A stretch of 64,000 bases of DNA from Saccharomonospora cyanea NA-134 (GTDB lineage Bacteria > Actinomycetota > Actinomycetes > Mycobacteriales > Pseudonocardiaceae): assembly GCF_000244975.1 (NCBI RefSeq), contig NZ_CM001440.1, forward strand, positions 1,968,325-2,032,324, written 5' to 3'. Of the stretch, positions 1-64,000 are shown piece by piece. The notes under the pieces are model-generated. The model was not told where the DNA came from, ran no database searches, and worked only from the letters and a program-made list of their open reading frames with translations. Position 1 is the stretch's first letter. Each line of letters starts with the position of its first letter. The position numbers and the translations under genes were made by a program.

Positions 1-1
1 G

Positions 2-1492
2 GCGCTGCCGGGTGAGGACTGGCCGCGCAGGCTGGCCGAACTCGCCACCACGGTCGCCGCCACAGGGCGCGGTGCCGTGCTGGTCGTGCCCGACCACCGC
101 GACGTGGCGCGCCTGCACACTGCCTGTGCGGAACTCGCGGGGGAGGACGCCGTGGTCGCGTTGTCGGCGGGGCTGGGACCCGCCGAGCGGTACCGCCGGT
201 GGCTCGCCGTGGTGCGCGGAACCGTGCGGATCGTGGTGGGCACCCGCGCGGCGATGTTCGCCCCCGTCGCCGATCCGGGGCTCTACGTCGTGTGGGACGA
301 CGGCGACGACCTGCACGTGGACCCGCACGCGCCGTACCCGCAGGTGCGCGACGTGTTGATGTTGCGCGCGCACATCGATTCGGCGTCGGTGCTGGTGGCG
401 GGCCACTCCCGGACGGCGGAGGCCCAGCTGTTGGTGGAGACGGGCTGGGCTCACCCGATCGCCGCGGCCCGGGAGGAGCTGCGTGCGCAGGCACCGCGCG
501 TGACGCCGACGGGGGAGGACTTCGACGTCGCACGCGACGAGGCGGCCCGGGCCGCGCGGCTGCCCGCCGTGGCGTTCGAGGCCGCGCGGGGCAGCCTGGC
601 CGCCGGTGCGCCCGTGCTCGTCCAGGTGCCCCGCCGCGGCTACGTGCCCGGACTCGCGTGTGGGCGGTGCCGGACGCCCGCGCGGTGCCGCCGATGCGCG
701 GGACCGCTGTTGCTGCCCGGTGGGGGGGCCTCCGAGGTGCCGCGCTGCCGCTGGTGTGGGGTGGCGGACGCGGCGTACCGCTGTCCGGCGTGCGGTTCGG
801 GTCGGCTGCGGGCCGTCGTGGTGGGTGCGGCGCGCACGGCCGAGGAGTTGGGCCGGGCCTTTCCCGGGGTCGCGGTGCGCACGTCGGGTGGTGGTGACGT
901 GCTGGACACAGTGCCCGCCAGGCCCGCGCTGGTGGTGGCCACGCCGGGGGCGGAACCCGTCGCCGAGGGGGGTTACGGCGCCGCGCTGCTGCTGGACGGC
1001 TGGGCGCTGCTGGGACGTCAGGACCTGCGTGCCGCGGAGGAGACGCTGCGTCGCTGGATGGCGGCTGCGACCCTGGTGCGGCCCGCGCGGGACGGCGGCC
1101 GGGTGGTCGTCGGCGCCGAGGCGGGGATCCCCGCCGTCCAGGCACTCGTGCGCTGGGACCCCGGTTGGCACGCCTCGCTGGAGCTGGCCGAGCGCGAGGA
1201 GCTCGGCTTCCCGCCGCACGTGCGCATGGCGAGTGTGGAGGGCACGCCGGACGCCGTGGCCGGGTTACTCGACGAGATCTCCCTGCCCGACTCCGCCGAG
1301 GTACTCGGGCCGGTGCCGCTGGGGGAGATCGACGAGGAGGGCAGATCCGAACGGGAGCGCGCGCTGCTGCGCGTGCCCCGGCAGTACGGCCGGGCACTGG
1401 CGGAGGCGGTCCACGCTGTCCGCGCGGTACGGGACGCCCGTAAGGCGGCCGATGTGGTGCGCATCCAACTCGATCCGCCGAGCCCGGTGTGA
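2..1492 (+). CDS. priA: PriA-like primosomal protein N' (5' end outside window)
   Basis: C-terminal part of a PriA-family replication-restart protein; the reading frame is open from the first bases of the window, so the start lies upstream. Eight cysteines in four CxxC pairs (CGRC, CRRC, CRWC, CPAC; about 660-815) form the two zinc-binding sites of PriA that bind forked DNA and recruit primosome partners. The position of the helicase DEEH box carries WDDGDD instead (about 292-309), and no intact ATPase motifs are visible in this portion. Loss of helicase activity is the documented state of mycobacterial and related PriA proteins, so this is a DNA-binding PriA rather than a broken gene. It ends about 230 bases before fmt, which matches the priA-fmt order of other actinobacteria. 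Confidence 0.9.
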   Translation, partial: ALPGEDWPRRLAELATTVAATGRGAVLVVPDHRDVARLHTACAELAGEDAVVALSAGLGPAERYRRWLAVVRGTVRIVVGTRAAMFAPVADPGLYVVWDDGDDLHVDPHAPYPQVRDVLMLRAHIDSASVLVAGHSRTAEAQLLVETGWAHPIAAAREELRAQAPRVTPTGEDFDVARDEAARAARLPAVAFEAARGSLAAGAPVLVQVPRRGYVPGLACGRCRTPARCRRCAGPLLLPGGGASEVPRCRWCGVADAAYRCPACGSGRLRAVVVGAARTAEELGRAFPGVAVRTSGGGDVLDTVPARPALVVATPGAEPVAEGGYGAALLLDGWALLGRQDLRAAEETLRRWMAAATLVRPARDGGRVVVGAEAGIPAVQALVRWDPGWHASLELAEREELGFPPHVRMASVEGTPDAVAGLLDEISLPDSAEVLGPVPLGEIDEEGRSERERALLRVPRQYGRALAEAVHAVRAVRDARKAADVVRIQLDPPSPV

Positions 1493-1508
1493 CGGCGTAG
1501 CCGGCGAC

Positions 1509-1539
1509 CGTGTCCGCAGTCTGCGCACGGGTGTCCGCG
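1509..1539 (-). repeat. 31-nt intergenic element, copy A1 (reverse)
   Basis: On the minus strand it reads CGCGGACACC, an 11-nt spacer beginning CGT, then TGCGGACACG. This is one of six equal-length copies in the window, all between genes. It forms an inverted pair with copy A2, 80 bases downstream, in the priA-fmt gap. Confidence 0.75.
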
Positions 1540-1619
1540 GTTCAGCGACACCGCCGCAGCACCAACGGAAGGTGCGGTCCGGCTGGAGAGCCCCCAACGG
1601 ACAACACGCGTACGGGGAG

Positions 1620-1650
1620 TGCGGACACGCGTACGTCAGCTGCGGACACG
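1620..1650 (+). repeat. 31-nt intergenic element, copy A2
   Basis: Two perfect TGCGGACACG half-sites separated by an 11-nt spacer that begins CGT; the best match to the family consensus. The 1597-1615 stretch between A1 and A2 holds a further half-site-like sequence. It lies 29 bases upstream of the probable fmt -10 hexamer, so it could also act on fmt expression. Confidence 0.8.
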
Positions 1651-1678
1651 GCGCATCGGGTGGCTCGCTCGGGCACTC

Positions 1679-1684
1679 TAGACT
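1679..1684 (+). promoter_or_regulatory. Probable -10 hexamer TAGACT of the fmt-rsmB operon
   Basis: TAGACT fits the actinobacterial TANNNT pattern and sits exactly 7 nt before the ATG at 1692. With a start site about 7 nt downstream of the hexamer, the mRNA would begin at that ATG. No clear -35 box is seen. Confidence 0.5.
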
Positions 1685-1691
1685 GGATGCG

Positions 1692-1727
1692 ATGTTGGTT
1701 CCTCGACTCTTCCCGGACCGCCGATGA
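1692..1727 (+). CDS. Possible 11-residue leader peptide overlapping the fmt start
   Basis: A short [14 protein letters not shown], whose ATG is 7 nt after the TAGACT hexamer and whose TGA overlaps the fmt ATG in an ATGA arrangement. fmt has no recognisable Shine-Dalgarno sequence, so translation of this mini-ORF followed by reinitiation would explain how fmt is translated. The peptide has no known family. This is inference from position; conservation in relatives has not been checked. Confidence 0.35.
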
Positions 1728-2656
1728 GGCTCGTGTTCGCGGGAACACCCGCGCCTGCCGTGCCGTCGTTGCGCGCGCTGATCGACTCGCCGCGTCATGA
1801 CGTCGTCGCCGTCGTCACCCGTCCCGACGCGCCCGCGGGCCGAGGGCGCAGACTGGTGCGTTCCCCTGTCGGCGCCCTCGCCGACGAACACGGCATCGAG
1901 GTCCTCACCCCCCGGCGTCCCGGTGACGAGGACTTCCTGGCCAGGTTGTCCGAGCTGGCGCCGGACGCATGCCCCGTCGTCGCCTACGGCGCGCTGCTGC
2001 CGGAGTCCGCTCTCGCGGTGCCGCGTCACGGCTGGATCAACCTGCACTTCTCCCTGCTGCCCGCCTGGCGTGGCGCCGCGCCGGTCCAGGCGGCCGTCAG
2101 GGCCGGTGACGAGATCACCGGCGCCACGACGTTCCGGATCGTGCGGGAGCTCGACGCGGGCCCGGTGTTCGGGACCGTCACCGAGCTCGTCAAACCCACC
2201 GACACCGCCGGGGAACTCCTGGACCGGCTCGCGGTGTCCGGAGCAGGCCTGCTGGTGTCCACGCTGGACGGTATCGAGGACGGCACCGTCGGGGCCGTGC
2301 CGCAACCGGCCGACGGGATCACCTACGCGCCGAAGGTGACGGTCGAGGACGCGCGGATCTCCTTCGACCGCCCCGCGTTGGCGATCGATCGCCACCTCCG
2401 GTCGGTGACGCCCGAGCCGGGCGCGTGGGCGGAGTTCCGGGGACAGCGGCTCAAGCTCGGCGCCGTCGGCGTCACCGACGGCGAGCACACCGGCCTCGCG
2501 CCCGGAGAGCTGCTGGTCGAGCGTCGCCGCGTGCTCGTGGGCACCGCCACCTCGGCGCTCGTACTCGGCGAGGTGCAGGCGCAGGGCAAGAAGCGCATGG
2601 CGGCCACCGACTGGGCCCGTGGAAGCAGGATCGAACAGGGGGAACACCTGACATGA
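1724..2656 (+). CDS. fmt: Methionyl-tRNA formyltransferase
   Basis: Formylates the methionine on initiator tRNA using 10-formyl-tetrahydrofolate, which bacterial translation initiation needs. At 310 residues it has the usual length. The signature [13 protein letters not shown] follows Asn106 and His108, and Asp144 lies in [10 protein letters not shown]; these are the three catalytic residues at the same numbers as in the E. coli enzyme. The C-terminal tRNA-binding domain follows from about residue 205. The chosen ATG has no good ribosome-binding site but overlaps the stop of a tiny upstream ORF. The 3' end overlaps rsmB by ATGA, so the two are translationally coupled. Confidence 0.97.
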
Positions 2657-4080
2657 CCGGCGAGCGGCGGGGACACCGCCACGGGCAGCGCGGACGTCGT
2701 CCCGCGCCCCGCAAGCAGGGCCCGCGCAAACCTCCGGTGCACGATCCGGCGCGACGGGCCGCGTTCGACGTCCTGCGCGCGGTGAGCGAGCGCGACGCCT
2801 ACGCCAACCTGGTCCTGCCGGAGTTGCTGCGGCAGCGGCGCGTTGCCGGCCGGGACGCGGCACTGGCCACCGAACTCGCCTACGGCACGGCGAGGGCCAC
2901 CGGGCTGCTCGACGCGGTGCTGACCCGCTGCGTGGACCGATCACTGGACACAGTGGACTCGATGGCGCTTGACGCGCTCCGGATCGGGGCGTACCAGCTG
3001 CTGCGCACCCGCATTCCCCGCCACGCTGCCGTGGCATCCACTGTGGACCTCGTGCGGGAGGACGCCGGGTCGAGACTCGCGGGTTTCGTCAACGCGGTGC
3101 TGCGCCGGGTTTCCGAGAAGGACGAGCAACAGTGGCTGGAGGAGATCGAGGCCGACACCGCGTCCGACCCGCTGGCACGGTTGGCGCTGCGCACGTCACA
3201 TCCCCGGTGGATCGCGCGCGCGTTCGCGGAGGCGCTCGGCGACACGGGCGACGAGCTGCGGGCGGCCCTGGAGGCCGACGACGCGCGTCCTGCCGTGCAC
3301 CTGCTGGCCAAGCCGGGACAGGTCAGTGCCGACGAGCTGGCCGCCATCACCGGCGGCGACGTGGCGCCCTACTCGCCCTACGGCGTGCATCTGTCGTCCG
3401 GCGGGGGAGACCTCGCCGAATCCGAGGTCCTCGCCGAGGGGCTCGCCGCGGTGCAGGACGAGGGCAGCCAGCTGGTGGCCGTGGCCGCCACCGCCGCGCC
3501 CCTGGCCGGAGGGAAGGACGAGCGCTGGCTCGACCTGTGCGCCGGGCCGGGCGGCAAGACCGTGGTGCTGGGCTGCCTCGCGCAGGTGTCGGGTGCGACG
3601 GTGGACGCCGTGGAGGTGGCCGAGCACCGGGCCCGGCTCGTGCGTGAGGCCACCGACGACCTGCCCGTCGCGGTGCACGTCGCCGACGGTCGTGACCCCG
3701 GACTCGAGGAGGGCTACGACCGGATTCTCGTGGACGCGCCGTGCAGCGGGCTCGGCGCGTTGCGGCGCAGGCCCGAGGCGCGGTGGCGTAAGCAGCCCGG
3801 CGACATCGCCGAGCTCACCCAGCTCCAGAGCGAACTGCTCGCCTCGGCGTATCGGTTGGTGCGCCCCGGTGGCGTGGTGACGTACGTGGTGTGCTCGCCC
3901 CACCTGGCCGAGACCGAGGGCATCGTCGCGGAGGCGGCGCGCCGTGGCGGCGCCGAGGTCCTCGACGCGCGGGAGCTGTTCCCGGGTGTGCCGGGGCTCG
4001 GGGACGGGCCGTACGTGCAACTGTGGCCCCACCGGCACGGCACGGACGCGATGTTCTGCGCGGTGACCCGCAAGCGCTGA
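2653..4080 (+). CDS. rsmB: 16S rRNA (cytosine-C5)-methyltransferase RsmB
   Basis: SAM-dependent methyltransferase of the RsmB/Sun family that makes m5C at position 967 (E. coli numbering) of 16S rRNA. The 475-residue protein has a basic N-terminal extension (about residues 1-35, rich in Arg and Lys), a NusB-like RNA-binding domain (about 35-180), then the catalytic fold. [12 protein letters not shown] (about 290-301) is the SAM site. Cys364 in [15 protein letters not shown] and Cys414 in VVCSPH are the two catalytic cysteines of m5C enzymes. The start at 2653 overlaps the fmt stop by ATGA; the frame remains open upstream but only across fmt. Basic tails of this kind are common in actinobacterial RsmB. 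Confidence 0.95.
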
Positions 4081-4184
4081 GCGCACCGGGCGGAGGGGCT
4101 GCGGCCCGCGCCGGACGAACCGGCCACTCTGGACGGTCTCGCCGGGCGGTGTGGCGCGGCGGAGCCGACGGCCCTGCCGCGGCA

Positions 4185-4210
4185 CCGGGTCGGGAGGTAC
4201 GCCGACCCGG
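4185..4210 (+). terminator. Stem-loop after rsmB
   Basis: Perfect 9-bp stem (CCGGGTCGG with CCGACCCGG) and an 8-nt loop, with no T-tract. A second pair, 4120-4130 with 4211-4221, is an 11-bp perfect inverted repeat (CCGGCCACTCT) that would enclose it. The whole 4081-4260 gap could therefore fold. Probably a terminator for fmt-rsmB just before the rpe promoter. Confidence 0.45.
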
Positions 4211-4259
4211 AGAGTGGCCGGAAAGGGGTCCGTGCGCGCCCGTGCGCCGAGGATCCCTC

Positions 4260-4265
4260 TACACT
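4260..4265 (+). promoter_or_regulatory. Probable -10 hexamer TACACT of rpe-rib operon
   Basis: TACACT ends 7 nt before the rpe GTG at 4273. This fits a leaderless transcript that begins at or next to the start codon and supports the choice of GTG over the ATG at 4288. Confidence 0.55.
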
Positions 4266-4272
4266 CGGGAGA

Positions 4273-4959
4273 GTGGCGCACGAACCGATGATCGCTCCCA
4301 GTATCCTCTCCGCCGACTTCGCGAGTCTCGGCACGGAGATCGACGCCATCACCGGATCCGGTGACGGTCGCGCCGACTGGGTGCATGTGGACGTGATGGA
4401 CGGTCACTTCGTCCCCAACCTCACCATCGGGCTGCCCGTGGTGGAATCGCTGCTGAAGCGCACGGAGCTCCCGCTCGACTGCCACCTCATGATCGAGGAT
4501 CCCGACCGCTGGGCGCCGGGGTACGCGGAGGCGGGCGCCCACAACGTCACCGTGCACGTCGAGGCCGCTCGTGACCCGGTGATGCTCGCCAAGAACCTGC
4601 GTGCCGCGGGAGCGAAGGCCGGACTGTCGATCAAGCCGAACACGCCGCTCGAAGACCATCTGGACACGCTCAGGCACTACGACACGCTGCTGGTGATGTC
4701 CGTGGAGCCCGGCTTCGGGGGGCAGTCGTTCATCCCCGAGGTGCTCGACAAGGTGCGCACCGCACGCAGGCTGGTCGACACGGGGCACCTGACGTTGCTG
4801 GTGGAGATCGACGGCGGTATCAACGCCGACACCATCGAACAGGCCGCGGAGGCGGGGGTCGACTGCTTCGTCGCCGGATCCGCCGTCTACGGCGCGGACG
4901 ACCCGGCTCGCGCGGTCGCGGCGCTGCGTGACCGCGCGAGGGCGGCCCGCGCGCGGTGA
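4273..4959 (+). CDS. rpe: Ribulose-phosphate 3-epimerase
   Basis: Interconverts ribulose-5-phosphate and xylulose-5-phosphate in the pentose-phosphate pathway. The 228-residue TIM-barrel protein shows the family blocks: [11 protein letters not shown] at the N-terminus, [12 protein letters not shown] with the metal-binding His and Asp, [20 protein letters not shown] and EIDGGIN. The GTG start is backed by the TACACT hexamer 7 nt upstream. It overlaps ribD by GTGA. Ribulose-5-phosphate is also the precursor of the 4-carbon unit of riboflavin made by RibBA, so linkage to the rib genes makes metabolic sense. Confidence 0.96.
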
Positions 4960-6032
4960 GCACGTCGGCTGCGTCGGCATCGTCGGCCTGGGGGCCGGAA
5001 CTCCGCGAGGCCGTGGAGGCCGCGATGGAGACCGCGCTCGCCCTGAGTGACGGCGTACGCGGAACCACCAGCCCGAACCCGCCCGTGGGCGCGGTGATCC
5101 TCGACGCCCGGGGACACCAGGTCGGTGCGGGCGCCACCCAACCGCCGCCCGGCCCGCACGCCGAGGTGATGGCCCTGCGGGAAGCGGGTGAACGCGCGCG
5201 TGGCGGTATCGCCGTCGTCACGCTGGAGCCGTGCTCCCACCACGGGCGCACCCCGCCGTGCACGCGGGCCCTGCTCGATGCCGGGGTGGCCGCCGTGCGG
5301 TTCGCCGTGGCCGACCCGCACCCCGCCGCCTCGGGTGGGGCGGAGGTGCTGCGGGCCGCGGGAGTGGACGTCGAGGGCGGGCTGCTGGCCCGGCAGGTGG
5401 AGACAGGGCCCTTGCGGGCGTGGTTGCACCGCGAGCGCACCGGACGCCCGCACGTCACGTGGAAGTACGCGGCGAGCCTCGACGGCCGGGTCGCCGCGGT
5501 CGACGGCACCAGCCGCTGGATCTCGGGCCCGGCCTCACGCGCCGAGGTGCACGAGCTGAGGGCGCGGGTGGACGCCGTCGTCGTGGGCACCGGCACCGTG
5601 TTCGCCGACGACCCGTGGCTCACGGTGCGGCACGAGGATGGTGAGCTCGCGGCCCGGCAGCCGCTGCGTGTGGTGATGGGCACACGCGGCATACCGGAGG
5701 GGGCGCGGGTGTTGGACAGCACGGCGGAGACGGTGGTGTTCGCCACCCACGACCCCGGCGAGGTGCTGGCCGGACTGGCCGCGCGGGGCGTCGTCGACGT
5801 GCTGTTGGAGGGCGGTCCGACTCTGGCGGGAGCGTTCGTCGCGGCGGGCCTCGTCGACCGGATCGTCGCCTACGTCGCACCGACGCTGTTGGGCGGCGGA
5901 CCCGCCGCACTGGGAGAGGCGGGAGTGTCGACCATCACCGAAGCGCACCGTTGGCGGGTCGAAGGGGTCACCATGAGCGGTGAGGACGTGCGGATCTCCG
6001 CCGTTCCGGTCACGGGCGAGGGAGGCGACTAG
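4956..6032 (+). CDS. ribD: Bifunctional riboflavin deaminase/reductase RibD
   Basis: Performs two early riboflavin steps: deamination of the pyrimidinone from GTP cyclohydrolase II, then NADPH-dependent reduction of the ribose side chain. The 358-residue protein has an N-terminal zinc deaminase domain with HAE (His68) and [12 protein letters not shown] supplying the zinc ligands, and a C-terminal reductase domain from about residue 150 with [22 protein letters not shown] and [12 protein letters not shown]. The GTG start overlaps the rpe stop (GTGA). ribE starts on the base after its stop codon. No FMN riboswitch is visible upstream of this gene or of rpe. Confidence 0.96.
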
Positions 6033-6655
6033 GTGTTCACCGGGATTGTCGAGGAGCTCGGCGAGGTCACTCGGGTGGAGCCGGGCGAGGGGGTCACGCG
6101 GCTGACCGTGCGGGGGCCGCTGGTGACCGAGGACGCCGGGCACGGTGACTCGATCGCGGTCAACGGTGTGTGCCTGACCGTGGTGGACACCTCCGGTGAC
6201 GAGTTCACCGTCGACGTCGTCGCCGAGACGTTGAAGCGCACCAGCCTGGACGGTGTCGAGCCCGGTCGGCGCGTGAACCTGGAGCGGGCGATGGCCGCCG
6301 GCGGCCGCTTCGGAGGGCACGTCGTGCAGGGCCACGTGGACGGCACCGGCACCTTCCTGTCGCGCGACCCCGACGGGCTGACCCGGTTCGCGTGTCCGCC
6401 CGAGCTGTCGCGCTACGTCGTCGAGAAGGGCTCCATCGCGGTGGACGGCGTCTCGCTCACCGTGGCCGAGGTGTCGCGGGAGGAGTTCGCCGTGGCGTTG
6501 ATCCCCACCACGCTGCGCGCCACGATGCTGGGTCGCAACGAGCCGGGTGACGCGGTGAATCTGGAGGTCGACGTGCTCGCGAAGTACGTCGAGAAACTGG
6601 CCGCCGTCCACCTGCCCCCGGCAGCGGTGGAGAATGGCGAGGGCGAGGAGGACAG

Positions 6656-6659
<4 letters not shown>
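6033..6659 (+). CDS. ribE: Riboflavin synthase alpha subunit
   Basis: Catalyses dismutation of two 6,7-dimethyl-8-ribityllumazine molecules to riboflavin, the last step of the pathway. It begins with the hallmark [10 protein letters not shown] and has the two repeated lumazine-binding barrels (about residues 1-95 and 96-190): NGVCLTV and [13 protein letters not shown] in the first, DGVSLTV in the second. At 208 residues it is the normal length. The GTG start abuts the ribD stop with no gap and its own stop overlaps ribBA by GTGA. The gene is called ribC in some actinobacteria and Bacillus literature; the product is the same. Confidence 0.96.
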
Positions 6660-8963
<2,304 letters not shown>

Positions 8964-8967
8964 CCGG

Positions 8968-9930
8968 TCAGGACGCCGCGCCGGTGGTGGTCGGCTCGGC
9001 CGTGCCGGCCTTCACCCGGCGCGGCCGGTGGCGTGACAGCGCGACCCCGGCCAGGCAGACCGCTCCGCCCACGAGGCCGTAAACGGTGGGGACCTCGTTC
9101 AGGAGCACCCACGACAGCAGCACCGACAGCGCGGGCACCGCGTACGTGGAGACGCTGAGCCTGCCCGCACTCGTGCGCTTGAGCGCGTAGGCCCAGGTGC
9201 TGAATCCGATGGCGGTGGGGAAGACCCCGAGGTAGACGGCGCCGAGCACGGCGGAGGTCGGGGCGGCCGAGAGTTCGGAGACGAGCTGCGGCGTCCACGG
9301 CAGCAGGGCCGCGGTGCCGATCAGGCAGCCCAGCCAGGTGATGGTCGTGGCGTCGACGCCTCGCAGTGCCGCCTTCTGGATGAGCACGCCGCTCGCGTAG
9401 AGCACGGCGGCGAGCAGGCAGAGTGCGACGCCGATCCAGTCGCCCTGGCTCTCGGTGCCCAGACCGATGATGACGATGCCGCCCATGCCGACGGCGCCTC
9501 CGACGAGCAGCGCCCTGGGGAAACCCTCGCCGAGCAGGAACCCGGCGCCGAACGTGACGAGCAGCGGCGCGATGTTGACCAGCAGGGCGGCCGTACCGGC
9601 GTCGAGGTGGAGCTCGGCGGCGTTGAGCGAGACGGTGTAGCAGCACAACCACAGCACGCCGTAGGCGATGACGAGCAGCCACGACGTGCGATCGCGTGGA
9701 AGGGGCGGCAGGCGCCTGGCGGAGACGCCGATGAGCAGGGTGAGCGTCACGGAGGCCACGGCGAGGCGGAGCAACGCGAGGGGCGCGGGGGACAGCACGT
9801 CGCCGATGGCGCGGATGCCCACGAACGCCGACGACCACAGCACCATTGTCACGGCCGCGGCGACGGCGGCCTTCGTTCCTTCGGAGCGTGGGGTGCGGGC
9901 AGAGGAGAGCAACGATGTCACACCGGCCAT
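8968..9930 (-). CDS. EamA/DMT-family transporter
   Basis: Ten-helix drug/metabolite-type transporter with the two five-helix EamA repeats (VLWSSAFVGIRAIG opens the first, AVLYASGVLIQKAALRG the second). The last helix is followed by a basic cytoplasmic tail (RHRPRRVKAG). The substrate cannot be told from sequence; relatives export amino acids or metabolites. I use the ATG at 9930 (MAGVTSLL). An in-frame ATG at 9969 would add 13 residues and is possible, because an AACAGT sequence sits 5 nt before it. The gene is divergent from lysR, the usual layout of a LysR regulator and its target exporter. Confidence 0.85.
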   Translation of the reverse strand: MAGVTSLLSSARTPRSEGTKAAVAAAVTMVLWSSAFVGIRAIGDVLSPAPLALLRLAVASVTLTLLIGVSARRLPPLPRDRTSWLLVIAYGVLWLCCYTVSLNAAELHLDAGTAALLVNIAPLLVTFGAGFLLGEGFPRALLVGGAVGMGGIVIIGLGTESQGDWIGVALCLLAAVLYASGVLIQKAALRGVDATTITWLGCLIGTAALLPWTPQLVSELSAAPTSAVLGAVYLGVFPTAIGFSTWAYALKRTSAGRLSVSTYAVPALSVLLSWVLLNEVPTVYGLVGGAVCLAGVALSRHRPRRVKAGTAEPTTTGAAS

Positions 9931-9974
9931 CGTTACCAAGGCGACCCGACAGGACAAGCGATTAATCATGGATC

Positions 9975-9998
9975 ACTGTTCAGTCCCGCTGTACAGTC
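9975..9998. promoter_or_regulatory. Twin palindromes between eamA and lysR; lysR -10
   Basis: ACTGTTCAGT (9975-9984) and CTGTACAG (9990-9997) are both self-complementary around their centres and nearly the same sequence. TACAGT (9992-9997) within the second stands 6 nt before the lysR GTG, so it doubles as a -10 hexamer. This fits an autoregulatory LysR operator that also covers the eamA promoter. Confidence 0.5.
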
Positions 9999-10003
9999 GG
10001 GTT

Positions 10004-10906
10004 GTGCTGGACGTGAGCCGGTTGCGGGTGTTGCGTGCCGTGGTGGCGAAGGGGTCGATCCGGGCGGCGGCCGCCGCTCTGGACTACACGCCGTCGGCCG
10101 TCAGCCAGCAGCTCGCGGCCCTGCAACGCGAGACGGGACTGCGGTTGCTCGACCGCGTGGGCCGAGGTGTCGAGCCCACCGCCGCAGGGCGCGCGCTCGC
10201 CGCCGAGTCCGAGGCACTGTTCCGGGAATTGAGCCGCCTCGACGGTCTGGCCCGGGACCTGCGGGCAGGCCGTACCGGCGGCCTGGTGATCGGGTACTTC
10301 GCGTCGGCGGGCGCGGCGTGGCTGCCCTCCGTGGTCACCGCGCTGAGGGAGGAGTTCCCCGAACTGCGTCTCGACCTGCGCTGGACGGAGGTGCTCGACG
10401 AACAGCCCTCCGACCTCGACGTCAACGTGTACGTCGAGGCGCGCGGTGCTCGGCCTTCCGAGGAGGTCGTCGTGTACCCGCTGATCGACGACCCCTACGA
10501 GGTCGTCATGAGGGAGGACGACCCGCTCGCGACGCGCGGGTCCGTGGCGCTTCCGGAACTGGCCGACCGGGCGTGGATCGACAACGACCTCAGGAACGGG
10601 GCCTGCCGGGAGGTGTTGCTGGCCGCGTGCGCCGAGGTGGGCTTCGCGCCCCGGTTCTCGGTGGAGATGCGGGACTACCGGACGGCGATCCCGTTCGTGG
10701 CCAGTGGCATCGGGATCACGGTTCTGCCCAGGCTGGCGCGGGGCGACCTGCCGGCGGGCCTGGTCTCGCGGCCGGTGGTGTCGCCGACGCCTGTGCGGCG
10801 GATCAACGTGGCGGTTCGCAAGGCCGTCGCCGACCACCTCGCCGTGGTGCGCACGGTGGAGTTGCTCCGGCAGGTGGTGGGCTCCGAGGCGGCGGTCAGG
10901 GCGTGA
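10004..10906 (+). CDS. LysR-family transcriptional regulator
   Basis: A 300-residue LysR-type regulator: winged helix at residues 1-60 (LDVSRLRVLRAVVAKGSI then AAAALDYTPSAVSQQLAAL), then the periplasmic-binding-like effector domain (GLVIGYFASAGAAWLPSVV onwards). The GTG at 10004 is chosen because TACAGT lies 6 nt upstream and because LysR proteins start just before this first helix; an ATG at 9968 would add 12 residues. It is divergent from the EamA transporter and probably controls it. The effector is unknown. The 3' end overlaps the convergent exonuclease gene by 11 bases. Confidence 0.9.
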   Translation: MLDVSRLRVLRAVVAKGSIRAAAAALDYTPSAVSQQLAALQRETGLRLLDRVGRGVEPTAAGRALAAESEALFRELSRLDGLARDLRAGRTGGLVIGYFASAGAAWLPSVVTALREEFPELRLDLRWTEVLDEQPSDLDVNVYVEARGARPSEEVVVYPLIDDPYEVVMREDDPLATRGSVALPELADRAWIDNDLRNGACREVLLAACAEVGFAPRFSVEMRDYRTAIPFVASGIGITVLPRLARGDLPAGLVSRPVVSPTPVRRINVAVRKAVADHLAVVRTVELLRQVVGSEAAVRA

Positions 10907-11675
10907 GGTCCACCACCACGGGAGCGTGGTCGGAGGCGCCCTTGCCCTTGCGTTCCTCGCGGTCGACGTAGGCGTCGGTCACGGCGTCGGCGAACACCCT
11001 GCTCGCGTAGACGAGGTCGATGCGCATGCCGCGGTTCTTGGGGAACGCGAGTTGCCGGTAGTCCCAGTACGTGTACGGGTGGTCGTACTTCAGTGGTCGC
11101 GGCACGACGTCGGACAGGCCGGCGTCACGCAGCGCGGCGAGGGCCTTGCGTTCGGGCTCGGTGACGTGGGTGGAGCCGGCGAACACCGAGACGTCCCACA
11201 CGTCGTCGTCGGTGGGGGCGATGTTGAAGTCCCCGAGGACCGCGAACGGCCTGTCCGGTCCGTTCTCGGCGAGCACGGTGGTGTGCAGGGCTTCCAGCCA
11301 GCGCAGCTTGTAGGCGTAGTGGGGGTGGTCGGGTTCGCGGCCGTTGGGCACGTAGACCGACCACACGCGGACGCCGCCGCAGGTGGCGCCGATGGCGCGG
11401 GGCTCAGCGGCGTCCTCGTAGGTGGGTTCGTCGGCGAGCCCGCGCGTGACGCCGGTGAGCCCGACGCGGGAGAGCACCGCGACGCCGTTCCAGCGGCCGG
11501 TGCCGTGGCTCGCGACCTCGTAGCCGAGTTCGGTGATCTCGTCGCGGGGGAACGCCTCGTCGCCGCACTTGAGTTCCTGCAGGCACAGCACGTCGGGCTG
11601 GGCGGAGCGCAGCCACGCGAGCACGCGAGGCAGCCGGGCGGTGATCGAGTTGACGTTCCACGTCGCGATGCGCAT
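10896..11675 (-). CDS. xthA: Exodeoxyribonuclease III
   Basis: AP endonuclease/3'-5' exonuclease of the ExoIII family that repairs abasic sites and blocked 3' ends. The 259-residue protein has RIATWNVNS at the N-terminus, CLQELKCGD with the metal-binding Glu, GDFNIAPTDDDVWD with the catalytic Asp and Asn, and SDHAPVVVDL with the catalytic Asp-His at the C-terminus. The start at 11675 is the ATG directly before RIATWNVNS; an upstream in-frame extension to 11765 has no family similarity. A GTATA-N6-TATAC dyad at 11722-11737 lies in the promoter region. It overlaps lysR tail to tail. Confidence 0.93.
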   Translation of the reverse strand: MRIATWNVNSITARLPRVLAWLRSAQPDVLCLQELKCGDEAFPRDEITELGYEVASHGTGRWNGVAVLSRVGLTGVTRGLADEPTYEDAAEPRAIGATCGGVRVWSVYVPNGREPDHPHYAYKLRWLEALHTTVLAENGPDRPFAVLGDFNIAPTDDDVWDVSVFAGSTHVTEPERKALAALRDAGLSDVVPRPLKYDHPYTYWDYRQLAFPKNRGMRIDLVYASRVFADAVTDAYVDREERKGKGASDHAPVVVDLTP

Positions 11676-11742
11676 GCCGTGAGAATCGCACACCGGTGCG
11701 ACACACTCGGTGACCAGCCTTGTATAACGACCTATACGCACG

Positions 11743-11771
11743 GGCTCGGGTTCACGATTTCTCACCGAGCC
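11743..11771 (-). terminator. Weak stem-loop after the GNAT gene
   Basis: Seven-bp perfect stem (GGCTCGG with CCGAGCC) with a 15-nt loop, 25 bases past the stop of the acetyltransferase gene on the minus strand. No T-tract follows. It could separate that gene from xthA. Confidence 0.3.
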
Positions 11772-11795
11772 GCCTTTGGCGACGTCGGAATCAGC

Positions 11796-12410
11796 TCACC
11801 TACGAGCCGGGGAGGTGAGCGGGCGGCGCAGCATGCACCACGTCGTCGGTCCTCCGTCGGGCAGCTCCACCTCGGCCGTCACCGTGAAACCCAGCCTTCG
11901 GTACAGGCGGACGTTCGCGGGCAGCGACGTTTCGAGGAACACGGGTACGCCATCGGCGTCGGCTGCGGCGAGTCCAGGGCGGACGACCGCGCTGCCGAGG
12001 CCGGCGCCCTGGTGCGCGGGGTCGACACCGACCGTGCCGAGGTACCACACGGGCTCTCGCGGCCGGTGTGGCGCCAGCGTCGCTTCGGCCGTCTCCGCCG
12101 CGGCCGCGCGGTCGCCCGCGAGCTCGGTGAACCGGGGGGCCAGTTCGGCGAACACCGCGTCGAGGCCCTCGCGGTCCGGTGTCGTCCAGACGGACACGGC
12201 CAGCCCGTCGCGCGCCACCCACACGCGTCCGTGCGGCAGCCCGACACGGGTCAGGAACAGCTCCTGCGACCGCGCGAGGCGTCGTGAGTGATCGTCGGCC
12301 GCGAGGGTGTGGCGGGTCCACGGGTAGTCCGCGAACGCGCGGGTCAGCGTGGTCACGGCCACGGGAACGTCGGCGGGTACGGCTCTTCTCACCAGGGGTT
12401 CTCCGGACAT
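11796..12410 (-). CDS. GNAT-family N-acetyltransferase
   Basis: A 204-residue acetyltransferase of the GNAT fold. The acetyl-CoA-binding motif A is clear at [21 protein letters not shown] (about residues 122-142: VGV, then QGAGLGS), followed by [18 protein letters not shown], the motif B region, and a final strand. The N-terminal part ([20 protein letters not shown]) resembles acetyltransferases found widely in actinobacteria. The acceptor substrate cannot be inferred. It is divergent from uvrC, with about 70 bases between the starts. Confidence 0.82.
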
Positions 12411-12468
12411 CGGTACGACTGTGCCACACCCTCGGGAAGGGGCCGAACGGTTTGTCGGGCGGGCGCCA

Positions 12469-12474
12469 TAGGCT
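12469..12474 (+). promoter_or_regulatory. Probable -10 hexamer TAGGCT of the uvrC operon
   Basis: TAGGCT is 7 nt before the uvrC GTG at 12482, which fits a leaderless start and decides among several upstream in-frame codons. Confidence 0.5.
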
Positions 12475-12481
12475 GAACGGC

Positions 12482-14473
12482 GTGGCCGACCCTTCCACCT
12501 ACCGACCCGCGCCGGGGACCATCCCCGACTCGCCCGGCGTGTACAAGTTCCGCGACGCCGGCGGCCGGGTCATCTACGTCGGCAAGGCCAAGAGCCTGCG
12601 CAGCCGGCTGAACTCCTACTTCGCCGACCTCTCGGGGCTGCACCCGAGGACCCGGCAGATGGTCACCACGGCCGCGAGCGTGGAGTGGACCGTGGTGGGC
12701 ACCGAGGTGGAGGCGCTCCAACTCGAGTACAACTGGATCAAGGAGTTCGACCCGCGGTTCAACGTCCGCTACCGGGACGACAAGTCGTACCCGGTGCTCG
12801 CGGTGACGCTGGACGAGGAGTTCCCGCGCCTGCACGTCTACCGGGGGCCGAGGAAGAAGGGGGTGCGCTACTTCGGCCCGTACGCCCACGCGTGGGCGAT
12901 CCGCGACACGCTCGACCTGCTGCTGCGGGTGTTCCCCGCGCGCACGTGCTCGGCGGGCGTGTTCCGCAGGCACGCCCAGATCGGCAGACCGTGCCTGCTG
13001 GGCTACATCGACAAGTGCTCCGCGCCGTGCGTGGGCAGGGTGTCGGCCGAGCAGCACCGCGAGGTCGTCGACCAGTTCTGCGACTTCCTCTCCGGCCGTA
13101 CCGACGTGATGGTCCGCCGGCTGGAGAAGGAGATGGCGGAGGCCTCGGAAGCGCTGGAGTTCGAGCGGGCCGCCCGGCTCCGCGACGACCTCGGCGCGCT
13201 GCGCAGGGCGATGGAGAAGCAGGCCGTGGTGTTCGGCGACGGCACCGACGCCGACGTCATCGCGTTCGCCCATGACGAGCTGGAAGCGGCCGTCCAGATC
13301 TTCCACGTCCGTGGCGGCCGGGTGCGCGGGCAGCGCGGCTGGGTGATCGACAAGGTCGACGAGATGGACGTGCCCGCCCTGGTGGAGCAGTTCCTGTCGC
13401 AGTTCTACGCCGAACAGACCGAGCTGGCCGCCGAGGCGCCCACCGACGGCAACGTGGTGCCCCGCGAGGTGCTGGTGCCGGAGCTGCCCGCCGACACGGA
13501 GGCGATGGAGCAGTGGCTGTCCGAGCTGCGCGGTTCGCGGGTTCGGCTCCGGGTCCCGCAGCGCGGCGACAAGCGCGCGCTGGCCGAGACGGTGGCCCGC
13601 AACGCCGAGGAGGCGTTCACCCAGCACAAGCTGCGCAGGGCGGGAGACCTCACCGCGCGTTCGGCGGCGCTGTCGGAGCTTCAGGAACACCTGGGGTTGG
13701 ACAGCGCGCCGCTGCGTATCGAATGCGTGGACATCAGTCATCTCGCCGGAACCGATGTGGTCGCCTCGCTGGTGGTGTTCGAGGACGGCCTGCCCCGCAA
13801 GTCCGAGTACCGCCGGTTCGCGCTGCGTGAGGCCGCCACCGAGGGGGACGTGGCCGCCATCGCCGAGGTGGTGCGGCGCCGGTTCTCGCGGTATCTGAAG
13901 GAGACGAGCGAGGCCGCCGCGAGCGGGATGGAGAGCCCGCCCGAGGGAGCGCTGGACCCGGAGACGGGACGTCCGCGCAAGTTCGCCTACCCGCCCAACC
14001 TGCTGGTCGTGGACGGGGCCGGGGCACAGGCCACCGCCGCGGCGGACGTGTTGGCCGAGCTCGGGATCACCGACGTCGCCGTCGTCGGACTCGCGAAACG
14101 GCTGGAGGAGGTGTGGCTGCCCGCCGACAGTGACGACGCTGTCGACTCGGCCGACCCGGTCATCCTGCCGAGGACGTCGGACGCGCTGTACCTTCTCCAG
14201 CGAGTGAGGGACGAGGCGCACCGCTTCGCGATCACGTACCAGCGGCAGAAGCGCTCGAAGCGGGTGCAGGCCTCGGCACTGGACGGCATTCCCGGCCTCG
14301 GACAGGCCCGGAAGACCGCCCTGATCAAGCACTTCGGCTCGGTGAAGAGGCTGAGACAGGCCACCGTGTCCGAGATCTCGCAGGTGCCGGGCGTCGGCAC
14401 CCGCACGGCCGAGGTCGTGCACGCCGCGCTCGCAGGGGAGCGCACCGACAGCAGAGGGGAGTCGCAGACGTGA
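12482..14473 (+). CDS. uvrC: Excinuclease ABC subunit C
   Basis: Makes both incisions in nucleotide-excision repair with UvrA and UvrB. The 663-residue protein has all expected domains: GIY-YIG nuclease (about residues 18-95, GVYKFRD then [14 protein letters not shown]), a UVR/UvrB-binding helix pair (about 205-240, [20 protein letters not shown]), the RNase-H-like 5' nuclease ([16 protein letters not shown] with catalytic Asp; [10 protein letters not shown]), and two helix-hairpin-helix motifs at the end ([34 protein letters not shown]). The GTG start is the first codon before the family N-terminus. rapZ overlaps its stop by GTGA, an order also found in mycobacteria (uvrC-Rv1421-Rv1422-whiA). 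Confidence 0.96.
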
Positions 14474-15381
14474 CCGAATCCAACATCCAGGACGCCAGGG
14501 CGTCAGGTGACCGGGGCTCCGGCATGGAGGTGGCGGTCGTCACCGGCCTGTCCGGTGCCGGTCGCAGCACCGCCGCCAAGTGCCTGGAGGACCTGGGCTG
14601 GTTCGTGGTGGACAACCTGCCGCCGGAGCTGATCTCCACGATGGTGGAGCTCGGCGTGCAGGCCAGGGGCGCCATCACCAAGGTGGCGGTGGTCATGGAC
14701 GTGCGGTCGCGTGCGTTCACCGACGACCTCGCCTCGGTGATCAAGGACCTCGACGCGCGCGGCTACAAGCCGAGGGTGCTGTTCCTGGAGGCCACCGACG
14801 CGGTGCTGGTCCGCCGCTTCGAGCAGGTGCGGCGCGGCCACCCCATGCAGGGCGACGGTCGGCTGGTCGACGGCATCACCGCGGAACGCGCGCTGCTCGC
14901 TCCTCTGCGGGAGGAGGCCGACCTGGTGCTCGACACGTCGGCGCTGTCGGTGCACGACCTGCGCGCCAAGATCGAGGACGCGTTCGGTACGGAGTCGAGC
15001 ACCCGGACCCGGGTGACGGTGCTCTCCTTCGGCTACAAGTACGGCCTGCCGATGGACTCAGATCTGGTGATGGACGTGCGCTTCCTGCCGAACCCGTTCT
15101 GGATTCCCGAGCTGCGCGACCAGAGCGGTCTCGACGGCGACGTGCGCAACTACGTGCTCGGGCAGGAGGGCGCGGAGGAGTTCCTGGAGCAGTACCACGA
15201 GTTGCTGCGGCTCGTGGGCGCCGGGTACAAGCGTGAGGGCAAGAGGTACCTGACCTTGGCCGTCGGCTGCACGGGTGGCAAGCACCGGAGCGTGGCCATC
15301 TCGGAGGAGCTGGCGAAGCGGCTCTCCAAGGAGGACGGCATGGCGGTCAAGGTGGTGCACCGGGATCTGGGCAGGGAGTGA
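14470..15381 (+). CDS. rapZ: RNase adapter protein RapZ (YvcJ-type nucleotide-binding protein)
   Basis: A 303-residue P-loop protein: Walker A is GLSGAGRST (about residues 26-34) and the C-terminal domain contains the conserved [17 protein letters not shown]. In enterobacteria RapZ is an RNA-binding adapter that controls GlmS through RNase E; in Gram-positives the orthologue YvcJ binds and hydrolyses GTP and ATP and its role is less clear. In actinobacteria the RNase-adapter function is not established. Position between uvrC and yvcK-whiA is the conserved cluster. The GTG start overlaps uvrC and the stop overlaps yvcK. Confidence 0.93.
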
Positions 15382-16358
15382 GACCGAGGATGCGTGCCGT
15401 CGCACTCGGTGGTGGGCACGGCCTGCACGCGACGCTGTCGGCGTTGCGGCGGCTGACCCCTGACGTCACCGCGGTCGTGACCGTCGCCGATGACGGCGGT
15501 TCCTCAGGACGTCTCCGGCGGGAGCTGGGTCTGCTCCCGCCGGGGGATCTCCGTCAGGCGCTGGCGGCACTGGCCGCGGCGGAGGACGGTGGCACGCTCT
15601 GGGCGGAGGTGTTCCAGCACCGGTTCGGCGGCACGGGGGCCCTCACCGGCCACGCCGTCGGGAACCTGCTGCTCGCGGGGTTGTTCGAGGTGCTGGGCGA
15701 CCCGGTGGCGGGGCTCGACGAGGCCGCCAAGCTCCTGGGCATCACCGGCCGGGTGCTGCCGATGTCGGCGGAGCCGCTGGAGATCGAGGCGGACGTCACG
15801 GGGCTGGAGAACGGTCAGGTCAGTCGTATCCGGGGTCAGGTCGCCGTGGCCAGCACCCCTGGGCAGGTGCGGCGCATCAGGCTGCACAACCCCGGCCGCC
15901 CGAACCGGCCTCCCGTGGCGTGCGCGGACGCGGTGGAGGCCGTGCTGGGCGCCGACGTGGTGTTCTTCGGCCCCGGTTCCTGGTTCACCAGCGTGCTGCC
16001 GCACCTGCTGGTGCCCGACCTGCACGACGCGCTCGTGACGACGTCGGCCACGAAGGTGGTGGTCCTCAACCTGGTGCCGCAGCCGGGGGAGACGGCTGGC
16101 TTCTCACCGGAACGGCACCTGCACGTACTCTTCGAACACGCTCCCCGGCTCAAGGTGGACGCGGTGATCGCCGACCGTGACTCCGTACCCACTCCCGCGC
16201 GGTTGCGCCGCGCGGCCGAGGCGCTGGGCGGGCGAGCGCATCTGGCGTCGGTCGCCGCCCCCGGAGGGGCGGGCAGGCACGATCCGGATGCTCTGGCGGA
16301 CTGTGTGCGAGAGGCTCTCGGGCTGTGTCTTTCCGAGAGCGTGGAGGAGGGGCAGTAG
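15378..16358 (+). CDS. yvcK: YvcK/CuvA-family gluconeogenesis and cell-wall factor
   Basis: A 326-residue protein of the YvcK (UPF0052/CofD-like) family: ALGGGHGLHATLSAL near the N-terminus, VTVADDGGSSGRLRRELG, GHAVGNLLLAGL and FFGPGSWFTSVLPHLL. YvcK binds UDP-GlcNAc and is needed for growth on gluconeogenic carbon and for cell-shape control in Bacillus and mycobacteria (there called CuvA). GTG at 15378 overlaps the rapZ stop; ATG at 15390 is an alternative. whiA starts on the base after its stop. It should not be confused with CofD of F420 synthesis, which lacks this context. Confidence 0.93.
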   Translation: MRPRMRAVALGGGHGLHATLSALRRLTPDVTAVVTVADDGGSSGRLRRELGLLPPGDLRQALAALAAAEDGGTLWAEVFQHRFGGTGALTGHAVGNLLLAGLFEVLGDPVAGLDEAAKLLGITGRVLPMSAEPLEIEADVTGLENGQVSRIRGQVAVASTPGQVRRIRLHNPGRPNRPPVACADAVEAVLGADVVFFGPGSWFTSVLPHLLVPDLHDALVTTSATKVVVLNLVPQPGETAGFSPERHLHVLFEHAPRLKVDAVIADRDSVPTPARLRRAAEALGGRAHLASVAAPGGAGRHDPDALADCVREALGLCLSESVEEGQ

Positions 16359-17345
16359 ATGGCGATGACGGCGGCGGTCAAGGACGAGCTCAGCCGCTTG
16401 GAGATCACCAAGGTCGGTCCGCGCCGGTCGGAGGTGTCGGCGCTGTTGCGGTTCGCGGGTGGGCTGCACATCGTCGCCGGAAGGGTCGTCGTCGAGGCCG
16501 AGCTCGACACCGGGTCGGTGGCGCGCAGGCTGCGCAAGGAGATCCACGAGCTGTACGGGCACACGTCCGACGTGCACGTGATCACTTCGGGTGGGTTGCG
16601 CAAGGGCACCCGGTACGTGGTGCGCGTGGTCAAGGACGGTGAGGGGCTGGCCCGCCAGACCGGGTTGATCGACCAGCGGGGACGCCCTGTGCGGGGGCTG
16701 CCCGCATCGGTCGTCTCGGGCGGTGTGGCCGACGCCGAGGCCGCGTGGCGTGGCGCGTTCCTGGCGCACGGGTCGCTGACGGAGCCCGGCCGGTCGTCGT
16801 CGCTGGAGGTGACGTGCCCGGGACCGGAGGCGGCGCTGGCGCTGGTGGGTGCGGCGCGGCGCATGGGCATCCAGGCGAAGTCGCGGGAAGTGCGTGGCGC
16901 GGATCGCGTGGTGGTGCGCGACGGCGACGCCATCGGGGCGCTGCTGACCCGGCTGGGAGCCCACTCCAGCGTGCTCGCGTGGGAGGAGCGGCGCATGCGC
17001 CGCGAGGTGAGGGCCACCGCGAACCGGCTCGCGAACTTCGACGACGCCAACCTGCGCCGGTCCGCGAGGGCGGCGGTGGCCGCGGCGGCGCGTGTGGAGC
17101 GGGCCATGGAGATCCTCGGTGACACCGCGCCGGACCACCTGCTCGCCGCGGGGAAGCTGCGGCTGACCAACCGGCAGGCGTCGTTGGAGGAACTCGGGCA
17201 GCTCGCCGATCCGCCCATGACGAAGGACGCCGTGGCGGGCCGGATCCGCAGGTTGTTGGCGATGGCAGACAAGCGGGCCAAGGAGCTCGGCGTGCCCGAC
17301 ACCGAGTCCGCCGTCACCCAGGAACTGCTCGAAGAGACCCTGTAA
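16359..17345 (+). CDS. whiA: WhiA sporulation/cell-division transcription factor
   Basis: A 328-residue DNA-binding protein with an N-terminal LAGLIDADG homing-endonuclease-like domain (about residues 1-190, without nuclease function) and a C-terminal helix-turn-helix ([32 protein letters not shown] split here as [19 protein letters not shown], about residues 268-286, and [14 protein letters not shown]). In Streptomyces WhiA acts with WhiB to start sporulation septation; it is kept in non-sporulating relatives too. It starts directly after the yvcK stop with no gap and closes the uvrC-rapZ-yvcK-whiA operon. Confidence 0.95.
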
Positions 17346-17362
17346 CCGATTCGCCGGCCCCT

Positions 17363-17399
17363 TCACTCCCCGTCATCACGATGCCGCGGCGGGGAGTGA
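17363..17399 (+). terminator. Stem-loop after whiA
   Basis: A perfect 10-bp inverted repeat (TCACTCCCCG with CGGGGAGTGA) with a 17-nt loop, starting 18 bases after the whiA stop. Only a short TTT follows (in GCAATTTGC). Probable terminator of the uvrC operon. Confidence 0.6.
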
Positions 17400-17566
17400 T
17401 GCAATTTGCTGCCGCTTTCGAGGTGTGAACCGACCGCGTTACGTCCATTCGGGTGTAGAGGTCAGGTCGTCACCGAGCTGTTTCAGCCCGGTCGACGGCC
17501 CGAAACGTGAAGGGCCGACGCTTCCCGCGCAGGTTCGACGGTCGCTCTCGCACGAAAGGGGACCTC

Positions 17567-18580
17567 GTGGACACGACACGCATCGGTCTGGCCCCGGACG
17601 CCGAACTCACCCTCTCCCCACGGGTCCGCTCCTGGTTACGACGCAGGTCCTGGCGCGCCGACGACTGGACGGCAGCCCAGTTGGCCGCCCTCAAGGGCGA
17701 GCGCACCGTCAGCGTCGTCATCCCGGCGCGGGACGAGGAGGAGACGGTGGGGCAGATCGTGCGCACGATCCGCACGGCGCTGATGGAGGAGGACCAGCTC
17801 GTCGACGACGTACTGGTGGTCGACTCCCGGTCGCAGGACGACACGGCGCGCGTGGCGGCCGAGGCCGGGGCACGGGTGGTGGCACAGGACGCCGTGTTGC
17901 GCCCGCTGCCCGGCATGCACGGCAAGGGCGAGGCACTGTGGAAGGGGCTCGCCGCCACCAGCGGTGACCTCGTCGTCTTCGTCGACGGCGACCTCTACGA
18001 CTTCACGGCGGGTTACGTCATCGGCCTGCTCGGTCCCCTGCTGACCGACCCCGGCGTGGACTACGTCAAGGGCTTCTACCACCGGCCGCTGGTCAACGGG
18101 TCGCACACCGACGCCGACGGCGGTGGGCGGGTGACCGAGCTGGTGGCCCGGCCGCTGCTGAACATGTACTGGCCCGACCTCGCGGGTTTCGTGCAGCCGC
18201 TCGCGGGTGAGTACGCGGGCAGGCGGGACGTGCTGGAGAGCATCCCGTTCGTCACGCACTACGGGGTGGAGGTCGCGCACCTCATCGACCTGCTGCGCTG
18301 GCGGGGGCTGGACGCGCTCGCCCAGGTCGACCTCGGGATGCGTACCCACCGGCACCAGAGCACGCAGGCGCTGGGGCGGATGGCGGGTCAGATCATGCTG
18401 ACGGTCATGGACCGGCTCGACCGCAGCGGGCGGCTCGCGGCGCAGGAGGCGCCGTCGACGTTGCTGGCGCAGTTCCGCCGGGCGGCGGGCGGTGTCGACC
18501 GCGAGCTCGTGGTCACCGATCTCGCCGTGCAGGAGCGGCCGCCGCTGCGCACCGTCCGGCCACCGCGTCCCCCCGGATAG
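17567..18580 (+). CDS. gpgS: Glucosyl-3-phosphoglycerate synthase
   Basis: GT-A glycosyltransferase (family GT81) that moves glucose from a nucleotide sugar to 3-phosphoglycerate, the first step of methylglucose lipopolysaccharide or glucosylglycerate synthesis. The 337-residue protein shows SVVIPARDEEETVGQIV at the start of the fold, VVDSRSQDDT, GKGEALWKGLAATSGD, VVFVDGDLYDF with the metal-binding DGD, GGGRVTELVARPLL and QPLAGEYAGRRD. These blocks match the characterised mycobacterial GpgS. GTG at 17567 is chosen because AAAGGGGA stands 7 nt upstream. A neighbouring F420/PPOX gene follows after 8 bases. Confidence 0.9.
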   Translation: MDTTRIGLAPDAELTLSPRVRSWLRRRSWRADDWTAAQLAALKGERTVSVVIPARDEEETVGQIVRTIRTALMEEDQLVDDVLVVDSRSQDDTARVAAEAGARVVAQDAVLRPLPGMHGKGEALWKGLAATSGDLVVFVDGDLYDFTAGYVIGLLGPLLTDPGVDYVKGFYHRPLVNGSHTDADGGGRVTELVARPLLNMYWPDLAGFVQPLAGEYAGRRDVLESIPFVTHYGVEVAHLIDLLRWRGLDALAQVDLGMRTHRHQSTQALGRMAGQIMLTVMDRLDRSGRLAAQEAPSTLLAQFRRAAGGVDRELVVTDLAVQERPPLRTVRPPRPPG

Positions 18581-18588
18581 GTCCCGCC

Positions 18589-19023
18589 GTGTACGTGATG
18601 GCGCGCGACGAGTGGTGGGCCTTCGCCGGGCACGGGACCAGGACGGGCAAGCTCGCCGTGGTGACGGCGCGGGGCGCGCCGCACGTCACGCCGATCTGGT
18701 TCGTGTTGACCGAGCTCGGCGGGGACGCGTTCGTGTTCACGACCGGAGACGGCACCGTCAAGGCGCGGGCACTGCGGCGGGACCCGCGAGTGTCGATGGT
18801 CGTGGACGACCAGGAGCCGCCCTTCTCGTACGTGCAGTTCACCGCCCAGGCGAGCGTGTCCGACGACGTGGCGGCCATGCTGCCGTGGGCGGTGCGGCTC
18901 GGCGAACGGTACATGGGGGCGGAGCGGGCCGAGGCGTTCGGCAGGCGCAACGCCGTGCCCGGTGAGCTGTTGGTGACGGCTCGGATCACGAACGTGCTGG
19001 CGCACGCCGCGATCGCCGACTGA
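18589..19023 (+). CDS. PPOX-class F420-dependent oxidoreductase-like protein
   Basis: A 144-residue split-barrel flavin/deazaflavin-binding protein. GKLAVVTARGAPHVTPIWF (about residues 20-38) and the KARALRRDPRVSMVVDDQ segment are typical of the PPOX F420 family of actinobacteria, where the cofactor is F420 and less often FMN or heme. The substrate is unknown. GTG at 18589 is used; ATG at 18598 is equally plausible. It starts 8 bases after gpgS and is probably cotranscribed with it, though no functional link is known. Confidence 0.75.
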   Translation: MYVMARDEWWAFAGHGTRTGKLAVVTARGAPHVTPIWFVLTELGGDAFVFTTGDGTVKARALRRDPRVSMVVDDQEPPFSYVQFTAQASVSDDVAAMLPWAVRLGERYMGAERAEAFGRRNAVPGELLVTARITNVLAHAAIAD

Positions 19024-19089
19024 GGGACGGCGCGCGGGTTTGGTGGTGGGGCAGCTCGGCAACACCCGTCTCGATCGGAGGTGCTGCTC

Positions 19090-20130
19090 GTGGTCGAACG
19101 GCGACAAAGGGTGCGGGGACCGGCCGCGGCGGTCCTGGATCGCTGGCCCGGGCACTGGCCGCTGCGGCCGCTGCCGCGTCAGGACTGGGGGAGACAGCGG
19201 CCGACGGTGGGCCAGGCCGACGTCGCGGTGATCGACGCGGCGGTGAAGCGGGCGCAGGCGCGGCCCTCGGGTAACTGGTTCGTCGTCGCCGACTCCCGGC
19301 TCGTGCGCGCCGATCGCCCCTACGGCATGACGATCGCGGGTCGTGAGCTGGTGGCCTGGCGTGACGAGCGCGGCCAGGCCGTCGTCGGCTCCGGGGTGTG
19401 CCCTCACCTCGGAGCCGCGTTGGCGGAGGGCCGGATCGTCGATCACCGGTTGGTGTGCCGGTGGCACGGGCTCGCGGTGCCCGCCTCCGGGTTGCCCGGT
19501 TGGGGGTGGTGCCCGCTGCCCTCGTACGACGACGGTGTGCTCGTGTGGGTGCGGCTCGACGACGTCGACGGCGAGCCGCCCACGCCGCGCCCGGTGCTGC
19601 CGTCGCGCCCGGCGCTGCCGGAGGCCCTGTCGGCGGTGACCCGGCTCGACGGGGTGTGCGAGCCCGTGGACGTGGTGGCCAACCGGCTGGACCCGTGGCA
19701 CGGCGCGTGGTTCCACCCTTACTCGTTCACGAGGCTGAGGGTCGTGGAGGCCCCGGCGGTGGACGCGACGAACGGGCAGGACCGGTTCTCGGTGGACGTG
19801 ACCTTCCGCGTCGGGTCGCGGTTCGGTGTTCCGGTGCGGGCGGAGTTCACCTGCCCGGAGCCGCGCACCGTGGTCATGCGCATCACCTCGGGCGAGGGGG
19901 AGGGCAGCGTCGTGGAGACGCATGCGACCCCGCTCGGTCCGGGTCCCGACGGGCGGGAGCGTTCGGCCGTCATCGAGGCGGTCGTGGCCACGTCCCCTCG
20001 TCCGGGTTTCGTCCTGGCGCGCGGGCTCGCCCCCGCGCTGCGGCCACTCGTGCGCAGGGCGGCGACGCGGTTGTGGCGGGACGACCTGGCCTACGCCGAA
20101 CGCCGCTACGCCCTGCGCCGCACCGGCTGA
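19090..20130 (+). CDS. Rieske 2Fe-2S protein beside the carotenoid operon
   Basis: A 346-residue protein with a Rieske domain (about residues 60-155): CPHLGAALAEGRIVDHRLVC then RWHG gives the CxH...CxxH cluster ligands. The C-terminal half (about 180-346) has no recognised catalytic motif but carries conserved-looking DVVANRLDPWHGAWFHPY, resembling the DUF5914 proteins seen in actinobacterial carotenoid clusters. The GTG at 19090 is favoured over 19081 because GGAGG ends 8 nt before it. It converges on the crt operon. A role as an oxygenase acting on a carotenoid, fed by an electron-transfer partner not present here, is inference. Confidence 0.75.
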   Translation: MVERRQRVRGPAAAVLDRWPGHWPLRPLPRQDWGRQRPTVGQADVAVIDAAVKRAQARPSGNWFVVADSRLVRADRPYGMTIAGRELVAWRDERGQAVVGSGVCPHLGAALAEGRIVDHRLVCRWHGLAVPASGLPGWGWCPLPSYDDGVLVWVRLDDVDGEPPTPRPVLPSRPALPEALSAVTRLDGVCEPVDVVANRLDPWHGAWFHPYSFTRLRVVEAPAVDATNGQDRFSVDVTFRVGSRFGVPVRAEFTCPEPRTVVMRITSGEGEGSVVETHATPLGPGPDGRERSAVIEAVVATSPRPGFVLARGLAPALRPLVRRAATRLWRDDLAYAERRYALRRTG

Positions 20131-20137
20131 CGGTGGC

Positions 20138-20164
20138 CCCGGCGCCCGGCGCCCGGCGCCCGGC
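20138..20164. repeat. Short GC-only tandem repeat between convergent genes
   Basis: About three and a half copies of a 7-nt unit (CGGCGCC) fill the 35-base gap between the Rieske gene and the convergent glycosylase-like gene. The adjoining end of the latter also has an imperfect repeat that encodes GEAGEAG. Likely replication slippage; no function is suggested. Confidence 0.6.
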
Positions 20165-20165
20165 G

Positions 20166-20678
20166 TCAGCCGGCCTCCCCGGCCTCCCCGGTGTCCCGGT
20201 CCGGGGCGGTGAGTTGCGGCCGGTCGGACGGCGGCCACACGTAGGGCAGATCGTCGGGCACGTCGGGGAAGGCCGGGCGGTAGTGCTCCGGGTCCTTGCG
20301 CACCAGCGCCGACCGGTGGCTGCGGTGAAACGCCTCGTCACCGAACCACGGCGGCAGCTCGTGCGCGGCGGCCAGGGCGTTCTGGTCGCGCACGGTCGTG
20401 ATGCCGAGCGCTCCGGCGAGGTCGGCGACGAGCTTCACCGCGCACGTGTCGGCGCGGCCCTGTGCGGTCCAGTACTCGCACATGGTGACCCCGTACCGGG
20501 TGAGCGCCTCCTCGTAGCCCGCCCACATACGCACGGCGGGATGGTGCCGCCAGCCGTGTCCCGGCACGGTGAGGGCACGCAGTACCTGGAGGGCCTCAAC
20601 CCGTTGCTTGCCGAGTCGCCGCTGGTCCAGTACGCGGGCGGTCGCGGCGAAGTCTGGGTACGGCAGGAACGTCTGCAC
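20166..20678 (-). CDS. Pyrimidine-dimer DNA glycosylase-family protein (MSMEG_6728-like)
   Basis: A 170-residue protein that matches the actinobacterial family related to T4 endonuclease V (Pyr_excise): it starts MQTFLPYPDFAATARVLD-like (VQTFLPYPDF), then QRRLGKQRVEALQVLRAL, GHGWRHHPAVRMWAGYEEAL and a C-terminal FHRSHRSALVRKDPEHYRP. The GTG at 20678 is fixed by a strong GAGGAGG 6 nt upstream. Whether family members incise UV-damaged DNA is not established. It starts 10 bases after the crtU stop on the same strand, so it is probably the last gene of the carotenoid operon, where UV protection would fit. Confidence 0.7.
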   Translation of the reverse strand: MQTFLPYPDFAATARVLDQRRLGKQRVEALQVLRALTVPGHGWRHHPAVRMWAGYEEALTRYGVTMCEYWTAQGRADTCAVKLVADLAGALGITTVRDQNALAAAHELPPWFGDEAFHRSHRSALVRKDPEHYRPAFPDVPDDLPYVWPPSDRPQLTAPDRDTGEAGEAG

Positions 20679-20688
20679 TCGGGCCTCC

Positions 20689-22260
20689 TCACACCGGTGC
20701 GTGCTCACCGGCGACACCGTCGGGACGGGCGCCGAACCGGGCGGCCAGCGCGCGCAGCGCCGCGTTGCGCCCCCGGGTGGGGACGGTGACCACGTCGTGC
20801 CCGGCGGCGCCCCAGCCCGCGAGCAGGTGGTTCGCCGCCAGCCGGCCGGTGGTGGCGGCGCGCTCCATCAACGCCACGGGCAGGTCCACCCGGATTCCGT
20901 CGCCCGCGAGCACCAACCCCGGCACCGGCGTGCTGATGCCGGGGCGGGACGTGAAGGAGCCGGGCGGGAAGAGCGGGCAGTCGGCCCGCCACAGGACCTC
21001 CTCCGAGACCGCCCGCGCCGCTCGCGTCTCCGGGTACACCTCCCGCAGCCTCCGCCACAGCCGGGAACGCGTGTCGCGGCGTACCCGGGCGTCGTTTCCG
21101 TCGGTGACGGAGTAGGCGTGCAGCTCGACCACCGAACCGCCCGTGTGCGACGCCCACGTCGCCGCGTCGGTGTCGTAGCGGTCGAGCACGCTCACGTTGT
21201 CGAGCGGTGGCCTGCCTCCCGTGGCGAGGAAAGCGGGCCGGGCGGGGTCGACGGGCCGGTCGAGCCACGCCCGCAGGACGCAGAACGGTGGCGCGGTCGC
21301 AAGGCCCGCCACCTGGTCGCGCCACCACGGCGGGCCGAGGCCGGGAGAGGACGCCACCAACTCCCGCAGGCCGGGCACGTCCGCCGCCAGGACGACGGCG
21401 TCGGCCGCGGTCGCGGTGTCACCCGCGTGCACGCGGAACCCTTCGCCCGTGCGCTCGATCCCCTCGACGGCGACCCCGGTGCGGACGCGGACGCCGTGGG
21501 TGGCCAGGTGGGTGGCCAGCGGCTGCCACAGTGTGTGGAACGGCCGGTGCGGCACGTCGAACACCAGTCCCTCCGCCGAGCCGAGGAAGTACAGGTGGAA
21601 CATCACCGCCAGCTCGGCGGCCGACAACCGCTCGGAAGGCGCGAAGAAACTGCGTGAGAACACGTCGAACGCCAGGTGCCGGGCCGCGTCGGGGAACCGC
21701 ACCCGGTCCAGGAACGTGCGGGCGTCGAGGTCGTCGAGCGTCGTGTAGACGTCGGGCAGCCGCACGTCGACCAGGGGCAGGGCCTCACGCGCGGCCACCC
21801 GCAGCAGGCCGGACGCGCCGAACGTCGGGCTCCGCAGTGCGAAGGCGAGGGCGTTCCACGGCGGTGTCCGCGGAAGCCCCCGGAAGGAGTCCACGCGGCC
21901 GTGGGCGTCCACGAGTGGGTAGTCGGGCACGGGGCGCAGCACCGACAGGTCGGGCTCCGCGCGGGCCAGCAGCGCCCGCAGGTTGTAGTACTGGCGGAAG
22001 AACGCGTGAAAGCCGCGGCTCATGCCGGTTCGGTGGCCGTCGGGCAGCGAAACCGTCCAGCCACCCACCCGGCCCCCGAGATACGGCTGCCGCTCGACGA
22101 GTTCGACGGCGACTCCGCGTTCGGCCAGCCCGGTCGCGGCGGCCAGCCCGGCGATCCCACCGCCGACCACCACGGCGCGGCGCTGCGGGGCCACCGTGGG
22201 CGTGCCGGAGGGGGCTGCGATCGTGCGTCGCAGGCGGTCCCGGCCGAGCGGCGGGGTCAC
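20689..22260 (-). CDS. crtU: Carotene desaturase/methyltransferase CrtU (isorenieratene synthase)
   Basis: FAD-dependent enzyme of the amine-oxidase fold that turns beta-ionone rings of beta-carotene into aromatic rings, giving beta-isorenieratene and isorenieratene. The 523-residue protein opens with the dinucleotide-binding AVVVGGGIAGLAAATGLAERG and then GGRVGGWTV. MSRGFHAFFRQYYNLRALL is the block that sets CrtU apart from phytoene desaturase CrtI, as is the RTPPWNALAFALRSPTF segment. The C-terminus has LVLAGDGIRVDLPVALMERA. The GTG at 22260 overlaps the crtT stop by GTGA. No separate crtI is present in the window. Confidence 0.85.
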   Translation of the reverse strand: MTPPLGRDRLRRTIAAPSGTPTVAPQRRAVVVGGGIAGLAAATGLAERGVAVELVERQPYLGGRVGGWTVSLPDGHRTGMSRGFHAFFRQYYNLRALLARAEPDLSVLRPVPDYPLVDAHGRVDSFRGLPRTPPWNALAFALRSPTFGASGLLRVAAREALPLVDVRLPDVYTTLDDLDARTFLDRVRFPDAARHLAFDVFSRSFFAPSERLSAAELAVMFHLYFLGSAEGLVFDVPHRPFHTLWQPLATHLATHGVRVRTGVAVEGIERTGEGFRVHAGDTATAADAVVLAADVPGLRELVASSPGLGPPWWRDQVAGLATAPPFCVLRAWLDRPVDPARPAFLATGGRPPLDNVSVLDRYDTDAATWASHTGGSVVELHAYSVTDGNDARVRRDTRSRLWRRLREVYPETRAARAVSEEVLWRADCPLFPPGSFTSRPGISTPVPGLVLAGDGIRVDLPVALMERAATTGRLAANHLLAGWGAAGHDVVTVPTRGRNAALRALAARFGARPDGVAGEHAPV

Positions 22261-22997
22261 GGCGCTGCCCGGCACGGTGCGGGCGGCACGGTGGCCGCGA
22301 CGGTGTGCAGGATGCCCCGCTGCCAGCCGCTCGCGGTGCTGTGTCGGACGCCGGTGTACCCGGCGTCGAGCAGGCGGCGTCGCAGCCGCGACGGGGAGTC
22401 GAAGCTCCGCGCGCTGCGCCACAGGTACCGGTGCAGCCGCGTGTCCCGGCTGACCAGCCACGCCGCCGGGATGATGACCGACCAGCTCACCGCGGTCCAC
22501 ACCAGCCGGGGCAGCGGGTGTTCGGTGAGGGTGTAGTCGTGCAGGACGAGCAGTCCGCGTGGCCGCAGGAGCCGGTGCAGCCTCGCCAGGGTCGCGTCCG
22601 GGTCGGCGACGTTGCGTAGCAGGTAGGCCGCGAACACCGCGTCGAACGGGCCGGAGATCGCCGGCGTCGGCAGGTCGTCCACGGCGGCGTGCACGAACCG
22701 CACCGATCCCGGCCACACCTTGCGCCGCGCGACCTCGACCATGCCCTCGGAGGCGTCCACGGCCACGACGTCCGGGTCGACGAGTGTGGACAGCAGGGCC
22801 GCCGTCGACGCCCCGGTTCCGCACCCGGCGTCCAGCACCCGGGCACCCGGTCCCACCGTCCGGGCCACGGTGCGGGCCGCGGACCGCAGGTGCGCGTGGT
22901 AGCCGGGGTTGAGGCCGACGAGCCGGTCGTAGTCCCGCGCGGCCCGGTCGAACGCCGAGGGCACGGCGAACCGGGACGGCTCCGCCCGCGCCGTCAC
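22257..22997 (-). CDS. crtT: CrtT-like SAM-dependent methyltransferase
   Basis: A 246-residue class I methyltransferase. VLDAGCGTGASTAALL (about residues 47-62) is the SAM motif, VVAVDASEGMVEVARR the acidic loop, and FDAVFAAYLLRNVADPD the motif IV region. The family is the UbiE-like methyltransferase called CrtT that lies between the lycopene cyclase and crtU in Streptomyces carotenoid clusters. Its exact role there is not settled. GTG at 22997 overlaps the crtYd stop (GTGA). Longer upstream starts would run through crtYd and are rejected. Confidence 0.75.
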   Translation of the reverse strand: MTARAEPSRFAVPSAFDRAARDYDRLVGLNPGYHAHLRSAARTVARTVGPGARVLDAGCGTGASTAALLSTLVDPDVVAVDASEGMVEVARRKVWPGSVRFVHAAVDDLPTPAISGPFDAVFAAYLLRNVADPDATLARLHRLLRPRGLLVLHDYTLTEHPLPRLVWTAVSWSVIIPAAWLVSRDTRLHRYLWRSARSFDSPSRLRRRLLDAGYTGVRHSTASGWQRGILHTVAATVPPAPCRAAP

Positions 22998-23314
22998 GAG
23001 GCGCGCTCCCGCCGCTCGGCCCCCGTCCAGGCCAGCAGGACCGCGGTGACGAGGCTGAACCCGAACAGGAAGTCCTCGACGGGGATGTCGAAGGGAAACC
23101 GCAGGCCCAGGTGGTGAGCGGGGTCGTAGACGACCACCGGGGCGGAGAGCTTCGTCAGCCAGCCGTCCACCGGCACCTGGAAGGCCAGCACGATCGCCAT
23201 CGTGATCCAGTACGCGCGGCGCCGGAACAGTCCCGTACGCAGCCACGCCAGTTCGGCGACGACCACGGCGACCACCGAGGCCAGTGCCGGCACCGTGTAG
23301 CCGAGGCCGCTCAT
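22994..23314 (-). CDS. crtYd: Lycopene cyclase subunit, CrtYd type
   Basis: A 106-residue membrane protein with three helices and the lycopene cyclase domain signature FPFDIPVEDFLFGFSLV near its C-terminus. It is the second half of the heterodimeric lycopene cyclase of Gram-positive bacteria; with CrtYc it converts lycopene to beta-carotene, the CrtU substrate. The ATG start overlaps the crtYc stop by ATGA and the stop overlaps crtT by GTGA, so all three are translationally coupled. No cyclase activity is expected without CrtYc. Confidence 0.82.
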   Translation of the reverse strand: MSGLGYTVPALASVVAVVVAELAWLRTGLFRRRAYWITMAIVLAFQVPVDGWLTKLSAPVVVYDPAHHLGLRFPFDIPVEDFLFGFSLVTAVLLAWTGAERRERAS

Positions 23315-23676
23315 TCGCGATCACCCACCCGCGTCCGGCGCACGGTCTCGATCCGGCGCACGGTCTCGAAGGTGAGCAACGCGCACAGCGGGATCGTCAC
23401 GAAGAACAGCACCTCCTCGATCGGGAGACCGGGGGCGAGCCACGCTCCCAGCGTGTGTCCCGGCCTGATCTCCCACACGCCCGCCGCGATGGCTGCCACG
23501 TCCCAGGCCAGGAACAGCAGCGCGGGCGCCAGCGCGCGGGCCAGGCGGCGCGGCCGCCGGTACACCCGGGCCCCGGCGAACTCCAGCGGGAGCGTGATGG
23601 CGAGGCAGGCCGCGAGCACGAGCGCGTAGTGCCACTGGTCGGGTGGGAACGTCGCGGCGTTCGGCGGGGCGGGCAT
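23311..23676 (-). CDS. crtYc: Lycopene cyclase subunit, CrtYc type
   Basis: A 121-residue membrane protein with about three helices and the cyclase signature LPIEEVLFFVTIPLCALLTF (about residues 80-99), followed by a basic tail. It is the first half of the split lycopene beta-cyclase; the partner is the next gene. ATG at 23676 shares one base with the crtB stop (TGATG) and its own stop overlaps crtYd. Upstream in-frame sequence belongs to crtB read in another frame. Confidence 0.82.
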   Translation of the reverse strand: MPAPPNAATFPPDQWHYALVLAACLAITLPLEFAGARVYRRPRRLARALAPALLFLAWDVAAIAAGVWEIRPGHTLGAWLAPGLPIEEVLFFVTIPLCALLTFETVRRIETVRRTRVGDRE

Positions 23677-24671
23677 CAGCTCCACTCCTTCGTCGGGTCC
23701 GTCGGTTCGAAGCTCACCTGACGGCGCCGTAGCGGCGCGCTCCGGCGGGGTGGTCCGGCCCAGGTGCGCACCATCGTGCCGGTGGCCAGCGCCAGGCGGC
23801 GTGCGGCGCTCACCACGGCGCGGCCCGCGAAGACGTCGTAGCCCGCCTCGGCGATCACGTCGAGGATGCGTGAGTACAGCGTGAACGCGGTCGCCACACA
23901 CGGCCGGGACTCCGGCCGCAGCAACGCGACCCCGGGCCATGCGCGCCGGTAGACGTGGCGGGTGCGCTCCACCTGGTCGGCCGTGGCGCGCCGCACCCTC
24001 GGGTCGGCGTGTCCCACCGTGCGACACCACAGCAGCAGCTCGCGGTCCACGCCGTACGCGGCCAGCTCGTCGGCGGGCAGGTAGACGCGGCCCCGGTCGA
24101 GGTCCTCGGCGACGTCGCGCAGGAAGTTGGTGAGCTGGAACGCCGAGCCGAGCGCGGCCGCGCGGGGAGCGGCCTCATCGGGATCGCACACGGTGCCCAG
24201 CACGGGCAGCAGTTGCAGGCCGATGACCTCGGCCGAGCCGTGCACGTACTCCTCCAGCGCCGCGCGCGTGGGATAGTCCGACGTGGTCAGGTCCATCCGC
24301 ATCGACCGCAGGAACCGGGTGAACAGGTCGGGGTCGATGTCGTAGCGCGTCACCGTGTCCGTCAGCGCGGCGAGCACGGGATCGTCGCTGTGCCGCTCGG
24401 CGAGCGCCGTGCGCAGCGTCGCGTCGAGCGCCGCCAGCCGCGCGGTCGCCTCGTCGTGGGACAGGCCACTGTCCACGATGTCGTCGGCGTGCCGGGCGAA
24501 GCCGTACAGCGCGTGCACGGCGGGCCTGCGTGGTGCGGGCAGCAACCGCGTCGCGAGGAAGTACGTGCGCCCGTGCCGGGCGTTGAGCTGGCGGCAGCGC
24601 ACGTAGGCCGCCCGGAGAGGGGGCTCGGTGACCTGTGCCGCCGCGAGTTCCCGGCGGACGGCACTGCGCAT
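23676..24671 (-). CDS. crtB: Phytoene synthase
   Basis: Condenses two geranylgeranyl diphosphates to phytoene, the first committed step to carotenoids. The 331-residue protein has both Asp-rich motifs of the squalene/phytoene synthase family: ADDIVD (about residue 60) and LRDVAEDLDRGRVYLP (about residues 165-180), plus the TYFLATRLLP opening block. The ATG at 24671 is preferred; a GTG further upstream (VLAGRGSAES...) would add about 17 residues. The upstream hypothetical gene on the same strand ends 47 bases away and may share its promoter. crtE (GGPP synthase) is not in the window. Confidence 0.88.
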   Translation of the reverse strand: MRSAVRRELAAAQVTEPPLRAAYVRCRQLNARHGRTYFLATRLLPAPRRPAVHALYGFARHADDIVDSGLSHDEATARLAALDATLRTALAERHSDDPVLAALTDTVTRYDIDPDLFTRFLRSMRMDLTTSDYPTRAALEEYVHGSAEVIGLQLLPVLGTVCDPDEAAPRAAALGSAFQLTNFLRDVAEDLDRGRVYLPADELAAYGVDRELLLWCRTVGHADPRVRRATADQVERTRHVYRRAWPGVALLRPESRPCVATAFTLYSRILDVIAEAGYDVFAGRAVVSAARRLALATGTMVRTWAGPPRRSAPLRRRQVSFEPTDPTKEWS

Positions 24672-24718
24672 GGCGCCGCTCTCGGCGCTGCCCCGGCCGG
24701 CGAGCACGGTCCCCGCCG

Positions 24719-25189
24719 TCAGCGGGAGGTGTTGGACGGCACCGCGCGGTCGGTGGCGGTGCGGGTGTCCTCGGCTCCGGCCACGTCGCGGGGCTCGGCC
24801 TCGTGACCGGGAAGCTCCGGGGTGCGGCGAGTGCGCTTGAGCTCGGCCTCGTACGCGTGCCGCCGACCGGGCGTGAGCGCCCTGACCTCGTCGGCGAACT
24901 CCCGGAACACCCCGTAGTAGGTGTCCTCGTAGTCCTCGACCACTTGGTACGTCCAGCGTCCCGGAAGCACGTTGCGGCCCAGCAGCTCCCGGTCCAGCCG
25001 CGTGGCGAGCTCGGTGTGACCGGCGTCGCGCAGCATGCCGATCGCCTCCTCCAGAGTGAAGTCGGCGGTGCCGGTGAGGCGGTGGAACGCGTAGAGGTGA
25101 CCTCGTGCCTCCTCCACCACTTCCAGCGCCTCGGTCAGCTTGCCCACGGCGCGCACGGTGGCGGTGTCGGGCTGCGATGTGTGCCTCAT
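24719..25189 (-). CDS. Hypothetical protein upstream of crtB
   Basis: I do not recognise a named family. The 156-residue product is soluble, mostly helical by composition, and has an acidic/aromatic stretch, YQVVEDYEDTYYGVFREFAD (about residues 75-95), in the middle and a charged low-complexity tail (RTPELPGHEAEPRD). ATG at 25189 is used; TACCCG lies 6 nt before it. It is divergent from an SRPBCC gene with 82 bases between the starts, and 47 bases upstream of crtB in the same direction. The arrangement allows cotranscription with the carotenoid operon, but no role is known. Confidence 0.6.
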   Translation of the reverse strand: MRHTSQPDTATVRAVGKLTEALEVVEEARGHLYAFHRLTGTADFTLEEAIGMLRDAGHTELATRLDRELLGRNVLPGRWTYQVVEDYEDTYYGVFREFADEVRALTPGRRHAYEAELKRTRRTPELPGHEAEPRDVAGAEDTRTATDRAVPSNTSR

Positions 25190-25271
25190 GGGTGGTCGGG
25201 TACCCGGAGTGTGCACTCGTGATGCGCGCCGGATGTTCCGGCGCGGCAGGACTGCCCAGGAGGTGACACCC

Positions 25272-25739
25272 GTGAGCACGGTCATGAAGGCTGTCGACGT
25301 GGACGTCCCGCTGTCCACCGCTTACAACCAGTGGACGCAGTTCGAGTCGTTCCCCGAGTTCATGGAGGGCGTCGAGCAGGTCCGCCAGCTCGACACCCAC
25401 ACCCACTGGGTGACCCGGGTGGCCGGTGTGACGCGAGAGTTCGACGCGACCATCACCGAGCAGCACCCGGACGAGCGGGTGGCGTGGGCCTCCGACTCGG
25501 GCCCGACCCACGCCGGAGTCATCACCTTCCACCGGCTCGACCCCAACCGCACCCGGGTCACGGCCCAGATGGACATCGACCCGGACGGCTTCCTGGAGAA
25601 GGTCGCCGACCGGACCGGGATGCTGGAGAGGCGCATCAACGGCGACCTGCACCGCTTCAAGGAGTTCGTCGAACGCCGAGGTCACGAGACGGGGGCCTGG
25701 CGTGGTGACGTTCCGCCGCCCCCGACGGCGGGGTCGTGA
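25272..25739 (+). CDS. SRPBCC (polyketide cyclase/START-like) family protein
   Basis: A 155-residue protein of the SRPBCC helix-grip fold, which binds hydrophobic ligands. The pattern VDVPLSTAYNQWTQFESFPEFMEG (split: VDVPLSTAYNQWTQFESFP, then EFMEGVEQV), followed by WASDSGPTHAGVITFHRLDP, is the cyclase/dehydrase type common in actinobacteria. The ligand is unknown. GTG at 25272 is set by a strong AGGAGG 8 nt upstream. The C-terminal 20 residues are low-complexity (PPPPTAGS). It is divergent from the hypothetical gene beside the crt operon. Confidence 0.78.
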   Translation: MSTVMKAVDVDVPLSTAYNQWTQFESFPEFMEGVEQVRQLDTHTHWVTRVAGVTREFDATITEQHPDERVAWASDSGPTHAGVITFHRLDPNRTRVTAQMDIDPDGFLEKVADRTGMLERRINGDLHRFKEFVERRGHETGAWRGDVPPPPTAGS

Positions 25740-27145
<1,406 letters not shown>

Positions 27146-27149
27146 CGAC

Positions 27150-28358
27150 ATGGCGGTGAAGACTCTCGACGACCTGCTCGGCGAGGGCGTGAAAGGTCGG
27201 CGCGTGCTGGTGCGCGCCGACCTCAACGTGCCGCTCGACGGGCAGAAGATCACCGACGACGGCCGGGTCCGCGCCGCGCTGCCTTCCGTCCGGGCGCTCT
27301 CGGAGGCGGGGGCGCGAGTGATCGTGACGGCACACCTCGGCAGGCCCAAGGGCGCGCCCGATCCCGCGTTCTCCCTGCGGCCCGTCGCCGACCGGCTCGG
27401 CGAGCTGCTCGGCACCGAGGTGTCGCTGGCCGGTGACGTGGTGGGCGAGCAGGCGAAGGCCGCTGTCGCCGCGCTCGGTGACGGTGGCGTCGTGCTGCTG
27501 GAGAACGTGCGGTTCGACGCGAGGGAGACCAGCAAGTCCGAGGCGGAACGCGGTGAACTGGCTCGTGAGCTCGCTGCGTTGACGGGTGACGACGGCGCGT
27601 TCGTCTCCGACGGGTTCGGCGTGGTGCACCGCAAGCAGGCGTCGGTGTACGACGTCGCGCGTACCCTGCCCGCCTACGCGGGCGGCCTCGTGCTCGCCGA
27701 GCTGGAGGTGCTGCGGACCCTGACCGGCGACCCGGAACGCCCGTACGCCGTCGTGCTCGGCGGTTCCAAGGTGTCGGACAAGCTCGCCGTCATCGAGGCA
27801 CTGCTGCCGAAGGTCGACCGACTCCTGGTCGGCGGAGGCATGTGCTTCACGTTCCTCGCCGCCCAGGGCCACGGTGTCGGCTCGTCGCTGCTGGAGAGCG
27901 ACATGGTCGAGACCTGCAAGCGGTTGCTCGCCGAGGCGGGCGACAAGCTGGTGCTGCCCGTCGACGTCGTGGTGGCCGACGCGTTCGCGGCCGACGCCGA
28001 CACGCGCACCGTGCCCGCCACCGGCATCGAGGACGGCTGGATGGGCCTCGACATCGGTCCCGAGACCGTGGCCGCGTTCGGGGCCGCGGTCCGCGACGCG
28101 CGCACGCTGTTCTGGAACGGCCCGATGGGCGTGTTCGAGATGGCGCCGTTCGCGGAGGGCACCAGGGGAGTGGCGACCGCGATCGCGGAGTCCCAGGCGT
28201 TCAGCGTCGTCGGCGGTGGCGACTCCGCCGCCGCCGTGCGTCTGCTGGGACTGCCGGAGGACGGTTTCTCGCACATCTCCACCGGAGGCGGTGCGTCCCT
28301 GGAGTATCTGGAGGGCAAGGAACTGCCCGGTGTCGCCGTGCTGAGTGAGGAGCGCTGA
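27150..28358 (+). CDS. pgk: Phosphoglycerate kinase
   Basis: Transfers phosphate from 1,3-bisphosphoglycerate to ADP in glycolysis. The 402-residue two-domain protein has [11 protein letters not shown] (substrate loop), TAHLGRPKG, the hinge region with [13 protein letters not shown], and the nucleotide-binding [17 protein letters not shown] near the C-terminus. The second half has [10 protein letters not shown] at the correct actinobacterial N-terminus. It begins 4 bases after gap and shares one base with the tpiA ATG (TGATG), so expression of the triad should be tightly balanced. Confidence 0.97.
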
Positions 28359-29143
28359 TGGCCCGCAAGCCGCTGATCGCAGGCAACTGGAAGATGAACC
28401 TCAACCACCTCGAGGCCATCGCTCTGGTGCAGAAGATCGCGTTCTCGCTGCCGGAGAAGTACTACGCGAAGGTGGACGTGACGGTGCTGCCGCCGTTCAC
28501 CGACATCCGTAGCGTGCAGACGCTGGTCGACGGCGACAAGCTCCTGCTCACCTACGGCGCGCAGGACCTGTCTCCGCACGACTCCGGCGCCTACACCGGG
28601 GACGTCTCGGGGGCGATGCTCGCCAAGCTCGGTTGCACCTACGTGGTCGTGGGTCACTCCGAGCGGCGCGAGTACCACGCCGAGACCGACGAGGTGGTGA
28701 ACAAGAAGGTCCGCGCGGCCCTCAAGCACGGCATCAGCCCGATCCTGTGCGTCGGCGAGAAACTCGACGTGCGGGAGGCCGGCAACCACATCGAGCACAC
28801 GACCTCGCAGCTCATCGCGGCACTGAAAGGCCTCAAGGCCGAGCAGGTCGAGCAGGTGGTCGTGGCGTACGAACCGGTCTGGGCCATCGGCACCGGCCGT
28901 GTCGCCACACCCGCCGACGCCGAGGAGGTCTGCGCCGCGTTGCGGTCCGCCTTGTCGGACAAGTACGGCGCCGAACTCGCCCAGGGAATCCGTGTGCTCT
29001 ACGGCGGTTCGGTCAAGTCGGGCAACGTGGCCGACCTCGTGAAGTGCGACAACGTCGACGGAGCGCTCGTCGGTGGTGCCAGTCTCGACGGCGAGGAGTT
29101 CACCAAGTTGTGCGCTCTCGCCGCGGGCGGCCCACTCCCGTGA
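28358..29143 (+). CDS. tpiA: Triosephosphate isomerase
   Basis: Interconverts dihydroxyacetone phosphate and glyceraldehyde-3-phosphate. The 261-residue TIM barrel has AGNWKMN with the catalytic Lys, VGHSERR with the catalytic His, [12 protein letters not shown] with the catalytic Glu and the flexible loop, and YGGSVKSGN for phosphate binding. It overlaps pgk by one base. A TACTCT hexamer at 29162-29167, past its stop, may be a separate promoter for secG. Confidence 0.97.
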
Positions 29144-29203
29144 CAGGGGTGGCGTTTACGCTACTCTTGAATTTCCCGCCACACGCAGTACACAGAGGAT
29201 GAC

Positions 29204-29434
29204 ATGGAACTGTTCCTGCAAATTTTGTTGATCGTCTCCAGCGTGCTGCTCATCATCGCGGTGTTGCTGCACCGTGGTCGCGGCGGCGGGCTGTCGTCCC
29301 TGTTCGGTGGCGGTATGCAGTCGAGCCTCTCCGGTTCGAGCGTGGCCGAGAAGAACCTCGACCGCATCACGCTCGGACTCGGGGCGGTGTGGGTGATCGC
29401 CATCGTCGGGCTCGGCCTGCTGGTGAAACTCTGA
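29204..29434 (+). CDS. secG: Preprotein translocase subunit SecG
   Basis: Small 76-residue subunit of the SecYEG channel. Two membrane helices (about residues 3-23 and 55-74) flank the conserved cytoplasmic loop LLHRGRGGGLSSLFGGG. The ATG at 29204 follows an AGAGGAT ribosome-binding site. It lies 60 bases after tpiA, as in M. tuberculosis (tpi-Rv1440 secG), and is followed at once by a stem-loop. Confidence 0.93.
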   Translation: MELFLQILLIVSSVLLIIAVLLHRGRGGGLSSLFGGGMQSSLSGSSVAEKNLDRITLGLGAVWVIAIVGLGLLVKL

Positions 29435-29439
29435 TCGAC

Positions 29440-29466
29440 GTTGGCGTGCGAGGAGCGTACGCCAAC
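29440..29466 (+). terminator. Hairpin between secG and rbpA
   Basis: GTTGGCGT pairs with ACGCCAAC and the stem extends inward by GCG/CGT (one G-T pair) to an AGGAG loop: 11 pairs, beginning 5 bases after the secG stop. No T-tract follows. It may end the gap-pgk-tpiA-secG transcript or lie in the rbpA leader; the rbpA ATG is 22 bases downstream. Confidence 0.5.
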
Positions 29467-29488
29467 TCATCTGGTGGGGTGACGATTC

Positions 29489-29830
29489 ATGGTTGGCGGT
29501 AACGCGATTCGAGGCACGCGGATCGGGGCGGGCCCGTCCGGCGAGTCGGAGCGTGGGGAGGCTGCTCCGCGTCGCCGGATCTCCTACTGGTGCGCCAATG
29601 GGCACGAGTCGCGTCCGTCGTTCGCGATGGACGCGGAGATCCCGGAGGAGTGGGACTGTCCTCGGTGCGGTCTTCCCGCGGGGCGTAACAGGGAGAACCC
29701 TCCCGCGGCTCCCCGCACGGAGCCGTACAAGTCCCATCTGGCGTACGTGAAGGAGCGCCGCAGCGACGCCGACGGCGAGGCCATCCTCGCCGAGGCGTTG
29801 GAGCGGCTGCGGCGTCGCCGCGAGGGCTGA
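29489..29830 (+). CDS. rbpA: RNA polymerase-binding protein RbpA
   Basis: Actinobacteria-specific activator that binds RNA polymerase and the principal sigma factor and stabilises the open promoter complex. The 113-residue protein has the zinc-binding core with WCANGHES and WDCPRCGLPAG, a basic linker, and the C-terminal sigma-interaction domain (PYKSHLAYVKERRSDADGE). The ATG at 29489 has only a poor ribosome-binding site. It has the gene order secG-rbpA, slightly different from mycobacteria. Transcription probably ends at the large inverted repeat 60 bases downstream. Confidence 0.92.
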   Translation: MVGGNAIRGTRIGAGPSGESERGEAAPRRRISYWCANGHESRPSFAMDAEIPEEWDCPRCGLPAGRNRENPPAAPRTEPYKSHLAYVKERRSDADGEAILAEALERLRRRREG

Positions 29831-29892
29831 CCAGCTCGGGCCCGCCCACCTCGGTGAGGGGGCGGGCCGGAGACGACAACAACACACGGGAA

Positions 29893-29970
29893 ACCGCGAA
29901 GGCCACCTTTCCTGCGCCAGCCGCAGGGAAAGGTGGCCTTCACTTGCACAGGAAAAGCGGCCTTCGCGGT
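29893..29970. terminator. Bidirectional terminator with two competing stems
   Basis: The 29898-29912 arm pairs perfectly (15 bp) with 29927-29941. A second, perfect 12-bp pair joins 29893-29904 with 29959-29970 and shares the GAAGGCC bases with the first stem, so the two cannot form together. It separates the convergent rbpA and histidine-kinase genes; the last base is also the final base of the kinase stop codon. Short A/T-rich runs flank the stem. Confidence 0.75.
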
Positions 29971-31181
29971 CAACCGAACGGGTAGTGGGCGTGAATACGG
30001 AAGCCGCCGTCGTCGGTGGCCTCGGTCTCGAACGTGCCGCCCAACAGCTTCGCGCGTTCGGCGAGCCCGGCGAGCCCGTAACCACCGCCGCGGGGCAGCG
30101 CGAGGTTGCGTCGTGACTTCGGGCTGTCGTTACGGACGTCCACGCACACGGTGTCGCGCGTGACCGACACGTTGACGAACGCGGTCGCACCGGGCGCGTG
30201 CTTGCGGACGTTGGTCAAACCCTCCTGCACCGTCCGGTATGCCGCCGCCGACACCTGCGCGGGCAGGGACGTCGGCACGTTCTCCACCCTGACCTGCACC
30301 GGCACACCGGCCTGCTGGACGAGGTCGTCGAGGTCACGGAGGTCCGCCTGGACGGCCATGTCGGCGCCCGACCGCAGAACCCCCACGAGTCCTCGGAGTT
30401 CCTCCAGCGTGCGCGTGCTGAGCGCGCGGATCGTGTCGGCGGTCTTCTTGGCGTCGTCGTCGACGTTCGCCGCGGACAGCACCCCCGCCTGCATGGCGAT
30501 GAGCGTGATGTCGTGGGACACGACGTCGTGCATCTCCCGCGCGAGCCGAGCACGTTCCTCGGCGCGCACCGCCTGCGCGTGCAGTTGTCGTTCCCGGTCG
30601 CGGCTCGCGGCCAGTTCCGTCAGGCGGGCGGCCAGTTCCGTCCTCGCCGCGATCAGCAGCCCGATCGCCACGGGCATACCGGCCACTATCACCCCGTAGA
30701 TGGCGTCGAGGATGTGCATCCGCCACGTGAGGGCGAGAAAGTCGGCCAGTGGCCAGAGCATGAACCGGCACAACCACACCAGCCCGGCACCGGTCCACAT
30801 GTGCCAGTGGAACGGCTTGCGGCTCGCCAGCGATCCCAACGCGAACATGGCCGCGAGTTGGGCCCAGCCCGCGAAGAACCCGGGGACGGCGAGGACGACC
30901 GCGGTGAACGGCAACCTGCGGCGCAGCAGCAGCGCCGCGCAGCTGGCCGCGGAAAGATAGATTGAGTACGACGGCGCTTCCTCGGGAACCACCAGCCACA
31001 CGTCGAGCATCGCGATGACGACGAACGCGATGTCTGTTGCCACCGCTGTGACAGCGGGATTTCTCGAGAGCACGCGTGACCGGACGGACAGTGCCGCGGT
31101 GTGTTTCCGCGGCGGATCGGCAGTCCCCGAGCCAGGACCGCTGACCGGGACTCCGGTGAGGGAGATTCCCTGTGTGGTCAT
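29970..31181 (-). CDS. Orphan NarL-type sensor histidine kinase
   Basis: A 403-residue membrane kinase of the HisKA_3 (NarX/DesK) class. The N-terminal half has four to six hydrophobic helices with little outside the membrane (about residues 45-185), then a dimerisation helix with the phosphoacceptor His in LAREMHDVVSHDITLIAMQAG (about residue 216; shown as 20-residue-limit split: LAREMHDVVSHD, ITLIAMQAG). The ATPase domain has EGLTNVRKHAPG (N box) and GGGYGLAGLAERAKLLGG (G box). Such kinases normally sit beside a LuxR-type regulator; none is next to it, so its partner must be elsewhere. The signal is unknown. Confidence 0.85.
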   Translation of the reverse strand: MTTQGISLTGVPVSGPGSGTADPPRKHTAALSVRSRVLSRNPAVTAVATDIAFVVIAMLDVWLVVPEEAPSYSIYLSAASCAALLLRRRLPFTAVVLAVPGFFAGWAQLAAMFALGSLASRKPFHWHMWTGAGLVWLCRFMLWPLADFLALTWRMHILDAIYGVIVAGMPVAIGLLIAARTELAARLTELAASRDRERQLHAQAVRAEERARLAREMHDVVSHDITLIAMQAGVLSAANVDDDAKKTADTIRALSTRTLEELRGLVGVLRSGADMAVQADLRDLDDLVQQAGVPVQVRVENVPTSLPAQVSAAAYRTVQEGLTNVRKHAPGATAFVNVSVTRDTVCVDVRNDSPKSRRNLALPRGGGYGLAGLAERAKLLGGTFETEATDDGGFRIHAHYPFG

Positions 31182-31275
31182 TGGTTTCGACCTCTCGTCT
31201 TGTGGACTCGACACAGAGAGGTTTCTGCGGCCTGTCGGGGAGCGCAACCCCTGAGCCGTGTGCGGTTGCAACGAA

Positions 31276-31312
31276 ACGCGCGGGACACGTGTGGTTCACG
31301 TGTCCCGCGCGT
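31276..31312 (-). terminator. Strong terminator of the pentose-phosphate operon
   Basis: A perfect 16-bp stem (31276-31291 with 31297-31312) and a 5-nt loop, 11 bases after the pgl stop on the minus strand. On that strand the stem is followed by TTTCGTT, a weak T-rich tail. It separates pgl from the histidine-kinase gene. Confidence 0.75.
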
Positions 31313-31322
31313 CGTCTCCGTT

Positions 31323-32117
31323 TCAGTGAGTGGGCTGGGCCTTCGCCGCTGCGGCCTTGTCGAGCAACCACACGGTGCGCTGTTTTCCGCGGGCTCCGGC
31401 CACCGGAAGGCTCACCGGGTCGGCGCCGGCCAATGCGAGGGCGACGGCGTCAGCCTTGGCCTCTCCCGCGGTGAGTAGCCACACTTCCTGGGCGGCGCGG
31501 ATGGCGGGGAACGTCAGCGACAGCCGCGTGGGTGGCGGCTTCGGGCAGTCGCGGACGGCCACGACCGAAGCCCGGCCCTCCCGGGCGGCGGGGGTGTCCG
31601 GGAAGATCGACGCCGTGTGGCCCTCGCCGCCGAGCCCGAGCAGGAGCACGTCGAACGAGGGGACCTCCACCGCTGATCCGCTCGCTGTGCCGGTCGAACG
31701 GGCGGACGCGGCGAGCACTTCGGCGTAGGCCGCCGCCGCCGCGTCCGGGTCGTCGCCGAAGGCGCCGTCGGAGGCGGCCATCGGGTGGACCCGTGACTCG
31801 TCCACCGGCACATGGTCCAGCAGCGCCGCACGTGCCTGCTTCTCGTTGCGTTCGTCGTCGTCGGCGGGAACGAACCGCTCGTCGCCCCAGTAGACGTCCA
31901 GCCGCGACCAGTCCACGGCGTCACGGGCGGGGCTGCTGCGAACCTGTTCCAGTACGGCGATGCCCGTCCCGCCGCCGGTCAGCACGAGCGAAGCCGAACC
32001 CTTGCGTGCCTGCACCTCGCTGAGGGTGGCGAGCAGCCTCGCCGCGGTGGCCGCGGCGAGGACGTCCTGGTCGGGGTGGACGACGACAGTGGAGTCGGTG
32101 CCGGGAGTGGTGTTCAT
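31323..32117 (-). CDS. pgl: 6-phosphogluconolactonase
   Basis: Hydrolyses 6-phosphogluconolactone, the second step of the oxidative pentose-phosphate pathway. The 264-residue protein of the NagB/Pgl (DevB) family has LTGGGTG, VYWGDERFVP and LLLGLGGEGHTASIFPDTP, the phosphate- and active-site loops of the family. The ATG at 32117 overlaps the opcA stop by ATGA. It is the last gene of tkt-tal-pgi-zwf-opcA-pgl and a strong terminator follows. Confidence 0.93.
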   Translation of the reverse strand: MNTTPGTDSTVVVHPDQDVLAAATAARLLATLSEVQARKGSASLVLTGGGTGIAVLEQVRSSPARDAVDWSRLDVYWGDERFVPADDDERNEKQARAALLDHVPVDESRVHPMAASDGAFGDDPDAAAAAYAEVLAASARSTGTASGSAVEVPSFDVLLLGLGGEGHTASIFPDTPAAREGRASVVAVRDCPKPPPTRLSLTFPAIRAAQEVWLLTAGEAKADAVALALAGADPVSLPVAGARGKQRTVWLLDKAAAAKAQPTH

Positions 32118-33211
32118 GCCTCCGTCTCCTTTTCCGCGTCCGGTGACGTCGGCATGGCCTTGTCCGTGTTCGAGTCTTCCGTGTTCCGCGTGTTCCCCGC
32201 GTTTCCCGTGTTCCGGGCCGCCTTCGCGGGCGGTTTCCGGCCCTTCCGCGCCGCCTTGTCCGTGACAGGCGAGGGCGACTTGGTGGGCTTGCGGGCGGGG
32301 GAGAACTTCGTGAGCCCGCGCAACGCGGCCTCGTAGACCTCGTCGGGATCGAGCCTGCGCAGTTCCTCGATGAGGCAGTCCCGGTTGTCCCGCCGGTGCA
32401 GCGCGATCCGCCGTGCGGGCTGCCCCGGCTGGGTCAACGTGCCCGTCTTGCCGTCGGGACGGTAGAGCTCGATGGGGCCTGAGGGCCGGTCGATGCGGAC
32501 CGCCACGATGCCCTGTGCCTCGGTGGTCTTGACGCGCTTCACCGGAACGTTCAGGTACTCGGCAAGCCAGCCCGCGAGCAGCTCCGTCGAGGGTGAGTCG
32601 GCCTCGCCCGTGACCGACGCGCCGGTGATCGGCTCGTACGGTGGAAGGTCGAGCGCCGACACCAACTGCGCACGCCAGTTGGTCAACCGAGTCCACGCCA
32701 GGTCCGTGTCACCATCCACATAGGACTTACTGCGGGTGGTCAGGGCCCGGATGGGGTTGCTCTCGGCCGCCGAGTCGGTGATGCGGCGCTGCGCGAGCTG
32801 GCCGAGCTGGTCCTTCGACGGCGCCTTAGGTCCCTTGCCCGGCCACCACGTGACGGTGGGCGTGTCGGGCAGCAACAGCGGCACCACCGCGCTCCTGCCC
32901 TGGTTCGCGAGCGGCCCGTACAGGCGCAGCACGATGACGTCACTCGCGCCCGCGTCGCCGCCGACGCGGATCTGACCGTCGATGCGCGGAGCTGCCGTGC
33001 GCGCTCCCTTGGCCACCACGATCACACGCGACGGGTGCTCACGACTCGCCTCGTTGGCCGCGTCGATGGCGTCTTCGAGTTGCTCGTCGTCCTCCGCGGC
33101 GATCACCAGCGTCAGCACCCGGCCCAGCGCCACCGCCCCGCCACGCTCACGGATCTCGACGAGCTTCTTGTTCAACTGCGACGTCGTGGTCGACGGCAGA
33201 TCGATGATCAT
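32114..33211 (-). CDS. opcA: Glucose-6-phosphate dehydrogenase assembly protein OpcA
   Basis: Allosteric/assembly partner of glucose-6-phosphate dehydrogenase, known from cyanobacteria and actinobacteria. The 365-residue protein has a conserved first 300 residues (MIIDLPSTTTSQLNKKL; PDTPTVTWWPGKGPKAPSKD; LAWTRLTNWRAQLVSALD). The last 55 residues are a lysine- and asparagine-rich low-complexity tail with NTGNAGNTRNTEDSNTD-like repeats that is unlike the rest and probably disordered. The ATG at 33211 follows a 114-base gap after zwf. The stop overlaps pgl. Confidence 0.93.
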   Translation of the reverse strand: MIIDLPSTTTSQLNKKLVEIRERGGAVALGRVLTLVIAAEDDEQLEDAIDAANEASREHPSRVIVVAKGARTAAPRIDGQIRVGGDAGASDVIVLRLYGPLANQGRSAVVPLLLPDTPTVTWWPGKGPKAPSKDQLGQLAQRRITDSAAESNPIRALTTRSKSYVDGDTDLAWTRLTNWRAQLVSALDLPPYEPITGASVTGEADSPSTELLAGWLAEYLNVPVKRVKTTEAQGIVAVRIDRPSGPIELYRPDGKTGTLTQPGQPARRIALHRRDNRDCLIEELRRLDPDEVYEAALRGLTKFSPARKPTKSPSPVTDKAARKGRKPPAKAARNTGNAGNTRNTEDSNTDKAMPTSPDAEKETEA

Positions 33212-33247
33212 CGAAGTCTCCTGTGTTGATCCCCGGAAGCCGGCCCG

Positions 33248-33342
33248 GTGTCGGTCACGGACGCCTCCAGTGTCTTGCGGGACCTCCGCACCCGGTCGGC
33301 GTCCCTGACCGCCGAAAAGTGTCGGTCACGGACGCCTCCAGT
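33248..33342. repeat. 24-bp direct repeat copying the zwf 3' end
   Basis: GTGTCGGTCACGGACGCCTC plus CAGT occurs at 33248-33271 and again at 33319-33342. The second copy spans the zwf stop codon and its last codons (WRRP-stop). The first lies in the zwf-opcA gap, 71 bases away. It looks like a local duplication of the end of zwf. Confidence 0.8.
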
Positions 33343-34855
33343 TGCGGCCCGTGCGTGCCAGCATCGCCTCCGCCGACGGCGGCCCCCACGACCCCGGCTC
33401 GTACGGCTCCGGGGTGCCGAGCTTGGCCCAGTGGTCGAGCACCGGGTCGAGAATCTGCCAGGACAGCTCGACCTCCTCGTTGCCGGGGAACAACGACGGC
33501 TCGCCCAGCAGCACGTCGAGGATCAGCCGCTCGTAGGCCTCCGGCGAGCTCTCGGTGAACGCGTGTCCGTAGCCGAAGTCCATCGTGACGTCGCGGACTT
33601 CCATCGTCGTGCCCGGCACCTTCGAGCCGAAGCGCATCGTCACGCCCTCGTCGGGCTGGACCCGGATCACCAGCGCGTTCTCACCGAGCTCCTCGGTGGA
33701 CGTCGAGTCGAACGGCAGGTGCGGTGCCCTCTTGAACACCACGGCCACCTCCGTGACTCGCCGCCCCAGCCGCTTGCCCGTGCGCAGGTAGAACGGCACG
33801 CCCGCCCAGCGGCGGTTGCGCACCTCCAGGGTCACGGCCGCGTACGTCTCGGTGGTGGAGTCCTTGGGGAAACCCTGTTCCTGGTTCAGGCCCGGCACCT
33901 TCTTGCCGCCCTGCCAGCCCCCGGTGTACTGGCCTCGCGCCGTGGTCTCGTCGAACGGGCCCACGGCCTTGGTCGCCCCCAGCACCTTCACCTTCTCGGC
34001 GCGCAACGCCCTCGGATCGAACGACACCGGCTCCTCCATCGCCGTGAGGGCGAGCAGCTGGAGCAGGTGGTTCTGGATGACGTCGCGGGCCGCGCCGATG
34101 CCCTCGTAGTATCCCGCCCGACCACCGAGGCCGATGTCCTCGGCCATCGTGATCTGTACGTGGTCGACGTAGTTCGCGTTCCAGAGCGGTTCGAACAACT
34201 GGTTCGCGAACCGCAGGGCCAGGATGTTCTGCACCGTCTCCTTGCCGAGGTAGTGGTCGATGCGGAACACCGAATCCTCGGGGAAGACGTCGTTGACGAC
34301 GGCGTTGAGTTCCCTGGCGCTGGCGAGGTCGTGACCGAACGGCTTCTCCACGACGACCCGTCGCCACACGTCCTCACTGGACTCCGCGAGCCCGCAGCGC
34401 GCGAGCTGCTTGGTCACCACGGGGAACGCCCACGGCGGGATGGACAGGTAGAACGCGGTGTTGCCGCCGGTGCCGCGTTCCTCGGTCAGCTTCTTCACGG
34501 TCTCGGCGAGCTGGTCGAACGCGTCGTCGTCGTCGAAGGACCCCTGGACGAACCTGATGCCCTCGGCCAGCCGGTTCCACACCGACTCCCGGAACGGCGT
34601 CCGCGCGTGCTCGGCCACGGCGTCGTGCACCTGCTGACCGAAGTCCTGGTCCGCCCACTCCCGGCGGGCGAAGCCGATGAGCGAGAAACCCGCGGGCAGC
34701 AGACCCCGGTTGGCGAGGTCGTAGATCGCGGGCATGAGTTTCTTACGCGACAGGTCGCCGGTGACGCCGAAGATCACCAGGCTCGACGGCCCGGCGATCC
34801 TCGGCAGCCGCTTGTCCCTCGGGTCGCGTAGCGGGTTGGTCCAACCTTGCCTCAT
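33326..34855 (-). CDS. zwf: Glucose-6-phosphate 1-dehydrogenase
   Basis: Oxidises glucose-6-phosphate to the lactone and makes NADPH. The 509-residue protein has the nucleotide-binding FGVTGDLSRKK, EKPFGHD, and the active-site RIDHYLGKETVQN with the catalytic His. FYLRTGKRL is the C-terminal substrate-binding block. It overlaps the pgi stop by ATGA. It ends 114 bases before opcA, where a copied piece of its 3' end is found. OpcA, encoded next, is its assembly partner. Confidence 0.96.
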   Translation of the reverse strand: MRQGWTNPLRDPRDKRLPRIAGPSSLVIFGVTGDLSRKKLMPAIYDLANRGLLPAGFSLIGFARREWADQDFGQQVHDAVAEHARTPFRESVWNRLAEGIRFVQGSFDDDDAFDQLAETVKKLTEERGTGGNTAFYLSIPPWAFPVVTKQLARCGLAESSEDVWRRVVVEKPFGHDLASARELNAVVNDVFPEDSVFRIDHYLGKETVQNILALRFANQLFEPLWNANYVDHVQITMAEDIGLGGRAGYYEGIGAARDVIQNHLLQLLALTAMEEPVSFDPRALRAEKVKVLGATKAVGPFDETTARGQYTGGWQGGKKVPGLNQEQGFPKDSTTETYAAVTLEVRNRRWAGVPFYLRTGKRLGRRVTEVAVVFKRAPHLPFDSTSTEELGENALVIRVQPDEGVTMRFGSKVPGTTMEVRDVTMDFGYGHAFTESSPEAYERLILDVLLGEPSLFPGNEEVELSWQILDPVLDHWAKLGTPEPYEPGSWGPPSAEAMLARTGRNWRRP

Positions 34856-36468
34856 CGAGTGAGCTCCTGTACGGCTCGGACCACGTCCGCGAGGCCCGCG
34901 GCCCGGTCGGTGAGGTGCAACCGGAGCACGGGCCTGCCCGTGTCGGCCAGCACCTGCCCGTCACCGAGGGCCTGGGCCAGCTGCAACGTGCTGAGTGTGT
35001 AGGGGCGGCCCGGCACCGCCACGTCCTCCTCGACCGACCCCGTGATCTGGAGGAAACTGCCGTTCCGGTGACCGCCCTTGTGGTACTGCCCGGTGGAGTG
35101 CAGGAAGCGGGGCCCCCAGCCGAAGGTGGTCTGCCGTCCCGACCGCCGCGCGAGCTCGCTCCGCAGCAGGGTGGCGGACGCGTCGTCGAGCCGGTCGAGG
35201 TAGGCCTGCACGGCGAGGTAGCCGTCGTCGGCGACACCGTCGACGAACTCCCGCAGCACGTCGGTGAGCGTGCCGGTCCCCGCGTCACCCACGGCGCCGT
35301 AGACCTCCACCGGGCCGATCACGGCCGACGGCTCCTCGGTGCCGGAGAGCGCCTGTGGGTTGTCGAGCAACGACCGCGCGGCCTTCTTCGCGGCCTCCAC
35401 GTCGGGCTGGTCGAACGGGTTGATGCCGAGCAGCCTGCCCGCCACCGCGACGGCGTACTCCCACAGCAGGAACTGCGCCCCGAGCGGCCCGGCGGTCGAG
35501 ATGGCCGCGCCCTCCACGGACGGACCCACGGCCACGGCGGTGGCGTCCGCTCCCGCGTCGGCGAAGCCGGGCGCGGTCGGACCCTCGACCACCACGGGCA
35601 GCAGGCCGGTGCCCTGCTTGCCGGTGGACTCGGCGATGAGCTGCTCGGCCCAGTCGCCGAAACCGGCGATGCCGGACCCGGTGTCCGCGAGCACGACCTT
35701 CTCAGCGCCGTCGGCGTGCGCGGCGGCCAGCGCGGCGGCCATGCGGAGAGCCGGGTTGTCCGGGGAGTCGGTGGCCAGTGTCTCGACCACGCCCGCGGCC
35801 TGGTCGAGCAGCCGCGCGACGTCCGCACCCGCCAGCCCCGCGGGCACGAGGCCGAACGCGGTCAGCGCGGAGTAGCGGCCACCCACGTGCGGGTCGGCGA
35901 GGAAGACCTTCCGGTAACCCTCCGACTCGGCGAGCTCGGCCAGGGGCGAGCCGGGATCGGTGACGACGATCATCCGTCGGGCGGCGTCGATTCCGGCCTT
36001 GGCGAACGCCTCGGCGAAGATACGCCGGTGGCTGTCGGTCTCCACGGTGGTGCCGGACTTCGACGACACCACGAGTGCCGTGCGTTCGAGGTCACCGGCG
36101 AGAGCGTCGGCCACCTGGCCCGCGTCGGTGGTGTCCAGCACGGTGAGCGCCACGCCCTCGGTGCCGGTGATCACCTCCGGTGCGAGCGACGAGCCGCCCA
36201 TTCCCGCGAGGACGATCCGGTCGACGCCCTCCGAACGCAGGTCCGTCCGCAACGCCTCGACCTCACCGATCAGCGGTCGCGAGCTCTTGTGCAGCGTGGT
36301 CCACGACAGGCGGATCGACGCTTCCGGTTCGGCCTCGTCGCCCCACAGCGTCGCGGTCTGCGCGGCGAGCGCGCTCGCCACCCGGTCGGAGACGAGCCGG
36401 TCCACCAGCGGGCGCGCCGCGTCGGCGAGGGCGGCGTCGGTGATGTCGACCGTCGTGTGCTCCGCCAT
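34852..36468 (-). CDS. pgi: Glucose-6-phosphate isomerase (transaldolase-linked type)
   Basis: Interconverts glucose-6-phosphate and fructose-6-phosphate. The 538-residue protein has two SIS domains with VLAGMGGSSLAPEV and VVSSKSGTTVET, a sequence type known from bifunctional transaldolase/PGI proteins rather than the ordinary E. coli-type enzyme. It is a separate gene here, but its ATG shares a base with the transaldolase stop (TGATG). This places glucose-6-phosphate recycling inside the pentose-phosphate operon. A second, classical pgi probably exists elsewhere in the genome. Confidence 0.88.
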   Translation of the reverse strand: MAEHTTVDITDAALADAARPLVDRLVSDRVASALAAQTATLWGDEAEPEASIRLSWTTLHKSSRPLIGEVEALRTDLRSEGVDRIVLAGMGGSSLAPEVITGTEGVALTVLDTTDAGQVADALAGDLERTALVVSSKSGTTVETDSHRRIFAEAFAKAGIDAARRMIVVTDPGSPLAELAESEGYRKVFLADPHVGGRYSALTAFGLVPAGLAGADVARLLDQAAGVVETLATDSPDNPALRMAAALAAAHADGAEKVVLADTGSGIAGFGDWAEQLIAESTGKQGTGLLPVVVEGPTAPGFADAGADATAVAVGPSVEGAAISTAGPLGAQFLLWEYAVAVAGRLLGINPFDQPDVEAAKKAARSLLDNPQALSGTEEPSAVIGPVEVYGAVGDAGTGTLTDVLREFVDGVADDGYLAVQAYLDRLDDASATLLRSELARRSGRQTTFGWGPRFLHSTGQYHKGGHRNGSFLQITGSVEEDVAVPGRPYTLSTLQLAQALGDGQVLADTGRPVLRLHLTDRAAGLADVVRAVQELTR

Positions 36469-37589
36469 CAGCTCTGCGCCTTCGCCGAGTCCAGCTGGCC
36501 GCGGACCGTGTCGAGCAGTTCGGCCCAGGACTTGTCGAACTTCTCCACGCCCTCGTCCTCGAGCGTGCGGAAGACGTCGCTGATGTCGATGCCGGCGGCG
36601 GAGAGCCGGTCGAACACCTGCTGCGCCTGCGCGGCCGTGCCCGTCACGGTGTCACCGTGGACGTTCGCGTGGTCCGCCGCGGCTTCGAGGGTCTTCTCGG
36701 GCATCGTGTTGACGGTGCCCGCGACGACGAGTTCGTCCACGTACCGGGTGTCGGAGTAGTCCGGGTTCTTCACGCCGGTGGAGGCCCACAGCGGGCGCTG
36801 CGGGTTGGCTCCCGCCTCCTTGAGCGCCGCCCAGCGCTCACCGGCGAACAGCTCCTCGTACGCGGCGTAGGCGAGCCGGGCGTTGGCGATGGCGGCCTCG
36901 CCGCGCAGGGCCAGCGCCTCGTCGCTGCCGATGGCCTCCAGCCGCTTGTCCACCTCGCTGTCGACACGCGAGACGAAGAACGACGCCACCGACTGGATCC
37001 GCGACAGGTCGTGCCCGTTCGCCTTCGCCTGCTCCAGACCGGCGAAGAACGCCTCGATCACGGCGCGGTAGCGCTCCACCGAGAAGATCAGGGTCACGTT
37101 GACGCTGATGCCGTCGGCCAGGGTCCGCGTGATGGCGGGCAGGCCCTGCTCGGTGGCCGGGATCTTGACGAAGATGTTGGGCCGGTCGACGGTCTTCCAC
37201 AGCTCCTCGGCCTCGGCCACGGTGCGCTCGGTGTCGCGCGCCAGCCCGGGGTCGACCTCGATCGACACGCGGCCGTCGACGCCGTTCGTGGCGGTGTAGA
37301 CGTCGCGGAAGAGGTCCGCTGCCTCACGCACGTCGCTGGTGGTCAGCTCGCGGACGGCGGCGTGTACGTCCGCGTCGCGCGCGGCGAGCTCGCGGATCTG
37401 CTCGTCGTACGCCTCGCCCTTCGACAGGGCACCCGCGAAGATGGTCGGGTTGGTGGTGACCCCGACAACGTGCTTGTCGCGGATCAGTTCTGCGAGGTTG
37501 CCGGAGCGCAGCCGCTCCCGCGACAGGTCGTCGAGCCAGACCGACACTCCTGCCTCGGACAGCTGGGCCAGCCTGTTCGTGTTGCCCAT
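36468..37589 (-). CDS. tal: Transaldolase
   Basis: Transfers a dihydroxyacetone unit between sugar phosphates in the non-oxidative pentose-phosphate pathway. The 373-residue protein has [33 protein letters not shown], and the Schiff-base Lys region [16 protein letters not shown]. This is the longer actinobacterial form. The ATG at 37589 follows GGAAGGGAT about 7 nt upstream. A 16-bp hairpin lies in the 89-base gap from tkt. Confidence 0.95.
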
Positions 37590-37620
37590 GACGTCATCCC
37601 TTCCCACGTTTCGACTCCTC

Positions 37621-37659
37621 GCGGGTGGGCGTCGCGTCGTTACCGCGACGCCCACCCGC
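37621..37659 (-). terminator. Hairpin between tkt and tal
   Basis: A perfect 16-bp stem (37621-37636 with 37644-37659) and a 7-nt loop, 20 bases past the tkt stop. There is no T-tract on the minus strand. It may attenuate transcription between tkt and the downstream tal-pgi-zwf-opcA-pgl genes or stabilise the tkt mRNA 3' end. Confidence 0.6.
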
Positions 37660-37678
37660 CGGACTGCGTGCCGCGACG

Positions 37679-39772
<2,094 letters not shown>

Positions 39773-40151
39773 TGACTCGGCTCCCTGAGGTCTCGCACGT
39801 TGGCTGTTCACTTGCCCGGTTACCCGGTCGTGGCCGTCACAGACGATCTTAATCGATCCTGAACCCCGTGTGCCTGCCGTCTCAGCAGACCTGGCCTGCA
39901 CGGATTCGACACTGTGGCGAGCTCCGGTGGCGGGTACCGGTGAATTCGAGGGCCAGCCTAGTCGACGCGGGTGGGTCGGTCGGAGATCATGGGCACGCCG
40001 GGGACGCGGTTCGCCGCGAGTGCCGGACCGGCGTGACGTGGGTCCCCTCGCCGGGTGCCGCCGGGCGGTGTCCGCTCGCGCTCTACTACGATCTGTCAAG
40101 GTATCGCGTCCATGCCGACGCCCGAGACGAAATCAAGGCACAGGGAGCGAG
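39773..40151. other. 379-base divergent region between tkt and ctaB
   Basis: No gene is supported; one frame is open upstream of ctaB but has no family similarity. It must contain the promoters of both genes. A TACGAT-like hexamer lies near 40086-40091, upstream of ctaB. No repeat of the 31-nt family is present. Confidence 0.5.
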
Positions 40152-41132
40152 ATGTCGTTGGTGAACGCTGCGCACGGGCGCAGTGAGCACACCAGCGCCG
40201 TGCATCCCACTGGCGAGTCGGAAGCTGGTGGCCGGCGAGGTCTGCGTGAGGTCATCGGCGCGTACGCCGCGCTCGCCAAACCGAGGGTGATCGAGCTGCT
40301 GCTCGTCACCACGATTCCCGCGATGTTCCTCGCGGGCCGGGAGATCCCGTCGCCGTGGCTGGTGCTGGCCACGCTCGTCGGCGGCACGATGGCCGCGGGC
40401 AGCGCCAACGCGCTGAACTGTGTCATCGACGCCGACATCGACAAGGTGATGAACCGGACCCGGCGGCGTCCGCTGGTGCGGGACTCCGTGCCGAGGCGCA
40501 ACGCGCTGATCTTCGGTATCGCCCTGGGAGTGGCCTCGTTCGGGCTGCTCTACGCGACGGTGAACCTGCTCGCCGCGGTGCTCGCGGTCGTCACGATCCT
40601 CTTCTACATCTTCGTGTACACGTTGGTGCTCAAGCGGCGGACACCGCAGAACGTCGTCTGGGGCGGCGCGGCGGGCTGCATGCCGGTGGTCATCGGCTGG
40701 GCCGCCGTCCAGGGCACCGTGGAGTGGCCCGCGTTCGTGATGTTCGGGGTCATCTTCTTCTGGACGCCGCCGCACACGTGGGCGCTCGCGATGCGGTACC
40801 GGGAGGACTACGAGCGCGCGGGCGTGCCCATGCTGCCCGTCGTGGCCACCCCGAAGCACGTGGCGAAGCAGATCCTCGTGTACTCGTGGGTCATGGTGGC
40901 GTGGACGTTGTTGCTGATCCCGGCCACCAGTTGGCTCTACACGGCGTTCGCCGTGCTGGCGGGCGCGTGGTTCCTCTTCTACGCGCACCGGCTGTACGCG
41001 GGTGTGGCACGGGGTGAGAAGACGAAGCCGATGGCGCTGTTCCACCGGTCGAACACGTATCTGATGATCGTGTTCGTGGCGCTCGCCGTGGACGCCGCGA
41101 TCGGTATGCCGGTGCTCGGGCTCCCGTTCTAG
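40152..41132 (+). CDS. ctaB: Protoheme IX farnesyltransferase (heme O synthase)
   Basis: UbiA-family membrane prenyltransferase that adds farnesyl to heme B to make heme O for cytochrome aa3 oxidase. The 326-residue protein has about nine helices, the first Asp-rich motif [19 protein letters not shown] and the second [14 protein letters not shown], both needed for Mg-diphosphate binding. The ATG at 40152 has GGGAGCGAG in front. It works with CtaA, encoded 10 kb away on the other strand. The frame upstream of the ATG is rejected as leader sequence. Confidence 0.95.
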
Positions 41133-41167
41133 CCCGCCCGTCGTCCACCGCGTCACCGGATGGGGGG

Positions 41168-41186
41168 ACGCGGGAATTACCCGCGT
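41168..41186. promoter_or_regulatory. 19-bp dyad between ctaB and helD
   Basis: ACGCGGGAATTACCCGCGT: 7-bp perfect arms around AATTA, 36 bases after the ctaB stop and 57 bases before the helD-like start. Position fits an operator for helD or a short terminator for ctaB. It does not match the known rifamycin-associated element. Confidence 0.35.
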
Positions 41187-41242
41187 TCCGCGTTCGTTAT
41201 TCCTGGGCCATTCCGTCCCCCGACCGCGAAAGTGGGCTGATT

Positions 41243-43681
41243 GTGTCCGTGTCCCCGCATCATCGGGAACCCGACAGCACAATGACGTTCGACCCGCAGA
41301 CCTCGAAGCCGAAGCAGGCCAGGAGCGCCGAGATCGCCGCGGAGCAGGCGTACGTCTCGATGCTCTACGACCGGCTCGACGCCGAGCGCGAGCTCGCCGA
41401 CCGCAGGCTCACCGACACGCTGCGCGCTTCGGGAGGGCCACCGCAGGCGGCGGCCGAACGTGAGGCGGCCACCGCCACCTACAGCGACCGGCTCGCCCAG
41501 CTCAAGTCCGTGGAGCAGGGGTTGTGCTTCGGCAGGCTCGACTTCGCCGAAGGCGCCGCCGACGACGACCCGACCATCTACATCGGCCGTGTCGGCCTGT
41601 TCGACGAGAGCGACGACTACCGTCCGCTGCTCATCGACTGGCGGGCGCCCGTCGCGCGCCCGTTCTACCTCGCCACGGCGGCCTCCCCGGAGGGCGTCCG
41701 CCGCCGCAGGCACATCCGGACGCTGAGCCGCCGGGTCGTCGGCATCGACGACGAAGTGCTGGACCTCGGCGCGGGCGAACACACCGACCACCTCGGTCTC
41801 GCGGGTGAGGCCGCGCTGCTGTCGGCGCTGGAGCGCAGACGCACCGGCGAGATGTCCGACATCGTGTCCACCATCCAGGCGGAGCAGGACCGCATCATCC
41901 GCGCCGACCTGAACGGTGTGCTGGTGGTGCAGGGCGGCCCCGGCACCGGCAAGACCGCCGTGGCGCTCCACCGCGCCGCGTACCTGCTCTACACCTATCG
42001 CAGGCAGCTCACCACGCGCGGTGTGCTCGTCGTCGGGCCCAACAGTACGTTCCTGCGCTACATCGGACAGGTGCTGCCGTCGCTGGGTGAGACGGGCGTG
42101 CTGCTCTCCACCATCGGTGAGCTGTTCCCCGGGCTGTCCGCCACGGGGATCGACAGCCCCGAGGTCGCGGAGATCAAGGGCAGGCTGGAAATGACCGAGG
42201 TGCTCGCGCAGGCCGTGCGGGACCGCCAGACCGTTCCCGATGACGTCCTGGAGGTGCCGGTCGAGGGCGGGGAGGTCCTGGTTCTCGACCGTGAGACGTG
42301 TGAGCGGGCGAGGTCGAAGGCGCGCCAGACGCTGCGGCCCCACAACCTCGCGCGCCGGGTGTTCGTGGACCGACTGCTCGACGCGTTGGCCGACCAGTCG
42401 GTGCGGAAACTCGAGTCGGACGTGCTCGACGACCTGCCCGAGATCCCGCTGGCGGCCGACGAGACGGACAGCGGTCCCATGCTCGACGCGCGCGACCACG
42501 CCACCATCCGCCAGGAACTGGCCGAGGACCCGGCGGTGCAGGCCGCGCTGCAGTCGCTGTGGCCGAAGCTCACCCCGCAGGAGCTGCTCAGCGACCTGCT
42601 CACCGACTCCGAACGCCTGGGCTCGGCCGCCGCGGACGTCCTGGCGGAGGAGGAGTGGCGGACGCTGCTGCGCAGGCCGGGGTCGCTGTGGACGCCCGCC
42701 GACGTGCCGCTGCTGGACGAGCTCGCCGAACTGCTGGGCGAGGACGACACCGAGGCCCGCGCCCGCAGGGAACGGCAGCGCCGTGAGGAACGCGCCTACG
42801 CCGAGGGCGTGCTGCACGTCCTGGAGCAGGACGACGAGATCATCGATGAGGAGGTCGTCCGGGTACGCGACGTCCTCGACGCGGAGCTGCTGGCGGAGCG
42901 GCAGGAGGCCGCCAGTGACCTCACCGCGGCCCAGCGTGCGGCGCTCGACCGCTCCTGGACGTTCGGGCACGTCATCGTCGACGAGGCCCAGGAACTGTCG
43001 GAAATGGACTGGCGGTTGCTCATGCGCCGATGTCCCAGCCGGTCGATGACCTTGGTGGGGGACGTGTCGCAGACCGGATCGGCCGCGGGCACTTCGTCGT
43101 GGGACCGGGTGCTGCGGCCGTACGTCGCCGACCGCTGGCGGTTCCGTGAGCTCACCGTGAACTACCGCACACCCGCCGAGATCATGGAGCTGGCCTCCGC
43201 GGTGCTCGCCGAGATCAACCCTCGGCTGTCCGCCCCCAGGTCGGTGCGCAAGTCCGGCGTCGAGCCTTGGCAGCGATCGAGTTCCTCCGACTCGCTCGCC
43301 GCGGACGTCCGCCGATGGGTGGACGAGGAACTGGCCGCACTCACGCGGGAGCGGGGAGGTGGGACGCTCGCGGTGCTGTGCCCGGATTCCGAGGAGGGAC
43401 GCCTGGCGGCCGAGCTCGCCGGGACGCAGGCCGCCGCGGGACTCGACGACACGGAGGACAACCCGAGGGTGTCCGTGCTCACCGTGGACCGGGCGAAGGG
43501 GCTGGAGTTCGACGCCGTGCTCGTGGTGGACCCGGAGGGCATCGTCGCGGCGTCGCCGCGGGGCCTCAACGACCTGTACGTGGCTCTCACCCGGGCCACT
43601 CAGCGGTTGGGCATCGTCCACACGGCATCGCCGATGCCCGCACTCTCAGGCGAGCAAAGGTCCTCGTCGGCGGCCGGATAG
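41243..43681 (+). CDS. HelD/HelR-like RNA polymerase-recycling ATPase
   Basis: An 812-residue UvrD-like SF1 protein. It has an N-terminal coiled-coil arm (about residues 20-100, EIAAEQAYVSMLYDRLDAER), Walker A QGGPGTGKTAVALHR (about 230), Walker B VIVDEAQELS (about 577), and a C-terminal motor half with LTVDRAKGLEFDAVLVVDP. These features, and the segment between the motor halves without typical helicase DNA motifs, match actinobacterial HelD, which removes RNA polymerase from nonproductive or rifampicin-bound complexes. GTG at 41243 is used; ATG at 41282 is an alternative. Neither has a good ribosome-binding site. Rifamycin resistance is possible but not shown. Confidence 0.82.
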   Translation: MSVSPHHREPDSTMTFDPQTSKPKQARSAEIAAEQAYVSMLYDRLDAERELADRRLTDTLRASGGPPQAAAEREAATATYSDRLAQLKSVEQGLCFGRLDFAEGAADDDPTIYIGRVGLFDESDDYRPLLIDWRAPVARPFYLATAASPEGVRRRRHIRTLSRRVVGIDDEVLDLGAGEHTDHLGLAGEAALLSALERRRTGEMSDIVSTIQAEQDRIIRADLNGVLVVQGGPGTGKTAVALHRAAYLLYTYRRQLTTRGVLVVGPNSTFLRYIGQVLPSLGETGVLLSTIGELFPGLSATGIDSPEVAEIKGRLEMTEVLAQAVRDRQTVPDDVLEVPVEGGEVLVLDRETCERARSKARQTLRPHNLARRVFVDRLLDALADQSVRKLESDVLDDLPEIPLAADETDSGPMLDARDHATIRQELAEDPAVQAALQSLWPKLTPQELLSDLLTDSERLGSAAADVLAEEEWRTLLRRPGSLWTPADVPLLDELAELLGEDDTEARARRERQRREERAYAEGVLHVLEQDDEIIDEEVVRVRDVLDAELLAERQEAASDLTAAQRAALDRSWTFGHVIVDEAQELSEMDWRLLMRRCPSRSMTLVGDVSQTGSAAGTSSWDRVLRPYVADRWRFRELTVNYRTPAEIMELASAVLAEINPRLSAPRSVRKSGVEPWQRSSSSDSLAADVRRWVDEELAALTRERGGGTLAVLCPDSEEGRLAAELAGTQAAAGLDDTEDNPRVSVLTVDRAKGLEFDAVLVVDPEGIVAASPRGLNDLYVALTRATQRLGIVHTASPMPALSGEQRSSSAAG

Positions 43682-43684
43682 GGT
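43679..43684 (+). promoter_or_regulatory. Probable -10 hexamer TAGGGT of the FKBP gene
   Basis: TAGGGT is 7 nt before the ATG at 43692 and overlaps the helD stop codon. It fits a leaderless mRNA. Confidence 0.45.
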
Positions 43685-43691
43685 GTCAACC

Positions 43692-44303
43692 ATGCGCAAC
43701 GCTGGCAAGATCATTACCGTGGCGGCCGTCGCCGCGGCGCTCGCGGCGTGCTCGCCGCCGAACGAGCAGCCCTCGGACCTGCCTCCAGGAGCCGACACCA
43801 CGCCGTCGGAGCAGGCGGCGCAGCCCGCACAGGGCACCCAGCGGCCGACGTCGCCCACGTCGCCGCAGGGCGACCAGGGCGAGGCCTGCACGGCCGAGGA
43901 CATCGAGGTCGCTCAGGCCGGTGAAGGCGAGGGCTACCAGGTCACGATCCCCCAGGACTGTGCGGCGCCGACCGAGTTGCTGACCCGCGAGCTGCAGCCC
44001 GGCACCGGTCAGCCCGCCGCCGAGGGCGACCAGCTCGACGTCGACTACTCGATCGTTTCGTGGTCGGACGGCGAGGTGAAGGAGAACTCCTTCGGCGAGC
44101 TCGGTGTGCTGAGCGTCCAGCTCGGTGAGCAGCAGCCGGGATTCGAGGGGTGGAACGAGGCGTTGCAGGGTGCCCAGGAGGGCACGCGGCGTCTGGTCGT
44201 CGTGCCCCAGGACATGGGCTTCGCCCAGGACAGCGACCACCCCCTGGCCGGCGAGACCCTCGTGGTGGTCGCCGAGGTCGTGGACATCGCGCCGCAGCAG
44301 TGA
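43692..44303 (+). CDS. Lipoprotein FKBP-type peptidyl-prolyl isomerase
   Basis: A 203-residue exported protein. The signal peptide MRNAGKIITVAAVAAALAAC ends in a lipobox with Cys20, so the mature protein should be lipid-anchored. A Pro/Gln/Thr-rich linker (about residues 21-60) leads to an FKBP domain (about 100-203) with GDQLDVDYSIVSWSDGE, QPGFEGWNEALQGAQEGTRR and a C-terminal strand. It probably helps fold proteins outside the membrane. It begins 10 bases after the helD-like gene but seems to have its own promoter. Confidence 0.82.
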   Translation: MRNAGKIITVAAVAAALAACSPPNEQPSDLPPGADTTPSEQAAQPAQGTQRPTSPTSPQGDQGEACTAEDIEVAQAGEGEGYQVTIPQDCAAPTELLTRELQPGTGQPAAEGDQLDVDYSIVSWSDGEVKENSFGELGVLSVQLGEQQPGFEGWNEALQGAQEGTRRLVVVPQDMGFAQDSDHPLAGETLVVVAEVVDIAPQQ

Positions 44304-44316
44304 CCCACCTGCCCGC

Positions 44317-44358
44317 GTCGTGAGTGGACGTGGCGTTTCCCGCCCGTCCACTCACGAC
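44317..44358. terminator. Bidirectional terminator between FKBP and quinone oxidoreductase genes
   Basis: A 14-bp perfect stem (44317-44330 with 44345-44358) that continues inward by a 4-bp GGCG/CGCC pair after a one-base bulge, leaving a TTTCC loop. It lies exactly between the two convergent stops. Confidence 0.75.
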
Positions 44359-44365
44359 ACGCGCG

Positions 44366-45337
44366 TCAGGGCAGCAGCAGCACCTTGCCGGTGGTACGGC
44401 GTCCTTCCAGATCCTCGTGGGCCTTCCGGGCGTCGGTCAGCGCGTACCGCGCGCCGATCCGGACGGTCAGCCGTCCCTTGGCGAGTCCGTCGAACAACTC
44501 GCCGACCCGCCACTCGAGTTCCTGCCGGGTGCGCGTGTAGTCGGCGCTCGTGGGACGCGTGAGGAACAACGAACCGCCCTTGTTGAGACGTTGCGGGTCG
44601 ATCGGGGGCACCGGCCCGCTCGCCGCGCCGAACAGCGCGAGAAGGCCGCGCGGACGCAGGCAGGACAGGCTGCCCTCGTAGGTCGAGGCGCCGACGCCGT
44701 CGTACACCACGTCGACGCCCTCGCCGTGGGTCAACTCGCGAGTGACGGTCACGAAGTCCTGCTCGGTGTAGCGGATGACCTCGTCGGCACCGGTGTCACG
44801 GGCCAGCCGCTCCTTCTCCGGTGTCGACACCGTGCCGATCACCCGCGCTCCCCGGGCTTTCGCCAACTGCGTGAGAAGCAGCCCGACACCACCCGCCGCC
44901 GCATGCACCAGCACGGTCTCACCCTCCCTGACGGGATGGGTGGACGCGGTGAGGTAGTGCGCGGTGATGCCCTGCAGCATGACCGCGGCCGCCGTCTCCT
45001 CCGACACACCCTCGGGAATCCTCACCGCGACGTCGGCGGGCACGACGGTCTGCCCGGCGTAGCTACCCGGCACTCCCTGCCAGGCCACCCGGTCGCCTAC
45101 CGAGAGTTCGGTGACCCCGTCACCCACCGCGACCACCCGGCCCGCGCCCTCCATACCCGGCGTGTAGGGCAGGGGCACCGGGTAGATGCCACCGCGCTGG
45201 TAGGTGTCGATGTAGTTGACCCCGGCCGCGACCACCTCGACCAGGATCTCCCCCGGTCCTGGCGCCGTGACGTCGATGTCGGCGACGTCGAGCACCTCCG
45301 GTCCTCCGGTCCGTTCGATGCGGATCGCCGTGACCAT
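44366..45337 (-). CDS. NADPH:quinone oxidoreductase, zeta-crystallin type
   Basis: A 323-residue medium-chain dehydrogenase without the catalytic zinc ligands, of the QOR family. AAGVNYIDTYQRGGIYPVPL opens the catalytic domain; VLVHAAAGGVGLLLTQLAK is the NADPH-binding fold; ADEVIRYTEQDFVTVTRELT and FLTRPTSADYTRTRQEL are family segments. It reduces quinones by one- or two-electron transfer with NADPH. The ATG at 45337 has a strong AGGAGGAG site. It is divergent from the membrane-protein gene at 45452. Confidence 0.92.
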   Translation of the reverse strand: MVTAIRIERTGGPEVLDVADIDVTAPGPGEILVEVVAAGVNYIDTYQRGGIYPVPLPYTPGMEGAGRVVAVGDGVTELSVGDRVAWQGVPGSYAGQTVVPADVAVRIPEGVSEETAAAVMLQGITAHYLTASTHPVREGETVLVHAAAGGVGLLLTQLAKARGARVIGTVSTPEKERLARDTGADEVIRYTEQDFVTVTRELTHGEGVDVVYDGVGASTYEGSLSCLRPRGLLALFGAASGPVPPIDPQRLNKGGSLFLTRPTSADYTRTRQELEWRVGELFDGLAKGRLTVRIGARYALTDARKAHEDLEGRRTTGKVLLLP

Positions 45338-45451
45338 GCGTGTCCTCCTCCTGATCCGTGTGGTTGTGTGACCTCCACTCAACACGATCTTCTTCGGGAA
45401 CCGAGGGCGGCGTCGTCGGCGTACCCTGATGAATGCGACGTACCTCATCGC

Positions 45452-46426
45452 GTGACGTCTTCGGGAATCGCACGCGCCGTCTCGGCGCTGGTCTTCAACG
45501 TGGTACTGCCTGTCGCTCTCGGATTCACGGCGGCGTTCCTCTTCGCCGCCTCGGCGGCGCTGCAACGCCGCGCGGTGTTGCACGCGGCCGATTCCGACTC
45601 CGAGCACCGGGCCAGCACTCACCGGCTTCCCGTGCTGTGGCTGTTCCGACGGCTGCTGCGGCAGCGGGTGTGGCTCGCGGGGTGGACCACGAACCTCGGG
45701 GGGTTCGCCAGTCAGGCCGCCGCGTTGCACTTCGGCTCGGTCGCTCTGGTGCAACCGCTGCTGGTGACCCAGTTGCTCTTCGCGCTGCCCATGGCGTCCG
45801 CGGCCGTGCGCCGATGGCCTCCGTTGCGGGACTGGCTCGCCGCTCTCGCCATCACCGGTGGTGTGGCGCTGTTCCTGTCCGTGGAGGGTGCGGCGCCGAT
45901 GGAGGGCGAGCCGGACCGCGATCGGCTCGTGATCGCGGTCGTGGTGGCCGCGCTCACGATCGTCACGCTGTTGCAGATCGCCCAGCATCAGGGACCGCTC
46001 GCCTACAGCGCGCTCGTCGCCGCGGGCGCGGGAATCTGCTACGCGATGAGCGCCGCCATGATGAAGCTCACCGCGGACAGCCTGGCCGACGAGGGAGTGG
46101 CCGCGACGGCCAAGGACTGGCCGGGTTACCTGCTCGCCGTCACGACGTTGTCGGGGCTCGTCCTCGGCCACCAGGCCTACGGGTCGGGTTCCCTCTCGGC
46201 GGCGGTGGCCGTGATGTCCACCGTGAACCCCGGTGTGAGCTTCACGATCGGACTGCTGGTGTTCAACGCCGTGCCCTCCACCGAACCGGGCCCGCTCGCC
46301 GCCGTGGGCGTGGCGGGCGTCCTGCTGGTCGTCGGCGCGCTCGGCCTGGCGCACTCGCCTGCTGTGAGGTTAGAGACACGTAGCACCGCGACACACGGAG
46401 TTTACCCCATTCGAGGTAACGTTTAG
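45452..46426 (+). CDS. DMT-family membrane protein, about ten helices
   Basis: A 324-residue protein of ten hydrophobic helices resembling DMT-type transporters of the DUF-annotated actinobacterial subfamily (DMT family transporter): FNVVLPVALGFTAAFLFAAS, ALHFGSVALVQPLLVTQLL, and GICYAMSAAMMKLTADSL. The first TM begins soon after the GTG at 45452. The TACCCT hexamer at 45422-45427 would give a short leader of about 18 nt. Substrate unknown. The next gene starts 16-103 bases downstream, depending on start choice. Confidence 0.72.
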   Translation: MTSSGIARAVSALVFNVVLPVALGFTAAFLFAASAALQRRAVLHAADSDSEHRASTHRLPVLWLFRRLLRQRVWLAGWTTNLGGFASQAAALHFGSVALVQPLLVTQLLFALPMASAAVRRWPPLRDWLAALAITGGVALFLSVEGAAPMEGEPDRDRLVIAVVVAALTIVTLLQIAQHQGPLAYSALVAAGAGICYAMSAAMMKLTADSLADEGVAATAKDWPGYLLAVTTLSGLVLGHQAYGSGSLSAAVAVMSTVNPGVSFTIGLLVFNAVPSTEPGPLAAVGVAGVLLVVGALGLAHSPAVRLETRSTATHGVYPIRGNV

Positions 46427-46529
46427 GACACGGCCCGGGCGGGTGAGTCATCCTGGCGATGAGGACACGTCCGCCCGGCGTCACGGCCGTTCCCCCCGGC
46501 CCTGGCCCCGACCCGAAAGATCCCTCATC

Positions 46530-47225
46530 GTGCCCCACAACGCTTCGGATTCGTCCGACGACCGGCGCCTGGTCATCGAGATCCCGCACCTGCGGGCCAC
46601 CATCACCCACGCCGTCGTGCTGGCACTGGAAACGGCGGTCGTGCCCACGCTGCTGTTCATGCTGCTGCTGAACGTGGCCGGCCTCGTCCCCGGGCTGGTG
46701 GCGGTTCTCGGCTGGAGCGCGTTCGTCATCGGTATGCGCAGGCTGCTGCGCCGCCAGGTGCCGCACACGCTCCTGCTGGCCACCGGCATGCTGGTGGCCA
46801 GAGCACTGTTCGCGCTCGTCACGTCCAGCGCCGTCGTCTACGTGCTCCAACCGGTCGTCGGATCGGTGTTCATGTTCCTGCTGTTCGTCGGCAGCGCGAT
46901 GCTCGGCAAGCCAATCACGGCGCGGCTCGCCCGCGACTTCGTGCACCTACCGGCCGAACTCTTCGCCCACCAGCGGGTGCAGAAGGTGTTCGTCAACGTC
47001 GCCCTCATGTGGGGCGGGTCGCGGTTGCTCGACGGCGCCATGACCCTCGCGTTCCTGCAGTGGAGCGTCGACGCCGGGTTGTTCTCCCGTGGCGTGCTCA
47101 GCGGCCTGTTGACGGCGCTCACCATCGCGATCTGCGCAGGACACGGTTGGCGCTCGTTGCGTTCACTGCCTGACGTGACCCTCCGGCTCGGCCGCAAGCC
47201 CACCCCCGCACCCGTGCCCGCCTGA
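46530..47225 (+). CDS. VC0807-family membrane protein
   Basis: A 231-residue membrane protein with about six helices of the type annotated VC0807 family/septation protein A-like: RATITHAVVLALETAVVPTLLF, ITARLARDFVHLPAELF and LMWGGSRLLDGAMTLAFLQW. Function is not known. The GTG at 46530 is chosen because the 29 residues from the alternative GTG at 46443 are an Arg/Pro-rich stretch without hydrophobic or family character, but neither start has a good ribosome-binding site. It follows the DMT gene on the same strand. Confidence 0.65.
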   Translation: MPHNASDSSDDRRLVIEIPHLRATITHAVVLALETAVVPTLLFMLLLNVAGLVPGLVAVLGWSAFVIGMRRLLRRQVPHTLLLATGMLVARALFALVTSSAVVYVLQPVVGSVFMFLLFVGSAMLGKPITARLARDFVHLPAELFAHQRVQKVFVNVALMWGGSRLLDGAMTLAFLQWSVDAGLFSRGVLSGLLTALTIAICAGHGWRSLRSLPDVTLRLGRKPTPAPVPA

Positions 47226-47285
47226 TCCGCGCCGCCGCCGTCACCCTGCCGATCGCGCGTGTGCGCGGCACCGTCCGGTGCGTGG

Positions 47286-47291
47286 TATACG
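47286..47291 (+). promoter_or_regulatory. Probable -10 hexamer TATACG of the PAP2 gene
   Basis: TATACG is 6 nt before the GTG at 47298. The first five bases fit the -10 pattern; the last does not. It favours the 47298 start over the 13-residue longer start at 47259. Confidence 0.4.
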
Positions 47292-47297
47292 GAGGGT

Positions 47298-48434
47298 GTG
47301 CTCACGGCAGGGTCGGTGACGGGCACCACCCCAGGCCCCACCGGCAAACGGCGGCGCCGGCGTCCGAGGTGGTGGGTCGAGATCCTGCTCGGACTCGTCC
47401 TCTTCGGCGTGTATTCGCTGCTGGGTGGGCTCCCGCTGCCCGGACACGACCGGCGGGCCGTCACCAACGGTGAGGACATCCTCGCTCTGGAGGCCGCGCT
47501 CCACACCGACTTCGAGCGGTCGGTGAACCACTGGATCGCCGACCGTGGCTGGCTCACGATCGTGGCCAACTACGAGTACGCGTTCAGCTATCTCGCCGTC
47601 ACGCTGATCACGCTGGTGTGGCTGTATCGGCGCAGGCCCGAACACTACGTGTGGGGGCGCAACGCGTTCGTGGCCGTCAACCTCGTCGCGATCCTGTGCT
47701 TCTGGCTGTATCCGGTGGCGCCACCGCGGCTGCTGCCCGGAGCCGGATTCCTCGACACCGTGCGGTTGGGCGGAACCTGGGGCTCGTGGGGCTCTCCCAT
47801 GGTCGAGGGCGCGAACCAGCTCGCTGCCATGCCTTCGCTGCACCTCGGCTGGGCGCTGTGGGCTTCGGTGGCCCTCGCGCGCGCCGGTGCCCCATGCGCG
47901 GCACAGGTGGCCAGCGCCGGGCACGTGTTCGTGACGTTCGTGGTGATCGTGGCCACGGGGAACCACTACTGGCTGGACGCCCTCGGTGGCGTGGTCGTGG
48001 TCTGGTTGGGAGCCCGGGCCGCCGACGCTCTCGGTGGTCGGTCGGTGACGTGGGCCGCTTCCTCCCGGCGAACGCTGTGGCGGCCGCGTCGGCCGCCCTA
48101 CACTGACGCCGTGACTGAGACCGCAACCGACGCCACAGCCCCAGTCCCCGTGAAGCCCGCGCAGCTGGCCGCCGCTCGCGCGTTCGTCACCGAACACGGT
48201 AAGCCCGTGAAGGCCGTCGTCCAGCGCATCGGGCGTGCCGGAGCGAGGGTCGTGCTCGTGGGCGACGACGGTGCCCTCGGCGACGTCGTGGTGCCGAGCG
48301 TCGAGACGGGCGAGGCGCTGATCGAGGCGGTCGACGGGGTGGAAGCCGCCGAGTGGGACGCCGAGACCGTGGGCGCCACGGTGATCGGCGCCGAGCACCG
48401 CAGGCGGATGGCCGGTCCGCTGGCCCGCCGGTGA
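47298..48434 (+). CDS. PAP2-type membrane phosphatase/transferase with in-frame C-terminal extension
   Basis: About 270 residues form a six-helix PAP2 protein of the inositolphosphotransferase-like type: the active-site blocks are MPSLHLGWALW and GNHYWLDALGG. It probably acts on lipid phosphates or transfers a head group in the membrane; the substrate is unknown. No stop codon follows the PAP2 part; the frame runs on through an extra 107 residues that look like an independent small protein with its own start at 48111. The whole may be a 378-residue fusion, or only the first part may be used if translation initiates separately downstream. Start choice: GTG at 47298. Confidence 0.68.
   Translation: MLTAGSVTGTTPGPTGKRRRRRPRWWVEILLGLVLFGVYSLLGGLPLPGHDRRAVTNGEDILALEAALHTDFERSVNHWIADRGWLTIVANYEYAFSYLAVTLITLVWLYRRRPEHYVWGRNAFVAVNLVAILCFWLYPVAPPRLLPGAGFLDTVRLGGTWGSWGSPMVEGANQLAAMPSLHLGWALWASVALARAGAPCAAQVASAGHVFVTFVVIVATGNHYWLDALGGVVVVWLGARAADALGGRSVTWAASSRRTLWRPRRPPYTDAVTETATDATAPVPVKPAQLAAARAFVTEHGKPVKAVVQRIGRAGARVVLVGDDGALGDVVVPSVETGEALIEAVDGVEAAEWDAETVGATVIGAEHRRRMAGPLARR
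48099..48104 (+). promoter_or_regulatory. TACACT hexamer inside the PAP2 frame
   Basis: TACACT stands 6 nt before the internal GTG at 48111 and is identical to the rpe hexamer. It suggests an internal promoter and leaderless start for the small protein. Confidence 0.45.
48111..48434 (+). CDS. Small basic protein (107 aa) coupled to an ATP-grasp gene
   Basis: In frame with the upstream PAP2 gene but probably translated from its own GTG. The sequence AQLAAARAFVTEHGKPVKAV (about residues 16-35) is Ala/Lys-rich; VVLVGDDGALGDVVVPSVE follows; the end is MAGPLARR. It has no membrane helix and I do not recognise a family. It has a small-protein composition of the type kept near actinobacterial ATP-grasp genes. 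Its stop overlaps the ATP-grasp start by GTGA, so the two are coupled. Confidence 0.5.
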   Translation: MTETATDATAPVPVKPAQLAAARAFVTEHGKPVKAVVQRIGRAGARVVLVGDDGALGDVVVPSVETGEALIEAVDGVEAAEWDAETVGATVIGAEHRRRMAGPLARR

Positions 48435-49303
48435 CCGCACGGGTACTGTTCGCAGGCTGCAGGAAGCTGCCCGAGGGCTCGGGCGACGAACACGCCGTCA
48501 TTCGGGCGCTCACCGACGCTGGCGTGGAGTCGCGCTGGGCGGTGTGGGACGACGGCGACGTCGACTTCACCGCCGCCGACCTGGTCGTGCTGAGGGCGAC
48601 CTGGGACTACTCCGGGCGCCGGGACGAGTTCCTCGCGTGGTGTGACAGTGTGCCGCACCTGCGTAACTCCGCCGCCGTGGCGCGGTGGAACACCGACAAA
48701 CGCTACCTGCTCGATCTCGCCGAGGCCGGTGTGCCGATCGTGCCCACCGACCTGGTGGAGATCGGGGACACCGCGTGCTGGCCCGACGGGGAGTACGTGG
48801 TGAAACCGGTCGTCGGTGCCGGATCGTTGGGGGCGAGGAGGTTCGGGCCGGGAGATCGGGACCGCGCCGCCGAGCACCTGCGCGACCTGCACGCGGACGG
48901 CCGCGCGGCTCTCGTGCAGCCCTACCAGGCTCACGTGGACGCCCACGGCGAGACCGCGCTCGTGTTTATCGGCGGGGTGTACTCGCACGCGTTCACCAAG
49001 GCGGCCATGCTGACCGGTGTCCACCGGGACGGCACGGGTGTCTCCGGGGCCGAGAAGCTCACGGCGGCCCGGCCGGAGCCCGCTCACCGGAGGGCCGCCG
49101 AGGAGGCGCTGGACGCGGCCATCGGGCTGCTGGGCGTCACGCGGTCCGACCTGCTGTACGCGCGGGTGGACGTGGTGACCGGCAACGACGGTGCCCCGCT
49201 GTTGCTCGAACTGGAGCTGACGGAGCCGTACCTGGGCTTCGCCCACGCCGACTCCGCCGCTTCCTCGCGGTTCGCCGCCGCCGTTCGCGCCCAGCTCGAC
49301 TGA
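48431..49303 (+). CDS. ATP-grasp domain protein
   Basis: A 290-residue ATP-dependent ligase-like protein. An N-terminal domain (LFAGCRKLPEGSGDEHAVI) is followed by the ATP-grasp fold with EYVVKPVVGAGSLGARRF (nucleotide-binding loop) and LLLELELTEPYLGF (metal-binding Glu residues). Family members join a carboxylate to an amine or thiol; relatives include RimK-like and cycloserine-type ligases. The substrate is unknown. The GTG overlaps the preceding small-protein stop. A 13-bp hairpin spans the stop codon at the 3' end. Confidence 0.75.
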   Translation: MTARVLFAGCRKLPEGSGDEHAVIRALTDAGVESRWAVWDDGDVDFTAADLVVLRATWDYSGRRDEFLAWCDSVPHLRNSAAVARWNTDKRYLLDLAEAGVPIVPTDLVEIGDTACWPDGEYVVKPVVGAGSLGARRFGPGDRDRAAEHLRDLHADGRAALVQPYQAHVDAHGETALVFIGGVYSHAFTKAAMLTGVHRDGTGVSGAEKLTAARPEPAHRRAAEEALDAAIGLLGVTRSDLLYARVDVVTGNDGAPLLLELELTEPYLGFAHADSAASSRFAAAVRAQLD

Positions 49304-49316
49304 GCGCGAACGGCGG
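49278..49316. terminator. Stem-loop spanning the ATP-grasp stop codon
   Basis: A perfect 13-bp stem (49278-49290 with 49304-49316) and 13-nt loop that includes the TGA. It separates the ATP-grasp gene from the convergent desaturase gene, whose stop is 6 bases away. Confidence 0.7.
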
Positions 49317-49321
49317 AGGGG

Positions 49322-50266
49322 TCAGGCGATGCGCTTGGCCGCGAGCCGCTCCGGCTTCGGCCAGCGGACGTTGTGAGCCCAGCCGAACTTCTCGAACAGC
49401 CAGATCAGCCGTGCGGAGATGTCGATCTGCCCGCGCAGCACGCCGTGCCGGGCACACGTCGGGTCGGCGTGGTGGCTGTTGTGCCAGGACTCGCCCATCG
49501 ACAGGATCGCGAGCGGCCAGAAGTTCGCGGCCTTGTCACGGCTGGCGAACGGCCGCTCACCGACCATGTGGCAGATCGAGTTCACCGACCACGTCACGTG
49601 GTGGGAGAACGCGATACGCACGAGGCCGGCCCAGAAGAACGCCGTCACCGCGCCCCACCACGACCAGGTGATCAGCCCGCCCAGAAGGGCCGGCAGGGCC
49701 AGGCTCGCCACGATCCACAGCCAGAAGAACTTGTTGACCACCTGAAGGTCCTTGTCCGACACCAGGTCGGGGGCGAACCTCTCGTAGTTGGTGACCTCCC
49801 GCTTGAACATCCAGCCCATGTGCGCGTGCCAGAAACCGCGCAGCAGCGCCAGCGGCGACGTGCCGAACAGCCACGGGGAGTGCGGGTCGCCCTCCTTGTC
49901 CGCGAACGCGTGGTGCCTGCGGTGACTGGCGACCCAGAAGATCACGGAGCCCTGTACGGCCATGCTGCCGGTGATGGCGAGCGCGATGCGCAGCGGGCGG
50001 TTGGTCTTGAACGCGCCGTGGGTGAAGTACCGGTGGTATCCGACGGTGACACCGAGGGTGCCGACCGTGTAGAACACCGCGGCGAGGGCGAGGTCGAGCC
50101 AGGTCAACCCCCATCCCCACGCGAAGGGGATCGCCACGACGAGAGCGACGAACGGGATCAACAGGAAGGCCTTGAGCACGATCATCTGCGCGGTGGAGCG
50201 CTCGTGCCCGACGAGAGGCTTCGGTCCGGAAGGACGTTCGCTGGACGACTGTACGGTACTGCTCAT
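49322..50266 (-). CDS. Acyl-CoA/fatty-acid delta-9 desaturase
   Basis: A 314-residue membrane di-iron desaturase. All three histidine boxes are present: HRYFTH (about residue 80), HRRHHAF (about 117) and HNSHHAD (about 260), with four hydrophobic helices between. It introduces a cis double bond into saturated acyl chains, altering membrane fluidity; family members act on acyl-CoA or acyl lipids. The ATG at 50266 follows a leader of about 75 nt if TACGCT near 50340 is the promoter. It is close to ctaA on the same strand but probably separately expressed. Confidence 0.9.
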   Translation of the reverse strand: MSSTVQSSSERPSGPKPLVGHERSTAQMIVLKAFLLIPFVALVVAIPFAWGWGLTWLDLALAAVFYTVGTLGVTVGYHRYFTHGAFKTNRPLRIALAITGSMAVQGSVIFWVASHRRHHAFADKEGDPHSPWLFGTSPLALLRGFWHAHMGWMFKREVTNYERFAPDLVSDKDLQVVNKFFWLWIVASLALPALLGGLITWSWWGAVTAFFWAGLVRIAFSHHVTWSVNSICHMVGERPFASRDKAANFWPLAILSMGESWHNSHHADPTCARHGVLRGQIDISARLIWLFEKFGWAHNVRWPKPERLAAKRIA

Positions 50267-50409
50267 CGTGTGCTTGTGACCTCAAATCGCGGAAAGGGAG
50301 AACGGGCAGAAATGGGATCCCGAACTCAGTGCAGCACAGCGTAGCGGCGATCGCATGCGGACCGAAGACCCGTGCTGCGGCGGTGCGCAGGAGGTCGAGC
50401 GGCCGGTGA

Positions 50410-51381
50410 TCAGGCGGCGCCGACGGCGTGGCGGTCGGTCGCGGGGGCCGCACTGACGACGGGACCCCGGTCGCGGGTGGCACACCACAGCGCGGCGGTG
50501 GCGGCGATCACCAGCATCGAACCGAGCACGTGCAGCGACACGAGGGCCTCGGGGATACCGAGCCGGTACTGGATGATGCCCAGCAGCCCCTGCGCGAGCG
50601 CGATGCCCCACACGGTGGCGTAGCGAGCCCACAGCTTCTTCTCGACCCGCGCCCGGTACCACTGGACTCCCAGGATCACGAGCACCGCGAGGAACGCGTA
50701 GAGGAAGAAGGAGTGGATCCGCGTGAGGGTCTCGATCGGGGCGTCGAGCCGCTCGACGTCCGGGTCGCCGCCGTGTGGGCCTGCTCCGGTGACCACGGTA
50801 CCCGCGATGATCAGACCGGAGAGGGCGACCACGAGCGCACCGAGCACGGGGCGGCTGGCGCGTGGGACGAGCGACCGGGGCGGTTCGTCACCCTCGTTGA
50901 AGGCGCGTAGCAGGACGACCGCCATCCACACCAGGACGGTGGAGGGGAGGAAGTGCAGGGCGACGACCCACCACAGCAGATCGGCGAGCACGGTGATGCC
51001 GCCGATGATCGCCTGCGCGACGACGCCCGCGGGCATGATCCACGCGAGCTTGACGAGGCGTTTGCGGTTCGGGTGGTCGAGGTAGACCCGCCAGGCCGCG
51101 AGCACGCACAGGGCCGCGACGAACACCACGACGATGGTCAGCAGGCGGTTGCCGTACTCGATCCACTGGTTGAGCGTGGCGTACTCGGGGTGCTCGACCG
51201 GGACCATGCTGCCGGGGAAGCACTGCGGCCAAGTGGGGCAGCCGAGGCCGGACCCGGTCACGCGCACGATGGAGCCGGTGACTCCGATGCCGGCCTGCGT
51301 GATGATGGCGGAGATGGCGAGAGCTCGTTGCAGGCCCTGCGAGGGGTAGGGCAGGCGACCGACGAGCGAAGACAGCTGCAC
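50410..51381 (-). CDS. ctaA: Heme A synthase (COX15/CtaA)
   Basis: Oxidises a methyl group of heme O to formyl, making heme A. The 323-residue protein has eight helices in two four-helix halves with heme-binding histidines in VEHPEY, ALHFLPS, RIHSFF and SLHVLGS, and the paired cysteines of GLGCPTWPQCFPG typical of Gram-positive CtaA. TACTCT lies 8 nt before the GTG at 51381, which favours this start over longer ones. It completes the CtaB-CtaA heme A pathway in this window. A 31-nt repeat lies in the gap upstream. Confidence 0.93.
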   Translation of the reverse strand: MQLSSLVGRLPYPSQGLQRALAISAIITQAGIGVTGSIVRVTGSGLGCPTWPQCFPGSMVPVEHPEYATLNQWIEYGNRLLTIVVVFVAALCVLAAWRVYLDHPNRKRLVKLAWIMPAGVVAQAIIGGITVLADLLWWVVALHFLPSTVLVWMAVVLLRAFNEGDEPPRSLVPRASRPVLGALVVALSGLIIAGTVVTGAGPHGGDPDVERLDAPIETLTRIHSFFLYAFLAVLVILGVQWYRARVEKKLWARYATVWGIALAQGLLGIIQYRLGIPEALVSLHVLGSMLVIAATAALWCATRDRGPVVSAAPATDRHAVGAA

Positions 51382-51389
51382 GGTCCCAA

Positions 51390-51395
51390 AGAGTA
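51390..51395 (-). promoter_or_regulatory. Probable -10 hexamer TACTCT of ctaA
   Basis: Reads TACTCT on the minus strand, 8 nt before the ctaA GTG. Confidence 0.4.
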
Positions 51396-51462
51396 CTACC
51401 GCGCGTAGCGCGTCCGTTTGGGCGGTGGTGGGGAAGAGGTCGGCCACTACCGTGCGTAGCGC
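51395..51462. repeat. Pair of 17-bp direct repeats upstream of ctaA
   Basis: ACTACCGCGCGTAGCGC (51395-51411) recurs with one mismatch at 51446-51462, 51 bases on. It overlaps the probable ctaA -10 region and so could bind a regulator. Confidence 0.45.
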
Positions 51463-51486
51463 TGCTGCGGGCGCGCGTACAGGAGT

Positions 51487-51517
51487 TGCGGACACGCGTG
51501 CGCAGGCTGCGCACACG
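51487..51517 (+). repeat. 31-nt intergenic element, copy B
   Basis: TGCGGACACG, an 11-nt spacer starting CGT, then TGCGCACACG (one mismatch). It lies between the ABC permease stop and ctaA. Confidence 0.75.
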
Positions 51518-51528
51518 GTGGAGGTGGG

Positions 51529-52335
51529 TCAGGTCAGCTTCGTGGTGCGGGTGGCCAGGCCCGTGGCGGCGAGGGCCCAGGCGGCCAGCACGGCCACGGC
51601 CGTCCAGCTCAGGGCTCCGTCGGCGAGGGCGGCGTGCAGGCCCTCCGCCAGCGCTCCCGAGGGCAGGTAGGGCACGACGGCGGCGAGGAACCCGGGCAGC
51701 GTGCCGGGACCGATCACGATACCGCCCGCGAGCAGCAGGACGAACCACACGATGTTGGCCAGGGCGAGCACGGCCTCCGCGCGCAGCGCACCGCCGAGTA
51801 GGACGCCGAGTGCGCCGAAGGCGACCGTGCCCACCACGAGCAACACGAGGGCGGCGGCGATCCCGGACGCGGAGGGCGACCAGCCGAGTGCCACGGCGGT
51901 GCCGCCGAGCACCACGACCTGGACGGCCACCACGACGAGAGCGGCGACGAGTTTGCCCAGCACGAGCAGCCAGCGCGGCAGCGCGGTGGCTGCGAGCCGC
52001 TTCAGCACTCCGTAGCGGCGGTCGAAACCGAGCGCGATGGCCTGCCCGGTGAAGGCCGACGACATCACGGCGAGTGCGAGGATGCGCGGGGCGACCCAGT
52101 CGACGCGCTGCGTGACGCCGTCGGGAACGGGCACGACGTCGAGCACGCTCAACCCCACGAGCAGTGCCAGCGGGATGAGCAGCGTGAGCAGGATCTGCTC
52201 GCCGTGACGCAGAGTGAGGCCGATCTCGGTACGGGCGTGCGTGAACAGCATCGTGCCGATCCGGCCGCGTCCCGGCGCCGGGGTGAACGTGCCGGGCTCG
52301 AAACGCGGTCGGCCCGCGGCTCGCATGGTGGTCAC
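51529..52335 (-). CDS. ABC-2 type exporter permease
   Basis: A 268-residue membrane protein with six helices and the ABC-2 permease pattern: VMSSAFTGQAIALGFDRRYGVLK, split VMSSAFTGQAIALGF and DRRYGVLKRL, and FGALGVLLGGALRAEAVLAL. It is the membrane partner of the ATPase gene, whose stop overlaps its GTG at 52335 (GTGA). The M. tuberculosis counterparts lie beside ctaA too. The exported substrate is unknown; older annotations say antibiotic. A link to heme or cytochrome assembly is a guess from context. Confidence 0.85.
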   Translation of the reverse strand: MTTMRAAGRPRFEPGTFTPAPGRGRIGTMLFTHARTEIGLTLRHGEQILLTLLIPLALLVGLSVLDVVPVPDGVTQRVDWVAPRILALAVMSSAFTGQAIALGFDRRYGVLKRLAATALPRWLLVLGKLVAALVVVAVQVVVLGGTAVALGWSPSASGIAAALVLLVVGTVAFGALGVLLGGALRAEAVLALANIVWFVLLLAGGIVIGPGTLPGFLAAVVPYLPSGALAEGLHAALADGALSWTAVAVLAAWALAATGLATRTTKLT

Positions 52336-53258
52336 GCGCGTAGCTCCCGTCCGGTGAGTTCGAGGAAGACTTCCTCCAGGTCGCGCCTGCCGATGTGCAG
52401 CTCCTCCGCGAGTACGCCCTGCTGGGCACACCATGCCGTCACCGTGGAGATCACCTGCGGGTCGACGGCACCGCACACCCGGTAGCTGCCGGGCGAGGAT
52501 TCCTTGACCAGGTAGCCCTCGGGCAGCGCCGCGGCCAGCAGGTCGGTGTCGAGCCCCGGTCGCGCGCGGAACCGCAGTTGCGCGTCGTCGGCGTGCTCGG
52601 CGGTGAGGTCGCTCGGTGAACCGGAGGCGACGACCCGGCCGCCGTCGACGATGACCACGGTGTCGGCCAGCGCCTCGGCCTCTTCCATGAGGTGGGTGGT
52701 GAGCAACACGCTCACGCCGTCGTCGCGCAACGCCGCGAGCAGCTCCCACACCAGGCGCCGGGCCTGTGGGTCCATGCCGGCGGTCGGTTCGTCCAGGAAC
52801 ACGAGTTCGGGGCGTCCGACCAGGGCGCACGCCAGTGACAGTCGCTGCTGCTGTCCGCCGGACAGCCGCTTGAACGGGGTGCGGCGCGCCGACGACAGCC
52901 CGAGCACGTCGAGAAGCCACTCGGAGTCCAACGGGTTCGCCGCGCAGGAGGCCACCAGCCGGAGCATGTCCGCCGCTCGCACACCGGGGTAGGCGCCACC
53001 ACCCTGAGGCATGACACCGATGCGCGGGCGCAGCGCGGCACCGTCGCGGGCGGGATCGAGCCCCAGTACCCGGACGGTGCCCTCGTCGGGGTTCTGGAAC
53101 CCCTCGCAGATCTCGACGGTGGTCGTCTTACCCGCTCCGTTGGGGCCGAGAAGGGCGAGCACCGTGGCCCGGGGCATCGTCAGGTCGAGGCCGGAAACGG
53201 CCGTGACGGCACCGAACCGTTTCACCAAGCCGGTGATTTCCACGGCCGTTGCTTCCAC
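52332..53258 (-). CDS. ABC exporter ATP-binding protein
   Basis: A 308-residue ABC ATPase: Walker A LLGPNGAGKTTTVEI, signature LSGGQQQRLSLACAL, Walker B LVFLDEPTAGMDP and the H-loop TTHLMEEAE. The C-terminal 80 residues are the accessory domain of the drug-export (CcmA/DrrA) subfamily. The GTG at 53258 is chosen because TACCCT (minus strand) lies 8 nt upstream; an ORF from 53312 would add 18 residues. It heads the pair with the permease and is followed by ctaA. Confidence 0.88.
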   Translation of the reverse strand: MEATAVEITGLVKRFGAVTAVSGLDLTMPRATVLALLGPNGAGKTTTVEICEGFQNPDEGTVRVLGLDPARDGAALRPRIGVMPQGGGAYPGVRAADMLRLVASCAANPLDSEWLLDVLGLSSARRTPFKRLSGGQQQRLSLACALVGRPELVFLDEPTAGMDPQARRLVWELLAALRDDGVSVLLTTHLMEEAEALADTVVIVDGGRVVASGSPSDLTAEHADDAQLRFRARPGLDTDLLAAALPEGYLVKESSPGSYRVCGAVDPQVISTVTAWCAQQGVLAEELHIGRRDLEEVFLELTGRELRA

Positions 53259-53266
53259 GACTGACA

Positions 53267-53272
53267 AGGGTA
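53267..53272 (-). promoter_or_regulatory. Probable -10 hexamer TACCCT of the ABC operon
   Basis: TACCCT on the minus strand, 8 nt before the ABC ATPase GTG at 53258; it fixes that start over the longer one. Confidence 0.4.
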
Positions 53273-53283
53273 GAGCGAACGGG

Positions 53284-54891
53284 TCAGTGACCGACCGCCG
53301 GGCGACCGGCACGGCCGGACCGGCTGGGCTTTCCGGGGCGCCGCAGCAGCATCGGCGCGCGGCGCCATGCGATCAGCACCATGAGCGCGACGACGACCAG
53401 CGCGGCGACGAACGCCTGGTGGAGGATGTACGACCGGTTGTCGAACGGGCTTCCGGTGGGCGGGATGAGCAGGGCCAGGGTCGCGCTCACGACGGTGGCG
53501 GCGTTGCGGAACCGCGACGTGCCCGCCGCGGCGGCGAGCGGGATCACAGCCCACAGCAGCCACCACGGCTGCATCGACACGTGCAGCATCATGAAGGCGC
53601 CGAGCGAGACGCCCAGCCCGATGATCGGGCGGTACCGCCAGTGGAAGCTGTCCCACAGGAACTTCAACGTCACCGCGCCGGCCACGCCGTAGCCGAGCAG
53701 GCCGAGGATCGCGATGACCGACCCCGTGTGGTTGCCGAGACCCAGCACGATGCCGAGCACACCGCCGAGCTGGCCCAGCTCGGCCACGGGTGACAGCCAG
53801 CTCCACACCTTCGACGGTGTCTCCAGCGCCCCGATCCAGCCGAATCCGAGCCCGGTGCCGAAGCCGACGGCCAGGGTGACGGCCATGAACACGACGAGCA
53901 TGACGACGGCCGCGACGGCGAGGTCGGCGAAGCGCCCCCGGCCCCGCCTCGCGATCATCACGCCGAAGAATCCGAGCGCCACGATGGCGTGGATCTTCAC
54001 CATCGCCGCGAGCGAGATCACCACCGCGCCGAGCACGATGTAGGCCAGCTCGCCCCTGCCCCAGGGCGGTGGGGGTTCGCCCTTCACGCGGACGGCGAGC
54101 CTGCGCATGCCGAGCTCCAGGCCCGCGAGCATGAGCCCGATGCCGAGCGCTTCGTTGTGGGCGCCCGCCACCAGGTGGAACAGCACGAGTGGGTTGGCGG
54201 CACCCAGCCACAGGGCCGTGCCGGGGGCCACGCCGTAGCGGCGCGCCAGGCGCGGCAGCGCCCACACGATGAGTCCGAAGCCGACGAGGGCCACCAGGCG
54301 TTGCAGGAGGACACCGACGGCCACGTTCGTGCCGACGACGCCGCCCAGCCAGCTGCCGATCTCAAGGAACAGCGGTCCGTACGGTGCGGGGGTGTCGCGC
54401 CACATGTTCGACACGCCCGCGGTGAACGGGTCGGCCACGCCGAGTGCCTCGGCGGGCCCGAGGGCGTAGGGGTCGAACCCGCGCCGCACGATCTCGCTCT
54501 GCGCGAGGTAGCTGTAGACGTCCCGGGAGAACAGCGGGGGGATGACCAGCAGCGGCAGCGTCCAGGTGACGAGCGTGCGCAGCACCTGGCCCTGACTCGC
54601 GACCCGGTCGCGGCCGGGTCTGGCGAAGCGGCCCAGCCACAGCCAGGCGATCACCATCATCCCCATGCCGGTGAACGCGATCGCGACCGACACGGTGGGA
54701 ATGCGGGTGAACAGCCGCAGGACCGGAATCTCCAGTACCGGGTTGAGGATCGGTGCCGCTCCAGCGCCGAGGGAGCCGAACGCCAGGAGCAGCGCTCCGA
54801 CGATGCCGAAGCGGCGCGTCACTCCCAGCGCGCGTGTCTCATCGGCGTCGAGCGGGTCCGTCCCACCCGGGTCAACCGGTGATCGCGTCAT
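53284..54891 (-). CDS. mptB: Polyprenol-phosphomannose-dependent alpha-1,6-mannosyltransferase
   Basis: GT-C glycosyltransferase that starts the alpha-1,6-mannan core of lipomannan and lipoarabinomannan, working from decaprenyl-phosphomannose on the outer face of the membrane. The 535-residue protein has about 13 helices and PPLFSRDVYSYLAQSEIVRRG (split: PPLFSRDVYSYLAQSEIV), whose Asp is in the family's catalytic loop, and NPLVLFHLVAGAHNEALGIG, split NPLVLFHLVAGAHNE. The ATG at 54891 is used; a GTG at 54915 (VVVGKGGIM) is 7 nt after TACCCT and may be the real start. It is divergent from sufR, as Rv1459c is from Rv1460. Confidence 0.88.
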   Translation of the reverse strand: MTRSPVDPGGTDPLDADETRALGVTRRFGIVGALLLAFGSLGAGAAPILNPVLEIPVLRLFTRIPTVSVAIAFTGMGMMVIAWLWLGRFARPGRDRVASQGQVLRTLVTWTLPLLVIPPLFSRDVYSYLAQSEIVRRGFDPYALGPAEALGVADPFTAGVSNMWRDTPAPYGPLFLEIGSWLGGVVGTNVAVGVLLQRLVALVGFGLIVWALPRLARRYGVAPGTALWLGAANPLVLFHLVAGAHNEALGIGLMLAGLELGMRRLAVRVKGEPPPPWGRGELAYIVLGAVVISLAAMVKIHAIVALGFFGVMIARRGRGRFADLAVAAVVMLVVFMAVTLAVGFGTGLGFGWIGALETPSKVWSWLSPVAELGQLGGVLGIVLGLGNHTGSVIAILGLLGYGVAGAVTLKFLWDSFHWRYRPIIGLGVSLGAFMMLHVSMQPWWLLWAVIPLAAAAGTSRFRNAATVVSATLALLIPPTGSPFDNRSYILHQAFVAALVVVALMVLIAWRRAPMLLRRPGKPSRSGRAGRPAVGH

Positions 54892-55000
54892 GATCCCGCC
54901 CTTGCCCACAACCACGGGGGTGAGGGTATCGACTCCCGTCGCCACGTGAGTCCGGTCACTCGGCTTCGGGCCGACTTTGCCCCTGTTCCGGAAATACGAC

Positions 55001-55015
55001 ACACTTATGTTGTGA
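55001..55015 (+). promoter_or_regulatory. SufR operator ACACT-N5-TGTGA overlapping the sufR start
   Basis: ACACTTATGTTGTGA, an exact match to the ACACT-N5-TGTGA site reported for M. tuberculosis SufR. The right arm contains the GTG start codon (55012). CACACT (55000-55005) doubles as a -10 hexamer 6 nt before that codon. Bound SufR would therefore cover promoter and start codon at once. Confidence 0.8.
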
Positions 55016-55857
55016 AAAAGCAGGGGACGTTCGACGAGCACGGTGGCGGTGCGCCGCCCGCCGTGCCGGACTCCTCTGCTCCGGTGACTCCGGTGATGAC
55101 GGAGGGCCGGACCCGCCATGAGGTCGCCAGGCTCCTGCTGGAACAGGGGCCGTTGTCGGCCGCGGCCGTCGCCGAGCAGTTGGGCATCAGCGCCACCGCG
55201 GTGCGCAGGCACCTCGACGCGCTGGTGGCCGACGACGAGGCGCAGACGCGCCAGGCTTCCCGTCGCGGCCGTCGCGGTCGCGGCAGACCCGCCAAGCTCT
55301 TCCTGCTCACCGAGCAGGGTAGGGCCAGGTTCGGACACGCCTACGACGACCTCGCCGTCTCGGCCATCCGGTTTCTCGCCGAACATGCCGGGGAACAGGC
55401 CGTCAAGGCGTTCGCCGAACGTCGGGTGTCGGCCCTCGTGGGCCCGTACCGCGAGGCGGTGACCCGGCACGCCGACGCCGAGTCGAGGGCCGAGGCCCTT
55501 GCAAGCGCCCTCACCAGGGAGGGCTACGCTGCGTCGACCCGCAAGGTGGCGACACCGGGTTCGAACGCGGTGACGCACGGTGCGCAACTGTGCCAACACC
55601 ACTGCCCGGTCGCGCACGTCGCAGCTGAGTTCCCGCAGCTGTGCGAGGCGGAGACCGAGGCGTTCGCCGAGCTGCTCGGCACACACGTGCAGCGGCTGGC
55701 GACGATCGCACGCGGCGACGCCGCGTGCACCACGCACGTACCCGCCGATCCGGTGGGTAGTGAAGGGAGCCGTCGACATCCGCCCCCCTCGGCCGACAGT
55801 GCCGTGGAGCACCAGGACATCGACAGTGCAACTCCGAACGGAGGGACTACCGCATGA
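55012..55857 (+). CDS. sufR: SufR, Fe-S-sensing repressor of the suf operon
   Basis: An ArsR/DeoR-type winged-helix regulator. The DNA-binding helix-turn-helix is at [21 protein letters not shown] (split: [21 protein letters not shown], about residues 48-68). The cluster-binding cysteines are LCQHHC and, 13 residues later, LC (about residues 191-208), the spacing (C-x3-C-x12-C) of the 4Fe-4S ligands in mycobacterial SufR. Expected role: represses the operon when holo, derepresses under iron or oxidative stress. The GTG at 55012 overlaps the operator; an ATG at 55096 (MTEGRTRH) is an alternative. It overlaps sufB by ATGA. Confidence 0.92.
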
Positions 55858-57302
55858 CTGCCGCTGCCGAGCAGCGCAATCCCACCACCGAGCCGCTGAG
55901 CCAGGAAGAGACCATCGAGGCTCTGGGCAAGTACCAGTTCGGTTGGGCCGACCCGGACACGGCGGGCGCGAGCGCCCGTCGAGGACTGAACGAGGACGTC
56001 GTCACCGACATCTCCGCGAAGAAGTCCGAGCCGGAGTGGATGCGCGAGACGCGCCTGAAGGCACTCAAGCTGTTCGAGCGCAAGCCGATGCCGAACTGGG
56101 GCGCCGACCTGTCGGGGATCGACTTCGACAACATCAAGTACTTCGTGCGCTCCACCGAGAAGCAGGCCACGAGCTGGGACGATCTGCCCGCCGACATCAA
56201 GAACACCTACGACAAGCTCGGTATCCCGGAGGCGGAGAAGCAGCGCCTCATCGCCGGTGTGGCCGCGCAGTACGAGTCCGAGGTCGTCTATCACCAGATC
56301 CGCGAGGACCTGGAGAAGCAGGGCGTCATCTTCCTCGACACCGACACCGGCCTGAGGGAGCACCCGGAGCTGTTCAAGGAGTACTTCGGCTCCGTCATCC
56401 CCGCGGGTGACAACAAGTTCTCCGCTCTGAACACGGCCGTGTGGTCCGGTGGGTCGTTCATCTACGTGCCGCCGGGTGTGCACGTCGACATCCCGCTGCA
56501 GGCCTACTTCCGGATCAACACCGAGAACATGGGCCAGTTCGAGCGCACGCTGATCATCGTCGACGAGGGCGCGTACGTGCACTACGTCGAGGGCTGCACG
56601 GCGCCGATCTACCAGTCGGACTCGCTGCACTCGGCCGTCGTGGAGATCATCGTGAAGAAGGGCGGCCGCTGCCGCTACACGACGATCCAGAACTGGTCGA
56701 ACAACGTCTACAACCTGGTCACCAAGCGCGCCAAGGCCGAAGAGGGCGCCACCATGGAGTGGATCGACGGCAACATCGGCTCCAAGGTGACGATGAAGTA
56801 CCCGTCGGTGTTCCTCATGGGCGAGCACGCCAAGGGCGAGGTGCTGTCCGTGGCGTTCGCCGGTGAGGGGCAGCACCAGGACGCGGGCGCCAAGATGGAG
56901 CACCTCGCGCCGCACACGTCCTCGACCATCGTGTCGAAGTCGGTGGCGCGCGGCGGTGGCCGTACCTCGTACCGGGGCCTCGTGAAGGTCGCGAAGCGGG
57001 CGTACAACTCCAAGTCCAGCGTGGTGTGTGACGCGCTGCTGGTGGACACGATCTCGCGGTCGGACACCTACCCGTACGTCGACATCCGCAACGACGACGT
57101 GTCGATGGGGCACGAGGCCACCGTGTCGAAGGTCAGCGAGGACCAACTGTTCTACCTGATGTCGCGCGGTCTCACCGAGGAAGAGGCGATGGCCATGGTG
57201 GTGCGCGGATTCGTCGAGCCCATCGCGCGCGAGCTGCCCATGGAGTACGCGCTCGAGCTGAACCGCCTGATCGAACTGCAGATGGAAGGAGCCGTCGGCT
57301 GA
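55854..57302 (+). CDS. sufB: Fe-S assembly scaffold SufB
   Basis: Scaffold subunit of the SufBCD complex, in which the nascent cluster is built. The 482-residue protein has the conserved [40 protein letters not shown], and [18 protein letters not shown] with catalytic-region His and Cys residues (GCTAP carries the conserved Cys). No intein is present, unlike the M. tuberculosis orthologue, which carries one. The ATG overlaps the sufR stop; sufD starts one base after its stop. Confidence 0.96.
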
Positions 57303-57303
57303 C

Positions 57304-58482
57304 ATGACGGTCGCCGAGAACACGAACACCGCCAACACCGCCGCCGCGGCCGAGGCGCTCGTGCCCGCCGCCTCCCGCGGTGAGCGGTTCACCTCCTACG
57401 ACGTCGAGGCGTTCGAGGTACCGGGCGGTCGTGAGGAGAACTGGCGGTTCACGCCGATGAAGCGGCTGCGCGGCCTGCACGACGGGTCCGCGCCCGCCAC
57501 GGGTGAGATCACTCTGGACGCCGAGGCGGCGCCCGAGGTCACGGTCGAGACGGTGGCGCGGGACGACGCGCGGCTCGGTGAGGCCGGCGTGCCCAGCGAC
57601 CGCGTCGCGGCGCAGGCGTACTCGTCCTTCGAGAAGGCCACGCTGATCACCGTGCCGAAGGAGACCAAGGCGTCGACCCGCACCCTGGTCCGGTTGACCG
57701 GACCCGGCGAGGGCAAGACCGCCTACGGGCACGTGCAGGTGCGGGCGGAGCGGTTCGCCGAGGCCGCGATCGTGCTCGACCACGTGGGTTCCGGCACCTA
57801 CGCCGACAACATCGAGTTCGTGATCGGCGACGGCGCGAACCTCACCGTCGTCAGCGTGCAGGACTGGGCCGACGACGCGGTGCACGTGTCCGAGCAGCAC
57901 CTGAAGCTCGGCCGCGACGCGACGCTGAAGCACATCGTCGTCACCCTGGGCGGCGACCTCGTGCGCGTGAGCCCCACGGCCACGTTCTCCGGCCCCGGAG
58001 GCAGCGTCGAGATGCTCGGGCTGAACTTCGCGGACTCGGGCCAGCACCAGGAGCACCGTCTCTTCGTCGACCACGCGGTGCCGCACTGCAAGTCGAACGT
58101 GCTCTACAAGGGCGCCCTGCAGGGCGACGACGCGCACTCGGTGTGGATCGGTGACGTGCTCATCCGGGCCGCCGCGGAAGGTACGGAGACGTTCGAGCTG
58201 AACCGCAATCTCGTCCTCACCCAGGGCGCTCGCGCCGACTCGGTGCCGAACCTGGAGATCGAGACGGGCGAGATCGAGGGCGCGGGCCACGCCAGCGCCA
58301 CGGGAAGGTTCGACGACGAGCAGTTGTTCTACCTGCAGTCGCGGGGCATCGCGGAGGAGCAGGCGCGCAGGCTCGTCGTGCGCGGGTTCTTCCACGAGAT
58401 CCTCATGAAGATCGACATCCCCGAGGTGCGCGAGCGCCTCGAGGCCGCGATCGAGGAGGAGCTCCAGGCCATCGGTGCCTGA
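57304..58482 (+). CDS. sufD: Fe-S assembly protein SufD
   Basis: Paralogue of SufB; forms the SufBC2D complex. The 392-residue protein shows the SufD/SufB beta-helix core, with [36 protein letters not shown] and the conserved His in [19 protein letters not shown] near the C-terminus. The GTG-free ATG at 57304 has no room for its own ribosome-binding site outside sufB. A 62-base gap to sufC follows. It takes part in iron acquisition by the complex. Confidence 0.95.
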
Positions 58483-58544
58483 GCCGGCCCGACCACGAAG
58501 CTGACCACGCTCACGAAGACTCACGGAAAGATCGAAGAGAAGGC

Positions 58545-60635
<2,091 letters not shown>

Positions 60636-60636
<1 letters not shown>

Positions 60637-61088
60637 TGGACCTCGAATCCATGTACCAGGAGATCATCCTGGACCACTACAAGAACCCGCACGCCCGCGG
60701 CCTTCGTGACCCGTACGACGCCGAGTCGTTCCAGGTGAATCCCACCTGCGGCGACGAGGTGACGTTGCGGGTGCGGCTCGAAGGCGACCTCGTGGCCGAC
60801 GTGTCGTACGAGGGTCAGGGGTGTTCGATCAGCCAGGCGTCGACGTCGGTGCTGACGGACCTCGTCATCGGGCGGCCGCTCGACGAGGCACTCGTGAAGC
60901 TGGAGGCGTTCACCCAGCTCATGCAGAGCCGTGGTGATGTCGAGCCCGACGAGGACGTGCTGGAGGACGGCGTCGCGTTCGTCGGCGTCGCGAAGTATCC
61001 GGCCCGGGTGAAGTGCGCCTTGCTCGGCTGGATGGCATTCAAGGATGCTGTGGGCAGGACGTCGACCAGTGAGGTGACAGCACGATGA
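60636..61088 (+). CDS. sufU: SufU sulfur-transfer protein
   Basis: Zinc-dependent sulfurtransferase that accepts persulfide from SufS and passes it to SufB. The 150-residue IscU-like protein has the three conserved zinc/active-site cysteines NPTCGDEV, YEGQGCSIS and RVKCALLGW, with the SufU-specific insertion between the second and third. It overlaps sufS by one base and sufT by ATGA. Confidence 0.95.
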
Positions 61089-61489
61089 GCGAGACCGGGA
61101 CGGCCGACCACCGCGAGGGTCGCACGGCGGCGGACCTGCCGGAGCAGACGCAGCCCGCCCCGAGCGGTGACGTGGCCAAGATCGAGGACATCGAGGAGGC
61201 CATGCGCGACGTCGTCGACCCCGAACTCGGGATCAACGTCGTCGACCTCGGGCTGGTCTACGACATCCGTGTCGACGAGGAGAACACGGCCACCATCGAC
61301 ATGACGTTGACGTCGGCGGCCTGCCCGCTGACCGACGTCATCGAGGACCAGACGGCATCGGTGCTCACCGGGGCCACTCCCGTGGTGAAGGATTTCCGGA
61401 TCAACTGGGTCTGGATGCCGCCGTGGGGTCCCGAGAAGATCACCGAGGACGGCCGCGAGCAGTTGAGGGCGCTGGGCTTCACGGTCTGA
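61085..61489 (+). CDS. sufT: SufT/MIP18-family Fe-S maturation factor
   Basis: A 134-residue DUF59/PaaD-like protein with DPELGINVVDLGLVYDI and SAACPLTD, whose Cys may bind iron or a cluster. SufT proteins help load clusters on targets and are needed when Fe-S demand is high. The N-terminal 35 residues are hydrophilic and variable. The ATG overlaps the sufU stop. It is the last suf gene; the convergent ABC1 gene ends 112 bases away behind an inverted pair of 31-nt elements. Confidence 0.93.
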   Translation: MSETGTADHREGRTAADLPEQTQPAPSGDVAKIEDIEEAMRDVVDPELGINVVDLGLVYDIRVDEENTATIDMTLTSAACPLTDVIEDQTASVLTGATPVVKDFRINWVWMPPWGPEKITEDGREQLRALGFTV

Positions 61490-61502
61490 GCCGTCCCTGG
61501 AC

Positions 61503-61533
61503 TGCGAACACGCGTCGACAAACTGCGGACACG
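61503..61533 (+). repeat. 31-nt intergenic element, copy C1
   Basis: TGCGAACACG, 11-nt spacer starting CGT, then a perfect TGCGGACACG. It faces copy C2, 23 bases away. Confidence 0.75.
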
Positions 61534-61566
61534 CCGGTGGGTGGAAACCTCGCCGGCGTGTCCGCA
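61524..61566. terminator. Hairpin made by facing half-sites of C1 and C2
   Basis: TGCGGACACGCCGG (61524-61537) pairs perfectly over 14 bp with 61553-61566, leaving a 15-nt loop. It sits between the convergent sufT and ABC1 stops and should act in both directions. Confidence 0.7.
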
Positions 61567-61587
61567 TTCTGTGTACGGGTGTTCGCA
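61557..61587 (-). repeat. 31-nt intergenic element, copy C2 (reverse)
   Basis: On the minus strand: TGCGAACACC, 11-nt spacer starting CGT, then TGCGGACACG. It forms an inverted pair with C1. Confidence 0.75.
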
Positions 61588-61601
61588 GCCTGCGTACGCC
61601 G

Positions 61602-63578
61602 TCAGGACTCGTCAGGATCGTCGTGTTGGGCACGGAACGCGAGGAACAACAGGCGTAGTCCCACGAGGGCGCTGACGACCAGCAGGTTGTAGCCGAGAAG
61701 CTGGTGCAGTGTCACGTCGGGCAGCACGGCCGGACCTCCACCCCCGGTGAGCAGCAGAACGGACATGAGCCCGGTCGCCGCGCCGAGGAACGCCAGCAAC
61801 ACCTCGTGCAGCCACCGCGTGACCTGGCGGCGGTCGCGTGGGTCGGCCAGCAGCCGCACGTTCACCGACAGCCTGCCCTGTTCCAGCGCGCCGGTGATGC
61901 GGTCCACCCTGCGGGGAAGCCGCCGCAGCAGCGGGAGGACGCTGAGCAGTTCGCGTGCCATGGCGTCCCTCACCGAGGTGGGCTGCAGCCGGGCGTCGAT
62001 CTCGTCCGCCGCGAACGCGCGCGCAGCACCGAGGAGGTCGAACTCGGGGGCCAGGGCCGTGAGAGTGCCCTCCAGTGTCGCGAGCGCACGGAACACCGCG
62101 GCTATCGGCGCGGGAACGGAGAGCCGGAACTCCGCGACGAGCCGGAACAGATCGGTGAACAGCGCGGCGTCCGGGCCGGCGCCGCTCTGCAGGTGCTGCG
62201 CGAGGAGTCCGCCGAGCGCGCGTTCGAGCCGTTGCTCGTCGAGGTCGTCCGGATGTTCGAGGACCAGCAGCAGGCTGTCGCGCAACGCCGCCGGATCACT
62301 GCGGTCGACCGCCACGAACAGTGACCGCAGGCCTTCGCGCAACCCGAGGTCGAGCCGTCCGACGGAGCCGAAGTCGAGCAGGCCGAGGGTGCCGTCGTGC
62401 ACGAGCACGTTGCCCGGATGCGGATCGGCGTGGAACGTGCCCGCGTCGAGGATCTGGCGCAACAGGCAGGTCAGTAACGCGGTGGCCAGGCCGCGCCGCT
62501 CGTCGCGGTCGTCCGGTAGGCGGGCCTGGGTCACCGGAGTGCCCTGGAGCCGTTCCATGACGAGCACGCGCTCCGTCGTCCACTCCGGATGCGGGCGGGG
62601 GATGCGCACGGCAGCCTTCGGTGTCGCCGCGGCGGCCTTGGCGATGGCTTCGGCGTTGCGGGCCTCGATGCGGAAGTCGAGCTCCTCGAACAGGGCGGAG
62701 GCGAAGCCGTCGGCGAGGTCGAGCACGCCGAGTGCGCGGGCCCACGCCGCGCGGCGGTGCAGTGTTCTGGCGAGCTGGGTGACGATGTCGATGTCCCGCT
62801 CCACCCGTTCCCGGATGTCGGGACGCTGCACTTTCACGACCACCTCCTCACCGCTGTGCAGGCGGGCGCGGTACACCTGTGCGATCGAGGCCGACGCCAG
62901 CGGTTCGGAGTCGAACTCGGCGAACACCTCGTGCACGGGTCTGCCGAGTTCGTCGCGCAGGACGCGCTCGATCTCCGCCTGCGGGGCCGCGGTGACCTGA
63001 CTCTGCAGGCGGCTCAGCTCGTCGATGAACGAGGGCGGCAACAGGTCGGTGCGGGTGGACAGCACCTGACCCAGTTTGACGAACGTGACCCCGGCTTCCT
63101 CCAGCGCGCGACGCAGCGACCGGGCCAGAGTGGCCTGCCGGACGTCGGTGTCGTGGCCGGCGCGTCGTCCGGCGAGGTACGGCCCGAGGCCGTGGCGGAC
63201 GGCGATGGTCGTGATGCGCGAGTAGCGGCGGGTGCGGGAGGCACGGCGCCGCAGGGCTCGGATCCTGCCGATCGGTCCGAGTCCGGAACCGCTGGGGAAC
63301 GCCATCTCGGCGACGAACAGGAACACGAGCGTGGCCAGGAATCCCACGCCCGCCACCGGGATGAGCAGCCAGAACCCGACGCTGGGGTCTTCGCGGACCT
63401 CGAACAGCGGCAATCGTGACACGACGAAACCCGCGATCGCCCACCCGAACAGGGCGGCGGCGAAGGCCCGCACGGTGCCGATCGGCACGCCGAGAACCCG
63501 TCGGGAGGCCACCACGAGTGGCCACAGCATCAACAGGTAGAGCGGCAGACTCAGAACAGCGAGCAACACCGAGGACAT
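61602..63578 (-). CDS. ABC1/UbiB-family atypical kinase-like membrane protein
   Basis: A 658-residue protein with two N-terminal membrane helices (about residues 2-22 and 34-55, then a third to about 95), a long ABC1/UbiB kinase-like domain (VTFVKLGQVLSTRTDLLPPS is the KxGQ loop; LASASIAQVYRARL the Ala-rich nucleotide loop; FHADPHPGNVLV and LLDFGSVG the catalytic and metal-binding motifs) and two C-terminal helices (about residues 600-650). UbiB-type proteins serve lipid and quinone metabolism; the substrate here is unknown. The ATG at 63578 is chosen; the frame upstream is not conserved in type. Confidence 0.85.
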   Translation of the reverse strand: MSSVLLAVLSLPLYLLMLWPLVVASRRVLGVPIGTVRAFAAALFGWAIAGFVVSRLPLFEVREDPSVGFWLLIPVAGVGFLATLVFLFVAEMAFPSGSGLGPIGRIRALRRRASRTRRYSRITTIAVRHGLGPYLAGRRAGHDTDVRQATLARSLRRALEEAGVTFVKLGQVLSTRTDLLPPSFIDELSRLQSQVTAAPQAEIERVLRDELGRPVHEVFAEFDSEPLASASIAQVYRARLHSGEEVVVKVQRPDIRERVERDIDIVTQLARTLHRRAAWARALGVLDLADGFASALFEELDFRIEARNAEAIAKAAAATPKAAVRIPRPHPEWTTERVLVMERLQGTPVTQARLPDDRDERRGLATALLTCLLRQILDAGTFHADPHPGNVLVHDGTLGLLDFGSVGRLDLGLREGLRSLFVAVDRSDPAALRDSLLLVLEHPDDLDEQRLERALGGLLAQHLQSGAGPDAALFTDLFRLVAEFRLSVPAPIAAVFRALATLEGTLTALAPEFDLLGAARAFAADEIDARLQPTSVRDAMARELLSVLPLLRRLPRRVDRITGALEQGRLSVNVRLLADPRDRRQVTRWLHEVLLAFLGAATGLMSVLLLTGGGGPAVLPDVTLHQLLGYNLLVVSALVGLRLLFLAFRAQHDDPDES

Positions 63579-63946
63579 CGACGACCCTGAAGATCCGGCC
63601 CGGAACGGGCAGCGCGGCAGTGTGACCGCCGACAGTACCGTATCCGGCCGAACGTCCGTGAGCTGCGAGCACGCGTCCATGGCCCGCGGACAGGGCGGGG
63701 AGCGTGCCGTTCTCCGGTGTGTCCGGGGCTCCGCGAGGGCCTTCCGGCAGGGAACGACGGAACCGATCGGGCAGGCGGACCGGCAAGCTGCCGTCCGTAC
63801 ACACTGTCCGAACCCGACTGTCGCGCTCGGCCGGCACGCCGACCGGACGTGCGCCTCCGTCTGCTTCGGACGGTTTTTCCGAGGCGGTCGGAGGCGGTCG
63901 GAGGCGCCCGGCGAGCAGCGCGGAGCCGTTCTGGCAGGCTTGCCGT
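63579..63946. other. 368-base gap upstream of the ABC1 gene
   Basis: No gene is supported. It contains diverged repeat copy D (63664-63694) and two and a half tandem copies of GAGGCGGTCG at 63881-63910. It should contain the promoters of the ABC1 gene and of the truncated gene at the window end. Confidence 0.5.
63664..63694 (+). repeat. 31-nt intergenic element, diverged copy D
   Basis: TGCGAGCACG, 11-nt spacer starting CGT, then CGCGGACAGG: same length but four half-site mismatches. It is 86 bases upstream of the ABC1 start. Confidence 0.5.
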
Positions 63947-64000
63947 ATGGCACGGTGGTTGTTCGGGTGGTTCGCCCGTCCCGCGACCTATCGCCGGTGG
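63947..64000 (+). CDS. 5' end of an unknown gene, cut by the window
   Basis: Eighteen codons (MARWLFGWFARPATYRRW) stay open to the window end. CAGGCT lies 6 nt before the ATG, the same spacing as other leaderless starts here. The N-terminus is basic and aromatic. Too short to identify. Confidence 0.4.
   Translation, partial: MARWLFGWFARPATYRRW

Follow-up and report, generated by a model that had tools for sequence, protein, structure and literature searches.

The window, meaning the whole 64,000-nt stretch of DNA analysed here, was taken from the genome of Saccharomonospora cyanea NA-134, a soil bacterium. A preliminary description had reported six copies of a 31-nt intergenic element in it, and the coordinates and sequence of all six were confirmed on checking. 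The sixth (63664) is degenerate, lies in a divergent-gene gap and is a doubtful member. The features are given below, where the common orientation is that in which an array points back at the gene whose stop codon it follows.

1509..1539, minus strand: array of two half-sites, 16 nt past the stop codon of the gene at 2-1492 (+), common orientation
1599..1650, plus strand: array of three half-sites, the first degenerate, between the co-directional genes 2-1492 and 1733-2656 (previously given as 1620-1650)
51466..51517, plus strand: array of three half-sites, 11 nt past the stop codon of the gene at 52335-51529 (-), common orientation (previously given as 51487-51517)
61503..61533, plus strand: array, left arm of a tail-to-tail pair, past the stop codon of the gene at 61085-61489 (+)
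61524..61566, no strand: inverted half-sites closing on a hairpin, TGCGGACACG-CCGG...CCGG-CGTGTCCGCA, at a convergent gene junction
61557..61587, minus strand: array, right arm of the tail-to-tail pair, past the stop codon of the gene at 63578-61602 (-)
63664..63694, plus strand: degenerate copy, doubtful member, between divergent genes (63578 - / 64001 +), at no gene end

Being the left arm of a tail-to-tail pair, the array at 61503..61533 has the orientation opposite to the common one. At the S. xinjiangensis orthologue of 61524..61566 the pairing is kept (CCG/CGG) and the loop is different. The tail-to-tail pair 61503/61557 resembles an ordinary hairpin terminator. A search of the window for Rfam families at the gathering score returned 0 matches.

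The copies at 1620 and 51487 were found to be the final two of three half-sites, so that the copies are real but the unit is a 21-bp repeat and not a closed 31-mer. The 31-mer is a piece of a tandem array in which 10-nt half-sites (TGCGGACACG in S. cyanea) recur every 21 bp, head to tail, with 2 to 9 half-sites per array. The unit consensus in S. cyanea is TGCGGACACG-CGTRCRNRRVS; the 11-nt spacers have a common consensus, and certain arrays are composed of identical units. The rule that the spacer begins with CGT applies in S. cyanea (C 89%, G 94%, T 86%) but hardly in S. viridis (G005), G009 or G002. In the CGTGTCC dialect the half-site is nearly invariant. Allowing up to 2 mismatches, 215 copies of the 31-nt pattern were counted in the S. 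cyanea genome (117 on the plus and 98 on the minus strand) versus 0 and 2 matches on the two strands (2 in total) for a reversed control pattern, a count far above that of the control. With a relaxed pattern (up to 3 mismatches), 8 matches were obtained in the 64-kb window versus 0.04 expected, with a maximum of 1 in 100 shuffles. It is the arrayed form that is enriched: the bare 8-mer GCGGACAC, counted in the window only, was seen 13 times versus 10.9 expected, which is no enrichment.

Half-sites are spaced by 21, 42 or 63 bp, and spacings of 20 or 22 bp are almost absent: in three genome sets, 109, 85 and 25 site pairs were found at 21 bp versus 1/3, 1/2 and 0/0 at 20/22 bp. These multiples, together with a 21-bp period that recurs with other cores in related genera, strongly support the original proposal that the sites lie two helical turns apart. 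Head-to-tail half-sites at 21 bp therefore face the same side of the helix, and a protein may read them from that side; with 2 to 9 sites following one another head to tail, an oligomer is a better fit than the single dimer first envisaged. Head-to-head pairs favour gaps of 8 + 21k bp (at least 44 of 188 site pairs in S. cyanea, and 53 of 107 in its congeners), with off-phase gaps of 49, 70 and 59 bp also occurring in S. cyanea, and tail-to-tail pairs display no clear phase. The final half-site is exact in 63 of 80 arrays and the first in 28 of 80, so that the array has a polarity.

Placement relative to genes was assessed in 20 stretches of the S. cyanea genome, each chosen for holding 2 to 6 listed matches; since these stretches, and most of those from other genomes, were picked for their matches, densities and retention shares derived from them are not genome-wide. 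All gene ends were taken from our own codon-usage ORF caller, not Prodigal. The sample contained 76 array candidates, 8 of them within predicted ORFs, and after removal of 8 candidates with weak half-sites (4 of these inside ORFs) 64 of 68 arrays were intergenic. The claim that all copies lie between genes thus applies to these 64 but not to the four arrays left in ORFs; three of the latter ORFs contain a Pfam domain whose coordinates do not overlap the array, and the fourth ORF is without a Pfam hit. Random placement inside genes is contradicted by this sample, in which the arrays are mostly intergenic and concentrated near stop codons. In the commonest form, a stop codon is followed after a few bases by an array directed back towards its gene. 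This one fixed orientation, at a distance of no more than 25 nt from the stop codon, is found in 39 of the 64 intergenic arrays, versus a mean of 5.2 and a maximum of 12 on random placement. The other 25 do not show this arrangement, and in 9 of the 64 a stop codon is equally near but the orientation is opposite. Convergent gene gaps hold 34 of the 64 arrays versus 8.0 on random placement, co-directional gaps 25 and divergent gaps 5.

Most compared orthologous junctions agree on the presence or absence of an array. Where either compared genome has one, 11 of 12 rows have an array in both (two of the 11 being duplicates), with spacers and unit number differing between orthologous arrays. Two cases stand outside this junction table: an array in G009 is matched in S. 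cyanea by single half-sites only, and an S. viridis array, whose neighbour gene has changed, has no S. cyanea counterpart. In related genera, 21-bp arrays with other cores are found, often past stop codons. Of the 44 candidates of the GCGAGT dialect, 10 fall within predicted genes; among its 34 intergenic arrays, only 11 begin no more than 25 nt from a stop codon of the same sense, and 3 are as close to one of the opposite sense. Arrays were seen in 20 of the 30 genomes placed in an rpoB tree, and these 20 form a single clade (100/98). Outside it, each genome was called negative from a single stretch of between 3.7 and 20 kb plus pattern searches for known cores, and these calls are weak because the first 20 kb of G025 gave no arrays although arrays occur farther on. 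The tree includes G043 and G175, both of which were left out of the lag scan of genomes, which was made without masked N runs. In G008 and G067 arrays were seen at roughly a single locus per genome, and lag 21 was not the top lag when more of their DNA was scanned. The whole genome of G175 contains 5 pattern matches, all adjoining one gene cluster. As read by eye from translations, this cluster comprises mostly metabolic genes (isopentenyl-diphosphate isomerase-like, oxidoreductases, ferredoxin) and a few ordinary regulators, with no obvious candidate gene for a factor. No account of these repeats was found in the open-access papers searched, a scope outside which most subscription papers fall.

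From this placement, spacing and conservation we infer a factor and termination by the arrays. In the reading that we tentatively favour, the arrays mark gene ends as a polar boundary or terminator, and a putative factor that binds head to tail reads them on one face of the DNA. Such a clade-specific factor would bind the row of half-sites cooperatively, and the loaded array would form a polar barrier ending or blocking transcription that leaves the gene; two facing arrays would insulate convergent genes from one another. Pitch and orientation would be held while the core sequence is free to drift, forming dialects, because recognition would be spread over several sites on one face. The placement of the arrays fits a terminator role, their function being predicted from it, and they look like a gene-boundary signal of undescribed design. 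A wider proposition, which we regard as somewhat unlikely, is that a Pseudonocardiaceae clade marks gene ends by geometry and not by sequence, with one-face rows two turns apart pointing back at the stop codon and read by a putative, undescribed, filament-forming termination factor that binds head to tail, and that the dialect has changed several times with pitch and polarity kept.

The arrays might instead act in RNA as bidirectional terminators, with facing half-sites folding into GC-rich transcript hairpins and the shared sequence arising from unit copying; this is unlikely in our estimation. Paired arrays do fold much more strongly than shuffled sequences, with a median z of -4.3 (n=15), versus -0.2 at gene ends without arrays (90 of 173 sampled), and the Y/R variation seen in spacers would allow G-U pairs to form in the mRNA strand. 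However, for 30 of the 64 intergenic arrays no oppositely oriented mate lies within 200 bp, and folding is weak in single arrays, with a median z of -1.2 for those in the common orientation (n=33) and -1.9 for those in the reverse orientation (n=12). An exact 8-nt centre is common in head-to-head pairs. Among seven distinct tail-to-tail sites, four, which make up two pairs of corresponding sites, have a half-site stem that continues into the centre, in one case with a compensated change (CCGGTG/CACCGG in L051, CCGGGG/CCCCGG in L062), but the remaining three have no extended stem. The half-site far from the exact end (in head-to-head pairs, that nearest the centre) is more often degenerate. The spacers of paired arms are unmatched, with a likeness of 0.54 (n=23) versus 0.57 for unrelated spacers in S. 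cyanea and 0.55 (n=7) versus 0.54 in other species, which counts against a single long RNA hairpin across paired arrays, and this candidate was rejected. A mini-hairpin within each unit of the GCGAGT dialect was likewise not supported, no convincing covariation being found in a pair-wise test of 126 distinct units (148 units): the best Watson-Crick z (4.1) fell on pair (8,12), which leaves a 3-nt loop, and the expected stem pairs had lower z (4,14: 2.9) or were missing from the top list.

It is quite unlikely that the repeats are selfish or domesticated REP/BIME-like elements that a transposase has spread and that are best tolerated past stop codons. A copy number in the hundreds suits this reading, and REPs likewise lie for the most part downstream of ORFs, in convergent and co-directional gaps (PMC3733652). 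Against it stand direct repeats with no clear palindrome and no GTAG/CGTC tag, the agreement of compared junctions on presence or absence, and the confinement of the G175 matches to one gene cluster. A search of 27 genomes for RAYT (Y1_Tnp, PF01797), the sole transposase family covered, found it in 4 of 19 genomes with arrays, in 1 of 8 others and not in S. cyanea (G000), for which a RAYT/REP origin was therefore rejected; in the ring of control genomes it was present in 5 of 14. The earlier suggestion of a transposase-spread miniature repeat is thus unsupported for the one family tested. Two exact patterns matched 0 stretches in viral_contigs, on which basis a phage origin was also rejected. 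Helical phasing and convergent-gene enrichment would equally suit a topological or nucleoid site, at which phased arrays bind gyrase or an architectural protein and absorb supercoils at convergent junctions with no termination; such a site needs neither stop proximity within a few bases nor a preferred orientation, and given also the arrays in co-directional gaps it is judged improbable. Neutral tandem duplication by slippage near gene ends agrees with the differing unit numbers of orthologues and with arrays of identical units, but it does not explain why hundreds of loci share one core, why one orientation is preferred, why spacings of 20 or 22 bp are lacking and why arrays are retained at orthologous junctions, and is very improbable.

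GC-rich actinobacteria make antibiotics and industrial enzymes, and to our knowledge the ending of their transcripts is poorly understood. The question becomes open to experiment with an oriented, sequence-defined gene-end element that is kept at orthologous places and occurs in several species that can be cultured and have been sequenced. The arrays may serve as bait for the putative factor and could be used as insulators in gene-cluster building, and the drift of the core at a constant 21-bp pitch would be a natural experiment in specificity change in a system with hundreds of sites.

Among known systems, the intrinsic hairpin terminators of GC-rich actinobacteria are resembled by the hairpin in the convergent gap at 61524-61566 of the window, but single arrays fold weakly, and we know of no reason to expect a shared sequence or a 21-bp tandem array in such terminators. 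DNA uptake sequences frequently occur as inverted pairs at terminators and act as single sites. Those of the Neisseriaceae are, like the present elements, short motifs with dialects between related species (PMC3630211), whereas here phased arrays are enriched and the bare 8-mer, in the window, is not. A CRISPR array was rejected: the 11-nt spacers share a consensus, and the S. cyanea genome paper lists 0 CRISPR repeats (PMC3910552). The arrays resemble REPs and BIMEs, as described in PMC3733652 and PMC2817692, in being many short repeats per genome, mostly past genes. However, REP units are palindromes with GTAG or CGTC tags and the arrays are 21-bp direct repeats, the S. cyanea unit consensus having no GTAG/CGTC end and, by eye, weak imperfect pairing at most; placement (intergenic, mainly downstream of genes) is thus held in common and architecture is not. 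The BldC sites described in PMC5859096 lie in promoters and consist of AATT-type repeats spaced by roughly one helical turn, with 9 bp to each subunit, whereas the arrays have GC-rich repeats at a two-turn spacing and mostly occupy the 3' ends of genes. The likeness lies in the variable number of direct repeats, on which BldC forms head-to-tail oligomers in actinobacteria, and BldC is a precedent for head-to-tail binding (PMC5859096).

The six copies of a 31-nt element (two 10-nt half-sites with an 11-nt spacer) listed in the preliminary description were all recovered at their reported places in the window. Searching the window with the relaxed pattern (up to 3 mismatches) gave 8 matches against 0.04 expected, and the two beyond the six were additional half-sites of copies 1620 and 51487, so that the copies are real but the unit is not a closed 31-nt element: it is a tandem array of head-to-tail half-sites with a 21-bp period. 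The genome searched was a single contig of 5,408,301 bp, the size stated for the S. cyanea NA-134 chromosome (PMC3910552; PMC7990883), in which the window is G000:C1:1968325-2032324 (G and L numbers denote genomes compared and DNA stretches taken from them). A chance-level genome count, which the preliminary description had named as a refutation, was excluded, as 215 copies of the 31-nt pattern were found with up to 2 mismatches versus 2 for the reversed control. The copies in the window are listed here, the stop-codon rule being a position behind a stop codon, pointing back at that gene.

1509: array obeying the stop-codon rule, 16 nt behind the stop
1620: array in mid-gap
51466: array obeying the stop-codon rule, 11 nt behind the stop
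61503/61557: array pair, tail-to-tail, with a hairpin centre
63664: degenerate copy, flanked by divergent genes

In the S. cyanea sample, comprising the window and 20 stretches of 20 kb, half-sites were 21 bp apart 109 times, 20 bp once and 22 bp three times; the corresponding counts were 85, one and two in 14 stretches from other species of the genus and 25, zero and zero in five stretches from two further genera, bearing out the proposed repeat distance of two helical turns. With degenerate half-sites taken in, the 76 array candidates of this sample contained two (49), three (21) or four (6) half-sites, and one S. azurea array contained nine. The S. cyanea spacer consensus is CGTRCRNRRVS. 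Near-identical spacers in some arrays of 6 to 9 half-sites (L084 8536-8713 in S. azurea; L078 5-119 in G009) point to recent expansion, whereas S. cyanea arrays are mostly heterogeneous. The array is polar, 63 of 80 arrays having an exact TGCGGACACG as their last half-site and 28 of 80 as their first, where TGCGAACACG or TGCGAACACC often stands instead. Head-to-head pairs favour gaps of 8 + 21k bp, which account for 53 of 107 site pairs among the other species of the genus and at least 44 of 188 in S. cyanea, where off-phase gaps of 49, 70 and 59 were also frequent; the 8-nt centre bears a loose likeness to YCGYRSGV across several genera, and tail-to-tail gap lengths had no clear phase.

All copies had been described as lying between genes. 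Once 8 of the 76 S. cyanea candidates were removed for weak half-sites (4 of them within ORFs), this held for 64 of the 68 arrays kept, the other four lying within predicted ORFs; none of these was shown to interrupt a domain, as three fall outside the Pfam domain of their ORF and the fourth ORF had no Pfam match. Intergenic arrays are enriched between convergent genes (34, with 25 co-directional and 5 divergent), randomised placement in the same gaps giving a mean of 8.0 and a maximum of 23. They are likewise concentrated behind stop codons: 39 of the 64 lie within 25 nt of one as STOP-CGTGTCCGCA-N11-CGTGTCCGCA (mRNA sense) and 9 in the opposite orientation, the randomised mean for the common orientation being 5.2 and the maximum 12 (2000 trials). 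The commonest array-to-stop distance was 3 nt (12 of 76 candidates). Four arrays in L039 of S. cyanea (4695, 8280, 11745 and 15287) are spaced about 3.5 kb apart, the last three being identical and at the same gene ending, and seem to have been copied together with tandemly duplicated genes.

Arrays are retained at most compared junctions. Among 60 matched gene junctions between S. cyanea and other genomes, in stretches chosen for their arrays and so not giving genome-wide shares, an array was present in both at 11 (two of them duplicates, as Saccharomonospora sp. NB11 and G004 have identical sequence), in the other genome only at 1, in S. cyanea only at 0 and in neither at 48. In the single exception, two good half-sites at a distance of 42 bp flank a degenerate one in S. 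cyanea. Outside this table, S. cyanea has only single half-sites opposite one G009 array, one of which is an exact match at 12 nt from a stop codon, and none opposite one S. viridis array, where the neighbouring gene differs. By eye, spacers and unit number vary at shared junctions and the intergenic DNA often aligns poorly, while stop-proximal half-sites are kept.

With up to 1 mismatch, the S. cyanea core was matched in 20 of 61 genomes: 154 to 410 times in 8 of 12 congeneric genomes (S. cyanea included), 96 and 55 times in two other genera (G020 and G031) and once in each of the remaining 10. Fixing CGT-N-C in the spacer left matches in 12 of 297 family genomes and reduced those in G009 from 410 to 3, in S. 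viridis (G005) from 199 to 1 and in G002 from 170 to 2, showing that the 10-mer is shared and the spacer a dialect. Of 298 genomes from the order, 6 carried a three-half-site pattern (up to 2 mismatches), at 38 to 243 copies each, with 0 for the control. When a named genome collection was scanned for exact matches, the core pattern turned up in 6 stretches of NB11.

A single stray match in G006 led to a different repeat, GCGAGTTGCCC, likewise recurring every 21 bp and placed after a stop codon, which was present in 4 of 100 family genomes not including G006 (G117, 38; G087, 11; G092, 2; S. amisosensis G110, 2). In the GCGAGT dialect, half-sites were 21 bp apart 104 times, 20 bp six times and 22 bp ten times; 34 of 44 array candidates were intergenic, 23 of these with a same-sense gene upstream, and 11 of the 34 lay within 25 nt of the stop of such a gene, compared with 3 in the opposite sense. 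Units of this dialect make up most of a 574-bp convergent gap in G117 (L109 8039-8612), where 18 half-sites run forward from one side, with 33 bases masked in between, and 6 run in reverse from the other. The G006 unit CGTGTCCGCGAGTTGCCCTTT holds both cores, which suggests, short of proof, that the dialects descended from one unit. Several arrays in G025 (L156 5658-13216), with cores that include CGAGATCCGC and CGAGTTCCGC, represent a further dialect in genus g15; another 20 kb of G025 showed none.

A motif-free scan of intergenic self-similarity (lags 12 to 40, masked bases excluded) ranked lag 21 first in the S. cyanea window and in stretches of G005, G006, G009, G011, G067, G087, G110 and G117. 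At this lag it counted 0 bases in another stretch of G006 and in single stretches of G007, G008, G012, G013, G015, G016, G018, G021, G023, G025, G026, G029, G030, G035, G061, G068 and G079; in G017, G019 and G028 the count was 44 to 49 bases, exceeded by other lags. Scanning more DNA put lag 21 at the top in G007 and G025 as well, in third place in G008 and in fourth in G067. Within the sampled genomes arrays are restricted to one clade: the 20 array-bearing genomes of a 30-genome rpoB tree, G008 and G067 being counted on thin evidence, group together (100/98) with G175 as sister. All 5 genome-wide matches in G175 fall in 2.6 kb (L077 9383-12011, G175:C1:6291382-6294010) adjoining one gene cluster, metabolic from its translations (isopentenyl isomerase-like and oxidoreductase genes), with which they probably came in. 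An array dialect may be a fingerprint of horizontal transfer and of its donor.

The arrays may be polar gene-end boundaries or terminators, a reading held tentatively and at slightly less than even confidence, in which a head-to-tail factor would recognise them on one DNA face and polar transcription termination or insulation would follow. That they act solely as RNA hairpin terminators explains less: no oppositely oriented partner stands within 200 bp of 30 of the 64 arrays, folding of single arrays is weak (median z of -1.2 for the common orientation and -1.9 for the reverse) and the spacers of paired arms are unmatched (0.54 versus 0.57 for unrelated arrays); median z was -4.3 for pairs and -0.2 for ends without arrays (90 of 173 such ends). 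For tail-to-tail sites the hairpin reading stays alive: the stem extends into the centre at 4 of 7 distinct sites, which form two pairs of corresponding sites and include window 61524-61566, and the corresponding sites L051 8923 and L062 803 keep the hairpin with a compensated stem difference (CCGGTG/CACCGG in L051, CCGGGG/CCCCGG in L062). The two unmatched arrays and the single arrays in opposite orientation shift a little weight from the polar boundary to the hairpin and to a REP-like repeat.

REP/BIME elements share the placement of the arrays (PMC3733652) but differ in unit type and in having the RAYT transposase, absent from S. cyanea. Head-to-tail binding to direct repeats has a precedent in BldC (PMC5859096). 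BldC is cited as that precedent and is not a candidate reader of the arrays. DNA uptake sequences function as single sites, unlike the arrays, whose 8-mer core alone was not enriched in the window. They do resemble the arrays in having dialects (PMC3630211). Given these shared traits and differences, the arrays are filed as a variant of high-copy gene-end repeats.
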